A DNA stretch of 64,000 nt from Pseudonocardia lacus. Lineage in GTDB: Bacteria; Actinomycetota; Actinomycetes; Mycobacteriales; Pseudonocardiaceae. The stretch is from assembly GCF_018531445.1 (NCBI RefSeq), contig NZ_JAHDTH010000020.1, positions 1 through 64,000 on the forward strand. The letters are read 5' to 3'. Positions within the stretch are counted from its first letter, which is position 1; every line of letters starts with the position of its first letter. A program made the translations under genes and the position numbers. Shown here piece after piece: positions 1 to 64,000 of this stretch. Under the pieces are notes generated by a model. It was not told the origin of the DNA and ran no database searches. It was given only the letters and a program-made list of their open reading frames with translations.

Positions 1-2447
1 TGGCCGGCCCGCGGCATGCCGTCGTGGGCGGTGCGCTCGGCGTCGGCCAGCAGCTCGCGGGCGGCCCGGCCGGCCTCGGCCGCGGTCTTGCGGCCGGCGG
101 CGGCCGCATCGGCCTCGGCGCCGATCGCCAGCGCGTCGAGCATGATCCGGCCGAGCTGCGGGGCGAGATCGGGGTAGAGCCCGCCCAACCCGTCCAGCGC
201 CCGGCCCAGCAGCTCGGCGGCCCGCTCCGGCTGCCCCTGCCACAGCGCCGCCTCGCCGCTGGCCTGCCCGACGAACAGGATCACCTGCTCGTCGACCGAG
301 TCGAAGTCGCGCAGCTCCGCCAGCCGGCGCTCGGCCTGCTCGAAGCGGCCGCGGGCGACCACCGGCAGCATCCCGGCCGCGGAGAGCCGGGTGGCCACCG
401 CGGCCGACACCGACTCGCCGGCGATCTCGGCCGCCGCCTCGGCGGAGTCCCAGTCGCCGCGCAGGAAGCGGGCGACGACGTGCGCCACGCGCAGGTCGAG
501 GCCCTCGCCGCTCCAGGTGAGTCCGGTGGCGGCGGCGCGCGCCTCCCCCTCGGCGAACTCGTCGCCCGCCTCGGTCAGCCGGCCGGCGTCCAGCAGGGAC
601 ATCCCGGTGACGTAGTAGACCCGCAGCTCCACCGACAGGTTGCCGGAGCTGCGGGCCAGCGGCTTGGCCCGGCCCAGCCGGGCCCTGGCCCGCTCCGCGT
701 CGCCGCGGAACTCGTCGTAGGAGGCCAGGGTGGTGAGCGCGAACGCCTTGGCCGAGGCCATCGCCGAGGTCGGGTCGGGATCGGGGCCGGTGACCTCGAT
801 GGCGGCCCGGGCCGCGTCGTGCGCCTCGCTCAACCGGTCGAGCCGCATCAGCGCCCGGGCGAGCACCGCGTTCGCCCAGGCCGCGTGCTCGCCCGGCGGC
901 TCGTCGGCGATGACCTCCAGGGCCCGCTCGGCCGCGGCCAGCGCCTCCTGCTCGCGGCCGGCCAGCTCCAGCAGCCGCAGGGCGTAGCGGCGCGCGATCG
1001 CGGACGTGCGGTACGGGTCGCCCGCCTCCTCGGCCAGCTCCAGCGCGCGCAGGCCCAGCGCGATCCCGCGGTCGGGGTCGCCGGTGGCGCTGGCGCCCCA
1101 CGCGGCCCAGCGGGTCAGCGTGCCCTCGTCGACGCCGGCGACCCGCTCGGCGTCGGGCACGGCCGACCACAGCTCGATCGCCCGCTCGGCGTGCTGCAAC
1201 ATCTCCGCGGGGGCCTCCCGCTCGTTGGCCTCGCGGGCGGCCTGCACGGACGCGGTGAGCGCGAGCGGCAGGTCGTGGCCGGCCATCGCGTGGTGGGCCA
1301 GCTCGGCCGCCCGGTTGCCGGTGCCCGGCGGCAGCTGGGCGAGCAGCGCGGCGTAAGCGGCGTGCAGCCTGCTGCGCTCGCCGGGCAGCAGCTCGTGGTA
1401 GATCGCCTCGCGCAGCAGCTCGTGGCGGAAGAGGTAGGTGTCGCCCCTGGTCGGCGAGCTCTCCTCGGCGATCAGGACGTGGTGCGCCGCGGCGTCGCGC
1501 AGCGCCTGCTCCAGCTCGTCGACGTCGAGGCCGGACACCGCGGCCAGCTGGTCGTGGCGGACCCGGCGGCCGGCGACCGAGGCGATCCGCAGCACCCGCT
1601 GGGTGGCGGTGGGCAGGCCCTCGACGCGGGCCACCAGCACCTCGGCTAGCCCGTGCGGCATGCCGTCGGCGGAGGCGGAGACCAGCTCCTCGGCGAAGAA
1701 CGCGTTGCCCTCGCTGCGCCGGGCCGCCGTGCGCATCACCTGCTCGGAGAGCGTGCCCGCGGCCAGCTGGCGGACCAGCTGCAGCGCGTCGGCCCGGTCG
1801 AGCGGGGGCAGCTCGATCCGCTCGACGGCCGGCAGCCGGATGAGCTCGGACAGCACCGCGCGCAGCGGGTGGCGGCGGTGCAGGTCGTCGGAGCGGTAGG
1901 TGGCCAGCACGACCAGCCGCTGCCCGGTCAGCCGGGACAGCAGGAAGACCAGCAGGTCGCGGCTGGAGCGGTCGGCCCAGTGCAGGTCCTCCACGACGAC
2001 GAGGGCCGGCCCGTCGGCCGTCAGCTCGGCGAGCGCGGACAGCACGGCGTCGAACACCTGCAGCTGGCCCAGCTCGCGGTGCTCGCCGTCCTGCTGCTCG
2101 GCGCGCGGGACCCCGCCGGGCAGCAGGTGGCGCAGGGCGACGTGCTCGGCCACCAGCTCCGGGCGGGTGGCCGCCAGCGCCCCGACGATCTCGGTGAACG
2201 GCAGGTACGGCAGCGCGGACTCGCCGGTGTCGAGGCAGCGCCCGACCAGGACGCTGAACCCGGCCGCGGCGGCGCGCTCGCTGGCCTCGGCGACCAGCCG
2301 CGACTTGCCCACGCCCGCGTCGCCGGACAGCAGCACCCCCGTCGGCCGCCCGGCCGCGGCGCGCTCCAGCGCCGCGGCCAGCGCCTTGATCTCGACGTGC
2401 CGCCCGACCAGCTCGATCCCGACCCCCAACCGCCCCACGCCGCTCAT
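1..2447 (-). CDS. AAA-family ATPase transcriptional regulator (LuxR/MalT-like), C-terminus beyond window
   Basis: The reading frame is open from an ATG at 2447 to the left edge, giving about 815 residues without a stop. Residues 39-46 form a Walker A loop (GDAGVGKS), and a Walker B-like stretch (LVVVEDLHWADRS) follows around residue 135. After the ATPase domain comes a long helical alanine/leucine/glutamate-rich part that looks like TPR repeats. This order (AAA_16 ATPase, then helical repeats) is typical of large actinobacterial signal-transduction ATPases that usually end in a LuxR helix-turn-helix. That end lies outside the window, so DNA binding is inferred. No clear ribosome binding site is seen. 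The gene starts 11 bp after a small gene on the same strand and is probably coupled to it. The ligand is unknown. Confidence 0.8.
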   Translation of the reverse strand, partial: MSGVGRLGVGIELVGRHVEIKALAAALERAAAGRPTGVLLSGDAGVGKSRLVAEASERAAAAGFSVLVGRCLDTGESALPYLPFTEIVGALAATRPELVAEHVALRHLLPGGVPRAEQQDGEHRELGQLQVFDAVLSALAELTADGPALVVVEDLHWADRSSRDLLVFLLSRLTGQRLVVLATYRSDDLHRRHPLRAVLSELIRLPAVERIELPPLDRADALQLVRQLAAGTLSEQVMRTAARRSEGNAFFAEELVSASADGMPHGLAEVLVARVEGLPTATQRVLRIASVAGRRVRHDQLAAVSGLDVDELEQALRDAAAHHVLIAEESSPTRGDTYLFRHELLREAIYHELLPGERSRLHAAYAALLAQLPPGTGNRAAELAHHAMAGHDLPLALTASVQAAREANEREAPAEMLQHAERAIELWSAVPDAERVAGVDEGTLTRWAAWGASATGDPDRGIALGLRALELAEEAGDPYRTSAIARRYALRLLELAGREQEALAAAERALEVIADEPPGEHAAWANAVLARALMRLDRLSEAHDAARAAIEVTGPDPDPTSAMASAKAFALTTLASYDEFRGDAERARARLGRAKPLARSSGNLSVELRVYYVTGMSLLDAGRLTEAGDEFAEGEARAAATGLTWSGEGLDLRVAHVVARFLRGDWDSAEAAAEIAGESVSAAVATRLSAAGMLPVVARGRFEQAERRLAELRDFDSVDEQVILFVGQASGEAALWQGQPERAAELLGRALDGLGGLYPDLAPQLGRIMLDALAIGAEADAAAAGRKTAAEAGRAARELLADAERTAHDGMPRAG

Positions 2448-2458
2448 CGTGACACGGG

Positions 2459-2722
2459 TTACCGACGGTTTCCGTCGAGTTCGCCGACGGTGCACATCTT
2501 CGCCGCCCCGCCGCTCCGGCCCGCGGGCTCCGACGGCGGGGAGTACCGGTCGTGGCGGCCCTCCCGCGCCGCCATCTGCGCCACAGCCTCGTCGGCGGCG
2601 CGCCGCAGGGCCCGGCGCCCGGCGCGCGCGAGCGAGGCGAGGCGGTACTCGCGGGCCTCGGCCATCAGCTTCCCGCGGCGGTGGTCGGTCTCGACGGTGG
2701 TCATGGTCATGTCGATGAACAT
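2459..2722 (-). CDS. Small hypothetical protein (87 aa), cotranscribed with the downstream ATPase regulator
   Basis: I do not recognise this family. The protein is rich in Arg, Ala and Glu. Its N-terminal half (residues 8-50) is predicted helical and charged, with no membrane segment or signal peptide. The C-terminal 35 residues are probably disordered. The start is set at the ATG at 2722; an ATG at 2710 is also possible, and the frame stays open far upstream into repeat sequence, which I consider non-coding. It ends 11 bp before the ATPase regulator on the same strand, which suggests an operon. Codon positions look like neighbouring genes, but a chance open frame cannot be excluded in such GC-rich DNA. 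Confidence 0.5.
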   Translation of the reverse strand: MFIDMTMTTVETDHRRGKLMAEAREYRLASLARAGRRALRRAADEAVAQMAAREGRHDRYSPPSEPAGRSGGAAKMCTVGELDGNRR

Positions 2723-2977
2723 GCTCCGAGGTTCGCCCTGAGGCCGGGGGGTCGGCATCGGACGATCACGTCGGGGTGGTGGGGGGTGCGGGGGGCTGGG
2801 GGCTGAGGGGTAAGGGGCTGGGGGGTGGGGGTAAGGCATTGCCGCAGTCGGGTGGGCTCCGAGGTGGGTACGCGATTTGAGGGGCCTCCGGCGGCTCCTA
2901 CGCGGAGGGCGACCTCTGATCGAGCAGGGGCTTCCGGGGTGTGGTGTGGCCGCTTCGCGGCCGAGCGGGGCGGGCGG

Positions 2978-3096
2978 GTGTCCTCGCAGCGCCGGGGTGG
3001 GTGTCGCAGCGCCGGGTGGGTGTCCTCGCAGCGCCGGGTGGGTGTCGCAGCCCGCCGTGGGTCGTCGCAGCCCGCCGGCGGGCTGCGAGGACACCG
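2978..3096. repeat. Tandem array of about 20-bp TCGCAG repeats ending in a palindrome
   Basis: Five back-to-back units of 19-23 bp begin at 2978, 3001, 3020, 3042 and 3061. Each is built on GTGTC(CT)TCGCAGC followed by GCCGGGTGG or a variant. The last unit runs into a palindrome around GCAGCCCGCCGGCGGGCTGC (3067-3086). Related sequence occurs near 43.84 kb and, in the opposite orientation, near 63.52 kb. The open frames that cross it in several phases look like by-products of the repeat, not genes. Confidence 0.8.
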
Positions 3097-3169
3097 CCGG
3101 GTCTGCGAGGACCCCGACTCACATGATCGACTCAGCCGGGGAGGGTGACCACGCACCCCGGCTGGCCTC

Positions 3170-3239
3170 TTCGCAGGGTCCTCGTGATCCGCGCAGGGTC
3201 TACGGCACCTGCGAGGACCACGCCGCCCCTGCGAAGACG
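3170..3239. repeat. Dispersed intergenic repeat, copy 1 (second copy at 63689-63758)
   Basis: The last 41 bp (3199-3239, starting TCTACGGCACCTGCGA) match 63718-63758 with one mismatch, and the preceding 29 bp are recognisably related. It contains inverted TCGCAGG / CCTGCGA half-sites, linking it to the array at 2978-3096. No gene is seen between 2723 and 3482 apart from these repeats. Confidence 0.8.
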
Positions 3240-3482
3240 ACCCACCCCCAACCGCGGACCGAACGGGAAGCCCCGATCCGGGCGGCGTGGGCGGTCCACG
3301 GCACTGGCGCGGCGCTACCGGAGGCCCGAAGGCGTGTCCGGGGCCACTGCCGGAGCTGCACCGGCTGACAACCGGCCTCCCACAGCCTCGGACCCCTGCC
3401 CGCCTGCACCTCCGCCGCCCGACGGCGTTACCGTTGACACGTCCGGCGGTAGCCGGCACCGATGCGACGAGGAGGAGAGCAG

Positions 3483-3728
3483 ATGCCCCCCGCCGGCAAG
3501 CCCGTTCGGGCGCCGCGTAAGAAGGTCAACCCGCTGCACGCGAAGCGGATCAAGGAAGTGGACTGGAAGGACGTGACGCTGCTGCGGCAGTTCATCTCCG
3601 ACCGGGGCAAGATCCGGGCCCGCCGGGTCACCGGGCTGACCCCCCAGCAGCAGCGCCAGGTGGCTGTCGCCATCCGCAACGCGCGGGAGATGGCCCTGTT
3701 GCCCTACCCCCGCGCAGGCCGCGGCTGA
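3483..3728 (+). CDS. rpsR: 30S ribosomal protein S18, cysteine-free paralogue
   Basis: The 81-residue protein has the S18 core: the [15 protein letters not shown] motif, a [20 protein letters not shown]-type C-terminal helix and a basic N-terminus. S18 binds the 30S platform next to S6. The N-terminal CxxC found in zinc-type actinobacterial S18 is absent ([14 protein letters not shown] instead), so this is the zinc-independent type often called RpsR2. In many actinobacteria that paralogue is grouped with cysteine-free L28, L33 and S14 and controlled by Zur. Here it stands alone and I see no obvious Zur box. The start is the ATG at 3483, 5 nt after GGAGGAG. A possible -35 TTGACA lies at 3434-3439. 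Confidence 0.92.
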
Positions 3729-3781
3729 GGCCGTGTAGAGTTGTCGACGCCGCCCGGGAGTGACCGTCCGAGCGGCCGGCC

Positions 3782-3857
3782 GCCCCTTTAGCTCAGTCGG
3801 CAGAGCGTCTCCATGGTAAGGAGAAGGTCTACGGTTCGATTCCGTAAAGGGGCTCCA
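3782..3857 (+). tRNA. tRNA-Thr (GGT anticodon)
   Basis: A 76-nt cloverleaf with a 7-bp acceptor stem (GCCCCTT with AAGGGGC), discriminator T and encoded CCA. The anticodon stem TCTCC/GGAGA closes the loop ATGGTAA, giving anticodon GGT. The T arm contains GGTTCGATTCC. It opens the tRNA-Thr / tRNA-Met / rpmG group. Confidence 0.96.
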
Positions 3858-3882
3858 GCGGAGTGCATCGTCCACTCCGCGC

Positions 3883-3955
3883 AGCGGTGTAGCTCAGTTG
3901 GTAGAGCAAGCGGCTCATAATCGCTGTGTCGCCGGTTCAAGTCCGGCCACCGCTA
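3883..3955 (+). tRNA. tRNA-Met (CAT anticodon, elongator type)
   Basis: The acceptor stem AGCGGTG pairs with CACCGCT, the discriminator is A at 3955, and CCA is not encoded. The anticodon stem AGCGG/TCGCT (one G-T pair) closes the loop CTCATAA, giving CAT. Position between tRNA-Thr and rpmG matches the elongator tRNA-Met of Mycobacterium. A lysidine-modified tRNA-Ile2 also carries CAT and cannot be fully excluded by eye. Confidence 0.93.
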
Positions 3956-4001
3956 CCCGGCACCCGCTCCACTCGTTAGTCGTTCACAGGAGGCACCCGC
4001 G

Positions 4002-4169
4002 ATGGCGAAGGCCACGGACGTCCGGCCGAAGATCACGCTGGCGTGCGAGGTGTGCAAGCACCGCAACTACATCACCAAGAAGAACCGGCGCAACGACCCC
4101 GACCGGCTCGCGCTGAAGAAGTTCTGCCCGAACTGCAGCGTGCACCGCGAGCACCGCGAGACCCGCTGA
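4002..4169 (+). CDS. rpmG: 50S ribosomal protein L33 (zinc-binding type)
   Basis: A 55-residue protein with the L33 pattern. It keeps two CxxC pairs, CEVC at 15-18 and CPNC at 42-45, so it is the zinc-containing form, unlike the cysteine-free S18 at 3483. L33 sits near the E site of the large subunit. The ATG at 4002 follows CAGGAGG at a good distance. It probably shares a transcript with the two upstream tRNAs and the hydratase pair that begins 2 bp after its stop. Confidence 0.96.
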
Positions 4170-4171
4170 GG

Positions 4172-4618
4172 GTGGTCGACCAGTCGCTGGTCGGCCGCAC
4201 GCTGCCGCCGACCGCGCCGTACCTGGTCGGACGGCAGAAGGTCACGGAGTTCGCCCTCGCCATCGGTGAGGGCGATTCCGTGTGTCTGGACGTCGACGCG
4301 GCCCGCGCCGCGGGTCACCCCGATGTCGTCGCGCCCCCCACGTTCACCATCGCGTTCGTGCTGCCGGCGATCGAGGCGTTCCTGCGCGACCCCGAGGTCG
4401 GGTGGGACTACGCGCACATGGTCCACGCCGAGCAGTCGATCTCGCTGCACCGCCCGGTGCACGCCGGCGACGAGCTGGCCACCACCATCCACGTCGACGA
4501 CCTGCGCACCCGCGCCGGCAGCCACATGTTGACGCTGCGCTGTGAGGTCGCCGACACCGCGGGCGCGGCGGTCGCCACCTGCAAGGCCGTCCTCGTCACG
4601 CAGGCGGGTGCGGAGTGA
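4172..4618 (+). CDS. MaoC-like hot-dog dehydratase subunit, HadA-like
   Basis: 148 residues from GTG 4172, 2 bp after the rpmG stop, with no separate ribosome binding site. The fold is a FAS1/MaoC N-terminal hot-dog domain (GRTLPPTAPYLVGRQKV, then APPTFTIAFVLP and AEQSISLHRPVHAGDEL). In Mycobacterium the gene at this locus is hadA, the structural half of a (3R)-hydroxyacyl-ACP dehydratase in the FAS-II cycle. HadA lacks the catalytic dyad and works as a heterodimer with HadB. The stop overlaps the next start (GTGA), which fits a heterodimer. Pseudonocardia-type organisms are not thought to make mycolic acids, so the true substrate here is unknown. Confidence 0.85.
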   Translation: MVDQSLVGRTLPPTAPYLVGRQKVTEFALAIGEGDSVCLDVDAARAAGHPDVVAPPTFTIAFVLPAIEAFLRDPEVGWDYAHMVHAEQSISLHRPVHAGDELATTIHVDDLRTRAGSHMLTLRCEVADTAGAAVATCKAVLVTQAGAE

Positions 4619-5040
4619 GCGCGCAGGCCGGGCCCGGGACGGCCAAGGGCGACGAGATCGCCCCCACCACGGTCCGGGTCACCCGGGCCGACCTCGTCCG
4701 CTACGCGGGGGCCTCCGGCGACTTCAACCCCATCCACTGGAGCGACCGCGTCGCCGGTGAGGTCGGGCTGCCCGGGGTCATCGCGCACGGGATGCTCACC
4801 ATGGCCCTCGCCGGGCGCTTCGTGAGCGCCTGGGCGGGCGGGCCCGCCGCCGTGCGCGGGCTGGGAGTGCGGTTCACGCGGCCCGTCGTCGTCCCGGACG
4901 ACGACACCGGCGCCGCGATAGAGCTCTCGGGCACCGTCTCGGGGGTCGAGGACGGCGTCGCCACCGTGGTCGTGACCGCGAAGTTCGACGGCCGCACGGT
5001 GCTGGGCAAGGCCACCGCTCAGGTGCTGCTCCCGTCCTGA
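4615..5040 (+). CDS. MaoC-like hot-dog dehydratase catalytic subunit, HadB-like
   Basis: 141 residues. It carries the hydratase-2 motif, with Asp and His of the active-site dyad in SGDFNPIHW around residues 39-47, followed by GVIAHGMLTMALAGRF. These residues dehydrate (3R)-hydroxyacyl thioesters. The GTG start overlaps the stop of the HadA-like gene by 4 nt, indicating coupled synthesis of two subunits. Mycobacterium has a third subunit, hadC, at this place; here the next feature is tRNA-Trp, so only the A-B pair exists. A role in fatty acid elongation or side-chain metabolism is inferred. Confidence 0.87.
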   Translation: MSAQAGPGTAKGDEIAPTTVRVTRADLVRYAGASGDFNPIHWSDRVAGEVGLPGVIAHGMLTMALAGRFVSAWAGGPAAVRGLGVRFTRPVVVPDDDTGAAIELSGTVSGVEDGVATVVVTAKFDGRTVLGKATAQVLLPS

Positions 5041-5061
5041 CGCGCCCGCCGGGGGTACGCG

Positions 5062-5092
5062 TTGGAGGTCGCGGATCGGGGTGCCGTACACT
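5062..5092 (+). promoter_or_regulatory. Predicted promoter for tRNA-Trp / secE
   Basis: A -10-like TACACT at 5087-5092 follows a weak -35-like TTGGAG at 5062-5067. The spacer is 19 bp, or 18 if TGGAGG is used. The position about 70 bp upstream of tRNA-Trp suits a housekeeping promoter. Prediction by eye only. Confidence 0.45.
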
Positions 5093-5160
5093 CGATCTGC
5101 TGGGTGCGTCGCTGAGTGACGCGCTCCGCCGGTGGGCCACTGGCCCGCGGCGGATGGCAC

Positions 5161-5236
<76 letters not shown>

Positions 5237-5271
5237 TTTACGCACGACCGTCGGGACGAGCTGGAGGATGC

Positions 5272-5607
5272 GTGGCTGAGGAGCGCGAGGGGGACGAGGC
5301 CGGGCGCGAGCGCCCCACCTCGGCCGCCGACCGTCGGGGCCGGCGCTCCGGCTCGGCACCCGACGCGGGAAGGGGTAGGTCCACGGCGGTCCGCGAGGGC
5401 AGGCAGGCCAAGCTCTCGCCGCCCGCCCGGCTCGCGCGCTTCATGCGCGAGGTCGTCGCCGAGCTGCGGAAGGTCATCTGGCCGTCCCGCAAGCAGCTGG
5501 TCACCTACACCATCGTCGTGCTGGTCTTCGTGTCGTTCATGGTCGCGCTCGTGTGGCTGCTGGACCTCGTGTTCGCCCAGGGTGTGCAGTACCTGTTCGG
5601 CACCTGA
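5272..5607 (+). CDS. secE: Preprotein translocase subunit SecE
   Basis: 111 residues from GTG 5272, which follows GGAGGA by 5 nt; a longer reading would run back through the tRNA. The first 50 residues are hydrophilic and rich in Arg/Glu. Then comes the SecE signature [20 protein letters not shown], the amphipathic helix and clamp, and one membrane helix at about 77-102. SecE clamps the two halves of SecY (gene at 41022) in the inner membrane. It is followed 38 bp later by nusG, the usual partner in transcription. Confidence 0.96.
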
Positions 5608-5645
5608 CCGGCCACCACCTCCGGATCCAAGGAAGCGAGACCACA

Positions 5646-6533
5646 GTGACCTCCCAGGACGGCGGCCAGCGGCCGACCGACGTCGACCGGGTCGACGGCG
5701 TGCAGGACGAGGACGCCGCCGCGGAGTCCACGCACGCCGCTGAGGCCGACATCGACGCGGCCGTCGACGCGGAGGCCGCGGGTTCCGCCGAGGCCGCCGA
5801 CGCCCTCGAGGACGTCGCCGACGACACCGCCGATGAGGCAGTGGACACCGACGAGGTCGTCGAGGCCTCCGACGCGGCGGGCGCCGCCGAGGCGGTCGCC
5901 GAGCCCGAGCCCGACGTCGAGGCCGACCCGGTCGAGGAGATGCGCGCGGCCCTACGCCGCGCCCCGGGCGAGTGGTACGTCATCCACTCCTACGCCGGCT
6001 ACGAGAACAAGGTGAAGACCAACCTCGAGACCCGGGTGCAGACCCTGGACGTCGAGGACTACATCTTCCAGGTCGAGGTGCCCACCGAGGAGGTCACCGA
6101 GATCAAGAACGGCCAGCGCAAGCAGGTGCAGCGCAAGGTGCTGCCCGGCTACATCCTGGTCCGGATGGATCTCAACGACCAGTCGTGGGGCGCGGTGCGC
6201 AACACACCGGGCGTCACCGGGTTCGTCGGCGCGACCTCGAAGCCCTCGCCGCTCACGATCGACGACGTGCTGAAGTTCCTGATGCCGCGGGTCGAGCAGA
6301 AGCAGGCCACCGGCGGGGGCAAGGCCGACGTCGCCGCGTCCCCCGGCAAGCCGACGATCGAGGTCGACTTCGAGGTCGGCGAGTCGGTCACCGTGATGGA
6401 CGGCCCGTTCGCCACGCTGCCGGCCACCATCAACGAGGTCAACGTGGACGCCCAGAAGCTCAAGGTGCTGGTGTCCATCTTCGGCCGCGAGACGCCCGTC
6501 GAGCTGGCGTTCAGCCAGGTCTCGAAGATCTGA
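5646..6533 (+). CDS. nusG: Transcription termination/antitermination protein NusG
   Basis: 295 residues from GTG 5646. The NGN domain starts at about residue 109 ([20 protein letters not shown]) and binds the RNA polymerase clamp. A C-terminal KOW domain ([19 protein letters not shown]) binds Rho or S10. The first 108 residues are an Ala/Asp/Glu-rich acidic tail. Acidic N-terminal extensions are common in actinobacterial NusG, but this one is long and close to pure Ala/Asp/Glu/Val. It lies between secE and rplK, as usual. Confidence 0.96.
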
Positions 6534-6584
6534 TCCCACCGCGGTCGCCATGGCCGCGCGCTCAACCACGAACAGGGAATAGCG

Positions 6585-7019
6585 ATGCCCCCCAAGAAGC
6601 GGAAGCTCTCCGCGATCATCAAGCTCCAGATCAAGGCCGGGGCGGCCACCCCGGCCCCGCCGGTCGGTCCCGCGCTGGGTCAGCACGGCGTGAACATCAT
6701 GGAGTTCTGCAAGGCCTACAACGCCGCCACCGAGGCCCAGCGCGGCGACATCGTGCCGGTCGAGATCAAGGTCTACGAGGACCGCTCGTTCGACTTCACC
6801 CTCAAGACCCCTCCGGCGGCGCGCCTGCTGCTGAAGGCGGCCGGTGTGGAGAAGGGCAGCGGCGAGCCGCACGTCAAGAAGGTGGCCACGGTCACCATGG
6901 AGCAGGTCCGCCAGATCGCGCAGACCAAGCTGGCCGACCTCAACGCCACCGACATCGACCAGGCCACGAAGATCATCGCCGGCACCGCCCGGTCGATGGG
7001 AATCACGGTCGCGGGCTGA
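6585..7019 (+). CDS. rplK: 50S ribosomal protein L11
   Basis: 144 residues, the normal length. The N-terminal domain has [20 protein letters not shown] (conserved Pro residues that touch thiopeptide antibiotics and 23S helix 43/44). The C-terminal domain ends [17 protein letters not shown]11 forms the GTPase-associated centre with the L10-L7/L12 stalk encoded at 11749-12757. A purine-rich stretch precedes ATG 6585. Confidence 0.98.
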
Positions 7020-7103
7020 CGCGTTCCCTCCCTGTCACACCCTGATCGCGTGGGAGAGCCGAGCGCGGCTCGCACCACGACCTGACCCGCAGAGGACAGT
7101 TCC

Positions 7104-7823
7104 ATGGCACAGCGCAGCAAGGTCTACCGCGAGGCCGCCGAGAAGATCGAGGCCGGACGGCTCTACACCCCGCTGGAGGCGGCCAACCTCGCCCGCGAGA
7201 CCTCCAGCAGCAAGATGGACGCGACCGTCGAGGTCGCGATGCGCCTCGGCGTCGACCCCCGCAAGGCCGACCAGATGGTCCGCGGCACGGTCAGCCTGCC
7301 GCACGGCACCGGCAAGACCGTCCGCGTGATCGTCTTCGCGACCGGCGACAAGGCCGCTGAGGCCGAGGCGGCCGGCGCCGACGCGGTGGGCGCCGAGGAC
7401 CTGATCGAGCGCATCCAGGGCGGCTGGCTGGAGTTCGACGCCGCCATCGCCACCCCCGACCAGATGGCCAAGGTCGGCCGGATCGCCCGCATCCTGGGCC
7501 CGCGCGGCCTGATGCCGAACCCGAAGACCGGCACCGTCACCCCGGACGTCACCAAGGCCGTCCAGGACATCAAGGGCGGCAAGATCAGCTTCCGGGTCGA
7601 CAAGCAGTCGAACCTGCACCTCATCATCGGCAAGGCCTCCTTCCCCACCGAGAAGCTGGTGGAGAACTACGGCATCGCCCTCGACGAGATCCTGCGGGCC
7701 AAGCCGTCGGCGGCCAAGGGCCGGTACATCAAGAAGATCACCATCTCGACCACCACGGGCCCGGGCATCCCGGTCGACCCGAACCGCACCCGCAACCTGC
7801 TGGTGGACGAGACCTCGGCCTGA
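7104..7823 (+). CDS. rplA: 50S ribosomal protein L1
   Basis: 239 residues, full length. Signatures are [34 protein letters not shown] (the conserved L1 loop) and [16 protein letters not shown]1 forms the mobile stalk at the E site. It lies 84 bp after rplK and is followed by a strong hairpin, so the secE-nusG-rplK-rplA transcript probably ends here. In many bacteria L1 represses its own operon; no target was identified. Confidence 0.98.
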
Positions 7824-7839
7824 CCGAGCGCACGACCCC

Positions 7840-7870
7840 GCGCCCCGTCACCGCTCAGGTGGCGGGGCGC
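7840..7870 (+). terminator. Hairpin terminator after rplA (shared with convergent DUF6010 gene)
   Basis: A 13-bp stem, GCGCCCCGTCACC with GGTGGCGGGGCGC (one G-T), closes a 5-nt loop. There is no U-tract, as is common in actinobacteria. It overlaps the 3' end of the convergent gene, so it could stop both transcripts. Confidence 0.75.
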
Positions 7871-8265
7871 TGTCGTGCCCGGACCCGCCGGACGACGTCC
7901 GCGACCGACGGCCCGCCGGCCAGGCACCACAGCGCGATCACCGGGTCGCAGATCGCGCAGCCCAGCGAGGACTGCTCGGCGAACGGGATGATCGGGGCGG
8001 CGTGCAGGTGGTGCAGCACGTCCCAGCCGGTGTGCAGCAGCCAGCCGATCCCGATGAACGTCCACGACTCCAACCCCCGGTACGCGCACCAGGTCACGGC
8101 GGCGGTGAAGGCGAACTCCCAGCCGCCGAGCCCGCCGCCGCTCAGGTAGGCCGCGCCCGCGCCCGCGACGACCACCGCGTTCAGCCGCCGCCGCTGGGGT
8201 TCGGGCGGCAGCGACGCCAGGACGCAGTAGAGGACACCGATCAGCAGCGGGACGAGCACGGTCAT
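7855..8265 (-). CDS. DUF6010 family membrane protein
   Basis: 136 residues from ATG 8265; the frame stays open to 8322 but the hydrophobic start MTVLVPLLIGVLY fits 8265. About four membrane helices are visible, separated by LPPEPQRRRLN and a conserved-looking GIGWLLHTGWDVLHHLH segment with several His residues, then SSLGCAICDPVIALWC with three Cys. I recognise this as the uncharacterised DUF6010 family. Its function is unknown; the His/Cys clusters could bind metal (inference). It is divergent from the GlxA-type regulator at 8349. Confidence 0.78.
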   Translation of the reverse strand: MTVLVPLLIGVLYCVLASLPPEPQRRRLNAVVVAGAGAAYLSGGGLGGWEFAFTAAVTWCAYRGLESWTFIGIGWLLHTGWDVLHHLHAAPIIPFAEQSSLGCAICDPVIALWCLAGGPSVADVVRRVRARQRPAT

Positions 8266-8348
8266 GACCGCGGACGCTAGGGCGCGGTGATCGACCCCGG
8301 CAGTGGCCGGACGGACGCGCACCGACGGATCCGCGCCAGGATGGGGAC

Positions 8349-9281
8349 GTGCATCGCGTCGCGGTCCTGGCCTTCGACGGCGTCGTCCCGTTCGACCTGG
8401 CCCTCCCGGTCGAGGTGTTCGGCCGCGCCCGGCTCGCCGGCGGGGAGCCCGCCTACGAGGTGCTCGTGTGCGCCGCCGCCCCCGAGGTCGCCGCCGGGCC
8501 CGTCTCCCTCCGGGTGCCGCACGGCCTCGACCTGCTGGCCACGGCCGACACGGTCGTCGTACCCGGCGTCGACGACGCCGAGCGCACCGTCCCGGCCGTC
8601 GTCATCGACGCGCTGCGGGCGGCCCCCGGCCGCAAGGTGTCGATCTGCGCGGGCGCGTTCGTGCTCGCCGCGGCCGGCGTCCTCGACGGGCGCCGGGCCA
8701 CCACGCACTGGGCCGCTGCCGCCGAGCTGGCCCGCCGCCACCCCGCCGTGCGCGTCGACCCCGACGTGCTCTACGTCGACGAGGGCGACGTGCTCACCTC
8801 GGCAGGCGCGGCCGCGGGCCTCGACCTGTGCCTGCACCTGGTGCGCCGCGACCACGGCGCGGCGGTGGCCGTCGAGGCCGCCAGGGCGTCGGTCATGCCG
8901 CTGGAGCGCGCCGGCGGGCAGGCCCAGTTCGTCGCCCACGAGCCGCCGGGCCCGCAGGGCAGCTCGCTGGGGCCCCTGCTGGACTGGCTCGCGCGGAACC
9001 TGCACCGCCCGCTCACCCTCGACGACATCGCCGCCAGGGCCGTGATGAGCACCCGGTCGCTGAGCAGGCGCTTCCGCGAGCAGACCGGCAGCACGCCGGC
9101 GCTCTGGCTGCGCCGCCACCGCGTGCGCCGGGCCCAGCTGCTGCTGGAGAGCACCGACCGGCCGGTGGAGCGGATCGGCGCCGACGTCGGGTTCGCCTCG
9201 CCGACCGCGTTCCGCCAGCGGTTCCGCGAGGTCGTCGGCGTCAGCCCGCGCGACTACCGCCGCGCGTTCCGCGCGTCCTGA
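8349..9281 (+). CDS. GlxA family transcriptional regulator (DJ-1/PfpI domain plus AraC HTH)
   Basis: 310 residues from GTG 8349. Residues 1-170 form a DJ-1/PfpI-like domain, with the nucleophile-elbow Cys in VSICAGAF near residue 100 and ATTHW after it. Residues 215-310 form an AraC-type DNA-binding domain with two helix-turn-helices (LDDIAARAVMSTRSLSRRF; ERIGADVGFASPTAFRQRF). Such regulators sense small molecules and act on adjacent genes. The divergent DUF6010 gene, 83 bp away, is the obvious candidate target, but this is inference. Confidence 0.9.
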   Translation: MHRVAVLAFDGVVPFDLALPVEVFGRARLAGGEPAYEVLVCAAAPEVAAGPVSLRVPHGLDLLATADTVVVPGVDDAERTVPAVVIDALRAAPGRKVSICAGAFVLAAAGVLDGRRATTHWAAAAELARRHPAVRVDPDVLYVDEGDVLTSAGAAAGLDLCLHLVRRDHGAAVAVEAARASVMPLERAGGQAQFVAHEPPGPQGSSLGPLLDWLARNLHRPLTLDDIAARAVMSTRSLSRRFREQTGSTPALWLRRHRVRRAQLLLESTDRPVERIGADVGFASPTAFRQRFREVVGVSPRDYRRAFRAS

Positions 9282-9326
9282 GGTCCGATCGTCCTATGTG
9301 GTGGATCACGGTATCGGTCACGCCGG

Positions 9327-10265
9327 GTGACCGGTCTTCTCCTCATGGGGGATGAGGACGGGAACAGCACGAGGTTGGACGCGCTGGTCGGGTACGCGGT
9401 GGCGCGCTACGACGAGGGCGACTACGAGCCGGTGCTGGTGGTGGAGAAGCGGGCGGGCCACCCGTCGGTCGTCAGCCGGGGCGCCTGGCCGCTCGACGTC
9501 CACCGGCTCACCCGGACGCTGGAGGTCCGGACCAGGTTCCGGAAGTGGTGGGGTGCGCTGGTCTGGAGCGACCGCCCGACGGAGTACGGGTCCGCCCACC
9601 CCGTGCGCTACGTCTACTGCACGAACCCCGACCACCGGGCGGGCCTGCTGCTGGCGCAGCGCTACGACGCGTCGGGTCCGGTGGGGGAGCCGGAGCCGGT
9701 CGACCGGCACGACGAGCCCATCGGGTGGTCGCTCCCACCCCTGTCGACGGAGCGGTCACCGATCGAGCGGTTCAGATCGCGCGGCATCCTCCTCTTCCCC
9801 TTCGTCGCGGCCCTCGTCGGCCTCTTCTTCTCGAACGCCCTCGTCTGGTTCGCCGACCGGCTCGGCGGGACCACCTCGGCCGGCGCGACGGTCGTCCACC
9901 ACGAGTTCGACCCGAAGCCCCGCGGCGCCGACCACGAGGTCCGACTCGTCACCGACGGCGGCGGTCGGGTGGAGCTGGACGGCGGGGACCTGCGGCACGT
10001 CTACGAGCACACCGCCCTCGGCGACCACGTCGAGGTGCTGACGTCCGGGTTCACCGGGCGCACGGTGGGGGTGCGGACCCCGAGCGCCTACCTCGACGTG
10101 GCCGGCGGCTGGGGCGAGCCGGTGGCCTGGACGCTCCTGGCGGTGGCCCTCGCCTGGCTGCTGGCCAAGCTGCTCACCTGGCGGACGTACCGCTGGTGGC
10201 TGGCGATCTCGACGCCGGTCGGCGTCGTGGCCGGCCTGTGGCTGACCCTGAACGGCCCGGGCTGA
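9327..10265 (+). CDS. Hypothetical membrane protein (312 aa)
   Basis: I do not recognise the family. The first 145 residues are soluble and hydrophilic. A membrane helix at about 154-175 (GILLFPFVAALVGLFFSNAL) is followed by an extracytoplasmic-looking beta-rich part, and two helices lie near the C-terminus (about 255-275 and 287-305). The layout resembles DUF3592-type proteins, with a soluble segment between helices, but I cannot assign it. The start could be GTG 9327 or ATG 9345; neither has a clear ribosome binding site. It ends 7 bp from the convergent racemase gene. Confidence 0.7.
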   Translation: MTGLLLMGDEDGNSTRLDALVGYAVARYDEGDYEPVLVVEKRAGHPSVVSRGAWPLDVHRLTRTLEVRTRFRKWWGALVWSDRPTEYGSAHPVRYVYCTNPDHRAGLLLAQRYDASGPVGEPEPVDRHDEPIGWSLPPLSTERSPIERFRSRGILLFPFVAALVGLFFSNALVWFADRLGGTTSAGATVVHHEFDPKPRGADHEVRLVTDGGGRVELDGGDLRHVYEHTALGDHVEVLTSGFTGRTVGVRTPSAYLDVAGGWGEPVAWTLLAVALAWLLAKLLTWRTYRWWLAISTPVGVVAGLWLTLNGPG

Positions 10266-10272
10266 GCCCCGG

Positions 10273-11370
10273 TCAGCGCCAGTCGGCCAGGACCGCCTCG
10301 ACCGGCTCCGGCTCCCCGGCCCGCTCCGGGACGGTGGTCGCCGTGCGGGAGAAGCGGGGGGCCGGGGCGGCCTGCGCGACGCCGTCGCGTTCGACGATGG
10401 TGGCGCGCGCGTCCAGGTGGGGGTGCGCGGCGACCTCGCCGAACGCCAGCACCGGCGTCACGCACGCGTCCGTGCCGGCGAACACCTCGGCCCACTCGTC
10501 GCGGCTGCGGGTGGCGAAGACCTCGGCGAGGCGGGCCTTGAGCTCCGGCCAGCGGTCGCGGTCGAGCTGGCCGGGCAGGTCGGCGTCGGTGAGGCCGAGC
10601 CCGGCCAGCATCGCGGCGTAGAACTGCGGCTCGATCGCCCCCACGGCCACGTACCGGCCGTCGGCGCAGGTGTAGGTGTCGTAGAACGGGGCGCCGCCGT
10701 CGAGCATGTTGACGCCGGGCTGGTCGACCCAGGCCTTCTGGGCCAGCATCCCCCAGAACATCTGCCCGAGCGCCGATGCGCCGTCGACCATCGCCGCGTC
10801 GACCACCTGGCCCTGCCCGGAGCGCTGCGCCTCCCACAGCGCCGACAGCACGCCGACCAGCAGGAACATCGAGCCGCCGCCGAAGTCGCCGACGAGGTTC
10901 AGCGGGGGGACGGGGCGCTCGCCCGGCCGGCCGATGGCGTGCAGCAGGCCGGTCAGCGAGATGTAGTTGATGTCGTGCCCGGCCCGCTGGGCCAGTGGGC
11001 CCTCCTGGCCCCAGCCGGTCATCCGGGCGTAGACGAGCTTCGGGTTGCGGGCGTGGCAGTCCCGCGGGCCGAGGCCGAGCCGCTCGGTGACGCCGGGCCG
11101 GAAGCCCTCGACCAGCACGTCGGCCTTCTCGACCAGGCCCAGCACGGCGTCGCGCCCGGCCGGGTCCTTGAGGTCGACGGCGATCCGGCGGCGCCCGCGC
11201 AGCGACGGGTCCGCGACGGCGCCCGGCCCCGGTCCGGGCCCCTTCGCGGGCCGGTCGACCCGCACGACCTCGGCCCCGAGGTCGGCCAGGATCATCGCGG
11301 CGTGCGGGCCCGGACCGATCCCGGCCAGCTCGACGACCTTCAGTCCGGCCAGTGGCCCGCTTCGTTGCAC
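10273..11370 (-). CDS. mcr: Alpha-methylacyl-CoA racemase (CaiB/BaiF CoA-transferase family III fold)
   Basis: 365 residues from GTG 11370, preceded by GGAGG. The N-terminus, [20 protein letters not shown], is very like the Mycobacterium enzyme MCR. The catalytic residues of MCR (His126, Asp156, Glu241) map to His132 (GHDINY), Asp162 (LVGDFGGG) and Glu247 (GAIEPQF), all present with a constant offset of six. The enzyme epimerises 2-methyl-branched acyl-CoA, allowing beta-oxidation of branched fatty acids or sterol side chains. It sits among accessory genes between rplKA and rplJL and is read toward the membrane protein gene. Confidence 0.9.
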
Positions 11371-11520
11371 CCGACACCTCCGTGGATCGACCGGTCGTCA
11401 CCATACGGTCGGTGCTGACCGTTACACCATCGTCGGCGGCCGTGGTCTCAACCACCGAGCGCCCCACCGCGCCTCCCGGCCGGTACCGGGGCCGCGTGCG
11501 GGGACGCCGGCGCGGGTGGC

Positions 11521-11650
11521 GTACCCTGGTCAGCAGTTCCACCGAAGACCGCAGGTCTGCCCACCCGGCCCCGCCGGGAGGGCACGAAGGTCCCGCCGAC
11601 GGCGGGCGACCCGCGCAGGAGGACGAGGTCAGCCGGGCGCACCGCGCCCG
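11521..11650 (+). ncRNA. Ribosomal L10 leader (rplJ 5' UTR regulatory RNA)
   Basis: The stretch ACCGAAGACCGCAGGT near 11540-11555, followed by GC-rich inverted segments (CCCGCCG...CGGCGGG around 11592-11610) and GCGCAGGAGG, matches the usual look of the actinobacterial L10 leader. The L10(L7/L12)4 complex binds this RNA and represses translation of rplJL. Exact ends are approximate; a covariance-model search would settle them. Upstream, 11371-11520 holds no gene that I can support. Confidence 0.75.
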
Positions 11651-11652
11651 CC

Positions 11653-11682
11653 ACGCCCCGTGCGCTCCTGCGCTCGGGGCGT
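11653..11682 (+). terminator. Attenuator-like hairpin in the rplJ leader
   Basis: ACGCCCCG pairs with CGGGGCGT over 8 bp around a 14-nt loop, followed by the pyrimidine-rich CCGTCTTCT. It lies 66 bp before rplJ, downstream of the L10-leader sequence. It could be an attenuator or an mRNA processing site. Confidence 0.5.
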
Positions 11683-11748
11683 CCGTCTTCTCCGGGGTCG
11701 TCGCGGTGGGTCTTCCCCACGAGCACGACATCCGGAGAGGAGGCAAGG

Positions 11749-12330
11749 ATGGTCAGACCCGACAAGATCACGGCCGTGGAGGACATCTCCAGCCGGTTCC
11801 AGGGCTCGACCGCCGCGGTGGTCACCGAGTACCGCGGCCTGACGATGGCCCAGCTGACGACGCTGCGCCGCTCGCTCGGCGACACCGCGACGTACCGCGT
11901 CGCGAAGAACACGCTGGTCAAGCGCGCTGCCGACGACGCGGGCGTCACGGGCATCGAGTCACTGCTGGTCGGCCCGACGGCGATCGCGTTCATCACCGGT
12001 GAGCCCGTCGACGCCGCCAAGGCGCTGCGCGACTTCGCCAAGGCCAACCAGGGCCTGGTGATCAAGGGCGGCTACATGGACGGTCGCGCCCTGACCGTCG
12101 CCGAGGTCAACCAGCTGGCCGACCTCGAGTCCCGCGAGGTGCTGCTGGCCAAGCTGGCCGGCGCGATGAAGGGCACCATGGCCAAGGCCGCCGGGCTGTT
12201 CGCCGCCCCGGCCTCCCAGGTCGCCCGCCTGGCCCAGGCGCTCGCCGACAAGCGCGCCGAGGAGGGCGGGGCCGAGGCTCCCGCCGCCACCAGCTCCGAC
12301 GACGCGGCCCCGGCCGACGCCGAGAGCTGA
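11749..12330 (+). CDS. rplJ: 50S ribosomal protein L10
   Basis: 193 residues. The N-terminal RNA-binding domain includes [21 protein letters not shown] and [12 protein letters not shown]. The C-terminal helix that carries the L7/L12 dimers is followed by an Ala/Glu-rich tail. GGAGAGGAGG precedes ATG 11749. L10 anchors the stalk that recruits translation factors. It is co-transcribed with rplL 40 bp downstream and probably autoregulated through the leader RNA. Confidence 0.97.
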
Positions 12331-12370
12331 CCCCACCCCCCTTTTTTCTGCAGTAGAGAGGAACGCCACC

Positions 12371-12757
12371 ATGGCGAAGCTGTCCACCGACGAGCTGCTC
12401 GACGCCTTCAAGGACCTCACCCTGATCGAGCTCTCCGAGTTCGTGAAGAAGTTCGAGGAGACCTTCGACGTCACCGCGGCCGCCCCCGTCGCCGTCGCCG
12501 CCGCCGGCCCCGCCGGCCCGGCCGCCGAGGCCCCCGAGGAGAAGGACGAGTTCAACGTCGTCCTCGAGGCCGCGGGCGACAAGAAGATCCAGGTCATCAA
12601 GGTCGTCCGCGAGCTCGTCTCGGGCCTGGGCCTGAAGGAGGCCAAGGACCTCGTCGAGTCCGCCCCGAAGCCGATCCTGGAGGCCGTGGCCAAGGACGCC
12701 GCCGACGCCGCCAAGGCCAAGCTCGAGGAGGCCGGCGCCAAGGTCTCCCTGACCTGA
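12371..12757 (+). CDS. rplL: 50S ribosomal protein L7/L12
   Basis: 128 residues: an N-terminal dimerisation helix ([22 protein letters not shown]), an Ala/Pro hinge, and the factor-binding C-terminal domain ([40 protein letters not shown] region). The stalk dimers stimulate EF-G and EF-Tu GTPase. The short spacer after rplJ contains a T-tract (TTTTTT near 12344), which may let some polymerases stop, though no stem precedes it. Confidence 0.98.
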
Positions 12758-12771
12758 GTCGCCGCACCCGC

Positions 12772-12808
12772 AGCGGGGCCCGTCGCCGTTCCGGCGACGG
12801 GCCCCGCT
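12772..12808 (+). terminator. Strong hairpin terminator after rplL
   Basis: A 17-bp perfect stem (AGCGGGGCCCGTCGCCG with its complement) closes a loop of only 3 nt. It lies between rplL and the convergent acyl-CoA synthetase gene and can serve both. Confidence 0.88.
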
Positions 12809-12849
12809 CGCGTTCCGCCCCCAACGGCCCCCTGGGCCGGGGCGCAGGC

Positions 12850-14502
12850 TTACCGGCCCCGCAGCTCCCGGCGCAGCAGCTTCCCCGTCACCGTCTTCGG
12901 GATCTCGTCGAGGAACTCCACCTGGCGCGGGTACTTGTAGGCCGCCATCCGGGCCTTGCAGAACGCGATCAGCTCCGCCTCGTCGGCCGTGCGCCCGGGC
13001 CGGAGGCTGACGAAGGCCTTCACCGTCTCGCCGCGGTAGGGGTCGGGCACCCCGACGACCGCGGCTTCGCGGACGGCCGCGTGCTCGTAGAGGACGTCCT
13101 CGACCTCGCGCGGCCAGACCTTGTAGCCGCCGGCGTTGATCTGGTCCTTCTTGCGGTCGACGATGTAGAACCAGCCCTGCTCGTCCATGTAGCCGACGTC
13201 GCCGGTGTGCAGGGCGCCGCCGGGGATCGCCTTGTCGGTCTCCTCCGGCTTGTTCCAGTAGCCGGCCACGACCTGGGGTCCGGAGGTGACGATCTCGCCG
13301 ATCTCGCCGACGGGGAGGTCCCGGCCGTCCTCGCCGACGATCCGCACGACGGTGTTGTAGATGGGCACGCCCACCGACAGCGCCCCGGAGGCCTCGTCGA
13401 CGGGGGCCTCGGCGCCGCCGGGCACGAAGTGCGAGGGCGACGTGGTCTCGGTGAGGCCGTAGGCGTTGTGGATGTACTGGCCGAACGTCTCGGCGAACGC
13501 CTTCACCGAGGCCGGGGGGATGGGCGCCCCGCCGGACCAGATCTTGGTCAGCGATGCCAGCGCGTCGCGCTCGGCGTTCGGGGCGTTCATCAGGGCGATG
13601 AACACGGTGATCGAGCCGATGGTGAACGTGGGCCGCTCGGTGCGGATGACCTCGATGGCGGCCGCCGGCTCGAAGCGGTGGAACAGCACCAGCGGGGCCC
13701 CGGTCAGCAGGGCCACGCCGATGTGGCCGATCAGCCCGGTGATGTGGAAGAGCGGGGCCACGCCGAGGACGACGTCGGAGCCGCCGACGTCGCACCACTC
13801 GCGGTAGGCCTGGCTGTTGAACACCACGTTGGCGTGGGTGTTCATGGCGCCCTTCGGCGGGCCGGTGGTGCCCGAGGTGTAGGTCAGGAACGCCGTGTCG
13901 CCCGGCCGGAACGACACCGGTGGCGGCTGCTGGCCGCGGAAGCGCTCCAGCAGGCCGGCCATGTCGACGGTGTCGGGCAGGTCGATGCGTTCCGCGCCGC
14001 CGACGAGGCGCTCGTCGGGGTCGGTGGCGTACTCCAGTTCGGAGGTGGTGAGCACGGTGCGCACGTCGGTGCCGGCCACGACGGCCGCGGCGACGTCGCG
14101 GTGGAGGCTCTGGAGGCACACGAGGACGGTGGCGCCGGAGTCGCGCAGCAGGAGCTCCAGCTCGCGCTCGCGGTTCATCGGGTTGATCGACACCGCGATG
14201 CCGCCGGCCTTCCAGGTGCCGAGCAGGCCGATCACGAACTGCGGCACGTTCTGCAGGTAGAGGGCGACCCGCTCACCCGCGGTGAAGCCGCCGTCGAGCA
14301 GGCCGGCGGCGAACGCGTCGGAGAGCGCGTCGAGCTCGCGGTAGGTGATGCGCCCGCCCAGGTAGCGGACGGCGTCGGCGTCCGGCGCGCGGGCCGCGGT
14401 GGCCGCGAACATGCCGAGGGCGTCCGGGAACTCGGGGCTGATGTCGTGCGGCTGGCCCGCGTCGTAGCGGGGGAGCCACGGGCGTGCGGCGTAGTCGGTC
14501 AT
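12850..14502 (-). CDS. Acyl-CoA synthetase / AMP-dependent ligase (FadD-like)
   Basis: 550 residues from ATG 14502. The adenylation motifs are all present: the phosphate loop TYTSGTTGPPKGAM near 212-225, the A5 motif YGLTETTSPSHF, the hinge GDVGYMDEQGWFYIVDRKKD, GGYKVWPREVEDVLYEH, and the C-terminal lysine in KTVTGKLLRREL. It should activate a carboxylic acid as the acyl-adenylate and then as the CoA thioester. Chain length cannot be read from the sequence. It lies alone between rplL and rpoB on the opposite strand, an accessory gene in an otherwise conserved region. Confidence 0.93.
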   Translation of the reverse strand: MTDYAARPWLPRYDAGQPHDISPEFPDALGMFAATAARAPDADAVRYLGGRITYRELDALSDAFAAGLLDGGFTAGERVALYLQNVPQFVIGLLGTWKAGGIAVSINPMNRERELELLLRDSGATVLVCLQSLHRDVAAAVVAGTDVRTVLTTSELEYATDPDERLVGGAERIDLPDTVDMAGLLERFRGQQPPPVSFRPGDTAFLTYTSGTTGPPKGAMNTHANVVFNSQAYREWCDVGGSDVVLGVAPLFHITGLIGHIGVALLTGAPLVLFHRFEPAAAIEVIRTERPTFTIGSITVFIALMNAPNAERDALASLTKIWSGGAPIPPASVKAFAETFGQYIHNAYGLTETTSPSHFVPGGAEAPVDEASGALSVGVPIYNTVVRIVGEDGRDLPVGEIGEIVTSGPQVVAGYWNKPEETDKAIPGGALHTGDVGYMDEQGWFYIVDRKKDQINAGGYKVWPREVEDVLYEHAAVREAAVVGVPDPYRGETVKAFVSLRPGRTADEAELIAFCKARMAAYKYPRQVEFLDEIPKTVTGKLLRRELRGR

Positions 14503-14870
14503 CGGTGACCCTCCGGCGTGTCGTGGCGGTCGACCGGACGATGATCAGCTAGGGTTCTCCGTCCGATGCCGGGTGATCGTTCGACGGCGCCGCGGGCCAA
14601 GTCAAGGAGACCTGACGAGTCGGAGTTCGTGACGAGATACCGCCGGCCGATGTGCGTGCGCCCGGCGGTGGGATGTGGTAGGGCGTCACCGCCGGTGGGC
14701 GGTCGTCGGCGTGCGTCGAAACCCGCTTGCTCATCGACGTGCGCAGGAGAAGTGCACGTCGGAGGCCCGGTCGTCCCGCGAAAAGCGCCACTTACCGACG
14801 CGTAGCGTCTTGACTGGATGCGGCAGTCAGGTCACTCTTAGGTCTCGGCGGACACCTCTGGTGACCCGCC
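14503..14870. other. Intergenic region upstream of rpoB, no gene seen
   Basis: Short open frames on both strands lack ribosome binding sites and resemble no protein I know. The region must hold the promoter of the minus-strand synthetase and upstream elements for rpoB. A TTGACT at 14810-14815 has no convincing -10 partner. Confidence 0.5.
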
Positions 14871-14899
14871 TCGACAGCAGCTGCGTTTGCAGCTAGACT
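14871..14899 (+). promoter_or_regulatory. Predicted rpoB promoter
   Basis: TCGACA at 14871-14876 and TAGACT at 14894-14899 are separated by exactly 17 bp, close to the primary-sigma consensus. The sequence CTTTGCGCTGCC just downstream is similar to actinobacterial rpoB leaders as I remember them. The implied 5' UTR is about 240 nt. Confidence 0.65.
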
Positions 14900-14952
14900 G
14901 CCTCTTTGCGCTGCCTACGTCCAGCTTCGCGTGCGCGCAGGGGGGTTCCTGT

Positions 14953-14974
14953 CGCAGGGAGTGTTCTCCCTGCG
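14953..14974 (+). promoter_or_regulatory. Hairpin in the long rpoB 5' leader
   Basis: CGCAGGGAG and CTCCCTGCG form a perfect 9-bp stem around the loop TGTT. It lies about 50 nt after the predicted transcription start and 170 nt before rpoB. It may be an attenuator, a processing site or a stabilising structure. Confidence 0.5.
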
Positions 14975-15144
14975 CTCTCGCGAGGACTGGTCGTGGGCCG
15001 CGCCATGACAACAGACGGCGTGCACCGCAAGCCCGCATCCGCGCGTTCGCCGACCCGGACCTCCCGCCCGGGTCGAACGGACGCACGGTAGCGCGCGGGA
15101 CCGGCGCACGCCAGACGAGAGCGCAGTTCTCGGAAGGACGCATC

Positions 15145-18100
15145 TTGGCTTCGTCCAGCGCCACCACCTCGCCCACGGCACCCCTCGCCGCTGTTTCGGC
15201 CAACCCGAACTTCCCGGGAGCGCCCACTCGGGTCACCTTCGCGAAGATCCGCGAGCCTCTCGAGGTGCCGGACCTCCTCGACCTCCAGATCCAGTCCTTC
15301 GAGTGGCTGGTCGGGAACGAGGCCTGGTTCCAGCGGCGGATCGACGCCGGGGACGAGAACCCGATGGGCGGGCTGGAGGAGGTCCTCGCGGAGATCTCTC
15401 CGATCGAGGACTTCTCCGGCTCGATGTCGCTGTCCTTCTCCGACCCCCGCTTCGACGAGGTCAAGGCCTCCGTCGAGGAGTGCCGGGACAAGGACATGAC
15501 CTACGGCGCCCCGCTGTTCGTCACCGCGGAGTTCACCAACAACACCACCGGCGAGATCAAGAGCCAGACGGTGTTCATGGGCGACTTCCCGGTGATGACC
15601 GACAAGGGCACGTTCATCATCAACGGCACCGAGCGTGTCGTGGTGTCCCAGCTCGTCCGGTCCCCGGGCGTGTACTTCTCCCACGACATCGACAAGACGA
15701 CCGAGAAGGACGTCTACTCGGTGCGCGTCATCCCCAGCCGCGGCGCCTGGCTGGAGTTCGACGTCGACAAGCGCGACACCGTCGGCGTCCGCATCGACCG
15801 CAAGCGCCGCCAGCCGGTGACGGTCCTGCTCAAGGCCCTCGGCTGGACCGCGGAGCAGATCCAGGCCCGGTTCGGCTTCTCCGAGACGATCATGGCGACG
15901 CTGGAGAAGGACCACACCGCCGGCCAGGACGAGGCCCTGCTCGACATCTACCGCAAGCTGCGCCCGGGCGAGCCGCCGACGCGGGAGAGCGCGCAGACCC
16001 TCCTGGAGAACCTGTTCTTCAAGGACAAGCGCTACGACCTGGCCAAGGTCGGCCGCTACAAGGCCAACAAGAAGCTCGGCCTGAAGATCGACAACTCGGT
16101 CGGCATGCTGACCGAGGACGACATCGCCACCACCATCGAGTACCTCGTCCGGCTGCACGCCGGCGAGACCGAGATGACGGTGGGCGCCGACGCCGAGGGC
16201 AACGGCGGCATCACGGTGCCGGTCGAGATCGACGACATCGACCACTTCGGCAACCGGCGCCTGCGCACGGTCGGCGAGCTGATCCAGAACCAGGTGCGGG
16301 TGGGGCTCTCGCGCATGGAGCGCGTCGTCCGCGAGCGGATGACCACCCAGGACGTCGAGGCGATCACCCCGCAGACCCTGATCAACATCCGGCCGGTCTC
16401 GGCCGCGATCCGGGAGTTCTTCGGCACCTCGCAGCTCTCGCAGTTCATGGACCAGCACAACCCGCTGGCCGGGCTGACGCACAAGCGCCGGCTGTCCGCG
16501 CTGGGCCCGGGCGGTCTGTCCCGCGAGCGGGCGGGCTTCGAGGTCCGCGACGTGCACACCAGCCACTACGGCCGGATGTGCCCGATCGAGACGCCGGAAG
16601 GCCCGAACATCGGCCTGATCGGCTCGCTGTCGACGTTCGCGCAGGTCAACCCGTTCGGTTTCATCCAGACCCCGTACCGCAAGGTCGTCGAGGGCCGGGT
16701 CACCGAGCAGATCGACTACCTCACCGCGGACGAGGAGGACCGCTTCGTCATCGCGCAGGCCAACGCGCCGCTGCTGGAGGACGGCTCCTTCTCCGAGGAG
16801 CGGGTCATGGTCCGCCGCAAGGCGGGCGAGGTCGACTACATCCCGCCGACGGGCGTCGACTACATCGACGTCTCGCCGCGCCAGATGGTGTCGGTCGCGA
16901 CCGCGCTGATCCCGTTCCTCGAGCACGACGACGCGAACCGCGCGCTGATGGGCGCCAACATGCAGCGCCAGTCGGTGCCGCTGCTGCGCAGCGAGTCGCC
17001 GCTGGTCGGCACGGGCATGGAGCTGCGGGCCGCGGTCGACGCCGGCGACGTGCTGGTGGCCGAGAAGGCCGGTGTGGTCGAGGAGCTCTGCGCCGACTAC
17101 ATCACCGTCATGGCCGACGACGGCACCCGCACCACCTACCGGCTGAACAAGTTCCGCCGCTCCAACCAGGGCACCTGCAACAACCAGAAGCCCATCGTGG
17201 ACGAGGGCCAGCGGGTCGAGGTCGGGCAGGTCATCGCCGACGGGCCGTGCACCGAGAACGGTGAGATGGCGCTGGGCAAGAACCTGCTCGTGGCGATCAT
17301 GCCGTGGGAGGGCCACAACTACGAGGACGCGATCATCCTCTCGCAGCGCCTGGTGCAGGACGACGTGCTCACGTCGATCCACATCGAGGAGCACGAGATC
17401 GACGCCCGCGACACCAAGCTGGGCGCCGAGGAGATCACCCGGGACATCCCGAACGTCTCCGAGGAGGTGCTGGCCGACCTCGACGAGCGCGGCATCATCC
17501 GGATCGGCGCCGAGGTCCAGCCCGGCGACATCCTGGTCGGCAAGGTCACCCCGAAGGGCGAGACCGAGCTGACCCCGGAGGAGCGCCTGCTCCGCGCGAT
17601 CTTCGGCGAGAAGGCGCGCGAGGTCCGCGACACCTCGCTGAAGGTGCCGCACGGCGAGAACGGCAAGGTCATCGGCATCCGGGTCTTCTCCCGCGACGAC
17701 GAGGACGAGCTCGCCCCCGGCGTCAACGAGCTGGTGCGGGTCTACGTCGCCCAGAAGCGCAAGATCCAGGACGGCGACAAGCTCGCCGGCCGGCACGGCA
17801 ACAAGGGCGTCATCGGCAAGATCCTGCCCGCCGAGGACATGCCCTTCCTGGCCGACGGCACCCCGGTCGACATCATCCTCAACACCCACGGCGTGCCCCG
17901 CCGGATGAACATCGGCCAGGTCCTGGAGACCCACCTCGGGTGGATCGCCAAGTCCGGCTGGGAGATCGAGGGCCAGCCGGAGTGGGCGTCGAAGATGCCC
18001 GAGGACCTCTACGCGGTCCCGCCGGGCACGAAGACGGCGACGCCGGTCTTCGACGGCGCCCGCGAGAACGAGATCACCGGTCTGCTCGGCTCCACCCGCC

Positions 18101-18669
18101 CCAACCGCGACGGCGACCGCATGGTCGGCCCGGACGGCAAGGCGCTGCTGCTCGACGGGCGTTCCGGGGAGCCGTTCCCGTTCCCGGTCGCGGTCGGCTA
18201 CATGTACATCCTGAAGCTGGCCCACCTGGTCGACGACAAGATCCACGCACGGTCCACCGGTCCGTACTCGATGATCACGCAGCAGCCGCTGGGCGGTAAG
18301 GCCCAGTTCGGTGGCCAGCGGTTCGGCGAGATGGAGTGCTGGGCGATGCAGGCCTACGGCGCGGCCTACACGCTGCAGGAGCTGCTGACGATCAAGTCCG
18401 ATGACGTCGTGGGCCGCGTGAAGGTCTACGAGGCCATCGTCAAGGGCGAGAACATCCCCGAGCCGGGCATCCCGGAGTCGTTCAAGGTGCTCCTGAAGGA
18501 GCTCCAGTCGCTGTGCCTGAACGTCGAGGTGCTCAGCAGCGACGGCGCGGCGATCGAGATGCGCGACACCGACGACGAGGACCTCGAGCGCGCCGCGGCG
18601 AACCTGGGCATCAACCTGTCCAGCCGCCCCGGCTCCGACTCGATGACCGTCGACGACGTCGTCAACTGA
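15145..18669 (+). CDS. rpoB: DNA-directed RNA polymerase subunit beta
   Basis: 1174 residues if read from TTG 15145, which follows GGAAGGA; this gives a length and N-terminus ([19 protein letters not shown]) like mycobacterial RpoB. The rifamycin pocket is at residues 427-454 ([20 protein letters not shown] region), with Asp436, His446 and Ser451 matching the sensitive-type E. coli Asp516, His526 and Ser531. Three nearby positions are unusual: His438 (Asn518 in E. coli), Ala442 (Ser522) and Thr472 (Pro552). The [14 protein letters not shown] motif and the C-terminal MEVWALEAYG-type motif (here [20 protein letters not shown]) are present. It is followed 40 bp later by rpoC. Confidence 0.98.
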
Positions 18670-18709
18670 TCCCGCCCGAGCGAGCGACAAGAAGGAACTG
18701 AGGACACAC

Positions 18710-22624
<3,915 letters not shown>

Positions 22625-22646
22625 GGTAGCCGCCCGGAGGTCCCTC

Positions 22647-22691
22647 GACGGGGCCGGTCACCGCTCTCCCGTGGCGGTGGCCGGCCCCGTC
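22647..22691 (+). terminator. Hairpin terminator after rpoC
   Basis: GACGGGGCCGG pairs with CCGGCCCCGTC, extended inward by CACCGC/GCGGTG with small bulges. It begins 23 bp after the rpoC stop. Confidence 0.85.
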
Positions 22692-22706
22692 GGCGTGTCC
22701 GGACAC

Positions 22707-22826
22707 GAGCGAACGGCGCGTTGAGCCAACGTGCGTGGCCGGCCGCGCCGCTCGGTCCCGAACAGCACTGACGCCGAGCGAGCGGCGCGTCGGGCCAACC
22801 TGGTTGAGCTAGTGCACCGTTCGCTC
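22707..22826. repeat. Two imperfect palindromes of the GAGCGAACGGCGCGTT family
   Basis: The first copy spans 22707-22753 and the second 22776-22826. Each has a left arm like GAGCGAACGGCGCGTTGAGC and a right arm ending in a complementary GCTC. A third copy lies at 23898-23948, just after the nuclease-like gene, so the gene is bracketed by the family. Confidence 0.75.
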
Positions 22827-22916
22827 AGGGCGGTGGGTTGTCCACATTCGCGGAGTTGTCCACAGGAGCGCGGATGACGGGGGTGCGGTCAGGCGGCCCC
22901 GCTCACCATCGCGGGC

Positions 22917-23885
22917 ATGACTCCTCCACGGATCGATGACGTCGCCGCCTTCTTCGGCAGCCACGTGGTGAGGGCGAGGGCGCTGCACCAGTGCGGCTTC
23001 GCCCGCAGCACCGTCACCTACCGGTGCCGCAGCGGCGGCCCGTGGCAGTTGCTGCTGCCCGGGATCGTCCTGCTCCACAACGGGCCGCCCACTCGCGCCG
23101 ACCGGCGTCGCGCAGCTCTGCTGTACTGCGGCGAGCGGGAGGGTGGGCCGCCGGGGCGGGGGTGCCGGGCGGTGCTCACCGGGCTGGACGCGCTCGAGCT
23201 GCACGGGATGCGTCGCATGCCCAGCCCGTCGGGGCCGGTGCACGTCCTGGTCCTCGCCGAAGTGCGACGAGCGGGTTGCGGGCGGTTGCTCGTCGAGCGC
23301 ACCGAGCGGCTGCCCGATCCCGGGAGCGCGCGGTGGCCGATCGCCCCGGTGGCGCGGGCGGCGCTGGACTTCTCGCGCCGCAGCCGCGACCGGAGTGTCG
23401 TGCGGGCGCTGCTGGCGGAAGCCGTGCAGCGCGGGCTGTGCGACGTGCCGGAGTTGGTCGCGGAGCTCGAAGCCGGGAGCGGTCGGGGGAGCGCGCTGCC
23501 GCGGGAGGTCCTCGCGGAGGTGGGTGCGGGCGTGCGGTCGCCCGCCGAGGCGGAGGCCCGGGCGCTGGTGCTGCGCAGCGGGTTGCCCGAGCCGTTGTGG
23601 AACCCGCGCCTGCACGACGAGCGTGGCCGCTTCCTGGCGATGCCCGACGCCTGGTTCGGCGACGTGGGCCTGGCGTGGGAGATCGACTCGCTGGAGTGGC
23701 ACCTCGGGCCGAGCGACTACGCCGCCACCGTCGACCGCCGCAACCGGTTGATGACCGCCGGCGCGGTTGTGGTGCACCACCTGCCCCGCGATGTGCGGCA
23801 CCATCCGGCCCGGGTACTCGCCGATCTCCGCGCGAACTACGCTCGCGCGGCTCAGCGGCCCCTCCCCGTACTGCATGCCGTCTGA
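22917..23885 (+). CDS. AbiEi-antitoxin-like / DUF559-type nuclease-fold protein
   Basis: 322 residues. The N-terminal 80 residues look like the winged-helix AbiEi antitoxin-type domain (HQCGFARSTVTYRCRSGGPW). The C-terminal third, from about 250 (AWEIDSLEWHLGPSDYAATVDRRNRLM, then VVVHHLPRDVRHHP), looks like the DUF559/Vsr endonuclease-like fold, with acidic residues Glu/Asp/Glu in WEIDSLEWH as possible metal ligands. Such proteins are common and often multicopy in actinobacteria; their job is unknown, with defence or mobile-element links proposed by analogy. The gene has no clear ribosome binding site and lies between palindromes. Assignment is by pattern memory only. Confidence 0.65.
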   Translation: MTPPRIDDVAAFFGSHVVRARALHQCGFARSTVTYRCRSGGPWQLLLPGIVLLHNGPPTRADRRRAALLYCGEREGGPPGRGCRAVLTGLDALELHGMRRMPSPSGPVHVLVLAEVRRAGCGRLLVERTERLPDPGSARWPIAPVARAALDFSRRSRDRSVVRALLAEAVQRGLCDVPELVAELEAGSGRGSALPREVLAEVGAGVRSPAEAEARALVLRSGLPEPLWNPRLHDERGRFLAMPDAWFGDVGLAWEIDSLEWHLGPSDYAATVDRRNRLMTAGAVVVHHLPRDVRHHPARVLADLRANYARAAQRPLPVLHAV

Positions 23886-23897
23886 CCGGATGCCTGC

Positions 23898-23948
23898 GAG
23901 CGAACGGCGCGTTGGGCCAATGCGGTTGGCCGGACGCGCCGTCCGCTC
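23898..23948. repeat. Palindrome of the GAGCGAACGGCGCGTT family, third copy
   Basis: A 51-bp element in which GAGCGAACGGCGCGTTGGGC pairs, with three mismatches, with the right arm ending CGCGCCGTCCGCTC. The inner TTGGGCCAA/TTGGCC gives a continuous stem of about 23 bp. It begins 13 bp after the nuclease-like gene and may act as its terminator. Confidence 0.8.
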
Positions 23949-24052
23949 AACGCGGTGGGGCGCGGGCGGCTCACCCGGCGGCGAAGGCGGCCCAGCGGCC
24001 GCACATCTCGTCGGGGCTGGGGAGGTCGAGCGTCACCAGGGCCGTGTGCCGA

Positions 24053-25279
24053 TCATGCGCGGCGGCTCGGCCGTCCCGTCGAAGGGGCGGGGTCGTCGGT
24101 GCGGGGGTAGGCGTCGAGGGTGACGGCGTTGGCCGCGCCGCCGACGATGCGGCGGAACAGGCCCTCCATGGGCCGGCTCGACAGCACCTTGTAGGTGCGG
24201 TTGCGGCGGCGGATCTTCCGGTCCGTCGGCGGGGCGAGGAACTCGCCGGCGCCCTTGGCCTGCCACCGCCCCTTCGCCGCCGCCTTGGCCAGGACGTCCT
24301 GGTAGCGGGCGAAGGCGGTGGTGTGGTCGCCGCCGGCGGCGTCGAGCTCCGCGGCCAGGACGTAGGCGCCCATCATGGCCAGCCCGGTCCCGGAGCCGCC
24401 CGGGCCGGCGCACCAGGCGGCGTCGCCGAGCAGGGCCACGCGGCCGGACGACCAGCGTTCGAGGTTGATCTGCTCCAGCGGGTCGAAGTACAGGTCGGTG
24501 GCGTCGTCGCGCAGCGACTCGAGCAGCCGCTGGGTCTCCCAGCCGACGCCGGCGAAGTGCGTGGCCACGACCTCGCGCACCTGGGCGGTGTCGTGGCGGT
24601 CGTGGTCGAGGCGGTCGGCCTTGAACACCAGCCCCACGTCGAGCACCGACCGGTCGCGTCCGCTGCTGACCATGACGGCCCGGCCGGGCTCGTTGTAGAG
24701 CAGCCCGGCGTGGTCCAGCCCGAGGTGGTTCGGTGCCCGGAAGCCCGCCGAGTAGTAGCCGTTGAAGGTGGCGAACCGCGACTCGGGGCCGAAGGCGAGC
24801 GCGCGCACTCCCGAGTGCATCCCGTCGGCCCCGACCACCAGGTCGAAGCGGCGGGCGGGGGAGCGCCGGAACTCGACGTCGACGGCGTCGCCGGTGTCGG
24901 ACAGGGCGGTGACGGCGTCGCCGAACACGTACTCGACGTCGTCGCGGGTGCCGTCGTGGAGGATCCGGGCCAGGTCGCCGCGGGCGATCTCGACCTCGCC
25001 GCTGAAGAACACCGACGGCATCTCGACGACCGGGCGCCCGGCGGCGTCGACGATCGTCTGGGTGCCCATCCCGGTCTCGCGGGCCCGGACCTCGTCGGTG
25101 ATGCCCATCCGGTCCAGCAGCTCCATCTGCGCGCCCCGGAAGTCGACGCCGTGCCCGCCGTCGCGCAGCGCGGGCGCCTGCTCGACGACGGTGACCTCGG
25201 TGCCGCGGCGGGCCAGCCAGTGGGCGAGCGTCGGGCCGGCGATGCTCGCGCCGGAGACCAGGACCTTCGTGCCGTTCAT
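24053..25279 (-). CDS. FAD-dependent monooxygenase (PHBH/TetX-like)
   Basis: 408 residues from ATG 25279, which follows GAGGGGG; the longer frame would cover the regulatory region. The dinucleotide motif is VLVSGASIAGPTLAHWLA at 6-23, followed by the GD motif VALLGDAAWCAGPGGSGTGLA near 280, typical of class A flavoprotein monooxygenases. These enzymes hydroxylate aromatic or polyketide-like substrates, or inactivate antibiotics. The substrate is unknown. It is divergent from a TetR-family gene across a 118-bp gap with repeated half-sites, so drug- or metabolite-inducible expression is likely. Confidence 0.9.
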   Translation of the reverse strand: MNGTKVLVSGASIAGPTLAHWLARRGTEVTVVEQAPALRDGGHGVDFRGAQMELLDRMGITDEVRARETGMGTQTIVDAAGRPVVEMPSVFFSGEVEIARGDLARILHDGTRDDVEYVFGDAVTALSDTGDAVDVEFRRSPARRFDLVVGADGMHSGVRALAFGPESRFATFNGYYSAGFRAPNHLGLDHAGLLYNEPGRAVMVSSGRDRSVLDVGLVFKADRLDHDRHDTAQVREVVATHFAGVGWETQRLLESLRDDATDLYFDPLEQINLERWSSGRVALLGDAAWCAGPGGSGTGLAMMGAYVLAAELDAAGGDHTTAFARYQDVLAKAAAKGRWQAKGAGEFLAPPTDRKIRRRNRTYKVLSSRPMEGLFRRIVGGAANAVTLDAYPRTDDPAPSTGRPSRRA

Positions 25280-25327
25280 GCGGACCCCCTCGATTCGGTG
25301 GGGTCGACGATGGCACGGGCTTGCACG

Positions 25328-25375
25328 CTTGGTCAATCCAAATGGTCAAACCAAGCGGCTCAACCATCTGGTCAA
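25328..25375. promoter_or_regulatory. Probable TetR operator between monooxygenase and regulator
   Basis: Three direct TGGTCAA repeats lie at 25330-25336, 25343-25349 and 25369-25375, and CTTGGT/ACCAAG form an inverted repeat (25328-25354). The spacing and position between divergent genes fit binding sites for the TetR protein. Confidence 0.65.
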
Positions 25376-25397
25376 GCCGTCGGCTAGGGTGGGGCGC

Positions 25398-25991
25398 ATG
25401 GGCAACCGGGAGGACCTGCTGGCCGGAGCGGCGCAGTGCCTGCGCGAGCGCGGCTGGGCCCGCACGACCGTGCGCGACATCGCCGCCGCGGCGGGCGTCA
25501 GCCACGCCGCCATCGGCTACCACTTCGGCTCGCGCGACGCCCTGCTGATCGCGGCGTTCGTGCGCGCGATGGAGGAGTGGGGCGACGAGGTCGCCCGGGC
25601 GATGACCGCCGCCGGCGCGCACGGGTCCGACGACCCCGCGGTGGCCGGCTGGGTCGAGATGGTCACGTCGTTCCGCGAGCAGCGGCACCTGTGGATGGCG
25701 TCGATCGACGCGTTCGTGCAGGCCGAGCACACCCCCGAGCTGCGCGAGCGGCTGGCCGACGCCCAGCAGGAGGGCAGGCGCGGCTCGGCGGCAGGCCTGA
25801 TCGGGGTGCCCGAGTCCGAGGTTCCCGACGACGTGGTCCGCTCGGTCGGCTCGGTGCAGATGGCCCTGATCTCCGGCGTGGCGATGCAGTGGCTCATCGA
25901 CCCGGAGCGCGCGCCGTCGGGTGCGGACGTCGTCGCCGGGCTGCGGGCGCTGGCCGCCGCGGTGGGTCCGGCGCCGTCCGACATCGCTTGA
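25398..25991 (+). CDS. TetR family transcriptional regulator
   Basis: 197 residues from ATG 25398. The N-terminal helix-turn-helix is clear (TTVRDIAAAAGVSHAAIGYHFGSRDALLIAAF, residues 22-53). The C-terminal ligand domain is of the common TetR type, with no recognisable specific family. It is divergent from the FAD monooxygenase and probably represses it and itself by binding the TGGTCAA repeats. The ligand is likely a substrate of the enzyme (inference). Confidence 0.92.
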   Translation: MGNREDLLAGAAQCLRERGWARTTVRDIAAAAGVSHAAIGYHFGSRDALLIAAFVRAMEEWGDEVARAMTAAGAHGSDDPAVAGWVEMVTSFREQRHLWMASIDAFVQAEHTPELRERLADAQQEGRRGSAAGLIGVPESEVPDDVVRSVGSVQMALISGVAMQWLIDPERAPSGADVVAGLRALAAAVGPAPSDIA

Positions 25992-26214
25992 TCCACAGCC
26001 CTGCGCGGGGGTCCGCACCGCCCTGCGGGTGCGGGGCGGTTGCCCGGCGTGACGCGCCGGAATGCCAGCGGTCACACCGGTGTTGTACCGGTGGATCACC
26101 GAGGAGTCCGCGACGAGCGGGCGCCCCGGAGCGCTGAACGGGCGGGTCCCCTTGCGGAGCGCACGTCCTTGCGGCACCCTGCCCGTACCGGCAGGCGCCG
26201 ACCGAGGACCCGTT

Positions 26215-26244
26215 TTGACCCCCTTTCGGAGGGCCGGGTACTCT
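26215..26244 (+). promoter_or_regulatory. Predicted str operon (rpsL) promoter
   Basis: TTGACC at 26215-26220 and TACTCT at 26239-26244 with an 18-bp spacer give a good housekeeping promoter. The 5' UTR would be about 235 nt. The sequence between 25992 and 26214 shows no gene. Confidence 0.7.
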
Positions 26245-26391
26245 GTGGTCTTGCGCTCGACTACGGTCGGGCCGATCCGCGTGCCTACGCGCCTGTGGAT
26301 GCCCGCACCGTGGTGCGTGCCCACCGGCGCCTGGGGCCCGCGGGCCCCCAGGCCCTCCGCGAGGTTTCGACATCGTGTGGTGCCCACGGCG

Positions 26392-26409
26392 GCGACACGC
26401 CCGACCTCG
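26392..26409 (+). promoter_or_regulatory. 18-nt leader element shared with rpsJ
   Basis: GCGACACGCCCGACCTCG occurs here, 77 nt before rpsL, and again exactly at 30941-30958 before rpsJ. Both are in the transcribed leaders of ribosomal operons, followed by loosely similar GGTAC and GAGCAC words. Confidence 0.7.
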
Positions 26410-26486
26410 GGTACCGAGCACGACCCCCAGTACGAGACCCACAGCAGTTCCGATAGAGCACACCGACGGGAAGAAGTAGACGGTTC

Positions 26487-26861
26487 ATGCCCACGATCCA
26501 GCAGCTGGTCCGCAAGGGCCGTCAGGACAAGGTCGGCAAGACCAAGACCGCCGCGCTGAAGGGGAGCCCCCAGCGCCGAGGGGTGTGCACCCGCGTGTAC
26601 ACCACGACGCCCAAGAAGCCGAACTCGGCGCTGCGCAAGGTCGCCCGCGTCCGGCTCAGCAGCGAGATCGAGGTCACCGCCTACATCCCCGGTGAGGGCC
26701 ACAACCTGCAGGAGCACTCGATCGTTCTGGTCCGTGGCGGCCGGGTGAAGGACCTGCCGGGCGTCCGGTACAAGATCATCCGCGGTTCGCTGGACACCCA
26801 GGGCGTCCGCAACCGCAAGCAGTCGCGCAGCCGCTACGGCGCCAAGAAGGAGAAGAGCTAA
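26487..26861 (+). CDS. rpsL: 30S ribosomal protein S12
   Basis: 124 residues, standard length. Lys43 ([13 protein letters not shown]) and Lys88 ([12 protein letters not shown]), the main streptomycin-resistance positions, are wild type. S12 lies at the decoding centre. The stop codon overlaps the rpsG start (TAATG), first of the str operon rpsL-rpsG-fusA-tuf. Confidence 0.98.
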
Positions 26862-27331
26862 TGCCTCGCAAGGGCCCTGCGCCGAAGCGGCCGCTGGTCA
26901 GCGACCCGGTGTACAGCTCGCCGCTGGTCACCCAGCTGGTGAACAAGGTCCTCAAGGACGGCAAGCGCTCGCTGGCCGAGCGCATCGTCTACGCGGCGCT
27001 CGAGGGCACGCGCGACAAGACCGGCACCGACCCGGTGGTCACGCTCAAGCGCGCCATGGACAACGTGAAGCCGGCCCTCGAGGTCAAGAGCCGCCGCGTC
27101 GGTGGCGCGACCTACCAGGTCCCGGTCGAGGTCCGCACGGTCCGGCAGACCACGCTGGCGCTGCGCTGGCTGGTGTCGTTCGCGGCCGCACGCCGCGAGA
27201 AGACCATGGTCGACCGGCTCATGAACGAGATCCTCGACGCCAGCAACGGGCTGGGCGCCAGCGTCAAGCGGCGCGAGGACATGCACAAGATGGCGGAGTC
27301 GAACAAGGCCTTCGCCCACTACCGCTGGTGA
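26861..27331 (+). CDS. rpsG: 30S ribosomal protein S7
   Basis: 156 residues, as usual. It starts [20 protein letters not shown] and contains [19 protein letters not shown]7 nucleates assembly of the 30S head. Its ATG overlaps the rpsL stop by one base, so translation is coupled. In E. coli S7 represses this operon. Confidence 0.98.
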
Positions 27332-27372
27332 CGGGCCGATCGTCCGCGCCAACTTGTTGAGGGAGATCTGAA

Positions 27373-29472
27373 GTGGCACGGGACGTGCTGACGGACCTGA
27401 CCAAGGTCCGCAACATCGGCATCATGGCCCACATCGACGCCGGCAAGACCACCACCACCGAGCGGATCCTGTACTACACCGGGATCAACTACAAGATCGG
27501 TGAGGTGCACGACGGCGCCGCCACGATGGACTGGATGGAGGAGGAGCAGAAGCGCGGCATCACGATCACGTCCGCCGCGACGACCTGCTTCTGGAAAGAC
27601 CACCAGATCAACATCATCGACACCCCGGGGCACGTCGACTTCACCGTCGAGGTGGAGCGCAACCTGCGGGTGCTCGACGGCGCTGTCGCGGTCTTCGACG
27701 GCAAGGAGGGGGTCGAGCCGCAGTCCGAGCAGGTCTGGCGGCAGGCCACCAAGTACGACGTCCCCCGCATCTGCTTCGTCAACAAGATGGACAAGCTGGG
27801 CGCGGACTTCTACTTCACCGTCCGCACCATCCAGGACCGGCTCGCGGCCAAGCCGCTGCCGATCCAGCTGCCGATCGGCTCCGAGAACGACTTCATCGGC
27901 GTCATCGACCTGGTCGAGATGCGCGCGCTCACGTGGCGCGGCGAGGTGGCCAAGGGCGAGGACTACACCGTCGAGGAGATCCCGGCCGACCTGGCCGACC
28001 GCGCCGCGGAGTACCGCACGGCGCTGGTCGAGGCCGTGGCCGAGACCGACGACGAGATGATGGAGCTCTACCTCGGTGGCGGGGAGCTGTCGGTCGACCA
28101 GATCAAGCACGGCATCCGGGAGATCGTGCGCACGCGCGCGGCCTACCCGGTCCTGTGCGGGTCCGCGTTCAAGAACAAGGGCGTCCAGCCCATGCTCGAC
28201 GCGGTCATCGACTACCTGCCGGCGCCGTACGACCTGCCGCCGGTCGAGGGCACGCTGACCGACGGGGAGACCCCGGCGGTCCGCAAGCCCAGCAAGGACG
28301 AGCCGTTCTCGGCGCTCGCGTTCAAGATCGCCGCGCACCCGTTCTTCGGCAAGCTCACCTACATCCGGGTCTACTCGGGTCGGGTGGCCGCCGGTTCCCA
28401 GGTCATCAACTCGACCAAGGACCGCAAGGAGCGCATCGGGAAGATCTTCCAGATGCACGCCAACAAGGAGAACCCGGTCGATGAGGCCCTCGTCGGTCAC
28501 ATCTACGCGGTCATCGGGCTGAAGGACACCACGACCGGCGACACGCTCAGCGACCCGCAGGCGCCGATCGTGCTCGAGTCGATGACCTTCCCGGAGCCGG
28601 TGATCCAGGTCGCGGTCGAGCCGAAGACCAAGGCGGACCAGGAGAAGCTCTCCACGGCGATCCAGAAGCTCGCCGAGGAGGACCCGACCTTCCAGGTCTC
28701 CACCGACGAGGACTCCGGCCAGACCATCCTCGCCGGCATGGGCGAGCTGCACCTCGAGGTGCTGGTCAACCGGATGAAGAGCGACTACAAGGTCGAGGCG
28801 AACATCGGTAAGCCGCAGGTGGCCTACCGCGAGACGATCCGCAGGACCGTCGAGAAGTACAGCTACACGCACAAGAAGCAGACCGGTGGCTCCGGCCAGT
28901 TCGCCAAGGTGATCATCACCCTGGAGCCGCTGGACACCGCCGACGGTGCGCTGTACGAGTTCGAGAACAAGGTCACCGGCGGTCGCATCCCGCGGGAGTA
29001 CATCCCGTCGGTCGACGCGGGTGCGCAGGACGCCATGCAGTACGGCGTGCTCGCCGGCTACCCGCTCGTCGGGGTCAAGCTGACCCTGGTCGACGGCGCC
29101 TACCACGAGGTCGACTCGTCCGAGATGGCGTTCAAGGTCGCCGGATCGATCGCCTTCAAGGAGGCCGCCCGCCAGGCCAGCCCGGCCCTGCTGGAGCCGA
29201 TGATGGCCGTCGAGGTCACCACGCCCGAGGACTACATGGGCGACGTGATCGGCGACCTCAACTCTCGCCGTGGTCAGATCCAGGCCATGGAGGAGCGGGC
29301 CGGGGCGCGCGTCATCAAGGCGCTCGTGCCGCTGTCCGAGATGTTCGGCTACGTCGGCGACCTCCGGTCGCGGACCCAGGGCCGGGCGAACTACACCATG
29401 GTCTTCGACTCCTACGCGGAGGTCCCGACCAACGTGGCCAAGGAGATCATCGCCAAGGCCACCGGCGAGTAA
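27373..29472 (+). CDS. fusA: Elongation factor G
   Basis: 699 residues from GTG 27373 with GGGAGAT upstream. The GTPase motifs are [15 protein letters not shown] (G1), [14 protein letters not shown] (G3) and NKMDKLG (G4). Domains II-V follow in the normal order. It catalyses ribosomal translocation. Located in the str operon. Confidence 0.98.
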
Positions 29473-29483
29473 GAGTCGCCGCC

Positions 29484-29512
29484 CCGCGGGCCCGGACCAC
29501 CCGGGCCCGCGG
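29484..29512 (+). terminator. Perfect 12-bp hairpin between fusA and tuf
   Basis: CCGCGGGCCCGG and its exact complement flank the loop ACCAC. It may partly terminate or mark an mRNA processing site, adjusting tuf relative to fusA. Confidence 0.6.
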
Positions 29513-29579
29513 TGGTACCCATCACCACAGACCTGCCGTCAGCACGGCGGAGAAGTCACAGTTCCAGGAGGATCCCCCA

Positions 29580-30773
29580 GTGGCGAAGGCGAAGTTCGAG
29601 CGGACCAAGCCGCACGTCAACATCGGCACGATCGGTCACATCGACCACGGCAAGACCACGCTGACGGCGGCCATCACCAAGGTCCTGCACGACAAGTACC
29701 CGACCCTGAACAAGGCGTCGGCGTTCGACCAGATCGACAAGGCTCCCGAGGAGCGCCAGCGCGGCATCACGATCTCGATCGCGCACGTCGAGTACGAGAC
29801 CGAGAAGCGCCACTACGCGCACGTCGACTGCCCCGGGCACGCCGACTACATCAAGAACATGATCACCGGTGCGGCGCAGATGGACGGCGCCATCCTGGTG
29901 GTCGCGGCCACCGACGGCCCGATGCCGCAGACCCGCGAGCACGTGCTGCTGGCCCGCCAGGTCGGTGTGCCCTACATCGTGGTCGCGCTGAACAAGGCCG
30001 ACATGGTCGACGACGAGGAGATCCTCGAGCTCGTCGAGCTGGAGGTCCGCGAGCTGCTGTCGTCGCAGAAGTACCCGGGCGACGACCTGCCGATCGTGCG
30101 CGTCTCCGCGCTGAAGGCGCTCGAGGGCGACGCCGAGTGGAGCGAGAAGCTGCTCGGCCTGATGGACGCGGTCGACGAGTCCATCCCGGAGCCGGAGCGC
30201 GACATCGAGAAGCCGTTCCTCATGCCCGTCGAGGACGTCTTCACCATCTCCGGCCGCGGCACCGTGGTCACCGGTCGCATCGAGCGCGGCATCGTGAAGG
30301 TCAACGAGGAGGTGGAGATCGTGGGTATCCGCGAGCCCTCCTTCAAGACCGTCACGACCTCGATCGAGATGTTCAAGAAGTTCCTGGACCAGGGCCAGGC
30401 CGGCGACAACGCCGCCCTGCTGCTGCGCGGCGTCAAGCGCGAGCAGGTCGAGCGCGGCATGGTCGTCACCAAGCCGGGCACGACCACCCCGCACACCGAG
30501 TTCGAGGCGCAGGTCTACATCCTGTCCAAGGACGAGGGCGGCCGCCACACGCCGTTCTTCAACAACTACCGCCCGCAGTTCTACTTCCGCACCACGGACG
30601 TGACGGGCGTCGTGACCCTGCCCAGCGGCACCGAGATGGTCATGCCGGGCGACAACACCAAGATGAGCGTGAAGCTGATCCAGCCCATCGCCATGGAGGA
30701 GGGCCTGCAGCTGGCCATCCGCGAGGGTGGTCGGACCGTGGGCGCCGGCCAGGTCACCAAGATCATCAAGTAG
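29580..30773 (+). CDS. tuf: Elongation factor Tu
   Basis: 397 residues from GTG 29580 after AGGAGG. GTPase motifs: [14 protein letters not shown] (G1), [20 protein letters not shown] (G3) and NKADMVDD (G4). Domains II and III end with [15 protein letters not shown]. It delivers aminoacyl-tRNA to the ribosome. Last gene of the str operon; only one tuf is in the window. Confidence 0.98.
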
Positions 30774-30830
30774 GACCCCCCGGGTCGAGGCTGCCCACCG
30801 CGGTGTGGCATCCTTGACGGGTTGCGCGTA

Positions 30831-30869
30831 CAGGTGGGCGCACGCGGATGTTTCGTGTGCGCCCACCTG
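30831..30869 (+). terminator. Hairpin terminator after tuf
   Basis: CAGGTGGGCGCAC and GTGCGCCCACCTG are exact complements (13 bp), with an inner CG/CG pair and a short A/T-containing loop. It starts 57 bp after tuf and separates the str and S10 transcripts. Confidence 0.75.
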
Positions 30870-30940
30870 GGCGCCAGCCCCCGAGCACAGTGACCCCCCA
30901 GGGGGCACGGGTGATCCGGGGAGGGGTCTGAGGGTCGGTT

Positions 30941-30958
30941 GCGACACGCCCGACCTCG
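30941..30958 (+). promoter_or_regulatory. 18-nt leader element shared with rpsL
   Basis: Exact copy of the sequence at 26392-26409, here 115 nt upstream of rpsJ. GGTCGG just before it can pair with the CCGACC inside it, forming a small hairpin. The remaining 30870-31073 must contain the S10 promoter, which I could not place with confidence. Confidence 0.7.
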
Positions 30959-31073
30959 TGGACCGGCGCCACCTTGGACGGTACGGCCGAGCACAGCTCG
31001 GTGGCGACCACCTGTGCGCGTCACCCGGAGCATCCGTCAACGAGCGGCAGGAAGAGAAGGACGACCGACGACC

Positions 31074-31379
31074 ATGGCGGGACAGAAGATCCGCATCAGG
31101 CTGAAGGCCTATGACCACGAGGCCATCGACGCCTCCGCGCGCAAGATCGTCGAGACGGTCACCCGCACGGGTGCGCGGGTCGTCGGGCCCGTGCCGCTGC
31201 CGACGGAGAAGAACGTCTACTGCGTCATCCGCTCGCCGCACAAGTACAAGGACTCGCGCGAGCACTTCGAGATGCGCACCCACAAGCGGCTGATCGACAT
31301 CCTCGACCCGACGCCGAAGACGGTCGACGCGCTCATGCGCATCGACCTGCCGGCCTCGGTCGACGTGAACATCCAGTAG
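31074..31379 (+). CDS. rpsJ: 30S ribosomal protein S10 / NusE
   Basis: 101 residues from ATG 31074. Motifs: [40 protein letters not shown] and [21 protein letters not shown]10 is part of the 30S head and, as NusE, contacts the NusG KOW domain to couple transcription and translation. It opens the S10-spc supercluster. Confidence 0.98.
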
Positions 31380-31390
31380 GGCTTGGACTG

Positions 31391-32041
31391 ATGACCGAGA
31401 GGCAGATCACCGGGATCCTGGGCACCAAGCTCGGGATGACCCAGGTCTTCGACGAGAACAACCGGGTGGTTCCCGTCACCGTGGTCCAGGCGGGCCCGAA
31501 CGTGGTGACGCAGGTCCGCACCCCCGAGAAGGACGGCTACCGCGCCGTCCAGCTCGCCTTCGGCGCGATCGACCCGCGCAAGGTGAACAAGCCGCGCACC
31601 GGCCACTTCGCGAAGGCCGGCACCACGCCGCGCCGCCACGTCGTCGAGCTGCGCACCTCCGACGCCGGCGAGTACGAGGTCGGCCAGGAGATCGGCGCCG
31701 ACGTCTTCGCCGCCGGCGCGCTGGTCGACATCGTCGGCACCAGCAAGGGCAAGGGCACCGCGGGTGTCATGAAGCGCCACGGCTTCAAGGGCCTCGGCGC
31801 CAGCCACGGCACCCAGCGCAAGCACCGCTCGCCGGGTTCCATCGGCGGCTGCGCCACCCCGGGCCGGGTCTTCAAGGGCCTGCGCATGGCCGGTCGGATG
31901 GGCAACGCCCGCACGACCACCCAGAACCTCACCGTGCACGGCGTCGACTCCAGCAACGGGCTGCTGCTCATCAAGGGTGCCGTCCCCGGCCCCAAGGGCG
32001 GCCTGCTGCTGGTCAAGAGTGCCGCGAAGGGTGGTGCCTGA
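31391..32041 (+). CDS. rplC: 50S ribosomal protein L3
   Basis: 216 residues. The N-terminus [18 protein letters not shown] and the internal [20 protein letters not shown] loop (reaching the peptidyl transferase centre) are conserved. It starts 11 bp after rpsJ and ends 2 bp before rplD. Confidence 0.98.
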
Positions 32042-32043
32042 GC

Positions 32044-32961
32044 ATGACCACCAGCCTGGAGAAGAAGAGCTCCGTCGAGCTCCCCGAGCACGTCTTCGAC
32101 GTGCCCGCGAACATCCCGCTGATGCACCAGGTCGTCACCGCCCAGCTGGCGGCGGCCCGCCAGGGCACGCACTCCACCAAGACCCGCGGTGACGTCCGCG
32201 GCGGTGGCAAGAAGCCCTACCGGCAGAAGGGCACCGGACGCGCCCGCCAGGGCTCGACCCGCGCGCCGCAGTTCACCGGTGGTGGCGTGGTCCACGGGCC
32301 GCAGCCCCGCGACTACTCGCAGAAGACCCCCAAGAAGATGAAGGCCGCCGCCCTCCGCGGCGCGCTGTCCGACCGCGCCCGCCACGGCCTCGTGCACGTG
32401 GTCCCGGGCCTGGTCGACGGCGAGACCCCGTCGACCAAGAAGGCGCGCACCGCCCTGGTCGACCTGGTCGGTGCCGACGTCCGCGCGCTGGTCGTGCTGG
32501 GTCGCGAGGACGTGGTCAGCTGGCTGAGCCTGCGCAACCTGCCCACCGTGCACCTCATCGAGCCGGGCCAGCTCAACACCTACGACGTGCTCGTCAACGA
32601 CGTCGTCGTGTTCACCGAGGACGCGCTGAACGACTTCCTCGAGGGCCCCATCGGGACCCCGGGCAAGCGGTCGGCGAAGGCCTCCGCCCGCGAGGGTGAG
32701 GTCGTCGAGGGCACGGAGACCAAGTACGGCTCGCAGAGCCACGCGCCGCTGGCCGACGGTTCGCAGCCGGAGGGCTTCCCGGTCAAGGGCAACGAGGACT
32801 CGATGCTCTACCACGTGCCGGGCAGCTCGTTCTACGCGCGCACCGTCGCCGAGGTGTGGTTCACCGACGCCGAGGCGGCCGAAGCGGCGGGGTTCTCCCT
32901 GCCGCCGTCCCAGCGCGCCGAGAAGAAGGCCGCTGACCAGATCACGGAGGAGGAGGAATGA
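32044..32961 (+). CDS. rplD: 50S ribosomal protein L4 with C-terminal sunset-like extension
   Basis: 305 residues; ordinary L4 is about 200-225. Residues 1-205 are a complete L4, including the extended loop [20 protein letters not shown] that lines the exit tunnel. After a linker (206-227) comes an added module at about 228-288, with core [22 protein letters not shown] and EAAEAAGF, then an acidic Lys/Glu tail. The same module ends L17 at 57641-57826; 31 of 41 core residues are identical. The module resembles what annotators call a sunset domain; its role is unknown. The reading frame is clean and the stop overlaps the rplW ATG (ATGA), so it is not an assembly artefact of readthrough. Confidence 0.95.
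32725..32904 (+). other. Sunset-like module fused to L4 (residues 228-287)
   Basis: The encoded segment runs from [12 protein letters not shown] through the 41-residue core (247-287). It is paralogous to the tail of L17. Synonymous differences between the two DNA copies show that they are not a very recent duplicate. Confidence 0.8.
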
Positions 32962-33257
32962 TCCCGGATCCGCGGGACATCCTGCTCGCGCCGGTGGTCT
33001 CGGAGAAGAGCTACGGCCTGCTCGAGGAGCGGCAGTACACCTTCGTCGTGCACCCCGACGCGAACAAGACCCAGATCAAGATCGCGGTCGAGAAGGTGTT
33101 CGGCGTCAAGGTGCTCAGCGTGAACACCCTGAACCGCCCCGGGAAGCGCAAGCGCTCCCGCACCGGCTACGGGAAGCGCAAGGACACCAAGCGCGCGATC
33201 GTCACGCTCTCCCAGGAGAGCCGGACGATCGACGTGTTCGGCGGCCGGGCGAGCTGA
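32958..33257 (+). CDS. rplW: 50S ribosomal protein L23
   Basis: 99 residues. Contains [23 protein letters not shown] and [17 protein letters not shown]23 lies at the tunnel exit and is the docking site for trigger factor and SRP. Its ATG overlaps the stop of the extended rplD by 4 nt, so coupling is preserved despite the L4 extension. Confidence 0.98.
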
Positions 33258-33268
33258 GGGGCTGACCA

Positions 33269-34102
33269 ATGGGCATCCGCAAGTACAAGCCGACGACGCC
33301 GGGCCGCCGCGGCTCCAGCGTCTCCGACTTCGCCGAGATCACCCGGTCCACGCCGGAGAAGTCGCTGATCCGCCCCCTGCACAGCAAGGGCGGTCGCAAC
33401 GTGCACGGGCGGGTCACCACCCGGCACCAGGGCGGTGGGCACAAGCGCGCCTACCGGCTGATCGACTTCCGGCGCAACGACAAGGACGGGGTGCCGGCCA
33501 AGGTCGCGCACATCGAGTACGACCCGAACCGCACCTCGCGGATCGCGCTGCTGCACTACGCCGACGGCGAGAAGCGCTACATCATCGCGCCGGCCCGGCT
33601 CAAGCAGGGCGACCGCGTCGAGTCGGGGCCGCGCGCGGACATCAAGGTGGGCAACAACCTGCCGCTGCGCAACATCCCGACCGGCACCGTGGTGCACGCG
33701 ATCGAGCTCCGCCCCGGTGGCGGCGCCAAGATCGCCCGCTCGGCGGGCGCCGGCGTCCAGCTGGTCGCCAAGGACGGGCCGTACGCGCAGCTGCGCATGC
33801 CGTCCGGCGAGATCCGCAACGTCGACGTGCGCTGCCGCGCCACCGTCGGCGAGGTCGGCAACGCCGAGCACTCCAACATCAACTGGGGCAAGGCGGGCCG
33901 CATGCGGTGGAAGGGCAAGCGCCCGACCGTCCGCGGTGTCGCCATGAACCCGGTCGACCACCCGCACGGTGGTGGTGAGGGCAAGACCTCCGGTGGTCGC
34001 CACCCGGTCAACCCCGCGGGCAAGCCAGAGGGCCGCACCCGCCGCACCAAGCCGTCCGACAAGTTGATCGTCCGCCGCCGGCGTACCGGCAAGAAGCGCT
34101 GA
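33269..34102 (+). CDS. rplB: 50S ribosomal protein L2
   Basis: 277 residues. Contains the conserved [22 protein letters not shown] stretch near the peptidyl transferase centre, with the key His in DHPHGGG. Normal length; 11 bp after rplW. Confidence 0.98.
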
Positions 34103-34117
34103 GCAGGGAGGTAACCA

Positions 34118-34399
34118 ATGCCGCGCAGCCTGAAGAAGGGCCCGTTCGTGGACGACCACCTGCTCAAGAAGGTGGACGCCCTCAACGAGTCGGGCAAGAA
34201 GACCGTCATCCGGACCTGGTCCCGTCGGTCCACCATCATCCCCGACATGATCGGCCACACGATCGCGGTGCACGACGGCCGCAAGCACGTGCCGGTCTTC
34301 GTGTCGGACTCGATGGTCGGCCACAAGCTGGGGGAGTTCGCCCCCACGCGGACCTTCCGGGGCCACATCAAGGACGACCGCAAGGCACGTAGGCGCTAG
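34118..34399 (+). CDS. rpsS: 30S ribosomal protein S19
   Basis: 93 residues, [19 protein letters not shown] to [13 protein letters not shown]19 pairs with S13 in the 30S head. GGGAGG precedes its ATG. Confidence 0.98.
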
Positions 34400-34428
34400 A
34401 GCGGGTCGGAAGAGCAGAGGAGAGATTC

Positions 34429-34847
34429 ATGGCTGTCACAGCCGAGAGCTCTGCCGCCGCGCCCGTTCGGGCGCGCGCGGTGGCGCGGTACGTGCGCATG
34501 TCGCCGACGAAGGTGCGGCGGGTACTGGCCCTGGTGAAGGGCCGCCCGCTGCAGGAGGCTCTGGACATCCTGCGGTTCTCGCCGCAGGCCGCCGCCGAGC
34601 CGGTCTACAAGGTCATCGCCAGTGCCGCGGCGAATGCCGAGAACAACCTCGACATCGACCGCGACACGCTGGTGGTGTCGATGGTGACCGCCGACGAGGG
34701 CCCGACGCTCAAGCGCATCCGGCCGCGCGCCCAGGGGCGCGCCTACCGGATCCGCAAGCGGACGAGCCACATCACCGCAGAGGTCGAGTCCGTCCCGGAG
34801 AAGTCCGGCGGCCGGGGCGCCCGCGGTGCGAAGGGGAGGGCCCGCTA

Positions 34848-34848
<1 letters not shown>
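34429..34848 (+). CDS. rplV: 50S ribosomal protein L22
   Basis: 139 residues. Contains [18 protein letters not shown] and the C-terminal beta-hairpin [25 protein letters not shown] that lines the exit tunnel and affects macrolide binding. A short Arg/Gly tail ends the protein. One-base overlap with rpsC (TAATG). Confidence 0.98.
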
Positions 34849-35684
<836 letters not shown>

Positions 35685-35687
35685 GCC

Positions 35688-36107
35688 GTGTTCATCCCGC
35701 GCAAGGTCAAGCACCGCAAGCAGCACCGGCCGCACCGCACCGGTGCGTCCACCGGCGGCACGCGCGTCACCTTCGGCGAGTTCGGCATCCAGGCGCTGGA
35801 GCCGGCCTACGTGACGAACCGGCAGATCGAGTCCGCCCGTATCGCCATCAACCGGCACATCCGCCGCGGTGGCAAGGTCTGGATCAACGTCTTCCCGGAC
35901 CGCCCGCTGACCAAGAAGCCGGCCGAGACCCGCATGGGGTCCGGCAAGGGTTCGCCCGAGAAGTGGATCGCGAACGTGAAGCCGGGTCGGGTGCTGTTCG
36001 AGATGAGCTACCCGAACGAGCAGACCGCCCGCGAGGCGCTGCGCCGGGCGATCCACAAGCTGCCCATGAAGTGCCGGATCGTGACCCGTGAGGGTGGTGA
36101 CATCTGA
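35688..36107 (+). CDS. rplP: 50S ribosomal protein L16
   Basis: 139 residues from GTG 35688, 3 bp after rpsC. Starts [19 protein letters not shown] and contains [21 protein letters not shown] and [21 protein letters not shown]16 sits beside the A-site tRNA elbow and the 5S RNA. One-base overlap with rpmC (TGATG). Confidence 0.98.
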
Positions 36108-36346
36108 TGGCCACGACGACCGCGGCCGAGCTGCGCGAGCTCACCGACGAGGAGCTCACGCTCCGGGTCCGGGAGGCCAAGGAGGAGCTGTTCAACCTCC
36201 GCTTCCAGATGGCGACCGGGCAGCTGGACAACAACCGGCGGCTGCGTACCGTCCGGCACGACATCGCGCGGATCTACACGATCATGCGCGAGCGCGAGCT
36301 GGGCCTCTCGGCCGCCCCCGACGACAACGACGAGGGTGCGGCATGA
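36107..36346 (+). CDS. rpmC: 50S ribosomal protein L29
   Basis: 79 residues: two long helices with [23 protein letters not shown]-type signature (here [15 protein letters not shown]) and [15 protein letters not shown]29 is near the tunnel exit beside L23. Overlaps rpsQ by 4 nt. Confidence 0.97.
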
Positions 36347-36609
36347 GTGAGAACGCGACCCGCGGGGAGCGGAAGGTCCGCGAGGGCTACGTCGTGTCCG
36401 ACAAGATGGACAAGACGATCGTGGTCACACTCGAGGACCGCGTGAAGCACCCGCTGTACGGCAAGGTCATCCGCCGGACGAGCAAGGTCAAGGCGCACGA
36501 CGAGGCCAACACGGCCGGCGTCGGCGACCGCGTCCGGCTGATGGAGACCCGCCCGCTGTCGGCCAGCAAGCGCTGGCGGCTGGTGGAGATCCTGGAGAAG
36601 GCGAAGTGA
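36343..36609 (+). CDS. rpsQ: 30S ribosomal protein S17
   Basis: 88 residues. OB-fold with [20 protein letters not shown] and [20 protein letters not shown]. The ATG overlaps the rpmC stop (ATGA) and its own stop overlaps the rplN GTG. Confidence 0.98.
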
Positions 36610-36974
36610 TCCAGCAGGAGTCGCGGCTGCGCGTCGCCGACAACACCGGTGCCAAGGAGATCCTGTGCATCCGGGTGCTGGGCGGTTCGGCGCGTCGGTA
36701 CGCGGGCATCGGCGACACCATCGTCGCCACCGTGAAGGACGCCATCCCGGCTGCCGGGGTGAAGCGCGGTGACGTGGTCAAGGCCGTCATCGTGCGCACG
36801 GTCAAGGAGCGGCGCCGTCCCGACGGCAGCTACATCCGGTTCGACGAGAACGCCGCTGTGCTGATCAAGGACAACGGTGAGCCGCGGGGTACCCGCATCT
36901 TCGGCCCGGTCGGTCGCGAACTCCGCGACCGCCGGTTCATGAAGATCATCTCGCTGGCCCCGGAGGTGCTCTGA
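36606..36974 (+). CDS. rplN: 50S ribosomal protein L14
   Basis: 122 residues from GTG 36606. Signature: [20 protein letters not shown] and [19 protein letters not shown]14 lies at the subunit interface and binds release/silencing factors. First gene of the spc segment. Confidence 0.98.
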
Positions 36975-36975
36975 C

Positions 36976-37290
36976 ATGAAGATCAAGAAGGGCGACACCG
37001 TGCAGGTGATCGCCGGCAAGGACAAGGGCGCGAAGGGCAAGGTCATCCACGCCTACCCCGACCGCGACCGGGTCCTGGTCGAGGGCGTGAACCGGATCAA
37101 GAAGCACACCCGGGTCAGCCAGAACCAGCGCGGCGCGCAGTCCGGCGGCATCGTCACGCAGGAGGCCGCGATCCACGTCTCCAACGTGATGCTGGTCGAC
37201 GGCGACGGCAAGCCGACCCGCGTCGGCAAGAAGGTCGGCGAGGACGGCAAGCGCGTGCGGGTCTCCAAGCGTTCCGGGAAGGAGATCTGA
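36976..37290 (+). CDS. rplX: 50S ribosomal protein L24
   Basis: 104 residues, KOW motif [23 protein letters not shown] at the start, then [16 protein letters not shown]. An assembly initiator near the tunnel exit. Follows rplN by 1 bp. Confidence 0.98.
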
Positions 37291-37292
37291 GC

Positions 37293-37856
37293 ATGACCAC
37301 CACGGAGAAGGTGGCGCCGCGCCTCAAGCAGCGCTACCGCGACGAGATCGCGGGTGAGCTGCGCGAGCAGTTCAAGTACGCGAACGTCATGCAGATCCCG
37401 GGCGTCACCAAGGTCGTCGTCAACATGGGTGTCGGCGACGCCGCCCGCGACGCCAAGCTCATCGACGGCGCCGTGCGCGACCTGGCCACCATCACCGGCC
37501 AGAAGCCGCAGGTCCGCCGGGCCACCAAGTCCATCGCGCAGTTCAAGCTGCGCGAGGGCATGCCGATCGGCGCGAAGGTCACCCTGCGCAACGACCGGAT
37601 GTGGGAGTTCCTCGACCGGCTCCTGACCATCGCCCTGCCCCGCATCCGCGACTTCCGCGGCCTGTCGCCGAACCAGTTCGACGGCCGGGGCAACTACACG
37701 TTCGGCCTCAACGAGCAGTCCATGTTCCACGAGATCGACCCGGACACCATCGACCGTCCGCGCGGCATGGACATCACGGTCGTCACCACCGCCACGACCG
37801 ACGAGGAGGGCCGGGCTCTGCTGCGCAAGCTCGGCTTCCCGTTCAGGGAGGCGTGA
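37293..37856 (+). CDS. rplE: 50S ribosomal protein L5
   Basis: 187 residues. Contains [24 protein letters not shown] and [20 protein letters not shown]5 binds 5S rRNA in the central protuberance. 2 bp after rplX. Confidence 0.98.
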
Positions 37857-37859
37857 GTA

Positions 37860-38045
37860 ATGGCCAAGAAGGCTCTGATCATCAAGGCCGCGGCCAAGCC
37901 GAAGTTCAAGGTCCGCGGCTACACCCGGTGCCAGAAGTGCGGCCGCCCGCGCGCCGTGCTGCGCAAGTTCGGCCTGTGCCGGATCTGCGTCCGCGAGATG
38001 GCGCACGCGGGCGAGCTGCCCGGCGTCAGCAAGAGCAGCTGGTAG
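37860..38045 (+). CDS. rpsN: 30S ribosomal protein S14, zinc-binding (type Z)
   Basis: 61 residues with the CxxC...CxxC zinc ribbon (CQKCGRP and CRICVRE, residues 24-43). This is the short zinc form, in contrast to the cysteine-free S18 at 3483. GGAGGC precedes ATG 37860. The 70 bp to rpsH contain no further gene. Confidence 0.98.
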
Positions 38046-38115
38046 CTCTCACCAGCACGCCCTCAATCGCCGAAGGCCCCTCCGGGGAACCACGGCGGGA
38101 AAGCAGTGACGTCAC

Positions 38116-38514
38116 ATGACGATGACCGATCCCATCGCAGACATGCTCACGCGTCTGCGCAACGCCAACTCGGCGTACCACGACCAGGTGGTCATGCCGC
38201 ATTCCAAGCTCAAGGTCGCGATCGCTGAGATCCTGCAGCGCGAGGGCTACATCGCGGGCCACCGCACCGAGGACGCCGAGGTCGGCAAGTCCCTGGTCAT
38301 CGAGCTCAAGTACGGGCGCAACCGCGAGCGCAGCATCGCCGGTCTGAAGCGGATCTCGAAGCCGGGCCTGCGGGTCTACGCGAAGTCCACCAGCCTGCCC
38401 CGGGTCCTCGGCGGCCTCGGCATCGCGATCATCTCGACGTCGGGCGGCCTGCAGACCGAGCGCCAGGCGTACAAGAACGGCGTGGGCGGGGAAGTCCTCG
38501 CCTACGTCTGGTGA
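38116..38514 (+). CDS. rpsH: 30S ribosomal protein S8
   Basis: 132 residues. Signature [20 protein letters not shown] and the C-terminal [32 protein letters not shown]8 binds central 16S rRNA and represses the spc operon in E. coli. Two nearby ATGs (38116, 38122) are possible starts. Confidence 0.98.
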
Positions 38515-38525
38515 GGGGTTAAAAC

Positions 38526-39065
38526 ATGTCCCGCATCGGGAAGCTGCCCATCACCGTGCCGTCCGGGGTCGACGTGGCCATCGACGGCCGCACGGTGACC
38601 ATCAAGGGACCCAAGGGCACCCTTTCGCACACCGTGATCGAGCCGATCACCGTGGAGCGCGACGACGCCGGCGCCGTCCTGGTCAAGCGACCGGACGACG
38701 AGCGCAAGACGAAGGCCTACCACGGCCTGTCGCGCACGCTGCTCAACAACCTCGTCGTCGGCGTCACCGCCGGCTACGAGAAGAAGCTGGAGATCCACGG
38801 GGTCGGCTACCGCGTGGCGCTGAAGGGCTCCTCGCTGGAGTTCGCGCTCGGGTTCAGCCACCCGGTCGTGATCGAGGCGCCGGAGGGCATCACCTTCACG
38901 GTCGAGACCCCGACCCGGTTCTCGGTCTCCGGCATCGACAAGCAGTTGGTCGGCGAGGTCGCCGCCAACATCCGCAAGCTGCGCAAGCCCGACCCCTACA
39001 AGGGCAAGGGCGTGCGGTACGCCGGCGAGGTCATCCGCCGCAAGGTCGGGAAGACGGGTAAGTGA
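38526..39065 (+). CDS. rplF: 50S ribosomal protein L6
   Basis: 179 residues, [20 protein letters not shown] to the conserved [25 protein letters not shown] end. L6 lies near the sarcin-ricin loop. Normal length; stop 2 bp before the rplR ATG. Confidence 0.98.
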
Positions 39066-39067
39066 TC

Positions 39068-39481
39068 ATGGCAGACACCACTTCTTCGATCTCGAACGCG
39101 GCCCGCAAGCGGCAGGCCTCCCAGGTCGGGCGCAAGCGCCGGGCCTCGGTCAGCCGCCGCCACGCGCGGCTGCGCAAGAAGGTCGTCGGCTCCGCGGCCC
39201 GCCCGCGGCTGGCGGTCAAGCGCAGCTCGCGCCACATCGTGGTCCAGCTCATCGACGACACCCTCGGCACGACGCTGGCCGCGGCCTCCAGCCTGGAGGC
39301 CGACGTCGCGGCGGTCGACGGCGACAAGAAGGCCCGCGCGGCCAAGGTCGGCGAACTGATCGCCGCCCGCGCCCGCGAGGCGGGCGTCACCGCGGTCGTG
39401 TTCGACCGCGGCGGCAACGACTACCACGGGCGGATCGCGGCGCTGGCCGACGCCGCCCGTGAGGGCGGCCTGGAGTTCTGA
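39068..39481 (+). CDS. rplR: 50S ribosomal protein L18
   Basis: 137 residues from ATG 39068. Contains [20 protein letters not shown] and [27 protein letters not shown], as expected for L18, the 5S rRNA-binding protein. Its TGA overlaps an ATG that starts a 15-codon mini-ORF leading to rpsE. Confidence 0.97.
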
Positions 39482-39528
39482 TGAGCGGCCGCATGTTCCA
39501 GATCAAGCACAGTGAAGGGATCGTCTGA
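39481..39528 (+). other. 15-codon mini-ORF bridging rplR and rpsE
   Basis: ATG 39481 overlaps the rplR stop by one base. The frame reads [15 protein letters not shown] and its TGA overlaps the rpsE ATG by one base (TGATG at both ends). It may be a translational coupling device carrying ribosomes across the 46-nt gap, or chance. The rpsE ribosome binding site (GAAGGGA) lies inside it. Confidence 0.4.
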
Positions 39529-40157
39529 TGCCGGGACGTACACGGCGTGACGGCGGGGGCCCGGGTGGCGGCGACAACCGCGACCGCCGGGACCGCCGGG
39601 ACGGAGGCCGTGGCGGGGCGGCCCAGGACAAGACCCCGTACATCGAGCGGCTGGTCACGATCAACCGCGTGGCCAAGGTCGTCAAGGGCGGTCGGCGCTT
39701 CAGCTTCACCGCCCTGATGATCGTGGGCGACGGCGACGGCCTGGTCGGCGTCGGCTACGGCAAGGCCAAGGAGGTGCCCGCGGCGATCGCCAAGGGTGTG
39801 GAGGAGGCGAAGAAGAACTTCTTCCGCGTCCCCCGCATCGGCGGCACGATCGTCCACCGGGTGCAGGGCGAGGCCGCCGCCGGCGTGGTGCTGCTGCGCC
39901 CGGCGAGCCCCGGTACCGGTGTCATCGCCGGTGGTCCGGTGCGCGCGGTCCTGGAGTGCGCCGGCGTGCACGACGTGCTCTCCAAGAGCCTCGGCAGCGA
40001 CAACGCGATCAACATCGTGCAGGCGACCATCGCCGCGCTGAAGATGATCCAGCGCCCCGAGGAGGTGGCGGCCCGTCGCGGGCTGCCGCTGGAGGACGTC
40101 GCCCCGGCCTCGATGCTGCGCGCCCGTGCGGCCGCGGCGCAGGGGGCGCGTTCGTGA
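39528..40157 (+). CDS. rpsE: 30S ribosomal protein S5
   Basis: 209 residues. A Gly/Arg/Asp-rich N-terminal extension of about 38 residues precedes the S5 core ([44 protein letters not shown]). S5 takes part in decoding accuracy and mRNA entry. Spectinomycin-type loop residues look ordinary. Overlaps rpmD by one base. Confidence 0.98.
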
Positions 40158-40405
40158 TGGCCACCAAGACCAAGGGCGACGCGAACGACGCCACCGCGCA
40201 GTCCACGCCGGTCAGCGGCACCGTGCTGCGGGTCACCCAGCTGCGCAGCAGCATCGGGTGCAAGCAGAACCAGCGCCAGACGCTGCTCGCGCTGGGCCTG
40301 CGCAAGATCCGGCAGACCCGTGACTGGCCCGACACGCCGCAGGTCCGCGGCATGATCCACACCGTCCGGCACCTCGTGGCGGTGGAGGAGGTCGAGTCGA
40401 AGTGA
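40157..40405 (+). CDS. rpmD: 50S ribosomal protein L30
   Basis: 82 residues. The L30 core ([28 protein letters not shown], then [17 protein letters not shown]) is preceded by about 22 extra Thr/Ala/Lys-rich residues. It is flanked by overlapping rpsE and rplO (GTGA). Confidence 0.97.
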
Positions 40406-40884
40406 GCGAGAACGACGAGAAGGCGACCACCAAGGTCCGCCCGATCAAGATCCACCACCTGCGTCCGGCCCCCGGCGCGAAGACCGCCAAGACGCGGGTC
40501 GGTCGCGGTGAGGGCGGCAAGGGCGGCAAGACCGCCGGCCGCGGCACCAAGGGCACCAAGGCCCGCAAGACCGTGTCGGCCGCCTTCGAGGGCGGGCAGA
40601 TGCCGCTGCACATGCGGCTGCCCAAGCTCAAGGGCTTCAAGAACCGGTTCCGCGTCGAGTACCAGGTCGTCAACATCGGCGACCTGGCCCAGCTGTTCCC
40701 GTCCGGCGGTACCGTCGGACCGGACGAGCTGGTGGCCGCGGGTGCCGTCCGCCCGCGCAAGCCGGTCAAGGTCCTCGGCGACGGCGACCTCGACGGCATC
40801 GCGCTGACGGTGTCGGCGCACGCCTTCTCCGGCTCCGCCCGCGACAAGATCGCGGCGGCTGGCGGGACCACCACCGAGCTGTAG
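40402..40884 (+). CDS. rplO: 50S ribosomal protein L15
   Basis: 160 residues from GTG 40402. Contains [37 protein letters not shown]-type N-terminus and [20 protein letters not shown]. Last ribosomal gene of the spc segment; a hairpin follows. Confidence 0.98.
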
Positions 40885-40900
40885 TCGGGCCCGTTCGGTG

Positions 40901-40926
40901 CGGGCCGGCGCCATCGCGCCGGCCCG
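40901..40926 (+). terminator. Hairpin terminator between rplO and secY
   Basis: An 11-bp perfect stem, CGGGCCGGCGC with GCGCCGGCCCG, closes the tetraloop CATC. A -10-like TAGAGT at 40951-40956 just after it may start a separate secY-adk-map transcript. Confidence 0.75.
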
Positions 40927-41021
40927 TGCCGTGCGGGTCGCGCTACCGCGTAGAGTCGTTCGGGGCCGCAGCGTTGTGCCAACAGCGCTGGTGAAGCCCA
41001 TCAGTACAGGAGGATCACCGA

Positions 41022-42332
<1,311 letters not shown>

Positions 42333-42387
42333 CGTCAGGCGTCGGGGGTGGGAACGGTCGGGGTCGTGGAGTTCAGGAGGATCTGTG

Positions 42388-42936
42388 GTGCGTCTGGTTC
42401 TGGTCGGTCCGCCGGGGGCGGGTAAGGGTACGCAGGCTGCTCGGCTCGCCGAGGAGCTCGACGTCCCGCACATCTCGACGGGCGACCTGTTCCGGGCGAA
42501 CCTGCAGCAGCGCACGCCCCTCGGCGTCGAGGCCAAGCGCTACATGGACGCCGGCGACCTGGTGCCCGACTCGGTCACCGTCGAGATGGTGCGCGACCGG
42601 CTCACCGCCGACGACGCCACCAAGGGCTTCATCCTCGACGGCTTCCCGCGCACGGTGAGCCAGGCCGAGGCGCTGGCCGACATGCTCACCGACCGCGGCG
42701 AGGCGCTCGACTCGGTCGTCGAGTTCCGGGTCCCGGAGGAGGAGCTGGTCACGCGCCTGCTCGGCCGCGGCCGCTCCGACGACACCGAGGCGGTCATCCG
42801 CAACCGCCAGCAGGTCTACCGCGACGAGACCAGCCCGCTGCTGGAGTTCTACGCCGACCGGCTGGTCAGCGTCGACGCCGTCGGCTCCGTCGACGAGATC
42901 ACCGCCCGCGTGCTGGCGGCCCTGCGGTCCAGCTGA
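42388..42936 (+). CDS. adk: Adenylate kinase
   Basis: 182 residues from GTG 42388 (GTG 42385 also possible), 7 nt after GGAGG. P-loop [12 protein letters not shown] at 7-18, LID-side motif [17 protein letters not shown], and RNRQQVY. The zinc-type long LID is absent; this is the short form common in actinobacteria. It interconverts ATP, AMP and ADP. Usual place between secY and map. Confidence 0.97.
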
Positions 42937-42946
42937 GGGACGAGTG

Positions 42947-43771
42947 ATGGGACGCGGCGGGGTGCGCACCATGCTGGCCAAGTGGCGGGGGCGCGACATC
43001 GAGCTCAAGACGCCCGGCGAGCTGGACGCGATGCGCGCGGCCGGCGCCGTGGTCGCCGACGCGCTGGCCGCGGTGACGGCCGCGACGCGGGCCGGGGTCA
43101 GCACGAAGGAGCTCGACGCCGTCGCGGAGGAGGTCATCCGCGCGGCCGGCGCGGTGCCGTCGTTCCTGGGCTACCACGGCTTCCCGGCCACCATCTGCGC
43201 ATCGGTCAACGAGCAGATCGTGCACGGCATCCCGTCGGCGACGGCCGTCCTGTCGGACGGCGACCTCATCTCGGTCGACTGCGGGGCCATCCTGGAGGGC
43301 TGGCACGGCGACGCCGCGGTGACGCTCCCCGTCGGCGAGGTGTCGGCGGCCGACCTGGCGCTCTCGGCGGCCTGCGAGGCGGCCCTGCACGCGGGCATCG
43401 CCGCGATCGGGCCGGACGTGCGCCTGTCGGACATCTCGCACGCCGTGCAGCGCTCGTGCGAGGAGTCGGCGCGCCGCGACGGGGCCGACTACGGGATCGT
43501 TGCCGAGTACGGCGGGCACGGCATCGGCACGTCGATGCACATGGACCCGTTCCTGCCGAACTACGGCGAGCCGGGCCAGGGCCCGCGGCTGCGCCCGGGC
43601 ATGGCCCTCGCGGTCGAGCCGATGCTCACCGCGGGCGACCCGGAGACCCGCGAGCTGGACGACGGCTGGACGGTCGTCACCGCCGACGGCGCGCGGGCGG
43701 TGCACTGGGAGCACTCGGTGGCGGTCACCGAGGACGGCCCGCGCATCCTCACGCTCCCCGCCGGTTCCTAG
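42947..43771 (+). CDS. map: Methionine aminopeptidase, type I
   Basis: 274 residues from ATG 42947 (ATG 42971 is an alternative). Metal and catalytic residues are present in [22 protein letters not shown] (His), LISVDCGAI and [12 protein letters not shown] (Asp pair), [15 protein letters not shown] (His), [10 protein letters not shown] (Glu) and the C-terminal WEHSVAVT (Glu). It removes initiator Met from nascent proteins. Confidence 0.97.
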
Positions 43772-43789
43772 CGCTCTCGGCGCCCACTC

Positions 43790-43910
43790 GACGATCGTCG
43801 TCGCAGCGCGCTGGTGCTGTGACCATGTGTCCGAGTGGTCGTCGCAGCGCCGGGTGTGTCCTCGCAGCCCGCCGGCGCGGCGAGCTCGACGCTGGTGCTG
43901 CGAGACGTGC
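43790..43910. repeat. TCGCAG-family intergenic repeat between map and pntAA
   Basis: Contains GTCGTCGCAGCGC, GTCGTCGCAGCGCCGGGTG and CCTCGCAGCCCGCCGGCG in one orientation and GCTGGTGCTGCGAGAC in the other, related to the arrays at 2978 and 63.5 kb. The whole gap 43772-44058 shows no gene. Confidence 0.65.
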
Positions 43911-44058
43911 AGACCTCCGGGATCAAGCGCTCCACGCTGTGTCCGGGCGAGTGCGCTGCGTCGGACGCCGACTCTGAATCGGTTCCGACGTGCGGCGGCC
44001 CCCCGGACCGGTCACAAGAACGGCGTGCCCGCGCGTCCGCTGCTCTATCTTCCCCAAC

Positions 44059-45174
44059 ATGAGTTCCGAAGGCGCGGCTCGACCGCCCGCTGTCCTGGGG
44101 GTTCCCCGTGAGACGGGGAACCAGGAGCGGCGGGTGGCCCTGGTTCCCAAGATCGTCGAGAGGCTGCGGACGAAGGGGGTCGAGGTCGTCGTCGAGTCCG
44201 GCGCCGGGCTCGGCGCGCTGATCCCCGACGAGCTCTACACCGCGGCCGGCGCGACGATCGGCGACCCGTGGTCCGCCGACGTCGTGGCGAAGGTGAACCC
44301 ACCGACCGCCGACGAGATCGGCAAGCTGCGGCGGGGTTCGACGCTGATCGGGTTCCTGGCCCCGCGGACCTCCCCGCAGACCATCGAGGCGCTGCGCGCG
44401 GCCGGCGTGCGGGCGTTCGCGATGGAGGCGATCCCGCGGATCTCCCGGGCCCAGTCGATGGACGCGCTGTCCTCGCAGGCCAACGTGGCCGGCTACAAGG
44501 CCGTCCTGCTCGCCGCCGAGAAGTCCACCCGGTTCTTCCCGATGCTCACCACCGCCGCCGGCACCGTGAAACCGGCCAGCGCGCTCGTGCTCGGCGTCGG
44601 GGTGGCCGGGCTGCAGGCGCTGGCCACGGCCAAGCGGCTGGGCGCCCGCACCACCGGCTACGACGTGCGCCCCGAGGTCGCCGACCAGGTCCGCTCCCTC
44701 GGCGCGCAGTGGCTCGATCTGGGCATCGACGCCGCAGGCGAGGGCGGCTACGCCCGCGAGCTCACCGACGACGAGCAGGCCCAGCAGCAGAAGCGGCTGG
44801 AGGAAGCGATCACCGGCTTCGACGTGGTCATCACGACCGCGCTGGTGCCCGGCCGCAAGGCGCCGACGCTGGTCACCGCGACCGCCGTCGAGGGCATGCG
44901 CCCGGGCAGCGTCGTCGTCGACCTGGCCGGCGAGGCCGGCGGCAACTGCGAGCTCACCGAGCCCGGCGAGGTCGTCGTGAAGCACGACGTCACCATCGCC
45001 TCGCCGCTCAACCTGCCGGCGACCATGCCCGAGCACGCCTCGGAGCTGTACGCGCGCAACGTGTCCGCGCTGCTGGAGCTGATGCTCGACAAGTCCGGCG
45101 CGCTCGCGCCGGACTGGGACGACGAGGTCCTCGCGAAGTCCTGCGTGACCCGGTCGGAAGGGGAGGGGGCCTGA
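44059..45174 (+). CDS. pntAA: NAD(P) transhydrogenase subunit alpha part 1
   Basis: 371 residues from ATG 44059. The N-terminal VPRETGNQERRVALVPKIVERL and the NAD-binding GVGVAGLQALATAKRLGA region mark domain I of proton-translocating transhydrogenase. It binds NADH and passes hydride to NADP on PntB. No clear ribosome binding site; one-base overlap with pntAB (TGATG). Confidence 0.96.
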   Translation: MSSEGAARPPAVLGVPRETGNQERRVALVPKIVERLRTKGVEVVVESGAGLGALIPDELYTAAGATIGDPWSADVVAKVNPPTADEIGKLRRGSTLIGFLAPRTSPQTIEALRAAGVRAFAMEAIPRISRAQSMDALSSQANVAGYKAVLLAAEKSTRFFPMLTTAAGTVKPASALVLGVGVAGLQALATAKRLGARTTGYDVRPEVADQVRSLGAQWLDLGIDAAGEGGYARELTDDEQAQQQKRLEEAITGFDVVITTALVPGRKAPTLVTATAVEGMRPGSVVVDLAGEAGGNCELTEPGEVVVKHDVTIASPLNLPATMPEHASELYARNVSALLELMLDKSGALAPDWDDEVLAKSCVTRSEGEGA

Positions 45175-45497
45175 TGGAGAGCGGTCTGCTGGCGAACATC
45201 GCGATCCTGGTGCTGGCCGGGTTCGTCGGGTTCGCGGTCATCTCGAAGGTGCCCAACACGCTGCACACGCCACTGATGTCGGGCACCAACGCGATCCACG
45301 GGATCGTGCTGCTCGGCGGGCTGATCGTGCTCGGCCACCTGGAGGACCCGTCGGTGGTCGACGCCATCATCCTGGTCGTGGCCATCGCCTTCGGCATGAT
45401 CAACGTGATCGGCGGGTTCCTGGTGACCGACCGGATGCTCGGGATGTTCAAGCCGCGCCCGGAGCCGGTCGAGCGCGACACCGACGGGCGGGGCTGA
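45174..45497 (+). CDS. pntAB: NAD(P) transhydrogenase subunit alpha part 2 (membrane)
   Basis: 107 residues with three membrane helices (LLANIAILVLAGFVGFAVI; GIVLLGGLIVLG; AIILVVAIAFGMINVIGGFLV). It forms part of the proton channel. The three-gene split (AA, AB, B) is usual in actinobacteria. Confidence 0.96.
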   Translation: MESGLLANIAILVLAGFVGFAVISKVPNTLHTPLMSGTNAIHGIVLLGGLIVLGHLEDPSVVDAIILVVAIAFGMINVIGGFLVTDRMLGMFKPRPEPVERDTDGRG

Positions 45498-45501
45498 GCC
45501 G

Positions 45502-46899
45502 GTGGACGTCGCCGCGTTGGACGTCATCGTCCCGATCCTCTACATCATCTCCTTCGGCCTGTTCATCTACGGCCTGATGGGCCTGACCGGTCCCAAGACC
45601 GCGGTGCGCGGCAACTGGATCGCCGCCGTCGGCATGACGATCGCCGTCGTCGCGACGCTGCTGCAGGTCCGGCACAACTGGCTGCTGATCATCGTCGGGC
45701 TCGTCGTCGGCGCCGCGCTCGGGATCCCGTCGGCCCGCCAGGTCAAGATGACCGCGATGCCGCAGATGGTGGCGCTGTTCAACGGCGTCGGCGGCGGCGC
45801 GGTCGCGCTGATCGCCTGGTCGGAGTTCCGCACCAGCGACGGCTTCGCCACCGAGGCCGGCTACGTCGTCGTGGCGTCGATGTTCGCCGCGATCGTCGGC
45901 TCGATCTCGTTCTGGGGCTCGCTGATCGCGTTCGGCAAGCTGCAGGAGATCCTGCCCGGGCGCCCCATCGGGCTGGGCGCGGCCCAGCAGTTCGTCAACG
46001 GCCTGCTGCTGCTCGCCGCGATCGCCTGCGCGGTCGTGGCCGGCCTCGGCGGCGCCCCGGAGATCTGGATCGTGGCGCTGCTCGTGCTGGCCGCCGTGCT
46101 GGGCGTGCTGGTCGTGCTGCCGATCGGCGGCGCCGACATGCCGGTCGTCATCTCGCTGCTCAACGCCATGACGGGCCTGTCGGCCGCGGCCGCCGGCCTG
46201 GCGCTGGACAACACCGCGATGATCGTCGCCGGCATGATCGTCGGCGCGTCCGGCTCGATCCTGACCAACCTCATGGCCAAGGCCATGAACCGCTCGATCC
46301 CGGCCATCGTGGCCGGCGGCTTCGGCGGCACGACCACGCTCCCCGGCGCCGACGACGGCGTCGACCGCACGGTCACCTCCACCTCGGCCGCCGACGCCGC
46401 CGTGCAGATGGCCTACGCGTCCCAGGTGATCGTGGTGCCCGGCTACGGCATGGCCGTCGCCCAGGCCCAGCACGCCGTCAAGGACATGGCGAAGCTGCTG
46501 GAGAGCAAGGGCGTCGAGGTCAAGTACGCGATCCACCCCGTGGCCGGGCGCATGCCGGGGCACATGAACGTCCTGCTGGCCGAGGCCGACGTCTCCTACG
46601 ACGCGCTCAAGGAGATGGACGAGATCAACGACGAGTTCGCCCGCACCGACGTCACCCTGGTGATCGGCGCGAACGACGTCACCAACCCCGCCGCCCGCAC
46701 CGACCCCAGCTCGCCCATCCACGGCATGCCGATCCTCAACGTCGACGAGAGCCGCTCGGTGATCGTGCTCAAGCGCTCGATGAGCAGCGGGTTCGCCGGC
46801 ATCGACAACCCCCTCTTCTACGCCGAGAACACCTCGATGCTCTTCGGCGACGCGAAGAAGTCGGTCACCGAGGTGACCGAAGAACTCAAAGCCCTCTGA
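45502..46899 (+). CDS. pntB: NAD(P) transhydrogenase subunit beta
   Basis: 465 residues from GTG 45502. About eight membrane helices are followed by the NADP-binding domain III (VIVVPGYGMAVAQAQHAVKD, VKYAIHPVAGRMPGHMNVLL, VIGANDVTNPAAR, VLKRSMSSGFAGIDNPLFY). Uses the proton gradient to make NADPH from NADH. A long palindrome follows 7 bp later. Confidence 0.97.
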   Translation: MDVAALDVIVPILYIISFGLFIYGLMGLTGPKTAVRGNWIAAVGMTIAVVATLLQVRHNWLLIIVGLVVGAALGIPSARQVKMTAMPQMVALFNGVGGGAVALIAWSEFRTSDGFATEAGYVVVASMFAAIVGSISFWGSLIAFGKLQEILPGRPIGLGAAQQFVNGLLLLAAIACAVVAGLGGAPEIWIVALLVLAAVLGVLVVLPIGGADMPVVISLLNAMTGLSAAAAGLALDNTAMIVAGMIVGASGSILTNLMAKAMNRSIPAIVAGGFGGTTTLPGADDGVDRTVTSTSAADAAVQMAYASQVIVVPGYGMAVAQAQHAVKDMAKLLESKGVEVKYAIHPVAGRMPGHMNVLLAEADVSYDALKEMDEINDEFARTDVTLVIGANDVTNPAARTDPSSPIHGMPILNVDESRSVIVLKRSMSSGFAGIDNPLFYAENTSMLFGDAKKSVTEVTEELKAL

Positions 46900-46906
46900 C
46901 CCCCTC

Positions 46907-46971
46907 CCGTCGAGAACGAAGTTGTCGTGATTCACAAGCCCTGTCGATCACCACAACTTCGTTCTCGACGG
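46907..46971. repeat. Long palindrome, family CCGTCGAGAACGA, copy 1
   Basis: 25-bp arms (46907-46931 and 46947-46971) with one mismatch flank a 15-nt loop. The left arm begins CCGTCGAGAACGAAGTTGT. A near-identical element lies at 47710-47774. It can act as the pntB terminator. Confidence 0.9.
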
Positions 46972-46975
46972 TCTG

Positions 46976-47705
46976 GTGGGGACGGCGTTCGGCGACACCG
47001 GGGCCCGGGTGCACGCCGGCCGGCAGGCCCTGGCCGGCTGCTACTCCGCCCCGGAGGCCCCGGCTTCGGCCCTGGAAGCGGCGGGGGCCGGCATGGTCGG
47101 AGTCGAGCTCGACCCCGATCCGCGGTTCGCCGACGCCCGGACGCTGACCGTCGGGCAGGCGGCCGGGGTCGGGGCTGCGCTGGGGCGGGCGACCCTGGTC
47201 GCGGCCCTCGACGTGGCCGGCGACCCGGCACGGGTCGTGCAGACGATCGCGGCGGTCGGGGCAGCGCTGGTCCAGCCCATCGGGGGCGCGCTTCCCGCGC
47301 CCGTGCTGCGGACCGCGCTCGACGACGCCGGCATCGGCGTCGTGCACGCCGGCATCGAGATCGCCACGACGACGACCCGTCGTGGGTGTTCAGCCGGTAC
47401 GGCGAGGGCGGGGCGTTCTTCCAGTGGATGTGCTGACCGAGTACCGCGATGCCTGGGCGTTCCTGCGGGACCGGGCGCCCGAGTACGACGAGGAGTTCCA
47501 GATCGCCGACCTCGTCGAGCTGGGCCGGCAGCGCCCGCTCGTGGTGGGGCTGGACTTCAGGCCCGACAACGTCAGCGGGATCGTCGCCGCCCTTCCGGGG
47601 GTGCGCGGTATCGCGCTCACCCTCGCCGACGGCGTACGCCGCGAGGACGTGCACGTCCACTCCTACGCCGAGGCCCTGCGCGTCGTGCGCGCCGTCGGCC
47701 GGTAG
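46976..47705 (+). pseudogene. Frameshifted gene, possible TIM-barrel protein
   Basis: A coherent protein can be read only by changing frame twice: frame A from GTG 46976 to about 47370 (ending GIGVVHAGIEIA), frame B for SWVFSRYGEGGAFFQ (about 47378-47424), and frame C from about 47424 to 47705 (LTEYRDAWAFLRDRAPEYDE to the end). Each change fits loss of one base, first in an ACG/GAC repeat and then near CAGTGG. Alternating hydrophobic strands and LDVAGDPARVV or VGLDFRPDNVSGIV segments suggest a TIM-barrel similar to phosphoribosylanthranilate isomerase, but this is weak. The alternative is two short overlapping genes, the second from GTG 47424. The gene lies exactly between two palindromes. 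Confidence 0.55.
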
Positions 47706-47709
47706 GCGC

Positions 47710-47774
47710 CCGTCGAGAACGACGTTGTCGTGATCAACAGGGCCAAACGATCACGACAACGTCGTTCTCGACGG
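47710..47774. repeat. Long palindrome, family CCGTCGAGAACGA, copy 2
   Basis: 26-bp perfect arms (47710-47735 and 47749-47774) around a 13-nt loop. Differs from copy 1 mainly at one arm position (GACGTTGT versus GAAGTTGT) and in the loop. It ends 7 bp before the 3' end of ybdD on the other strand. Confidence 0.92.
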
Positions 47775-47780
47775 GGCGGG

Positions 47781-47975
47781 TCAGCAGCAGCGGGACTGGG
47801 GGTGCTCCTGGGCCCGGTCCATCCGCCGCTTCTCGAACTCGCGCCGGGTGATCGGCGGGGCGTCGGGGTGCTCGCGCGCGTGGCGGGCGAGGTAGCGGTC
47901 GTAGTCCGCCTCCCCGCTCACCTCGCGCAGGTACCAGAGCACTCCGGCCCCGGCCCGCCGCAGCGCCGCGATCAT
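47781..47975 (-). CDS. YbdD/YjiX family protein (DUF466)
   Basis: 64 residues: LWYLREVSGEADYDRYLARH, then PPITRREFEKRRMDRA and a C-terminal Cys pair. It matches the small YbdD/YjiX family that accompanies CstA-type transporters and is needed for pyruvate uptake by BtsT in E. coli. Its ATG overlaps the cstA stop by 4 nt-type overlap (ATGA), so the two are co-translated. Presumed accessory subunit. Confidence 0.92.
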   Translation of the reverse strand: MIAALRRAGAGVLWYLREVSGEADYDRYLARHAREHPDAPPITRREFEKRRMDRAQEHPQSRCC

Positions 47976-50164
47976 TCGCGGCTCCCGGCCGCGGCCATGG
48001 CCCGCTTCTCCGCCGGGGTGGCGATGAGCCCGGCCGGGGCCACGATCCTCGACTCGACGGCGGGTGCCTCGCTGCTGCCCAGCGGTTCGTCCGAGGTCAG
48101 GGCGCGGTACCAGACGAACATCGCGTTCACCACCACGATGATCACCAGCAGCGCGAACACGATGGACAGCACGCCGTCGACCGTCGAGTTCACCACCACC
48201 GTGCCCATCTGGTCGATGTCCTTGGCCGGGGCGAGCACCTCGCCCCGCTCCAGGGCCGCGGAGTAGCGGGCCCGCTGGGCGAAGAAGCCGAGGGTCGGGT
48301 CGGACGAGAACACCTTCTGCCAGCTCGCGGTCAGGGTCACCGCGACGTCCCAGGCCAGCGGGACGGCCGTCACCCAGGCGTAGCGCGCCCGCCCCGTCTT
48401 GATCAGCAGCGTGGTGCAGACGGTCAGCGCGATCGCCGCGAGCAGCTGGTTCGCGATGCCGAACAGCGGGAACAGCTGGTTGATGCCGCCCAGCGGGTCG
48501 TTGACGCCGGCCCACAGGAAGTAGCCCCACGCCCCGACGACGACGGCGCTGGTGATCCACAGGCCGGGCTTCCAGTTCACGTCCCGGAAGGGCTTGTGCA
48601 CGTTGCCCAGGGTGTCCTGCAGCATGTAGCGCCCGACCCGGGTGCCCGCGTCCACCGTGGTCAGGATGAACAGGGCCTCGAACATGATCGCGAAGTGGTA
48701 CCAGAACGCCTTGAGCGCGGCCCCACCGAAGACGCCGGCGAAGATCTCCGACATGCCGACGGCCAGCGTCGGGGCGCCGCCGGTGCGGGCGACGAGCGTG
48801 CTCTCCTGCACGGCGGCGGCCGCGGCCGTCAGCGCCTCCGGCGTGATGGTGAACCCGAAGTTGGCCACCGCCGCGGAGGCCGTCTCCACCGTCGGGCCGA
48901 GCACCCCGGCCGGGGCGTTCATGGCGAAGTACAGGCCGGGGTCGAGCACCGAGGCCGCGATCAGCGCCATCACGGCGACGAACGACTCGGTGAGCATCGC
49001 CCCGTAGCCCACCATGCGGACCTGGGACTCCTTCTGGATCAGCTTCGGGGTGGTGCCCGAGGCGATCAGCGCGTGGAAGCCGGACAGCGCACCGCAGGCG
49101 ATCGTGATGAACACGAACGGGAACAGCGCGCCGGCGAACACCGGGCCCTTGCCGCTGGAGGCGAACTCGGTCAGCGCCGGGGTCTTCATCATCGGTGCGG
49201 ACAGGATCACGCCCAGCGCCAGCAGCACGATCGTGCCGACCTTCATGAACGTCGACAGGTAGTCGCGCGGGGCCAGCAGCATCCACACCGGCAGCACCGA
49301 GGCCGCGAACCCGTAGATGACCAGGGCGATGACCAGCGCCTGCGGCGACAGGGTGAACGCCGGGGCCCAGGACGACTCCTGCACCCAGCCGCCCGCCACG
49401 ATGGCCAGCAGCAGCAGCGCGACGCCGATGAGGCTGGTCTCCATGACCCGGCCGGGTCTGATCATCCGCAGGTAGAAGCCCATGAAGATGGCGATGGGGA
49501 TGGTCATCGCGATGGAGAACGTGCCCCACGGCGACTTGGCCAGCGCGTTCACCACGACCAGCGCGAGCACCGCCAGCAGGATGATCATGATGGTGAACAC
49601 GCCGATGAGGGCGGCCACCCCGCCCACCGGGCCGATCTCGTCGCGGGCCATCTGGCCGAGGCTGCGCCCGTCGCGGCGCATCGAGAAGAACAGGACCACC
49701 ATGTCCTGCACGGCGCCGGCGAAGATGACCCCGACGATGATCCAGATCGTGCCGGGCAGGTAGCCCATCTGGGCGGCCAGTACCGGCCCGACCAGTGGGC
49801 CCGCTCCGGCGATGGCCGCGAAGTGGTGGCCGAACAGCACCCGGCGGTCCATCGGCTGGAAGTCGGTGCCGTTGTCGAGCCGCTCCGCCGGGGTGGCGCG
49901 GGTGTCGTCGACCTCCAGCACCTTCTTCGCGATGAACCGCGCGTAGAACCGGTAGGCGATGGCGTACGAGCCGAGGGCCGCGACGACCAGCCAGATCGCC
50001 GAGATGCTCTCGCCGCGCGACAGCGCGATGACGCCCCACGCCACCGCGCCGACGACCGCGACGGCGCCCCAGACGAGCGCGGAGCGCACGGTGAAGCGGG
50101 AGCCGCGGTCCGGTGTCGGGCTGCTCGGCGGGCTGTCCGGGGCCTCGGGGGTCTCGGTGCTCAT
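47972..50164 (-). CDS. cstA: Carbon starvation protein CstA family transporter (pyruvate/peptide)
   Basis: 730 residues from ATG 50164, which follows GGGGAGC; the long upstream open frame is non-coding. After a hydrophilic start (STETPEAPDSPPS) there are about 16-18 membrane helices. Signatures: FGHHFAAIAGAGPLVGPVLAAQMGYLPG, GFHALIASGTTPKLIQKES and LFPLFGIANQLLAAIAL. In E. coli CstA/BtsT import pyruvate or peptides under carbon limitation. It is followed by its partner ybdD. Confidence 0.94.
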   Translation of the reverse strand: MSTETPEAPDSPPSSPTPDRGSRFTVRSALVWGAVAVVGAVAWGVIALSRGESISAIWLVVAALGSYAIAYRFYARFIAKKVLEVDDTRATPAERLDNGTDFQPMDRRVLFGHHFAAIAGAGPLVGPVLAAQMGYLPGTIWIIVGVIFAGAVQDMVVLFFSMRRDGRSLGQMARDEIGPVGGVAALIGVFTIMIILLAVLALVVVNALAKSPWGTFSIAMTIPIAIFMGFYLRMIRPGRVMETSLIGVALLLLAIVAGGWVQESSWAPAFTLSPQALVIALVIYGFAASVLPVWMLLAPRDYLSTFMKVGTIVLLALGVILSAPMMKTPALTEFASSGKGPVFAGALFPFVFITIACGALSGFHALIASGTTPKLIQKESQVRMVGYGAMLTESFVAVMALIAASVLDPGLYFAMNAPAGVLGPTVETASAAVANFGFTITPEALTAAAAAVQESTLVARTGGAPTLAVGMSEIFAGVFGGAALKAFWYHFAIMFEALFILTTVDAGTRVGRYMLQDTLGNVHKPFRDVNWKPGLWITSAVVVGAWGYFLWAGVNDPLGGINQLFPLFGIANQLLAAIALTVCTTLLIKTGRARYAWVTAVPLAWDVAVTLTASWQKVFSSDPTLGFFAQRARYSAALERGEVLAPAKDIDQMGTVVVNSTVDGVLSIVFALLVIIVVVNAMFVWYRALTSDEPLGSSEAPAVESRIVAPAGLIATPAEKRAMAAAGSRE

Positions 50165-50412
50165 GATGGTGCTCCCCGTCCGGTTCCGAGTAACGGTCGG
50201 TCGGCTGGTCTGGTCGACATCGGCTCTCCTCGCTCCCGCCCACGGCGCCTTCGCCGCGGTCCCCGTACCCCGGTCCCCGGTGGTCACCGGGTTCGCACCG
50301 GGGGGTTTACCTGCGTCACGGATCAAGCGCATCCGCTGACCGAGTGCTCTCGGTCCACGCATGGTGCGCAACCGGCGCCGCCGGGTCCAGGGTGTTGCGG
50401 TGGAGCGACCGG

Positions 50413-51690
50413 TCAGGGCGCGGCGGGCGCGTCGAGCGGGTGGGCGATCTCGTCGCGCGGCAGCCGCCAGGCGACCAGGGCGATCACCGCCAGGAACACC
50501 GGGACGACCCCGATGACCAGGAGGACGAGCGGGATGCCCACGACCTCGCCGACCGGCCCGGCGATCGCCATCGACACCGGCATGAAGGCCAGCGAGACGA
50601 AGAAGTCGAGGCTGGAGACCCGCCCGAGCAGGCGGGTCGGTACCCGCCGCTGCAGCAGGGTGCCCCAGATGACCGTGGCCGCGGCGTCGGTGATCCCGAC
50701 GACGGCGCTCGCCGCGACCATCAGCCACAGCTGGTCGGTGGCGCCGATGACGGCCAGCGGCAGCACGCCCGCGCCCCAGCACAGCAGCATGACCGTCAGG
50801 TAGCGCCGGGGCAGGCGCATGGTCGAGACCAGGATCGAGCCGACCGCCCCGCCGATCCCGTAGCCCGCGACGACGACGGCGAACTCGGTCGGCCCGCCAC
50901 CGGCCTGATCGCGCACCGCGAACGGCAGCAGCACCTCGATCGGACCGATGATCAGCAGGACGTAGACGGTGGCGAAGGCGAGGGTGGCGAACAGCCAGCC
51001 GGTGCGCACCAGGTAGGCGAAGCCCTCCGTGAGGTCGCGCAGCGGGGAGGAACCGCCGCCGGGCTCGACCGCCACCGGAGGCATCCGCAGCAGGGCGAGC
51101 ATCGCCAGCAGGTAGCTGCCGGCGGCGACGAGCACGGCGACGGCCGGCAGCAGCGCCCCGACCACGAGGCCGGCCAGGGCGGGGCCGGCCGCCCGCTGCG
51201 CGATCGGGCGCAGCGCCCCCTCCACGCCGTTGGCGGCCAACAGGTCGTCGGCCGGGAGCAGTCGGGGCAGCAGCGCCGAGTACGCGGGGTAGAAGAACGC
51301 GTCGGCGGCCCCGAGGACCAGCGAGATCGCCGCCAGCTGCCACAGCTGCAGCGCGCCGGTCAGCCCGAGCACGGCCACCGCGCCCGCGCCGACGGTCTTG
51401 ACCGCCTCGACGCCGATCATCAGCGCGCGCTTGGGCAGCCGGTCGGCGGCCACCCCGCCGATCAGGACGCTGCTGAGCAGCCCGACGCTGAACGCGGTGG
51501 CCACCGTGGACAGCTCGGTGGGGCCGCCGCCGAGCGCGATGACCTGGTAGACGACCGCGACCATCCACACCCCGCTGCCCAGCAGCGAGAGGGCCATCGA
51601 GGCCACGAGCAGCCGGTACCCCCGGCTGCGGAACGGGCGCAGCGGACGGGGGAGCGCGCGGACCGCGGTCGTGCCGTCGTCGGGCCTCAC
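50413..51690 (-). CDS. MFS transporter (EntS/MFS_3-like)
   Basis: 425 residues from GTG 51690 with twelve predicted helices. The cytoplasmic loop between helices 2 and 3 has GGVAADRLPKRALM, the MFS A-motif, and later DAFFYPAYSALLPRLLP and RRVPTRLLGRVSSLDFF are typical of the MFS_3 group of exporters. Substrate unknown; drug or siderophore export is common in this group. It lies 67 bp from the LLM gene on the same strand and 248 bp upstream of cstA. That gap shows no gene. Confidence 0.92.
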   Translation of the reverse strand: MRPDDGTTAVRALPRPLRPFRSRGYRLLVASMALSLLGSGVWMVAVVYQVIALGGGPTELSTVATAFSVGLLSSVLIGGVAADRLPKRALMIGVEAVKTVGAGAVAVLGLTGALQLWQLAAISLVLGAADAFFYPAYSALLPRLLPADDLLAANGVEGALRPIAQRAAGPALAGLVVGALLPAVAVLVAAGSYLLAMLALLRMPPVAVEPGGGSSPLRDLTEGFAYLVRTGWLFATLAFATVYVLLIIGPIEVLLPFAVRDQAGGGPTEFAVVVAGYGIGGAVGSILVSTMRLPRRYLTVMLLCWGAGVLPLAVIGATDQLWLMVAASAVVGITDAAATVIWGTLLQRRVPTRLLGRVSSLDFFVSLAFMPVSMAIAGPVGEVVGIPLVLLVIGVVPVFLAVIALVAWRLPRDEIAHPLDAPAAP

Positions 51691-51757
51691 CGCCGGACGG
51701 TAACCCGCGCGGGCGCGGTGGCGCGTCGGGTTTAGCCGGTCCCGGCGGACCGCCGGC

Positions 51758-52660
51758 TCACCGCCGGAACGCCGGGTCGGTGAGCGCCCGCACGGTCAGC
51801 CGCTGCTCGGCGGGCGTGCCCACCGGGGCGGCCAGGAACTCGGTGGCGCCGGCGTCGCGCAGCCGGTGCAGCTGCCGCAGGACGGCGTCCTCGTCGCCGA
51901 CGACGGCGACCCCGCCCGGGCCGTCGACGCCCTCGCGGTCGAGCACCGCGCGGTACTCGGGCACCTGCCCGGCCGGCGCGAACCGCTCGGCGATGCGGGC
52001 GCGCGCCGCGTCCGCATCGGCGGTGACGCAGACGGGCAGGCCGGCGACCACCCGCGGGGCGGGCCGGCCGGCGGCCGCGCGCGCCAGCCGCGGCACGACG
52101 TGCTCGTGCAGGGTCCGGGGCCCGGCCATCCAGGTGACGGCGCCGTCGGCGAGCTCCCCGGCCACCCGGAGCATGGCCGGCCCGAGCGCGGCGAGCAGGA
52201 CCGGTGGCGGGGTGGTGCCCGGTACGTCGACGGCCCCGACGGCGGTGAGCGTGGGGCCGTGGTGGTCGACGGCCTCGCCGCGCAGCAGCGGGCGCAGCAC
52301 GCCGAGGTACTCCCGCATGCGCAGGGCGGGCCGGTCGTGGGGCACGCCGTACATCGCCCCCAGCATCGCCCCGATGCCGGCGCCGACGCCCAGCCGCAGC
52401 CGGCCGCCGACCGCGGCCTGGGTGCTCAGTGCCTGCCCGGCGAGCACCAGCGGGTGGCGCTGCAGGACGGGCACCACGGCCGTGCCCAGGCCGACGCGGG
52501 GGACCCGCCCGGCGGTCGTGAGGGCGGTGAGCGCGTCCCACCCGAGTGCCTGGCTCACCCACACGGTGCCGAACAGGTCGGCCGCCTCGGTCACCTGCTC
52601 CACCAGGAGGTCGGCGGTGGTGGGTCCGCGCAGGTCGCCGACGGCTATTCCGATGTCCAC
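51758..52660 (-). CDS. LLM class (F420-dependent-type) oxidoreductase
   Basis: 300 residues from GTG 52660 with GGAG upstream; longer frames would cover the operator. TIM-barrel of the luciferase-like monooxygenase superfamily: DIGIAVGDLRG, FGTVWVSQALGWDALTAL, VGLGTAVVPVLQRHPLVLAGQA, GRLRLGVGAGIG. Actinobacterial members usually use coenzyme F420. Substrate unknown. Divergent from a TetR gene across an inverted repeat. Confidence 0.92.
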   Translation of the reverse strand: MDIGIAVGDLRGPTTADLLVEQVTEAADLFGTVWVSQALGWDALTALTTAGRVPRVGLGTAVVPVLQRHPLVLAGQALSTQAAVGGRLRLGVGAGIGAMLGAMYGVPHDRPALRMREYLGVLRPLLRGEAVDHHGPTLTAVGAVDVPGTTPPPVLLAALGPAMLRVAGELADGAVTWMAGPRTLHEHVVPRLARAAAGRPAPRVVAGLPVCVTADADAARARIAERFAPAGQVPEYRAVLDREGVDGPGGVAVVGDEDAVLRQLHRLRDAGATEFLAAPVGTPAEQRLTVRALTDPAFRR

Positions 52661-52673
52661 GCTGCTCCGTCCA

Positions 52674-52730
52674 TAAGTGGGGCGGTACCCCGTTTCGGTC
52701 GCCGTACGATACGGGGGGCAACCCCACTTA
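52674..52730. promoter_or_regulatory. Probable TetR operator, TAAGTGGGG inverted repeat
   Basis: TAAGTGGGG at 52674-52682 and its exact complement CCCCACTTA at 52722-52730 flank the divergent promoters; a -10-like TACGAT is at 52705-52710. Inner GGGTACC/GGGGGG words may add half-sites. Confidence 0.7.
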
Positions 52731-52746
52731 CGCAAAGGAGCACGTC

Positions 52747-53322
52747 GTGACCGGTCCCCGGGACGGACGCCCGCGGCGCGCGGACGCCCGGCGCAACCGT
52801 GAGCGCATCGTCGCCGTCGCCGCCGCCGTCGTCGCCGAGCAGGGGGCCGACGCGTCGCTGGAGGAGATCGCGCGGCGGGCCGGGGTGGGGTCGGCGACCC
52901 TGCACCGGCACTTCGCCGGCCGGCAGGAGCTCCTGCGCGCCGTGTTCGCCGGCCACGTCGACGCGCTGTGCGCGAGGGCCGAGGAGCTGGTGGGCGCCGC
53001 GGATCCCGGCGAGGCCCTGGTCGTCTGGCTGCGGGCGGTCCTGGCGCACGCCACGACCCACCGCGGCCTCGGCGCGGCCCTGCTGGCCGGCCTCGACGAC
53101 CCGACCCCGGTCGCCGCCTTCCACGGTCGCATCGTGGCGGCGGGAGACGCGCTGCTCGACCGCGCGCGGAGCGCGGGAGCGGTGCGCGACGGGATCCTGG
53201 TCACCGAGTTGCTGCAGCTGGCCAACGCCGTCTCGGCGGCGACCGAGGGTCGCCCCGGCGGCCCGCGCCGCGCCGAGCGGCTGCTCGACATCGCGCTCGA
53301 CGGCATCCGCCCCCGCGGCTGA
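52747..53322 (+). CDS. TetR family transcriptional regulator
   Basis: 191 residues from GTG 52747 after AAAGGAG. Helix-turn-helix at residues 35-67 (ASLEEIARRAGVGSATLHRHFAGRQELLRAVF). The C-terminal domain looks like the common actinobacterial SbtR/TetR_C type. It probably controls the LLM oxidoreductase through the inverted repeat. Downstream DUF1707 gene begins 50 bp later on the same strand. Confidence 0.92.
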   Translation: MTGPRDGRPRRADARRNRERIVAVAAAVVAEQGADASLEEIARRAGVGSATLHRHFAGRQELLRAVFAGHVDALCARAEELVGAADPGEALVVWLRAVLAHATTHRGLGAALLAGLDDPTPVAAFHGRIVAAGDALLDRARSAGAVRDGILVTELLQLANAVSAATEGRPGGPRRAERLLDIALDGIRPRG

Positions 53323-53372
53323 CGCCCCGGGCGCCGTCTCGGCCTGTGCGCTCCGGGCCGCGGTGGCGCATC

Positions 53373-53828
53373 ATGGTGAAGGTGGACGGCGAACCCGACG
53401 GAGCCGAGTGGCCCGTCGTGCGCCCGGAGGATCTGCGCGCCGGCGACGCCGACCGCGAGCGCGTGCTCGACAGGCTCCGCGCGGCGCACGTCGAGGGCCG
53501 GCTGGACGTCGAGGAGTTCGACGAGCGCATCCGGGCCACCCTGGCCGCCCGCACCTACGGCGAGCTCGCCGCGCTGACCTCCGACCTGCCGCCCGCCGCC
53601 GCCCCGCCCGCGGTCCCGGTAGCCATGTCGCCGGAGGACGACGCGGCCGGCGAGTTCCGCTCCGGGGTCGCCGCCTGGGCCGCCGCCAGCGTCACGACGA
53701 TGGCCATCTGGGCCATCAGCTGCGTCGCGTCCGGGCTGTTCATCTACCCGTGGTTCCTGTGGGTCGCCGGCCCGTGGGGCACCGTGCTGCTGGTGGCCTG
53801 GCTCGGGATGCGGCTGCAGGGGCGCTGA
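53373..53828 (+). CDS. DUF1707 domain protein with two membrane helices
   Basis: 151 residues. Residues 17-70 are a DUF1707 domain (LRAGDADRERVLDRLRAAHVEGRLDVEEFDERI, then ARTYGELAALTSDLP). It is followed by a Pro/Ala linker and two helices (about 98-121 and 124-146), the second pair resembling the 2TM (SHOCT-like) partner domain. Function unknown; actinobacteria have many. No obvious ribosome binding site, and GTG 53376 is an alternative start. Confidence 0.85.
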   Translation: MVKVDGEPDGAEWPVVRPEDLRAGDADRERVLDRLRAAHVEGRLDVEEFDERIRATLAARTYGELAALTSDLPPAAAPPAVPVAMSPEDDAAGEFRSGVAAWAAASVTTMAIWAISCVASGLFIYPWFLWVAGPWGTVLLVAWLGMRLQGR

Positions 53829-53873
53829 TCAGGACCCGGCGGCGGGCGCGCGGGCGAGCGACGTACACTGGTA

Positions 53874-53879
53874 TTTCGG
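53874..53879 (+). promoter_or_regulatory. -10-like element upstream of infA
   Basis: TACACT in GACGTACACTGG, 114 bp before infA. No good -35 is seen at the right distance. It is the likely start of the alpha operon. Confidence 0.4.
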
Positions 53880-53993
53880 CGCGTTCTGTGGCGCCGGTTC
53901 CGTCGTGCCTCCCGCAGGTCCCGGTCCCGGAGCTGCGATGCGCCTGACGTACGGAACCGAGAGTACGCACACCTGTCACGGAACGCGGAGGAC

Positions 53994-54215
53994 ATGGCCA
54001 AGAAGGACGGGGCGATCGAGGTCGAGGGCCGGGTCGTGGAGCCCTTGCCGAACGCGATGTTCCGCGTGGAACTGGAGAACGGACACCGGGTCCTCGCGCA
54101 CATCAGCGGCAAGATGCGTCAGCACTACATCCGGATCCTGCCCGAGGACCGGGTCGTGGTCGAGCTGTCGCCGTACGACCTGACCCGCGGCCGCATCGTC
54201 TACCGCTACAAGTGA
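53994..54215 (+). CDS. infA: Translation initiation factor IF-1
   Basis: 73 residues, single S1/OB fold: [25 protein letters not shown] and [30 protein letters not shown]. Binds the A site of the 30S subunit at initiation. First gene of the infA-rpmJ-rpsM-rpsK-rpsD-rpoA-rplQ group. Confidence 0.98.
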
Positions 54216-54247
54216 CGTAACCACCAGCGAAGAGAAGAGCGACGGAC

Positions 54248-54361
54248 GTGAAGGTCCAGCCGAGCGTCAAGAAGATCTGCGACAAGTGCCGGGTGATCCG
54301 CCGGCACGGTCGCGTGATGGTGATCTGCGAGAACCTGCGCCACAAGCAGCGCCAGGGCTGA
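54248..54361 (+). CDS. rpmJ: 50S ribosomal protein L36 (zinc-binding)
   Basis: 37 residues from GTG 54248: [13 protein letters not shown], then [14 protein letters not shown] and LRHKQRQG. The zinc ligands Cys11, Cys14, Cys27 and His32 are all present. It is easily missed because of its size. The 151 bp to rpsM have no gene I can support. Confidence 0.96.
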
Positions 54362-54512
54362 TCACCCGGACGCAGCGACACCAGAGGACCCCCGCGCACC
54401 AACCGGGCCACACGGGCCCGGTCGACCCCCGGAACCAGGCCGGGGCCCGGACAGCGGACCGGGACGGGCGTGGGGAAGACCTGGCACACCGAACAAGGAG
54501 AACACCGACCGC

Positions 54513-54893
54513 ATGGCACGTCTTGCCGGCGTAGACCTCCCCCGCGACAAGCGGATGGAGATCGCGCTCACCTACATCTTCGGGATCGGCCGCACCCGGT
54601 CCAAGGAGATCCTCGAGGCCACCGGGATCGACCGCGACCTGCGGTCGAAGGACCTGACCGACGAGGACCTCACCAAGCTCCGCGAGTACATCGAGTCGAA
54701 CCTGCGCGTCGAGGGCGACCTGCGCCGCGAGGTCCAGGCCGACATCCGTCGCAAGATCGAGATCGGCTGCTACCAGGGCATCCGCCACCGCCGCGGGCTG
54801 CCGGTGCGCGGCCAGCGGACCAAGACCAACGCCCGCGGCCGCAAGGGTCCCAAGAAGACCGTCGCCGGCAAGAAGAAGGCAGGTAAGAAGTAA
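54513..54893 (+). CDS. rpsM: 30S ribosomal protein S13
   Basis: 126 residues. Contains [31 protein letters not shown] and the basic tail [22 protein letters not shown]13 contacts the P-site tRNA and 50S bridge. One-base overlap with rpsK (TAATG). Confidence 0.98.
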
Positions 54894-55300
54894 TGCCGCC
54901 CCGCGGACGCACCGCGGCCGGGCCCAAGAAGGTCCGCCGCAGCGAGAAGAAGAACGTCGCGCACGGTCACGCGCACATCAAGAGCACCTTCAACAACACC
55001 ATCGTGTCGATCACCGACCCGACCGGTGCCGTCATCGCCTGGGCCTCGGCCGGGCACGTCGGGTTCAAGGGCTCGCGCAAGTCCACGCCGTTCGCCGCCC
55101 AGATGGCCGCGGAGAGCGCGGCCCGCAAGGCCGCCGAGCACGGCATGAAGAAGGTCGACGTGTTCGTGAAGGGGCCGGGCTCCGGTCGCGAGACCGCGAT
55201 CCGCTCGCTGCAGGCCGCCGGTCTCGAGGTCGGCACCATCTCGGACGTCACCCCGCAGCCGCACAACGGCTGCCGCCCGCCCAAGCGGCGCCGGGTCTAG
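54893..55300 (+). CDS. rpsK: 30S ribosomal protein S11
   Basis: 135 residues. Contains [38 protein letters not shown] and [14 protein letters not shown]11 forms the 30S platform near the E-site mRNA. Follows rpsM by overlap. Confidence 0.98.
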
Positions 55301-55320
55301 GGGAGAGGGAGTAACCAGAC

Positions 55321-55926
55321 ATGGCTCGTTACACCGGCCCCATGACCCGCAAGTCCCGCCGGCTGAAGGTCGACCTCGTCGGCGGCGACCAGGCGTTCGA
55401 GCGTCGCCCCTACCCGCCCGGCCAGCACGGCCGGATCCGGATCAAGGAGACCGAGTACCTCCTGCAGATGCAGGAGAAGCAGAAGGCCAAGTTCGCCTAC
55501 GGCGTGCTGGAGAAGCAGTTCTCCCGGTACTACGAGGAGGCGAACCGGCGCGCCGGCAAGACCGGTGACAACCTGCTGCAGATCCTCGAGTCGCGGCTCG
55601 ACAACGTCGTGTACCGGGCGGGCCTGGCCCGCACCCGGCGGATGGCCCGCCAGCTGGTGAACCACGGGCACTTCCTGGTCAACGGCCAGAAGGTGGACAT
55701 CCCCAGCTACCGGGTCTCGCGCTACGACATCATCGACGTCCGCGACAAGTCGCGGAACATGGACCCGTTCATCATCGCCAAGGAGCTCCAGGGCGACCGT
55801 CCGATCCCGGCGTGGCTGCAGGTCGTCCCGTCGACCCTGCGCATCCTGGTCCACCAGCTGCCCGAGCGTGCGCAGATCGACACGCAGGTCACCGAGCAGC
55901 TGATCGTCGAGCTCTACTCCAAGTAG
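55321..55926 (+). CDS. rpsD: 30S ribosomal protein S4
   Basis: 201 residues. Starts MARYTGPMTRKSRRLKVDLV and has the S4 RNA-binding domain (RLDNVVYRAGLARTRRMARQLVNHGHFLVNG). No zinc cysteines (the cysteine-free form, ordinary for actinobacteria). S4 nucleates 30S assembly and in E. coli represses the alpha operon. Confidence 0.97.
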   Translation: MARYTGPMTRKSRRLKVDLVGGDQAFERRPYPPGQHGRIRIKETEYLLQMQEKQKAKFAYGVLEKQFSRYYEEANRRAGKTGDNLLQILESRLDNVVYRAGLARTRRMARQLVNHGHFLVNGQKVDIPSYRVSRYDIIDVRDKSRNMDPFIIAKELQGDRPIPAWLQVVPSTLRILVHQLPERAQIDTQVTEQLIVELYSK

Positions 55927-55937
55927 TAGCGCTCCCA

Positions 55938-55966
55938 CCCCCGCCGCAGCAGGGATGCGGCGGGGG
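55938..55966 (+). terminator. Hairpin between rpsD and rpoA
   Basis: CCCCCGCCGCA and TGCGGCGGGGG are exact complements (11 bp) around a 7-nt loop, followed by a second small stem (GGCCGGCCCC...). It may partly terminate or mark processing; rpoA probably also depends on readthrough or its own promoter. Confidence 0.65.
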
Positions 55967-56042
55967 TCGGCCGGCCCCTCGGGGTCGGCCTTCCGCGGCA
56001 TCAAATAGCGGTTGCCGCGGCGCCTAAGGAGGGCACCACACC

Positions 56043-57104
56043 ATGCTGATCTCTCAGCGCCCCACCCTGACCGAGGAGCCGGTGGTCGACACCCGCTCCC
56101 GGTTCGTCATCGAGCCGCTCGAGCCGGGCTTCGGCTACACGCTGGGCAACTCGCTGCGCCGCACGCTGCTCTCGTCCATCCCCGGCGCGGCTGTCACCAG
56201 CATCCGCATCGACGGCGTCCTGCACGAGTTCACCACCGTGCCGGGCGTCAAGGAGGACGTCACCGACATCATCCTCAACCTCAAGGAGCTGGTCGTCAGC
56301 TCCGAGGAGGACGAGCCGGTGACCATGTACCTGCGCAAGCAGGGCCCCGGTGCGGTCACCGCGGGCGACATCGTGCCCCCGGCGGGCGTCACGGTGCACA
56401 ACCCCGACCTGCACATCGCCACCCTGAACGACAAGGGCCGCCTCGAGGTCGAGCTGGTCGTCGAGCGGGGCCGCGGCTACGTGCCGGCCATGCAGAACAA
56501 GGCCACCGGCGCCGAGATCGGCCGCATCCCGGTCGACTCGATCTACTCGCCGGTCATGAAGGTGACCTACAAGGTCGAGGCCACCCGCGTCGAGCAGCGC
56601 ACCGACTTCGACAAGCTGGTGCTGGACGTGGAGACCAAGCCGTCGCTCGCCCCGCGCGACGCGCTGGCCTCGGCCGGCAAGACCCTCGTCGAGCTCTTCG
56701 GGCTGGCCCGCGAGCTCAACGTGGACGCCGACGCGATCGAGATCGGGCCGTCGCCGCAGGAGGCCGACACCATCGCCGCCTTCGCGATGCCGATCGAGGA
56801 GCTGGACCTCACCGTGCGGTCCTACAACTGCCTCAAGCGCGAGGGCATCCACACCGTGGGCGAGCTGGTCGGGCGCAGCGAGGCCGACCTGCTCGACATC
56901 CGCAACTTCGGGGCCAAGTCCATCGACGAGGTCAAGATGAAGCTCGTCGGCCTGGGCCTGGCCCTCAAGGACAGCCCGCCCGGGTTCGACCCGTCCGCGG
57001 CCGCGGGCGAGTACGGCGTCGCCGACACCGCCGGCGCCGGCGGCTTCGAGCACGACCCGTTCCACGACGACGGCCAGGACTACGCAGAAACGGAGCAGTT
57101 GTAG
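56043..57104 (+). CDS. rpoA: DNA-directed RNA polymerase subunit alpha
   Basis: 353 residues. N-terminal domain ([34 protein letters not shown]) dimerises; the C-terminal domain ([48 protein letters not shown]) binds UP elements and regulators. Pro/Gly-rich acidic tail. GGAGG precedes the ATG; ends 2 bp before rplQ. Confidence 0.98.
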
Positions 57105-57106
57105 CC

Positions 57107-57877
57107 ATGCCTCAGCCCACCAAGGGGCCCCGCCTCGGCGGGTCTCCCGCGCACCAGCGGCTGATCCTGGCCAACCTGGCCACGTCGCTGTTCGAGCACC
57201 GCCGGATCACCACGACGGAGGCCAAGGCCCGCAGGCTGCGGCCCTACGCCGAGAAGCTGATCACCAAGGCCAAGCGCGGCGACCTGCACAACATCCGCGA
57301 GATCGCCAAGGTGATCCGCGACAAGGACGTCGTGCACGCACTGGTCACCGAGATCGGCCCGTTCTTCGCCGACCGGCAGGGTGGCTACACCCGGATCACC
57401 AAGACGCTGCCGCGCAAGGGCGACAACGCCCCCATGGCCGTGATCGAGCTGGTGTCGCAGAAGACCGTCACCGACGAGGCCGACCGGGCCCGCCGGGTCG
57501 CGTCCTCGCGCCAGTCGGAGTCCACGCCGAACCCGACCGCGCAGGTCCCGGCGACCGAGGAGCCGGCCGTCGCCGACGCCACCGGTCCCGTGGGCGAGAG
57601 CACCGAGGTCGAGGAGTCGGCCGCCACCGACACGGCGCCGTACGGCGAGGGCAGCCACGCCCCGCTGGACGACCCGCAGGAGGCGCCGGCCGGGTTCCCG
57701 ATCAAGGGCAACGCCGACTCGATGCTGTACCACGTCCCCGGTTCGTCCCACTACGGGCAGACCGTGGCCGAGGTGTGGTTCGCCTCGGAGGAGGCCGCCG
57801 AGGCCGCGGGCTTCGCCGCCCCGGCGTCGCAGAAGTCGGCCGAGGCCGAGGCCGCCGACGAGGGCCAGGAGCCCTGA
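57107..57877 (+). CDS. rplQ: 50S ribosomal protein L17 with C-terminal sunset-like extension
   Basis: 256 residues; ordinary L17 is about 120-130, or up to about 190 with actinobacterial tails. Residues 1-125 are a normal L17 ([28 protein letters not shown] to [10 protein letters not shown]). Then a Thr/Glu/Ala-rich linker (126-178) leads to a module at about 179-240: [45 protein letters not shown]. The same module ends L4. The end of the module reads over the expected start of truA. L17 lies at the base of the 50S near the tunnel exit. The function of the module is unknown. Confidence 0.95.
57641..57826 (+). other. Sunset-like module fused to L17 (residues 179-240)
   Basis: Paralogous to the L4 tail (32725-32904): 31 of 41 identical residues in the core from Ile199 to Pro239. 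The DNA copies differ at many third codon positions. Confidence 0.8.
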
Positions 57878-58803
57878 TCGAGCGGCAGTACCGCGACACC
57901 GGGCCCGCCCCCCGCGAGGGGGACGGGCCCGGTGCCGTTCCCGCCCGGCACCCCGACAGCCCCGCACCCCCGGAACCGGGCCCGACCCGCCGGTTCCGCC
58001 TCGACATCGCCTACGACGGCACCGACTTCTCCGGCTGGGCCCGCCAGCCCGAGCGGCGGACGGTGTGCGGGGTCCTCGAGGGCGCGCTGGGCACGATCCT
58101 GCGCGGCGCGGTGCCGATCGCGCTGACCGTGGCCGGGCGCACCGACGCCGGCGTGCACGCCACCGGGCAGGTCGCGCACGCCGACCTCCCCGACGACCTC
58201 GATCCGACGTGGCTGGTCCGCAGGCTGGCCCGGCTGCTGCCCCCCGACGTCCGCGTCCGGGCCGTGACCCCGGTCCCCGACGCCTTCGACGCCCGCTTCT
58301 CCGCGCTGCGCCGCCACTACCGCTACCGGATCGCCACCGCCCCGCACGGCGCCGATCCGCTGCGCGCCCGCGACACCGTCTCCTGGCCGCACCCGATCGA
58401 CCTCGTCGCCGTCGCGGTCGCGTCCCGGGGCCTGCTCGGCGAGCACGACTTCGCCGCCTACTGCAAGCACCGCGAAGGCGCGACGACCGTCCGCGCCCTG
58501 CAGGACCTCTCCTGGACGCGCGACGCCGACGGCGTGGTCACCGCGGCCCTCTCGGCCGACGCGTTCTGCCACTCGATGGTCCGCAGCCTCGTCGGCGCCC
58601 TGCTCGACGTCGGCCGCGGCCGCCGCCCCACCGACTGGCCCGCCGCGCTCCTGGCCCGCGACACCCGCGCCAACGAGGTCGCCGTCGCCCCCGCCCACGG
58701 CCTGACGCTGGTCGCCGTCGACTACCCGCCCGACGCCGACCTCGCCGCCCGAGCCGACACCACCCGCCGCCTCCGCACCCCCACCCCCACCCCACCCACC
58801 TGA
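57874..58803 (+). CDS. truA: tRNA pseudouridine synthase A
   Basis: The TruA domain runs from [20 protein letters not shown] to the C-terminus, with the catalytic Asp in [15 protein letters not shown]. It modifies U38-40 in tRNA anticodon stems. The start is unclear. No ATG, GTG or TTG lies in frame between the rplQ stop and the first conserved residues. The nearest ordinary start is GTG 57775, inside the rplQ module. A CTG at 57874 overlaps the rplQ TGA; I use it as a provisional start. The extra N-terminal 35-40 residues are low-complexity Pro/Arg/Gly. Confidence 0.88.
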
Positions 58804-58828
58804 CCCGCCCCCCGCCCGCCCCCACACA

Positions 58829-58905
58829 CCCGTCCCGGAGTTCAGGAAAGCCACGATGCTGCCCTGTGCGTTCCGGAACGTGGCTTTCCTGAACTTCGGG
58901 ACGGG
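58829..58905. repeat. Long palindrome after truA
   Basis: 27-bp arms (58829-58855 and 58879-58905) with one mismatch flank a 23-nt loop. The arms contain GTTCAGGAAAGCCACG. The architecture is like that of the twin palindromes at 46907 and 47710, with a different sequence. It probably terminates the alpha operon. Confidence 0.9.
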
Positions 58906-58988
58906 CCGGAGGGGTGGCGGGTTTCGCGCGGGTTACTAGTGGCGCCGGGCGATTGTGCGGCGGTCGCGTCGGACGCACAGTGGTGGTC

Positions 58989-60374
58989 ATGACCGTCTCC
59001 CGCTCCGCGGACCGCGACTACGGCGGCAAGGTCGTGGCCGTCGAGCCGGGGGGCAACGAGCCGATCCCCGACGCCGAGCGGCACGGCCGGCCCAGCCAAC
59101 TGTTCTGGACCTGGACCTCGCCGAACCTCGAGTTCGCGACGATCTTCGTCGGGGTGCTCGCGGTGCAGGCGTTCGGGTTGACGTTCTGGCAGGCCGTGGC
59201 CGCGATCGTGGTCGGCAACGGGCTGGCGGCCGTGGCGCACGGCGCGCTGTCGGCGCGGGGGCCCTCGGCGGGCGTGCCGCAGATGGTGCTGGGGCGGCTG
59301 GCCTTCGGCTACCGGGGCAACGTGCTCCCGGCCGGGCTGATGACGATCACCTCGGGGTTCGGCTGGTTCGCGGTGAACAGCGTCAGCGCGGCCTTCGCGC
59401 TGAGCTCGCTGACCGGGTGGCCGGCGCCGGTGTGGCTGGTGGTCGTGGTCGTCGTGCAGATCGGGGTGGCCTTCTTCGGGCACAACCTGGTCCAGGTCTT
59501 CGAGCGGTTCGCGTTCCCGGTGCTGGCGGTGGTGTTCGCCGTCGGGGCGGTCATCGTGCTGGGCGCGTCCGACCCGTCGGCGGTGCCGGAGGGCGGCGGG
59601 ACGGGCGGCGTGGGCGGGTTCCTGCTGATGCTGGGCGCGGTGTTCGGCTACACGGCCGGCTGGTCGCCCTACGCCGCCGACTACACCCGCTACCTGCCGG
59701 CCGACTCGCCGCCGCGCAAGGTCGGCCTGGCCGCGGGCACCGGGTTGTTCGCCTCGACGACCCTGCTGATGGTCGTCGGCGCGGCGTCGGTGAGCGCGGC
59801 GGCCGCCGCCGGCGCCACCTCGGACAACCCGACCACGTCCTTCGTCGGCGTGCTGCCGGGCTTCCTGGCCGCGCTGACGCTGCTGTGCATCGCGCTGGGC
59901 GCGGTCGCGGCCAACATCCTCAACGTCTACTCGGGCGCCATGGCCTTCCTGAGCATGGGCATCGACGTGCCGCTGCGCTGGGCCCGGGCGACCGTGGCGC
60001 TCGCGTTCGGGGTGGTCGGGTTCGTCATCGCGGTGATCGCGCTGGCCGATGCCGCGCACAGCTACGAGGCGTTCCTGCTGGTCATCGTGTACTGGATCGG
60101 GCCATGGCTGGGGGTGGTGCTGGTCGACCAGTACCTGCGCCGCGCCGCGCTGCCCACCGACCTGCTCTACGACCGCTCCTACACCAACCACGCCGGGTTG
60201 ATCGCGATGCTGGTCGGCATCGTGGTGTCGGTGCCGCTGTTCTCCAACCAGGAGCTGTTCACCGGGGTGGTGCCGGCCGCGTACCCCGACATCGGCGACG
60301 TCACGTTCCTGGTCGGCTTCGCCCTCTCGGCGGGCCTGTACGCGCTGCTGTTCCCGCGGCTGGCCCGCCGGTGA
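58989..60374 (+). CDS. NCS1 family nucleobase permease (cytosine/purine type)
   Basis: 461 residues from ATG 58989 with about twelve membrane helices. NCS1 features: PSQLFWTWTSPNLEFATIFVG at the start of helix 1, GYTAGWSPYAADYTRYLP in helix 6, and WIGPWLGVVLVDQYLRR. Family members import cytosine, allantoin, hydantoin or purines with a cation. A deaminase starts 12 bp downstream, so cytosine or a related base is the likely cargo (inference). Confidence 0.9.
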   Translation: MTVSRSADRDYGGKVVAVEPGGNEPIPDAERHGRPSQLFWTWTSPNLEFATIFVGVLAVQAFGLTFWQAVAAIVVGNGLAAVAHGALSARGPSAGVPQMVLGRLAFGYRGNVLPAGLMTITSGFGWFAVNSVSAAFALSSLTGWPAPVWLVVVVVVQIGVAFFGHNLVQVFERFAFPVLAVVFAVGAVIVLGASDPSAVPEGGGTGGVGGFLLMLGAVFGYTAGWSPYAADYTRYLPADSPPRKVGLAAGTGLFASTTLLMVVGAASVSAAAAAGATSDNPTTSFVGVLPGFLAALTLLCIALGAVAANILNVYSGAMAFLSMGIDVPLRWARATVALAFGVVGFVIAVIALADAAHSYEAFLLVIVYWIGPWLGVVLVDQYLRRAALPTDLLYDRSYTNHAGLIAMLVGIVVSVPLFSNQELFTGVVPAAYPDIGDVTFLVGFALSAGLYALLFPRLARR

Positions 60375-60386
60375 GAGGCTGACCGG

Positions 60387-60833
60387 GTGGACACGAGCGC
60401 ACTGCTGGACGTCGCCGTCGAGGAGGCGAGGGCCGGGCTCGCCGAGGGCGGCATCCCCATCGGAGCGGCGCTGTTCGCCGCCGACGGCACCCTGCTCGGG
60501 CGCGGGCACAACCGCCGCGTCCAGGACGACGACCCGTCCATGCACGCCGAGACGTCGGCGTTCCGGGCCGCGGGCCGCCAGCGCGACTACCGCTCCACGA
60601 TCATGGTGACCACGCTGTCGCCCTGCTGGTACTGCTCGGGGCTGGTCCGCCAGTTCGGCATCGGCACCGTCGTCATCGGCGAGGCCCGCACCTTCCACGG
60701 CGGCCACGACTGGCTCGCCGAGCACGGTGTGGCGATCCACCTGGTCGACGACGAGCGCTGCGCGGCGATGATGACCGATTTCATCGCCGCCAACCCCGCG
60801 CTGTGGAACGAGGACATCGGGGAGGCCGAGTGA
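60387..60833 (+). CDS. Nucleoside/nucleobase deaminase (yeast-type cytosine deaminase-like)
   Basis: 148 residues from GTG 60387. Zinc-binding and catalytic residues are in place: His53-x-Glu55 (SMHAETSAF) and Cys80/Cys83 (SPCWYCSGL), as in the CMP/dCMP and yeast cytosine deaminase family. The sequence GGIPIGAALFAADG and ARTFHGGHDWLAEHGV also resemble the yeast enzyme. It would convert cytosine to uracil. Lies between permease and oxygenase, overlapping the latter by GTGA. Confidence 0.9.
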   Translation: MDTSALLDVAVEEARAGLAEGGIPIGAALFAADGTLLGRGHNRRVQDDDPSMHAETSAFRAAGRQRDYRSTIMVTTLSPCWYCSGLVRQFGIGTVVIGEARTFHGGHDWLAEHGVAIHLVDDERCAAMMTDFIAANPALWNEDIGEAE

Positions 60834-61810
60834 GCGCGGGTGTGGTCCCGGGCGAGATCCCCACCGTCGACCTGGGCGCCTGGCGCGCCGGCGACCACGA
60901 CGTCGGCCCCGCGGTCGACTCCGCCCTGCAGCGGGCGGGGTTCCTGCTGGTCACCGGGCACGGCATCGACGCCGACCTGCGCGCCGAGGTGCGCGCCGCG
61001 GCCCGCCGGTTCTTCGCGCTGCCCGCGGAGGTCAAGCAGCGGTACGCGGTGCGGATCGGCGGGCGGGGCTGGCTCGCGCCGGGCGTCGAGGCCAACGGGT
61101 GGGTGGAGGGCGAGCCGACCCCGCCGGACCTGAAGGAGTCGTTCGCGGCCGGGGCCGACACCGCCACCGGCGATCCCGCCGTCGACGACGTGTGGTTCCC
61201 GCCGAACGTGTGGCCGGCCGAGGTGCCCGAGCTCGCCGACGCCGTCGGGCGCTGGACGGCGGCCATGCGCACCGTCGCCGACGACCTCCTGGAGCTGTGC
61301 GCGGCCGCGCTCGGCCTGCCCGCCGACGCGCTCACCCGGCTCGCCCACCGGCCCACCTGGACGTTCAACATCAACCGGTACCCGCCGCTCACCGAGGTCG
61401 GCGAGCCGGCGCCCAACCAGTTCCGCATCGGCCCGCACACCGACTTCGGCACGGTCACCGTCCTCGACCGCGAGCCCGGGGCCGGTGGTCTGCAGGTCGA
61501 CCTCGGGGAGGACGGCGGCGACGAGCAGTGGGTCGACGCCCCTTACGAGCCGGACGCGCTGACCGTCAACATCGGCGACCTGCTGGCCCACTGGACCGGC
61601 CTGCGCTGGCGCTCCGGCCGCCACCGGGTGCTGCCGCCGCAGGCCGGTGCCCCGCAGGAGGAGCTGGTCTCGCTCGTCTACTTCTACGAGCTCGACCACG
61701 ACGCGCTGGTCACCCCGCTCGCCCCGCCGATCGGCCGGCGCGCCGACCTCGACCCGGTCGTCTGCGCGCCGTTCATCAAGCAGCGGCTGGACGCCATCTC
61801 GGTGCCCTGA
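60830..61810 (+). CDS. Isopenicillin N synthase-like 2-oxoglutarate/Fe(II) oxygenase
   Basis: 326 residues from GTG 60830. The DIOX_N start (IPTVDLGAWRAGDH, QRAGFLLVTGHGI) is followed by the jelly-roll core with iron ligands His203, Asp205 (GPHTDFGTVTVL) and His265 (RSGRHRVLPP). The RxS motif that usually holds 2-oxoglutarate is not obvious: the corresponding place reads EELVSLVYF. Substrate unknown. The family includes thymine 7-hydroxylase as well as beta-lactam enzymes, so a base as substrate fits the neighbours (inference). Confidence 0.88.
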   Translation: MSAGVVPGEIPTVDLGAWRAGDHDVGPAVDSALQRAGFLLVTGHGIDADLRAEVRAAARRFFALPAEVKQRYAVRIGGRGWLAPGVEANGWVEGEPTPPDLKESFAAGADTATGDPAVDDVWFPPNVWPAEVPELADAVGRWTAAMRTVADDLLELCAAALGLPADALTRLAHRPTWTFNINRYPPLTEVGEPAPNQFRIGPHTDFGTVTVLDREPGAGGLQVDLGEDGGDEQWVDAPYEPDALTVNIGDLLAHWTGLRWRSGRHRVLPPQAGAPQEELVSLVYFYELDHDALVTPLAPPIGRRADLDPVVCAPFIKQRLDAISVP

Positions 61811-61816
61811 CCGCGT

Positions 61817-61842
61817 CCCGGTGGCGGCTCCCCGCCACCGGG
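61817..61842 (+). terminator. Hairpin terminator before eccB
   Basis: CCCGGTGGCGG and CCGCCACCGGG, an 11-bp perfect stem with the tetraloop CTCC, lies 6 bp after the oxygenase stop. Confidence 0.8.
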
Positions 61843-61910
61843 CGCCGGCGTCCGGGTCCAGTTGCGCCAAACGCCCACGGCAGGGCGATCCCCCTGGTTA
61901 CCGTCCTGAC

Positions 61911-63431
61911 GTGCCCAGACCGACCGCCGTGCGGGCGCCCGCCACCCGCGACCAGGCCGACGCGTACCGCTTCGGACTGCGCAGGCTGGAGGCCGCGCTG
62001 GTGCGCGGCGACGCGGTGCTGCTGCACGAGCAGATCCGCTCCCAGCGCCGCGCGGCGATGGCCGGCGTCGCGCTCGGCCTGCTGGGGCTGTGCGCCGCCG
62101 CCCTGTACGCGGTGATCGGCCCCAAGCCCGACTGGCGCCAGCAGGCGGTCGTCTCGGTGGCGGGCACGCAGGCGCTCTACGCCGTCGACACCGGACGCGA
62201 GGGGCGGCTGGTCCCGGTCAGGGACCTCGCGGCCGCCCGGCTCGTGCTCGCCGCGCTCGGCCGCACCGACGCCGCCACAGCCGACCCCCGGGAGCTGCCC
62301 GAACGGGCGCTGGCGGACGCGAAGAAGACGGCGGCGGCCCCGGTCGGCGGCGCCGACGGCGCCCGCCCGGAGGCGACCATCGCCCCGTCATGGGCGGTGT
62401 GCGACAGGGTCTCGGCCGACGGCGTCCCCGCCGGCACCACCGTCATCGGCGGCGCCGCCCCGGTCAGCGCGCCCGACCCCGGGCAGGCCGTCCTGCTGGC
62501 CGGCCCCGACGAGGAGACCTGGCTGGTCACCGGGGGCCGCCGCTTCCGCGTCGACGTCGGCGACGGCGGCCTCCTCGCCGCCTACGGCCTCACCCGCGAG
62601 GTGCCCCGCCCGGTGAACCCGACCGTGCTGGCGATGCTGCCCGAGGGCCCCGAGCTGGCCACCCCCGTCGTCCCCGGCCGGGGCGACCCCGCCCCCGACG
62701 GCCTGCCCGGCCGCGTCGGCGACGTGCTGGTCACCGACGACGCCGAGTACTTCGTCGTGCTGTCCAACGGGGTGCAGCGGGTGCCCGAGGTCGCCGCCGA
62801 CCTGCTGCGGGTGGCGTCCGGGGCCAGGGCAGCGCGCGAGGTCGACGCCGAGGTGGTGGCCGACGCCCGCGTCCGCCGCACGCTCGACGTCGCCGACTGG
62901 CCCGCCGCCCGCCCCCGCCTCGACGACCCCGCCGACGCCCCGGTGACCTGCTGGACGTGGACGCCGGCCGGGGAACCGACCGGCGAGGTCTGGACCGGCG
63001 CCGCGCTACCCCTGCCCCCCGGTGCCCGGCCCGTCGAACTCGTCCAGGCGGACGGACCCGGGGCCCGCGTGGACGCCGTGTGGACGGGCGAGGGTGGCGC
63101 GGTGCGGATCGACCTCGACCCTTCTCCTCCCGACGACGAGAAGCCCGGCTCCGGCGGCTCCTCCGCGGACCGGTCGGAACCCGAGACCGACGAGCCGGAC
63201 TCGATCGCCCGCAACCCCGCCCTCGACCGCATCGACACGCTCGACGCCGGCGGGCAGGTGCTGTTGGTGGCGCCGAACGGGGTCGTGCACCGGGTCGCCG
63301 ACGACGCCACCGCGGCCGCGCTCGGGATCGGCGCGGTGGAACTCGCCCCCGATGTCGTCGTGGAGCTTCTGCCGGCCGGCGCGCCGCTGGACCTGGCCGA
63401 CGCGACGGTCGCGGTGCAGACCCTGCGCTGA
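61911..63431 (+). CDS. eccB: Type VII secretion protein EccB
   Basis: 506 residues from GTG 61911. A short cytoplasmic part with RDQADAYRFGLRRLEAALVRGD (the hallmark EccB N-terminus) is followed by one membrane helix at about 48-68 (AAMAGVALGLLGLCAAALYAVIG). A large periplasmic domain with repeated beta units (YFVVLSNGVQRVPEVAADLL) follows, and a Ser/Asp/Glu-rich linker near 405-430. EccB is part of the ESX core complex. Its place after truA matches ESX-4 in Mycobacterium. Confidence 0.95.
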   Translation: MPRPTAVRAPATRDQADAYRFGLRRLEAALVRGDAVLLHEQIRSQRRAAMAGVALGLLGLCAAALYAVIGPKPDWRQQAVVSVAGTQALYAVDTGREGRLVPVRDLAAARLVLAALGRTDAATADPRELPERALADAKKTAAAPVGGADGARPEATIAPSWAVCDRVSADGVPAGTTVIGGAAPVSAPDPGQAVLLAGPDEETWLVTGGRRFRVDVGDGGLLAAYGLTREVPRPVNPTVLAMLPEGPELATPVVPGRGDPAPDGLPGRVGDVLVTDDAEYFVVLSNGVQRVPEVAADLLRVASGARAAREVDAEVVADARVRRTLDVADWPAARPRLDDPADAPVTCWTWTPAGEPTGEVWTGAALPLPPGARPVELVQADGPGARVDAVWTGEGGAVRIDLDPSPPDDEKPGSGGSSADRSEPETDEPDSIARNPALDRIDTLDAGGQVLLVAPNGVVHRVADDATAAALGIGAVELAPDVVVELLPAGAPLDLADATVAVQTLR

Positions 63432-63440
63432 CCCCGCCGA

Positions 63441-63463
63441 GCGAACGCAAGCACCGTGCGTTC
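63441..63463 (+). terminator. Small hairpin after eccB
   Basis: GAACGCA and TGCGTTC (63443-63449 and 63457-63463) form a 7-bp stem with a 7-nt loop. The sequence GAGCGAACG resembles the palindrome family at 22.7 and 23.9 kb. Confidence 0.5.
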
Positions 63464-63499
63464 AGCGGCCGGCCGGTTCGATCACGACATCCGGCCACC

Positions 63500-63592
63500 T
63501 CGCAGACCCAGCGATGTCGTCGCAGCCCGCCGGCGGGCTGCGACGACCCACCCGAGGCTGCGACACCCACCCGGCGCTGCGAGGACGCCCCG
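63500..63592. repeat. TCGCAG-family array, inverted orientation, between eccB and eccD
   Basis: On the minus strand it reads GTCCTCGCAGCGCCGGGTGG, GTGTCGCAGCCTCGGGTGG and GTCGTCGCAGCCCGCCGG, the same order as the array at 2978-3096 (plus strand), and includes the same GCAGCCCGCCGGCGGGCTGC palindrome. Confidence 0.8.
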
Positions 63593-63688
63593 GGCCGGGC
63601 CCTCGCTCGGCCCCGTGACCAGCCGGTGGGCACAGGGAGCGGGGCGCCGAGCCGCCGACAGGCGACCGCCCGCCCCCGCCCGGCCCAC

Positions 63689-63758
63689 GTCGCAGAGTCC
63701 CCATGGTCTTCGCAATGTCTACGGCACCTGCGAAGACCACGCCGCCCCTGCGAAGACG
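63689..63758. repeat. Dispersed intergenic repeat, copy 2 (first copy at 3170-3239)
   Basis: 63718-63758 matches 3199-3239 at 40 of 41 positions; the first 29 bp are also related. The gap 63432-63777 holds repeats but no gene. Confidence 0.8.
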
Positions 63759-63777
63759 GCCCCCCGACCGCGCGACG

Positions 63778-64000
63778 TCAGATGCCGCTGGCGAGCGCGA
63801 ACAGGTCCATCGCCGCCAGCGCCACGGGGACGGCGGCGACGGTGAGGCCGTACTCGAGGAAGTCGACCGCGCGCCGGGCCACCGGGGAACCGGCGGGGCG
63901 GGTGCGGTGCAGCGCGGCCGCGGCCGCGGCGGCGGCGAGCAGGAGGGCGGTGGCGCCGAGGGGGGCGGCGAGGACCTGGTCGGCCGCGGCGAGCAGCGCG
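63778..64000 (-). CDS. eccD: Type VII secretion integral membrane protein EccD (C-terminal part)
   Basis: Reading from the right edge: ALLAAADQVLAAPLGATALL, an alanine-rich helix, then SPVARRAVDFLEYGLTVAAV, PVALAAMDLFALASGI and stop at 63778. The last two helices and the ARRAVDFLEYG linker match the EccD end as I know it. Only about 73 residues are in the window. It is convergent with eccB, unlike the same-strand order I recall for mycobacterial ESX-4. Confidence 0.75.
   Translation of the reverse strand, partial: ALLAAADQVLAAPLGATALLLAAAAAAAALHRTRPAGSPVARRAVDFLEYGLTVAAVPVALAAMDLFALASGI

What the first reader, a model, noticed from the sequence alone, without database searches (positions are those of the whole stretch)
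32725..57826. Two ribosomal proteins, L4 and L17, share the same extra C-terminal module (sunset-like)
Seen: rplD codes for a 305-residue L4 and rplQ for a 256-residue L17. Both have a normal ribosomal core, a linker, then a module of about 60 residues. From Val247-Pro287 in L4 and Ile199-Pro239 in L17, 31 of 41 residues are identical by hand count ([29 protein letters not shown]). Known: L4 and L17 both lie toward the back and exit side of the 50S; I recall that annotators use the informal name sunset domain for this motif, for example in ArfC-type proteins, but I know of no ribosomal function. Inference: a mobile accessory domain was added to two ribosomal proteins and could dock a common partner (membrane, Sec channel, a chaperone or hibernation factor) at two points of the ribosome. 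Synonymous differences show an old duplication under selection.
Basis: partly seen in the sequence, partly recalled or inferred. Interest (0 to 1): 0.88.

Follow-up and report, generated by a model that had tools for sequence, protein, structure and literature searches.

The report
Mobile "sunset" tag on ribosomal proteins
Two ribosomal proteins of this soil bacterium carry the same small extra domain, which belongs to a domain that has been copied onto many parts of the gene-expression machinery and onto membrane proteins in actinobacteria, and which probably works as a flexible docking tag with a partner nobody has identified.

Summary
rplD (305 aa) and rplQ (256 aa) end in the same ~60-residue module, with 31 of 41 residues identical. 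NCBIfam already catalogues both proteins as "50S_L4_sunset" and "50S_L17_sunset", over cut-off; my paper searches found no account of the domain. The wider picture goes beyond two proteins. In fetched genomes the module also ends uL22, uS3, bS16, uS2, bL20, NusA and, once, NuoC, and sits on many single-pass membrane proteins, about two thirds with charges that predict a cytoplasmic module. In one MAG a 265-bp block, 263/265 identical, lies in both rplV and nusA, so the module is copied as DNA. It is predicted to fold on its own after a disordered linker. In L17 and L4 its dN/dS is near that of the ribosomal core; the linker's is near 1. It descends from the Ada zinc-binding fold with the cysteines lost. 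Cutibacterium acnes uL4 carries it, without EM density. Best reading: a flexible docking tag linking ribosomes to a shared, unidentified partner. That function is inferred, not shown.

The parts
32044..32961 (+). rplD, ribosomal protein uL4 with sunset tail (305 aa)
   Evidence: Pfam PF00573 residues 11-197, 215.7 bits; NCBIfam NF051449 50S_L4_sunset 429.2 bits, cut-off 385
32635..32724 (+). uL4 linker between core and module (about residues 198-227)
   Evidence: between the Pfam core end and the module; pooled uL4 linker dN/dS 1.09 against 0.51 for the core
32725..32913 (+). sunset module of uL4, residues 228-290
   Evidence: NF051437 at residues 247-285, E 4.2e-21; matches Cutibacterium acnes uL4 8crx_e, E 2.1e-13
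57107..57877 (+). rplQ, ribosomal protein bL17 with sunset tail (256 aa)
   Evidence: Pfam PF01196 129.6 bits; NCBIfam NF051448 50S_L17_sunset 346 bits, cut-off 280
57455..57640 (+). bL17 linker (about residues 117-178)
   Evidence: AlphaFold2 pLDDT under 50 at residues 142-177 of the 257-residue model, which has one extra leading residue; pooled bL17 linker dN/dS 0.93
57641..57835 (+). sunset module of bL17, residues 179-243
   Evidence: NF051437 E 1.1e-22; module model mean pLDDT 83.7, pTM 0.70; pooled bL17 module dN/dS 0.51

Best explanation
The tail is a sunset module: a small folded domain of the Ada zinc-binding superfamily that has lost its cysteines. It hangs from the ribosome surface on a disordered linker. 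It works as a docking tag: one interaction surface, copied onto different ribosomal proteins in different lineages, onto NusA, and onto tails of membrane proteins (about two thirds with charges that predict a cytoplasmic tail), so that ribosomes, and in some Acidimicrobiia transcription complexes, can be held by a common partner. Which ribosomal protein carries it matters little, because the linker lets it reach. Shown: the shared module, the range of hosts, one copying event, low dN/dS. Predicted: the fold and the membrane topology. Inferred: that it binds a partner, and that the partner is shared between ribosomal and membrane hosts.
For: Of the Cys-free hosts, those resolved as soluble in the order and class samples are uL4, bL17 and bS16 (3 and 1 hosts unresolved); elsewhere uL22, uS3, uS2, bL20 and NusA. 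Of 100 membrane-type frames in the two samples, 69 have more Lys/Arg after than before the segment, 20 fewer, 11 equal. Tandem copies occur: four in one Herbihabitans membrane protein. Pooled dN/dS for module, core and linker: bL17 0.51, 0.44, 0.93; uL4 0.54, 0.51, 1.09. Models show a folded core, an unfolded linker and a folded module. C. acnes uL4 carries the module and its extension has no EM density, as expected of a flexible tether.
Against: No partner was identified. 21 of 30 genomes with a ribosomal sunset in the two samples have no membrane sunset protein at E <= 0.001, so a membrane role is not general. Presence is patchy: 35 of 246 class genomes have any sunset and 15 a ribosomal one. 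One soluble host is neither ribosomal nor NusA: NuoC, a subunit of complex I. Six complete frames with a Cys-free module have no assigned host and no predicted segment at my threshold (L129 second frame, L300, L302, L303, L309, L312; L309 has no Pfam family). In 20 of 100 membrane frames the charges would put the module outside. In uL22 (4 pairs only) the linker dN/dS is 0.30, not near 1.
Confidence: 0.5

Rival explanations
1. Tolerated decoration: a module that is copied by recombination between 3' ends of genes and is kept because solvent-exposed C-termini of abundant proteins tolerate it. It needs no function on the ribosome.
For: 263/265 bp identity between rplV and nusA tails of one MAG; patchy distribution and changing hosts; 17 host changes among ribosomal modules as the fewest on the module tree, though well-supported branches force far fewer.
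Against: In bL17 and uL4 the module's pooled dN/dS is close to the ribosomal core while the adjacent linker is near 1; 33 of the 79 named loci bear the name Pseudonocardia, so it is kept within a genus; assigned soluble hosts are not random genes.
Confidence: 0.2
2. Homotypic clustering: sunset modules bind each other, so ribosomes cluster with one another (polysomes, hibernation) or with membrane-anchored sunset arrays.
For: Tandem arrays of 2-4 modules; several decorated ribosomal proteins per genome, e.g. L4, L17 and S16 in two Nakamurella genomes, L4, L22 and S3 in one Ilumatobacter MAG.
Against: 28 of the 30 ribosomal-sunset genomes in the two samples have only one or two decorated ribosomal proteins, and 21 of 30 lack a membrane sunset; no self-association was tested.
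Confidence: 0.15
3. Nucleic-acid contact inherited from the Ada domain: the module touches RNA or DNA near the ribosome or RNA polymerase.
For: Relation to Ada; Cys-type relatives sit on predicted secreted nucleases.
Against: The window modules carry net charge -6 and -7 and have no cysteine.
Confidence: 0.08
4. A handle for turnover or quality control of ribosomes (protease or chaperone adaptor).
For: C-terminal, flexible, accessible position.
Against: Nothing specific was found for it; ribosomal proteins are abundant and long-lived (recalled).
Confidence: 0.05

Closest known systems
NCBIfam sunset families (NF051437, NF051448, NF051449, NF051450, NF051451, NF051433)
   Same: The window's L4 and L17 exceed the curated cut-offs of the L4 and L17 sunset variants. 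S2, L20 and ArfC variants are also modelled.
   Different: No sunset-variant model of their own kind appeared for the one uS3, uL22, bS16 and NusA protein each that I scanned or for NuoC. The descriptions shown give no function and no link to Ada.
Ada_Zn_binding (PF02805, N-terminal domain of Ada)
   Same: Profile alignment E 6.4e-6, score 29.9 against a best of 15.7 in 200 column shuffles; top Foldseek hit 1u8b N-Ada; two proteins found with the sunset model score as Ada_Zn_binding at E 8.5e-12 and 4.1e-13, the first of them below the sunset cut-off.
   Different: The window modules have no cysteine, so no Ada-type zinc site; the Foldseek E of 2.5 is not significant alone.
Cutibacterium acnes uL4 extension (8CRX; PMC10085706, passages read)
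   Same: Carries the sunset module.
   Different: The paper calls it a likely disordered extension; none of the 12 of 16 passages shown names a domain there.
ArfC-type membrane proteins (NCBIfam ArfC_sunset)
   Same: Single transmembrane segment plus C-terminal sunset; one such protein in this genome at C442.
   Different: Not ribosomal. The window genome's copy lies behind a photolyase-like frame (by eye); arfA was not searched for, and this copy was not itself scanned against NCBIfam.

Membership tests
NCBIfam 50S_L4_sunset (NF051449) | full-length score over 385 bits including the module | tested here: met
   429.2 bits, residues 11-284
NCBIfam 50S_L17_sunset (NF051448) | full-length score over 280 bits including the module | tested here: met
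   346 bits, residues 2-240 of the 257-residue frame
Ada_Zn_binding superfamily | homologous sequence | tested here: met
   profile score well above 200 shuffles, and bridging intermediates
Ada_Zn_binding superfamily | same fold | tested here: inconclusive
   N-Ada is the top Foldseek hit, E 2.5, probability 0.30, TM 0.49 by query
Ada_Zn_binding as a zinc site | four cysteine zinc ligands | tested here: not met
   no cysteine in the window modules; the Ada alignment has four invariant cysteines
Ada_Zn_binding Pfam family proper | score over the gathering cut-off | tested here: not met
   window proteins and modules give no PF02805 hit; a four-module protein reaches 23.1 bits, cut-off 23, with no single stretch passing
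ribosome tether or docking system | physical binding to a partner | not testable with these tools
   needs biochemistry

The most novel reading that the evidence does not exclude
Actinobacteria use one mobile Ada-fold docking tag as an address label: ribosomes (through any of seven proteins), NusA transcription complexes and membrane proteins that carry it are gathered by one shared receptor, giving a modular system for placing gene expression in the cell.
Probability: 0.25. Interest if true: 0.9.

Novelty: new variant of a known kind. Interest (0 to 1): 0.62.

Why it matters
Ribosomal proteins are among the most conserved proteins, and I know of few domains that move among them. A module copied between rplV and nusA, held under constraint on L17 and L4, and shared with membrane tails would give a handle on how bacteria position ribosomes or couple transcription, translation and membrane. 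It also means that ribosome structures from such species, C. acnes included, can miss a domain that is predicted to fold and that the chains contain. The window's own pair is a plain member of two catalogued NCBIfam families; the wider set of hosts and the Ada origin are what I rate as a new variant.

Tried and rejected
Membrane tether as the general function: rejected as general, because 21 of 30 genomes with a ribosomal sunset have no membrane sunset. Operon context of membrane sunset genes: frames resembling a prenyl synthase and 2-oxoacid:ferredoxin oxidoreductase subunits lie near several (by eye, not scanned); no functional lead. Phages: no match. Plasmids: one record, a Tsukamurella rplQ. 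PDB by profile: C. acnes L4 and one hit at E 0.44. Module tree: too few columns to date gains. Literature on ArfC: listings only, nothing on the domain. Ada plus thermonuclease: one listing, unrelated.

Caveats on counts. Host types were assigned by blastp to reference cores and by a hydropathy threshold; L165 was put into the secreted/Cys group by hand, and one Cys-type frame of L169 has no predicted segment. In the order sample, 4 of 89 positive genomes (G044, G051, G151, G155) gave no hit with my seed model and one more (G235) was unresolved. In the tree, loci 1, 60-64, 68-89, 269-298 and L324, L274, L272, L317 were dropped, the 14 secreted-type rows were left out, and identical modules were entered once, which removed the NusA copy of L245. 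One search lists 14 of 246 over the L4_sunset cut-off, but only 9 reach the module; the other 5 end before it. dN/dS pairs are pooled, not independent, and include fairly distant pairs (core synonymous difference 0.03-0.45).
Full report
The observation. rplD (32044-32961, 305 aa) and rplQ (57107-57877, 256 aa) each code a normal ribosomal core followed by a linker and the same module. Pfam recognises only the cores. NCBIfam recognises the whole proteins as its "50S ribosomal protein L4, sunset domain variant" and "L17, sunset domain variant", both over cut-off. So the window's pair is already catalogued. A full-text search for "sunset domain" gave one unrelated paper; searches on ribosomal protein extensions, NusA and domain fusions gave no account of the module that I saw (listings only).

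The genome. The genome of the window holds three sunset genes over the cut-off: L17, L4 and a single-pass membrane protein of ArfC type on another contig. Its L17 module is identical to that of Pseudonocardia humida over 44 core residues and 96% identical over 74.

Distribution. With the general sunset model, 89 of 249 genomes sampled from the order, 35 of 246 from the class and 29 of 296 from the phylum have a match at E <= 0.001; 87, 35 and 25 are over the curated cut-off. Of 119 genomes drawn from the class of the Acidimicrobiales MAG G473, 27 match, 25 over the cut-off. By gene, the order sample holds bL17 16, uL4 3, bS16 2, membrane tails 68, LGFP-membrane tails 27, secreted Cys type 6, unresolved 3; the class sample holds uL4 9, bL17 8, membrane 16, LGFP-membrane 12, secreted 4, unresolved 1. 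The two samples share 16 positive genomes. Of the 30 distinct genomes with a ribosomal sunset, 9 also have a membrane one. As a control, the sunset model rings in 1 of the 14 control genomes at E <= 0.001, Bacillus subtilis.

New hosts. NCBIfam models exist for L4, L17, L20, S2 and ArfC. I also find the module on bS16 in Nakamurella; on uL22 and uS3 in Acidimicrobiia, in one MAG on L4, L22 and S3 in one 7-kb stretch; on NusA in five genomes (L245, L305, L306, L307, L395; Pfam for L245, L305 and L395, the other two by blastp); on a bL20 below the NCBIfam cut-off; and on NuoC in one genome. uS2 was found once. None of the uS3, uL22, NusA and bS16 proteins scanned, one each, matched a sunset-variant model of its own kind.

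Membrane hosts. Of 100 membrane-type frames in the two samples, 69 have more Lys/Arg in the 15 residues after the hydrophobic segment nearest the module than before it, 20 have fewer and 11 equal. LGFP-repeat hosts mostly have a signal-like N-terminus, the repeats, a second segment and a basic stretch before the tail, which puts the module in the cytoplasm. A coiled-coil class (L095, L096, L104) has its basic residues before the segment and may be an exception. One Herbihabitans membrane protein has four modules in tandem. These topologies are predictions. Six complete frames have neither an assigned host nor a predicted segment at my threshold.

Copying. In one Acidimicrobiales MAG (CALEWY) a 265-bp block covering linker end and module is 263/265 identical between rplV and nusA, on separate contigs, and blastn found no other similarity between the two 8.2-kb loci. 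In the other 15 genomes compared, within-genome module pairs are 62-86% identical in DNA; the same host compared between genomes has medians of 80% (bL17), 79% (uL4), 73% (uL22) and 64% (NusA). On the module tree, host labels are strongly clustered (28 changes, shuffled mean 118), but only 23 of 238 inner branches are starred, and these force far fewer changes (2 for bL17, 2 for uL4, 3 for membrane). So the module has changed host more than once, and at least once recently. An assembly error in the MAG cannot be fully excluded.

Constraint and structure. Over pooled pairs, dN/dS for core, linker and module is 0.44, 0.93 and 0.51 in bL17 (2351 pairs of 73 sequences), 0.51, 1.09 and 0.54 in uL4 (191 pairs of 24), and 0.29, 0.30 and 0.11 in uL22 (4 pairs of 10); pairs are not independent. 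So the module is constrained in all three; the linker is free in bL17 and uL4 but not, on little data, in uL22. The isolated module is predicted at mean pLDDT 83.7, pTM 0.70, with three short strands and a helix, plus a C-terminal helical turn. Full-length L17 (pTM 0.49) gives a confident core, pLDDT under 50 at residues 142-177, and a module with block means of 73-90. In C. acnes uL4, which carries the module, the authors saw no density for the extension and called it likely disordered (PMC10085706, passages). A folded domain on a flexible string would look the same.

Origin. The module profile aligns with the Ada zinc-binding domain at E 6.4e-6; the score of 29.9 compares with a best of 15.7 in 200 column shuffles. 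The Cys-type relatives are closer on both sides (E 5.9e-7 to Ada; 1.4e-20 to sunset). Two proteins found with the sunset model, one of them below its cut-off, score as Ada_Zn_binding; that one is also a staphylococcal-nuclease homologue. The top fold match is N-Ada, not significant alone. The window modules have no cysteine.

Mechanism. A constrained folded domain on a mostly free linker, on whichever ribosomal protein exposes its C-terminus, on NusA, and on membrane tails, is what a docking tag would look like. Where L4, L17, L20, L22, S2, S3 and S16 lie on the ribosome is recalled, not computed. The partner is unknown. That the partner is at the membrane is suggested by the membrane hosts and by NuoC, and opposed by the genomes with ribosomal copies only. 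Confidence in docking is about one half; in one shared receptor, about one quarter.

Noticed in passing
L202, L239, L245, L373: In Acidimicrobiia and one bL20 host the linker before the module holds an EF-hand-like acidic stretch of the form DxDGDGExNAxD (L373: a variant), unusual for a cytosolic protein.
   Followed up: no
L301:2561-4786 (-): A Herbihabitans membrane protein carries four sunset modules in tandem; its N-terminal segment weakly matches ArfB_Rv0900 (E 6.9e-6), and an L17 tail in the same genome has two modules.
   Followed up: partly
L398:812-3448 (-): NuoC (complex I 30-kDa subunit) with an acidic linker and a sunset module before a further acidic tail, in a genome that also has bL20-sunset.
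   Followed up: partly
NZ_LR134464.1:210482-210595: A record filed as a Tsukamurella plasmid carries rplQ with sunset, which suggests a chromosome fragment or a replicon with ribosomal genes.
   Followed up: no
L329-L348, L353: Many Acidimicrobiia have a short protein with one apparent membrane segment (by eye) and a sunset relative that mostly has two cysteines; the Cys pair could be a metal site or a disulphide.
   Followed up: no
L388:1132-2007 (-): A protein with two Ada-like cysteine motifs (the second by eye) and a SecE match below cut-off; a possible intermediate between Ada and sunset.
   Followed up: no
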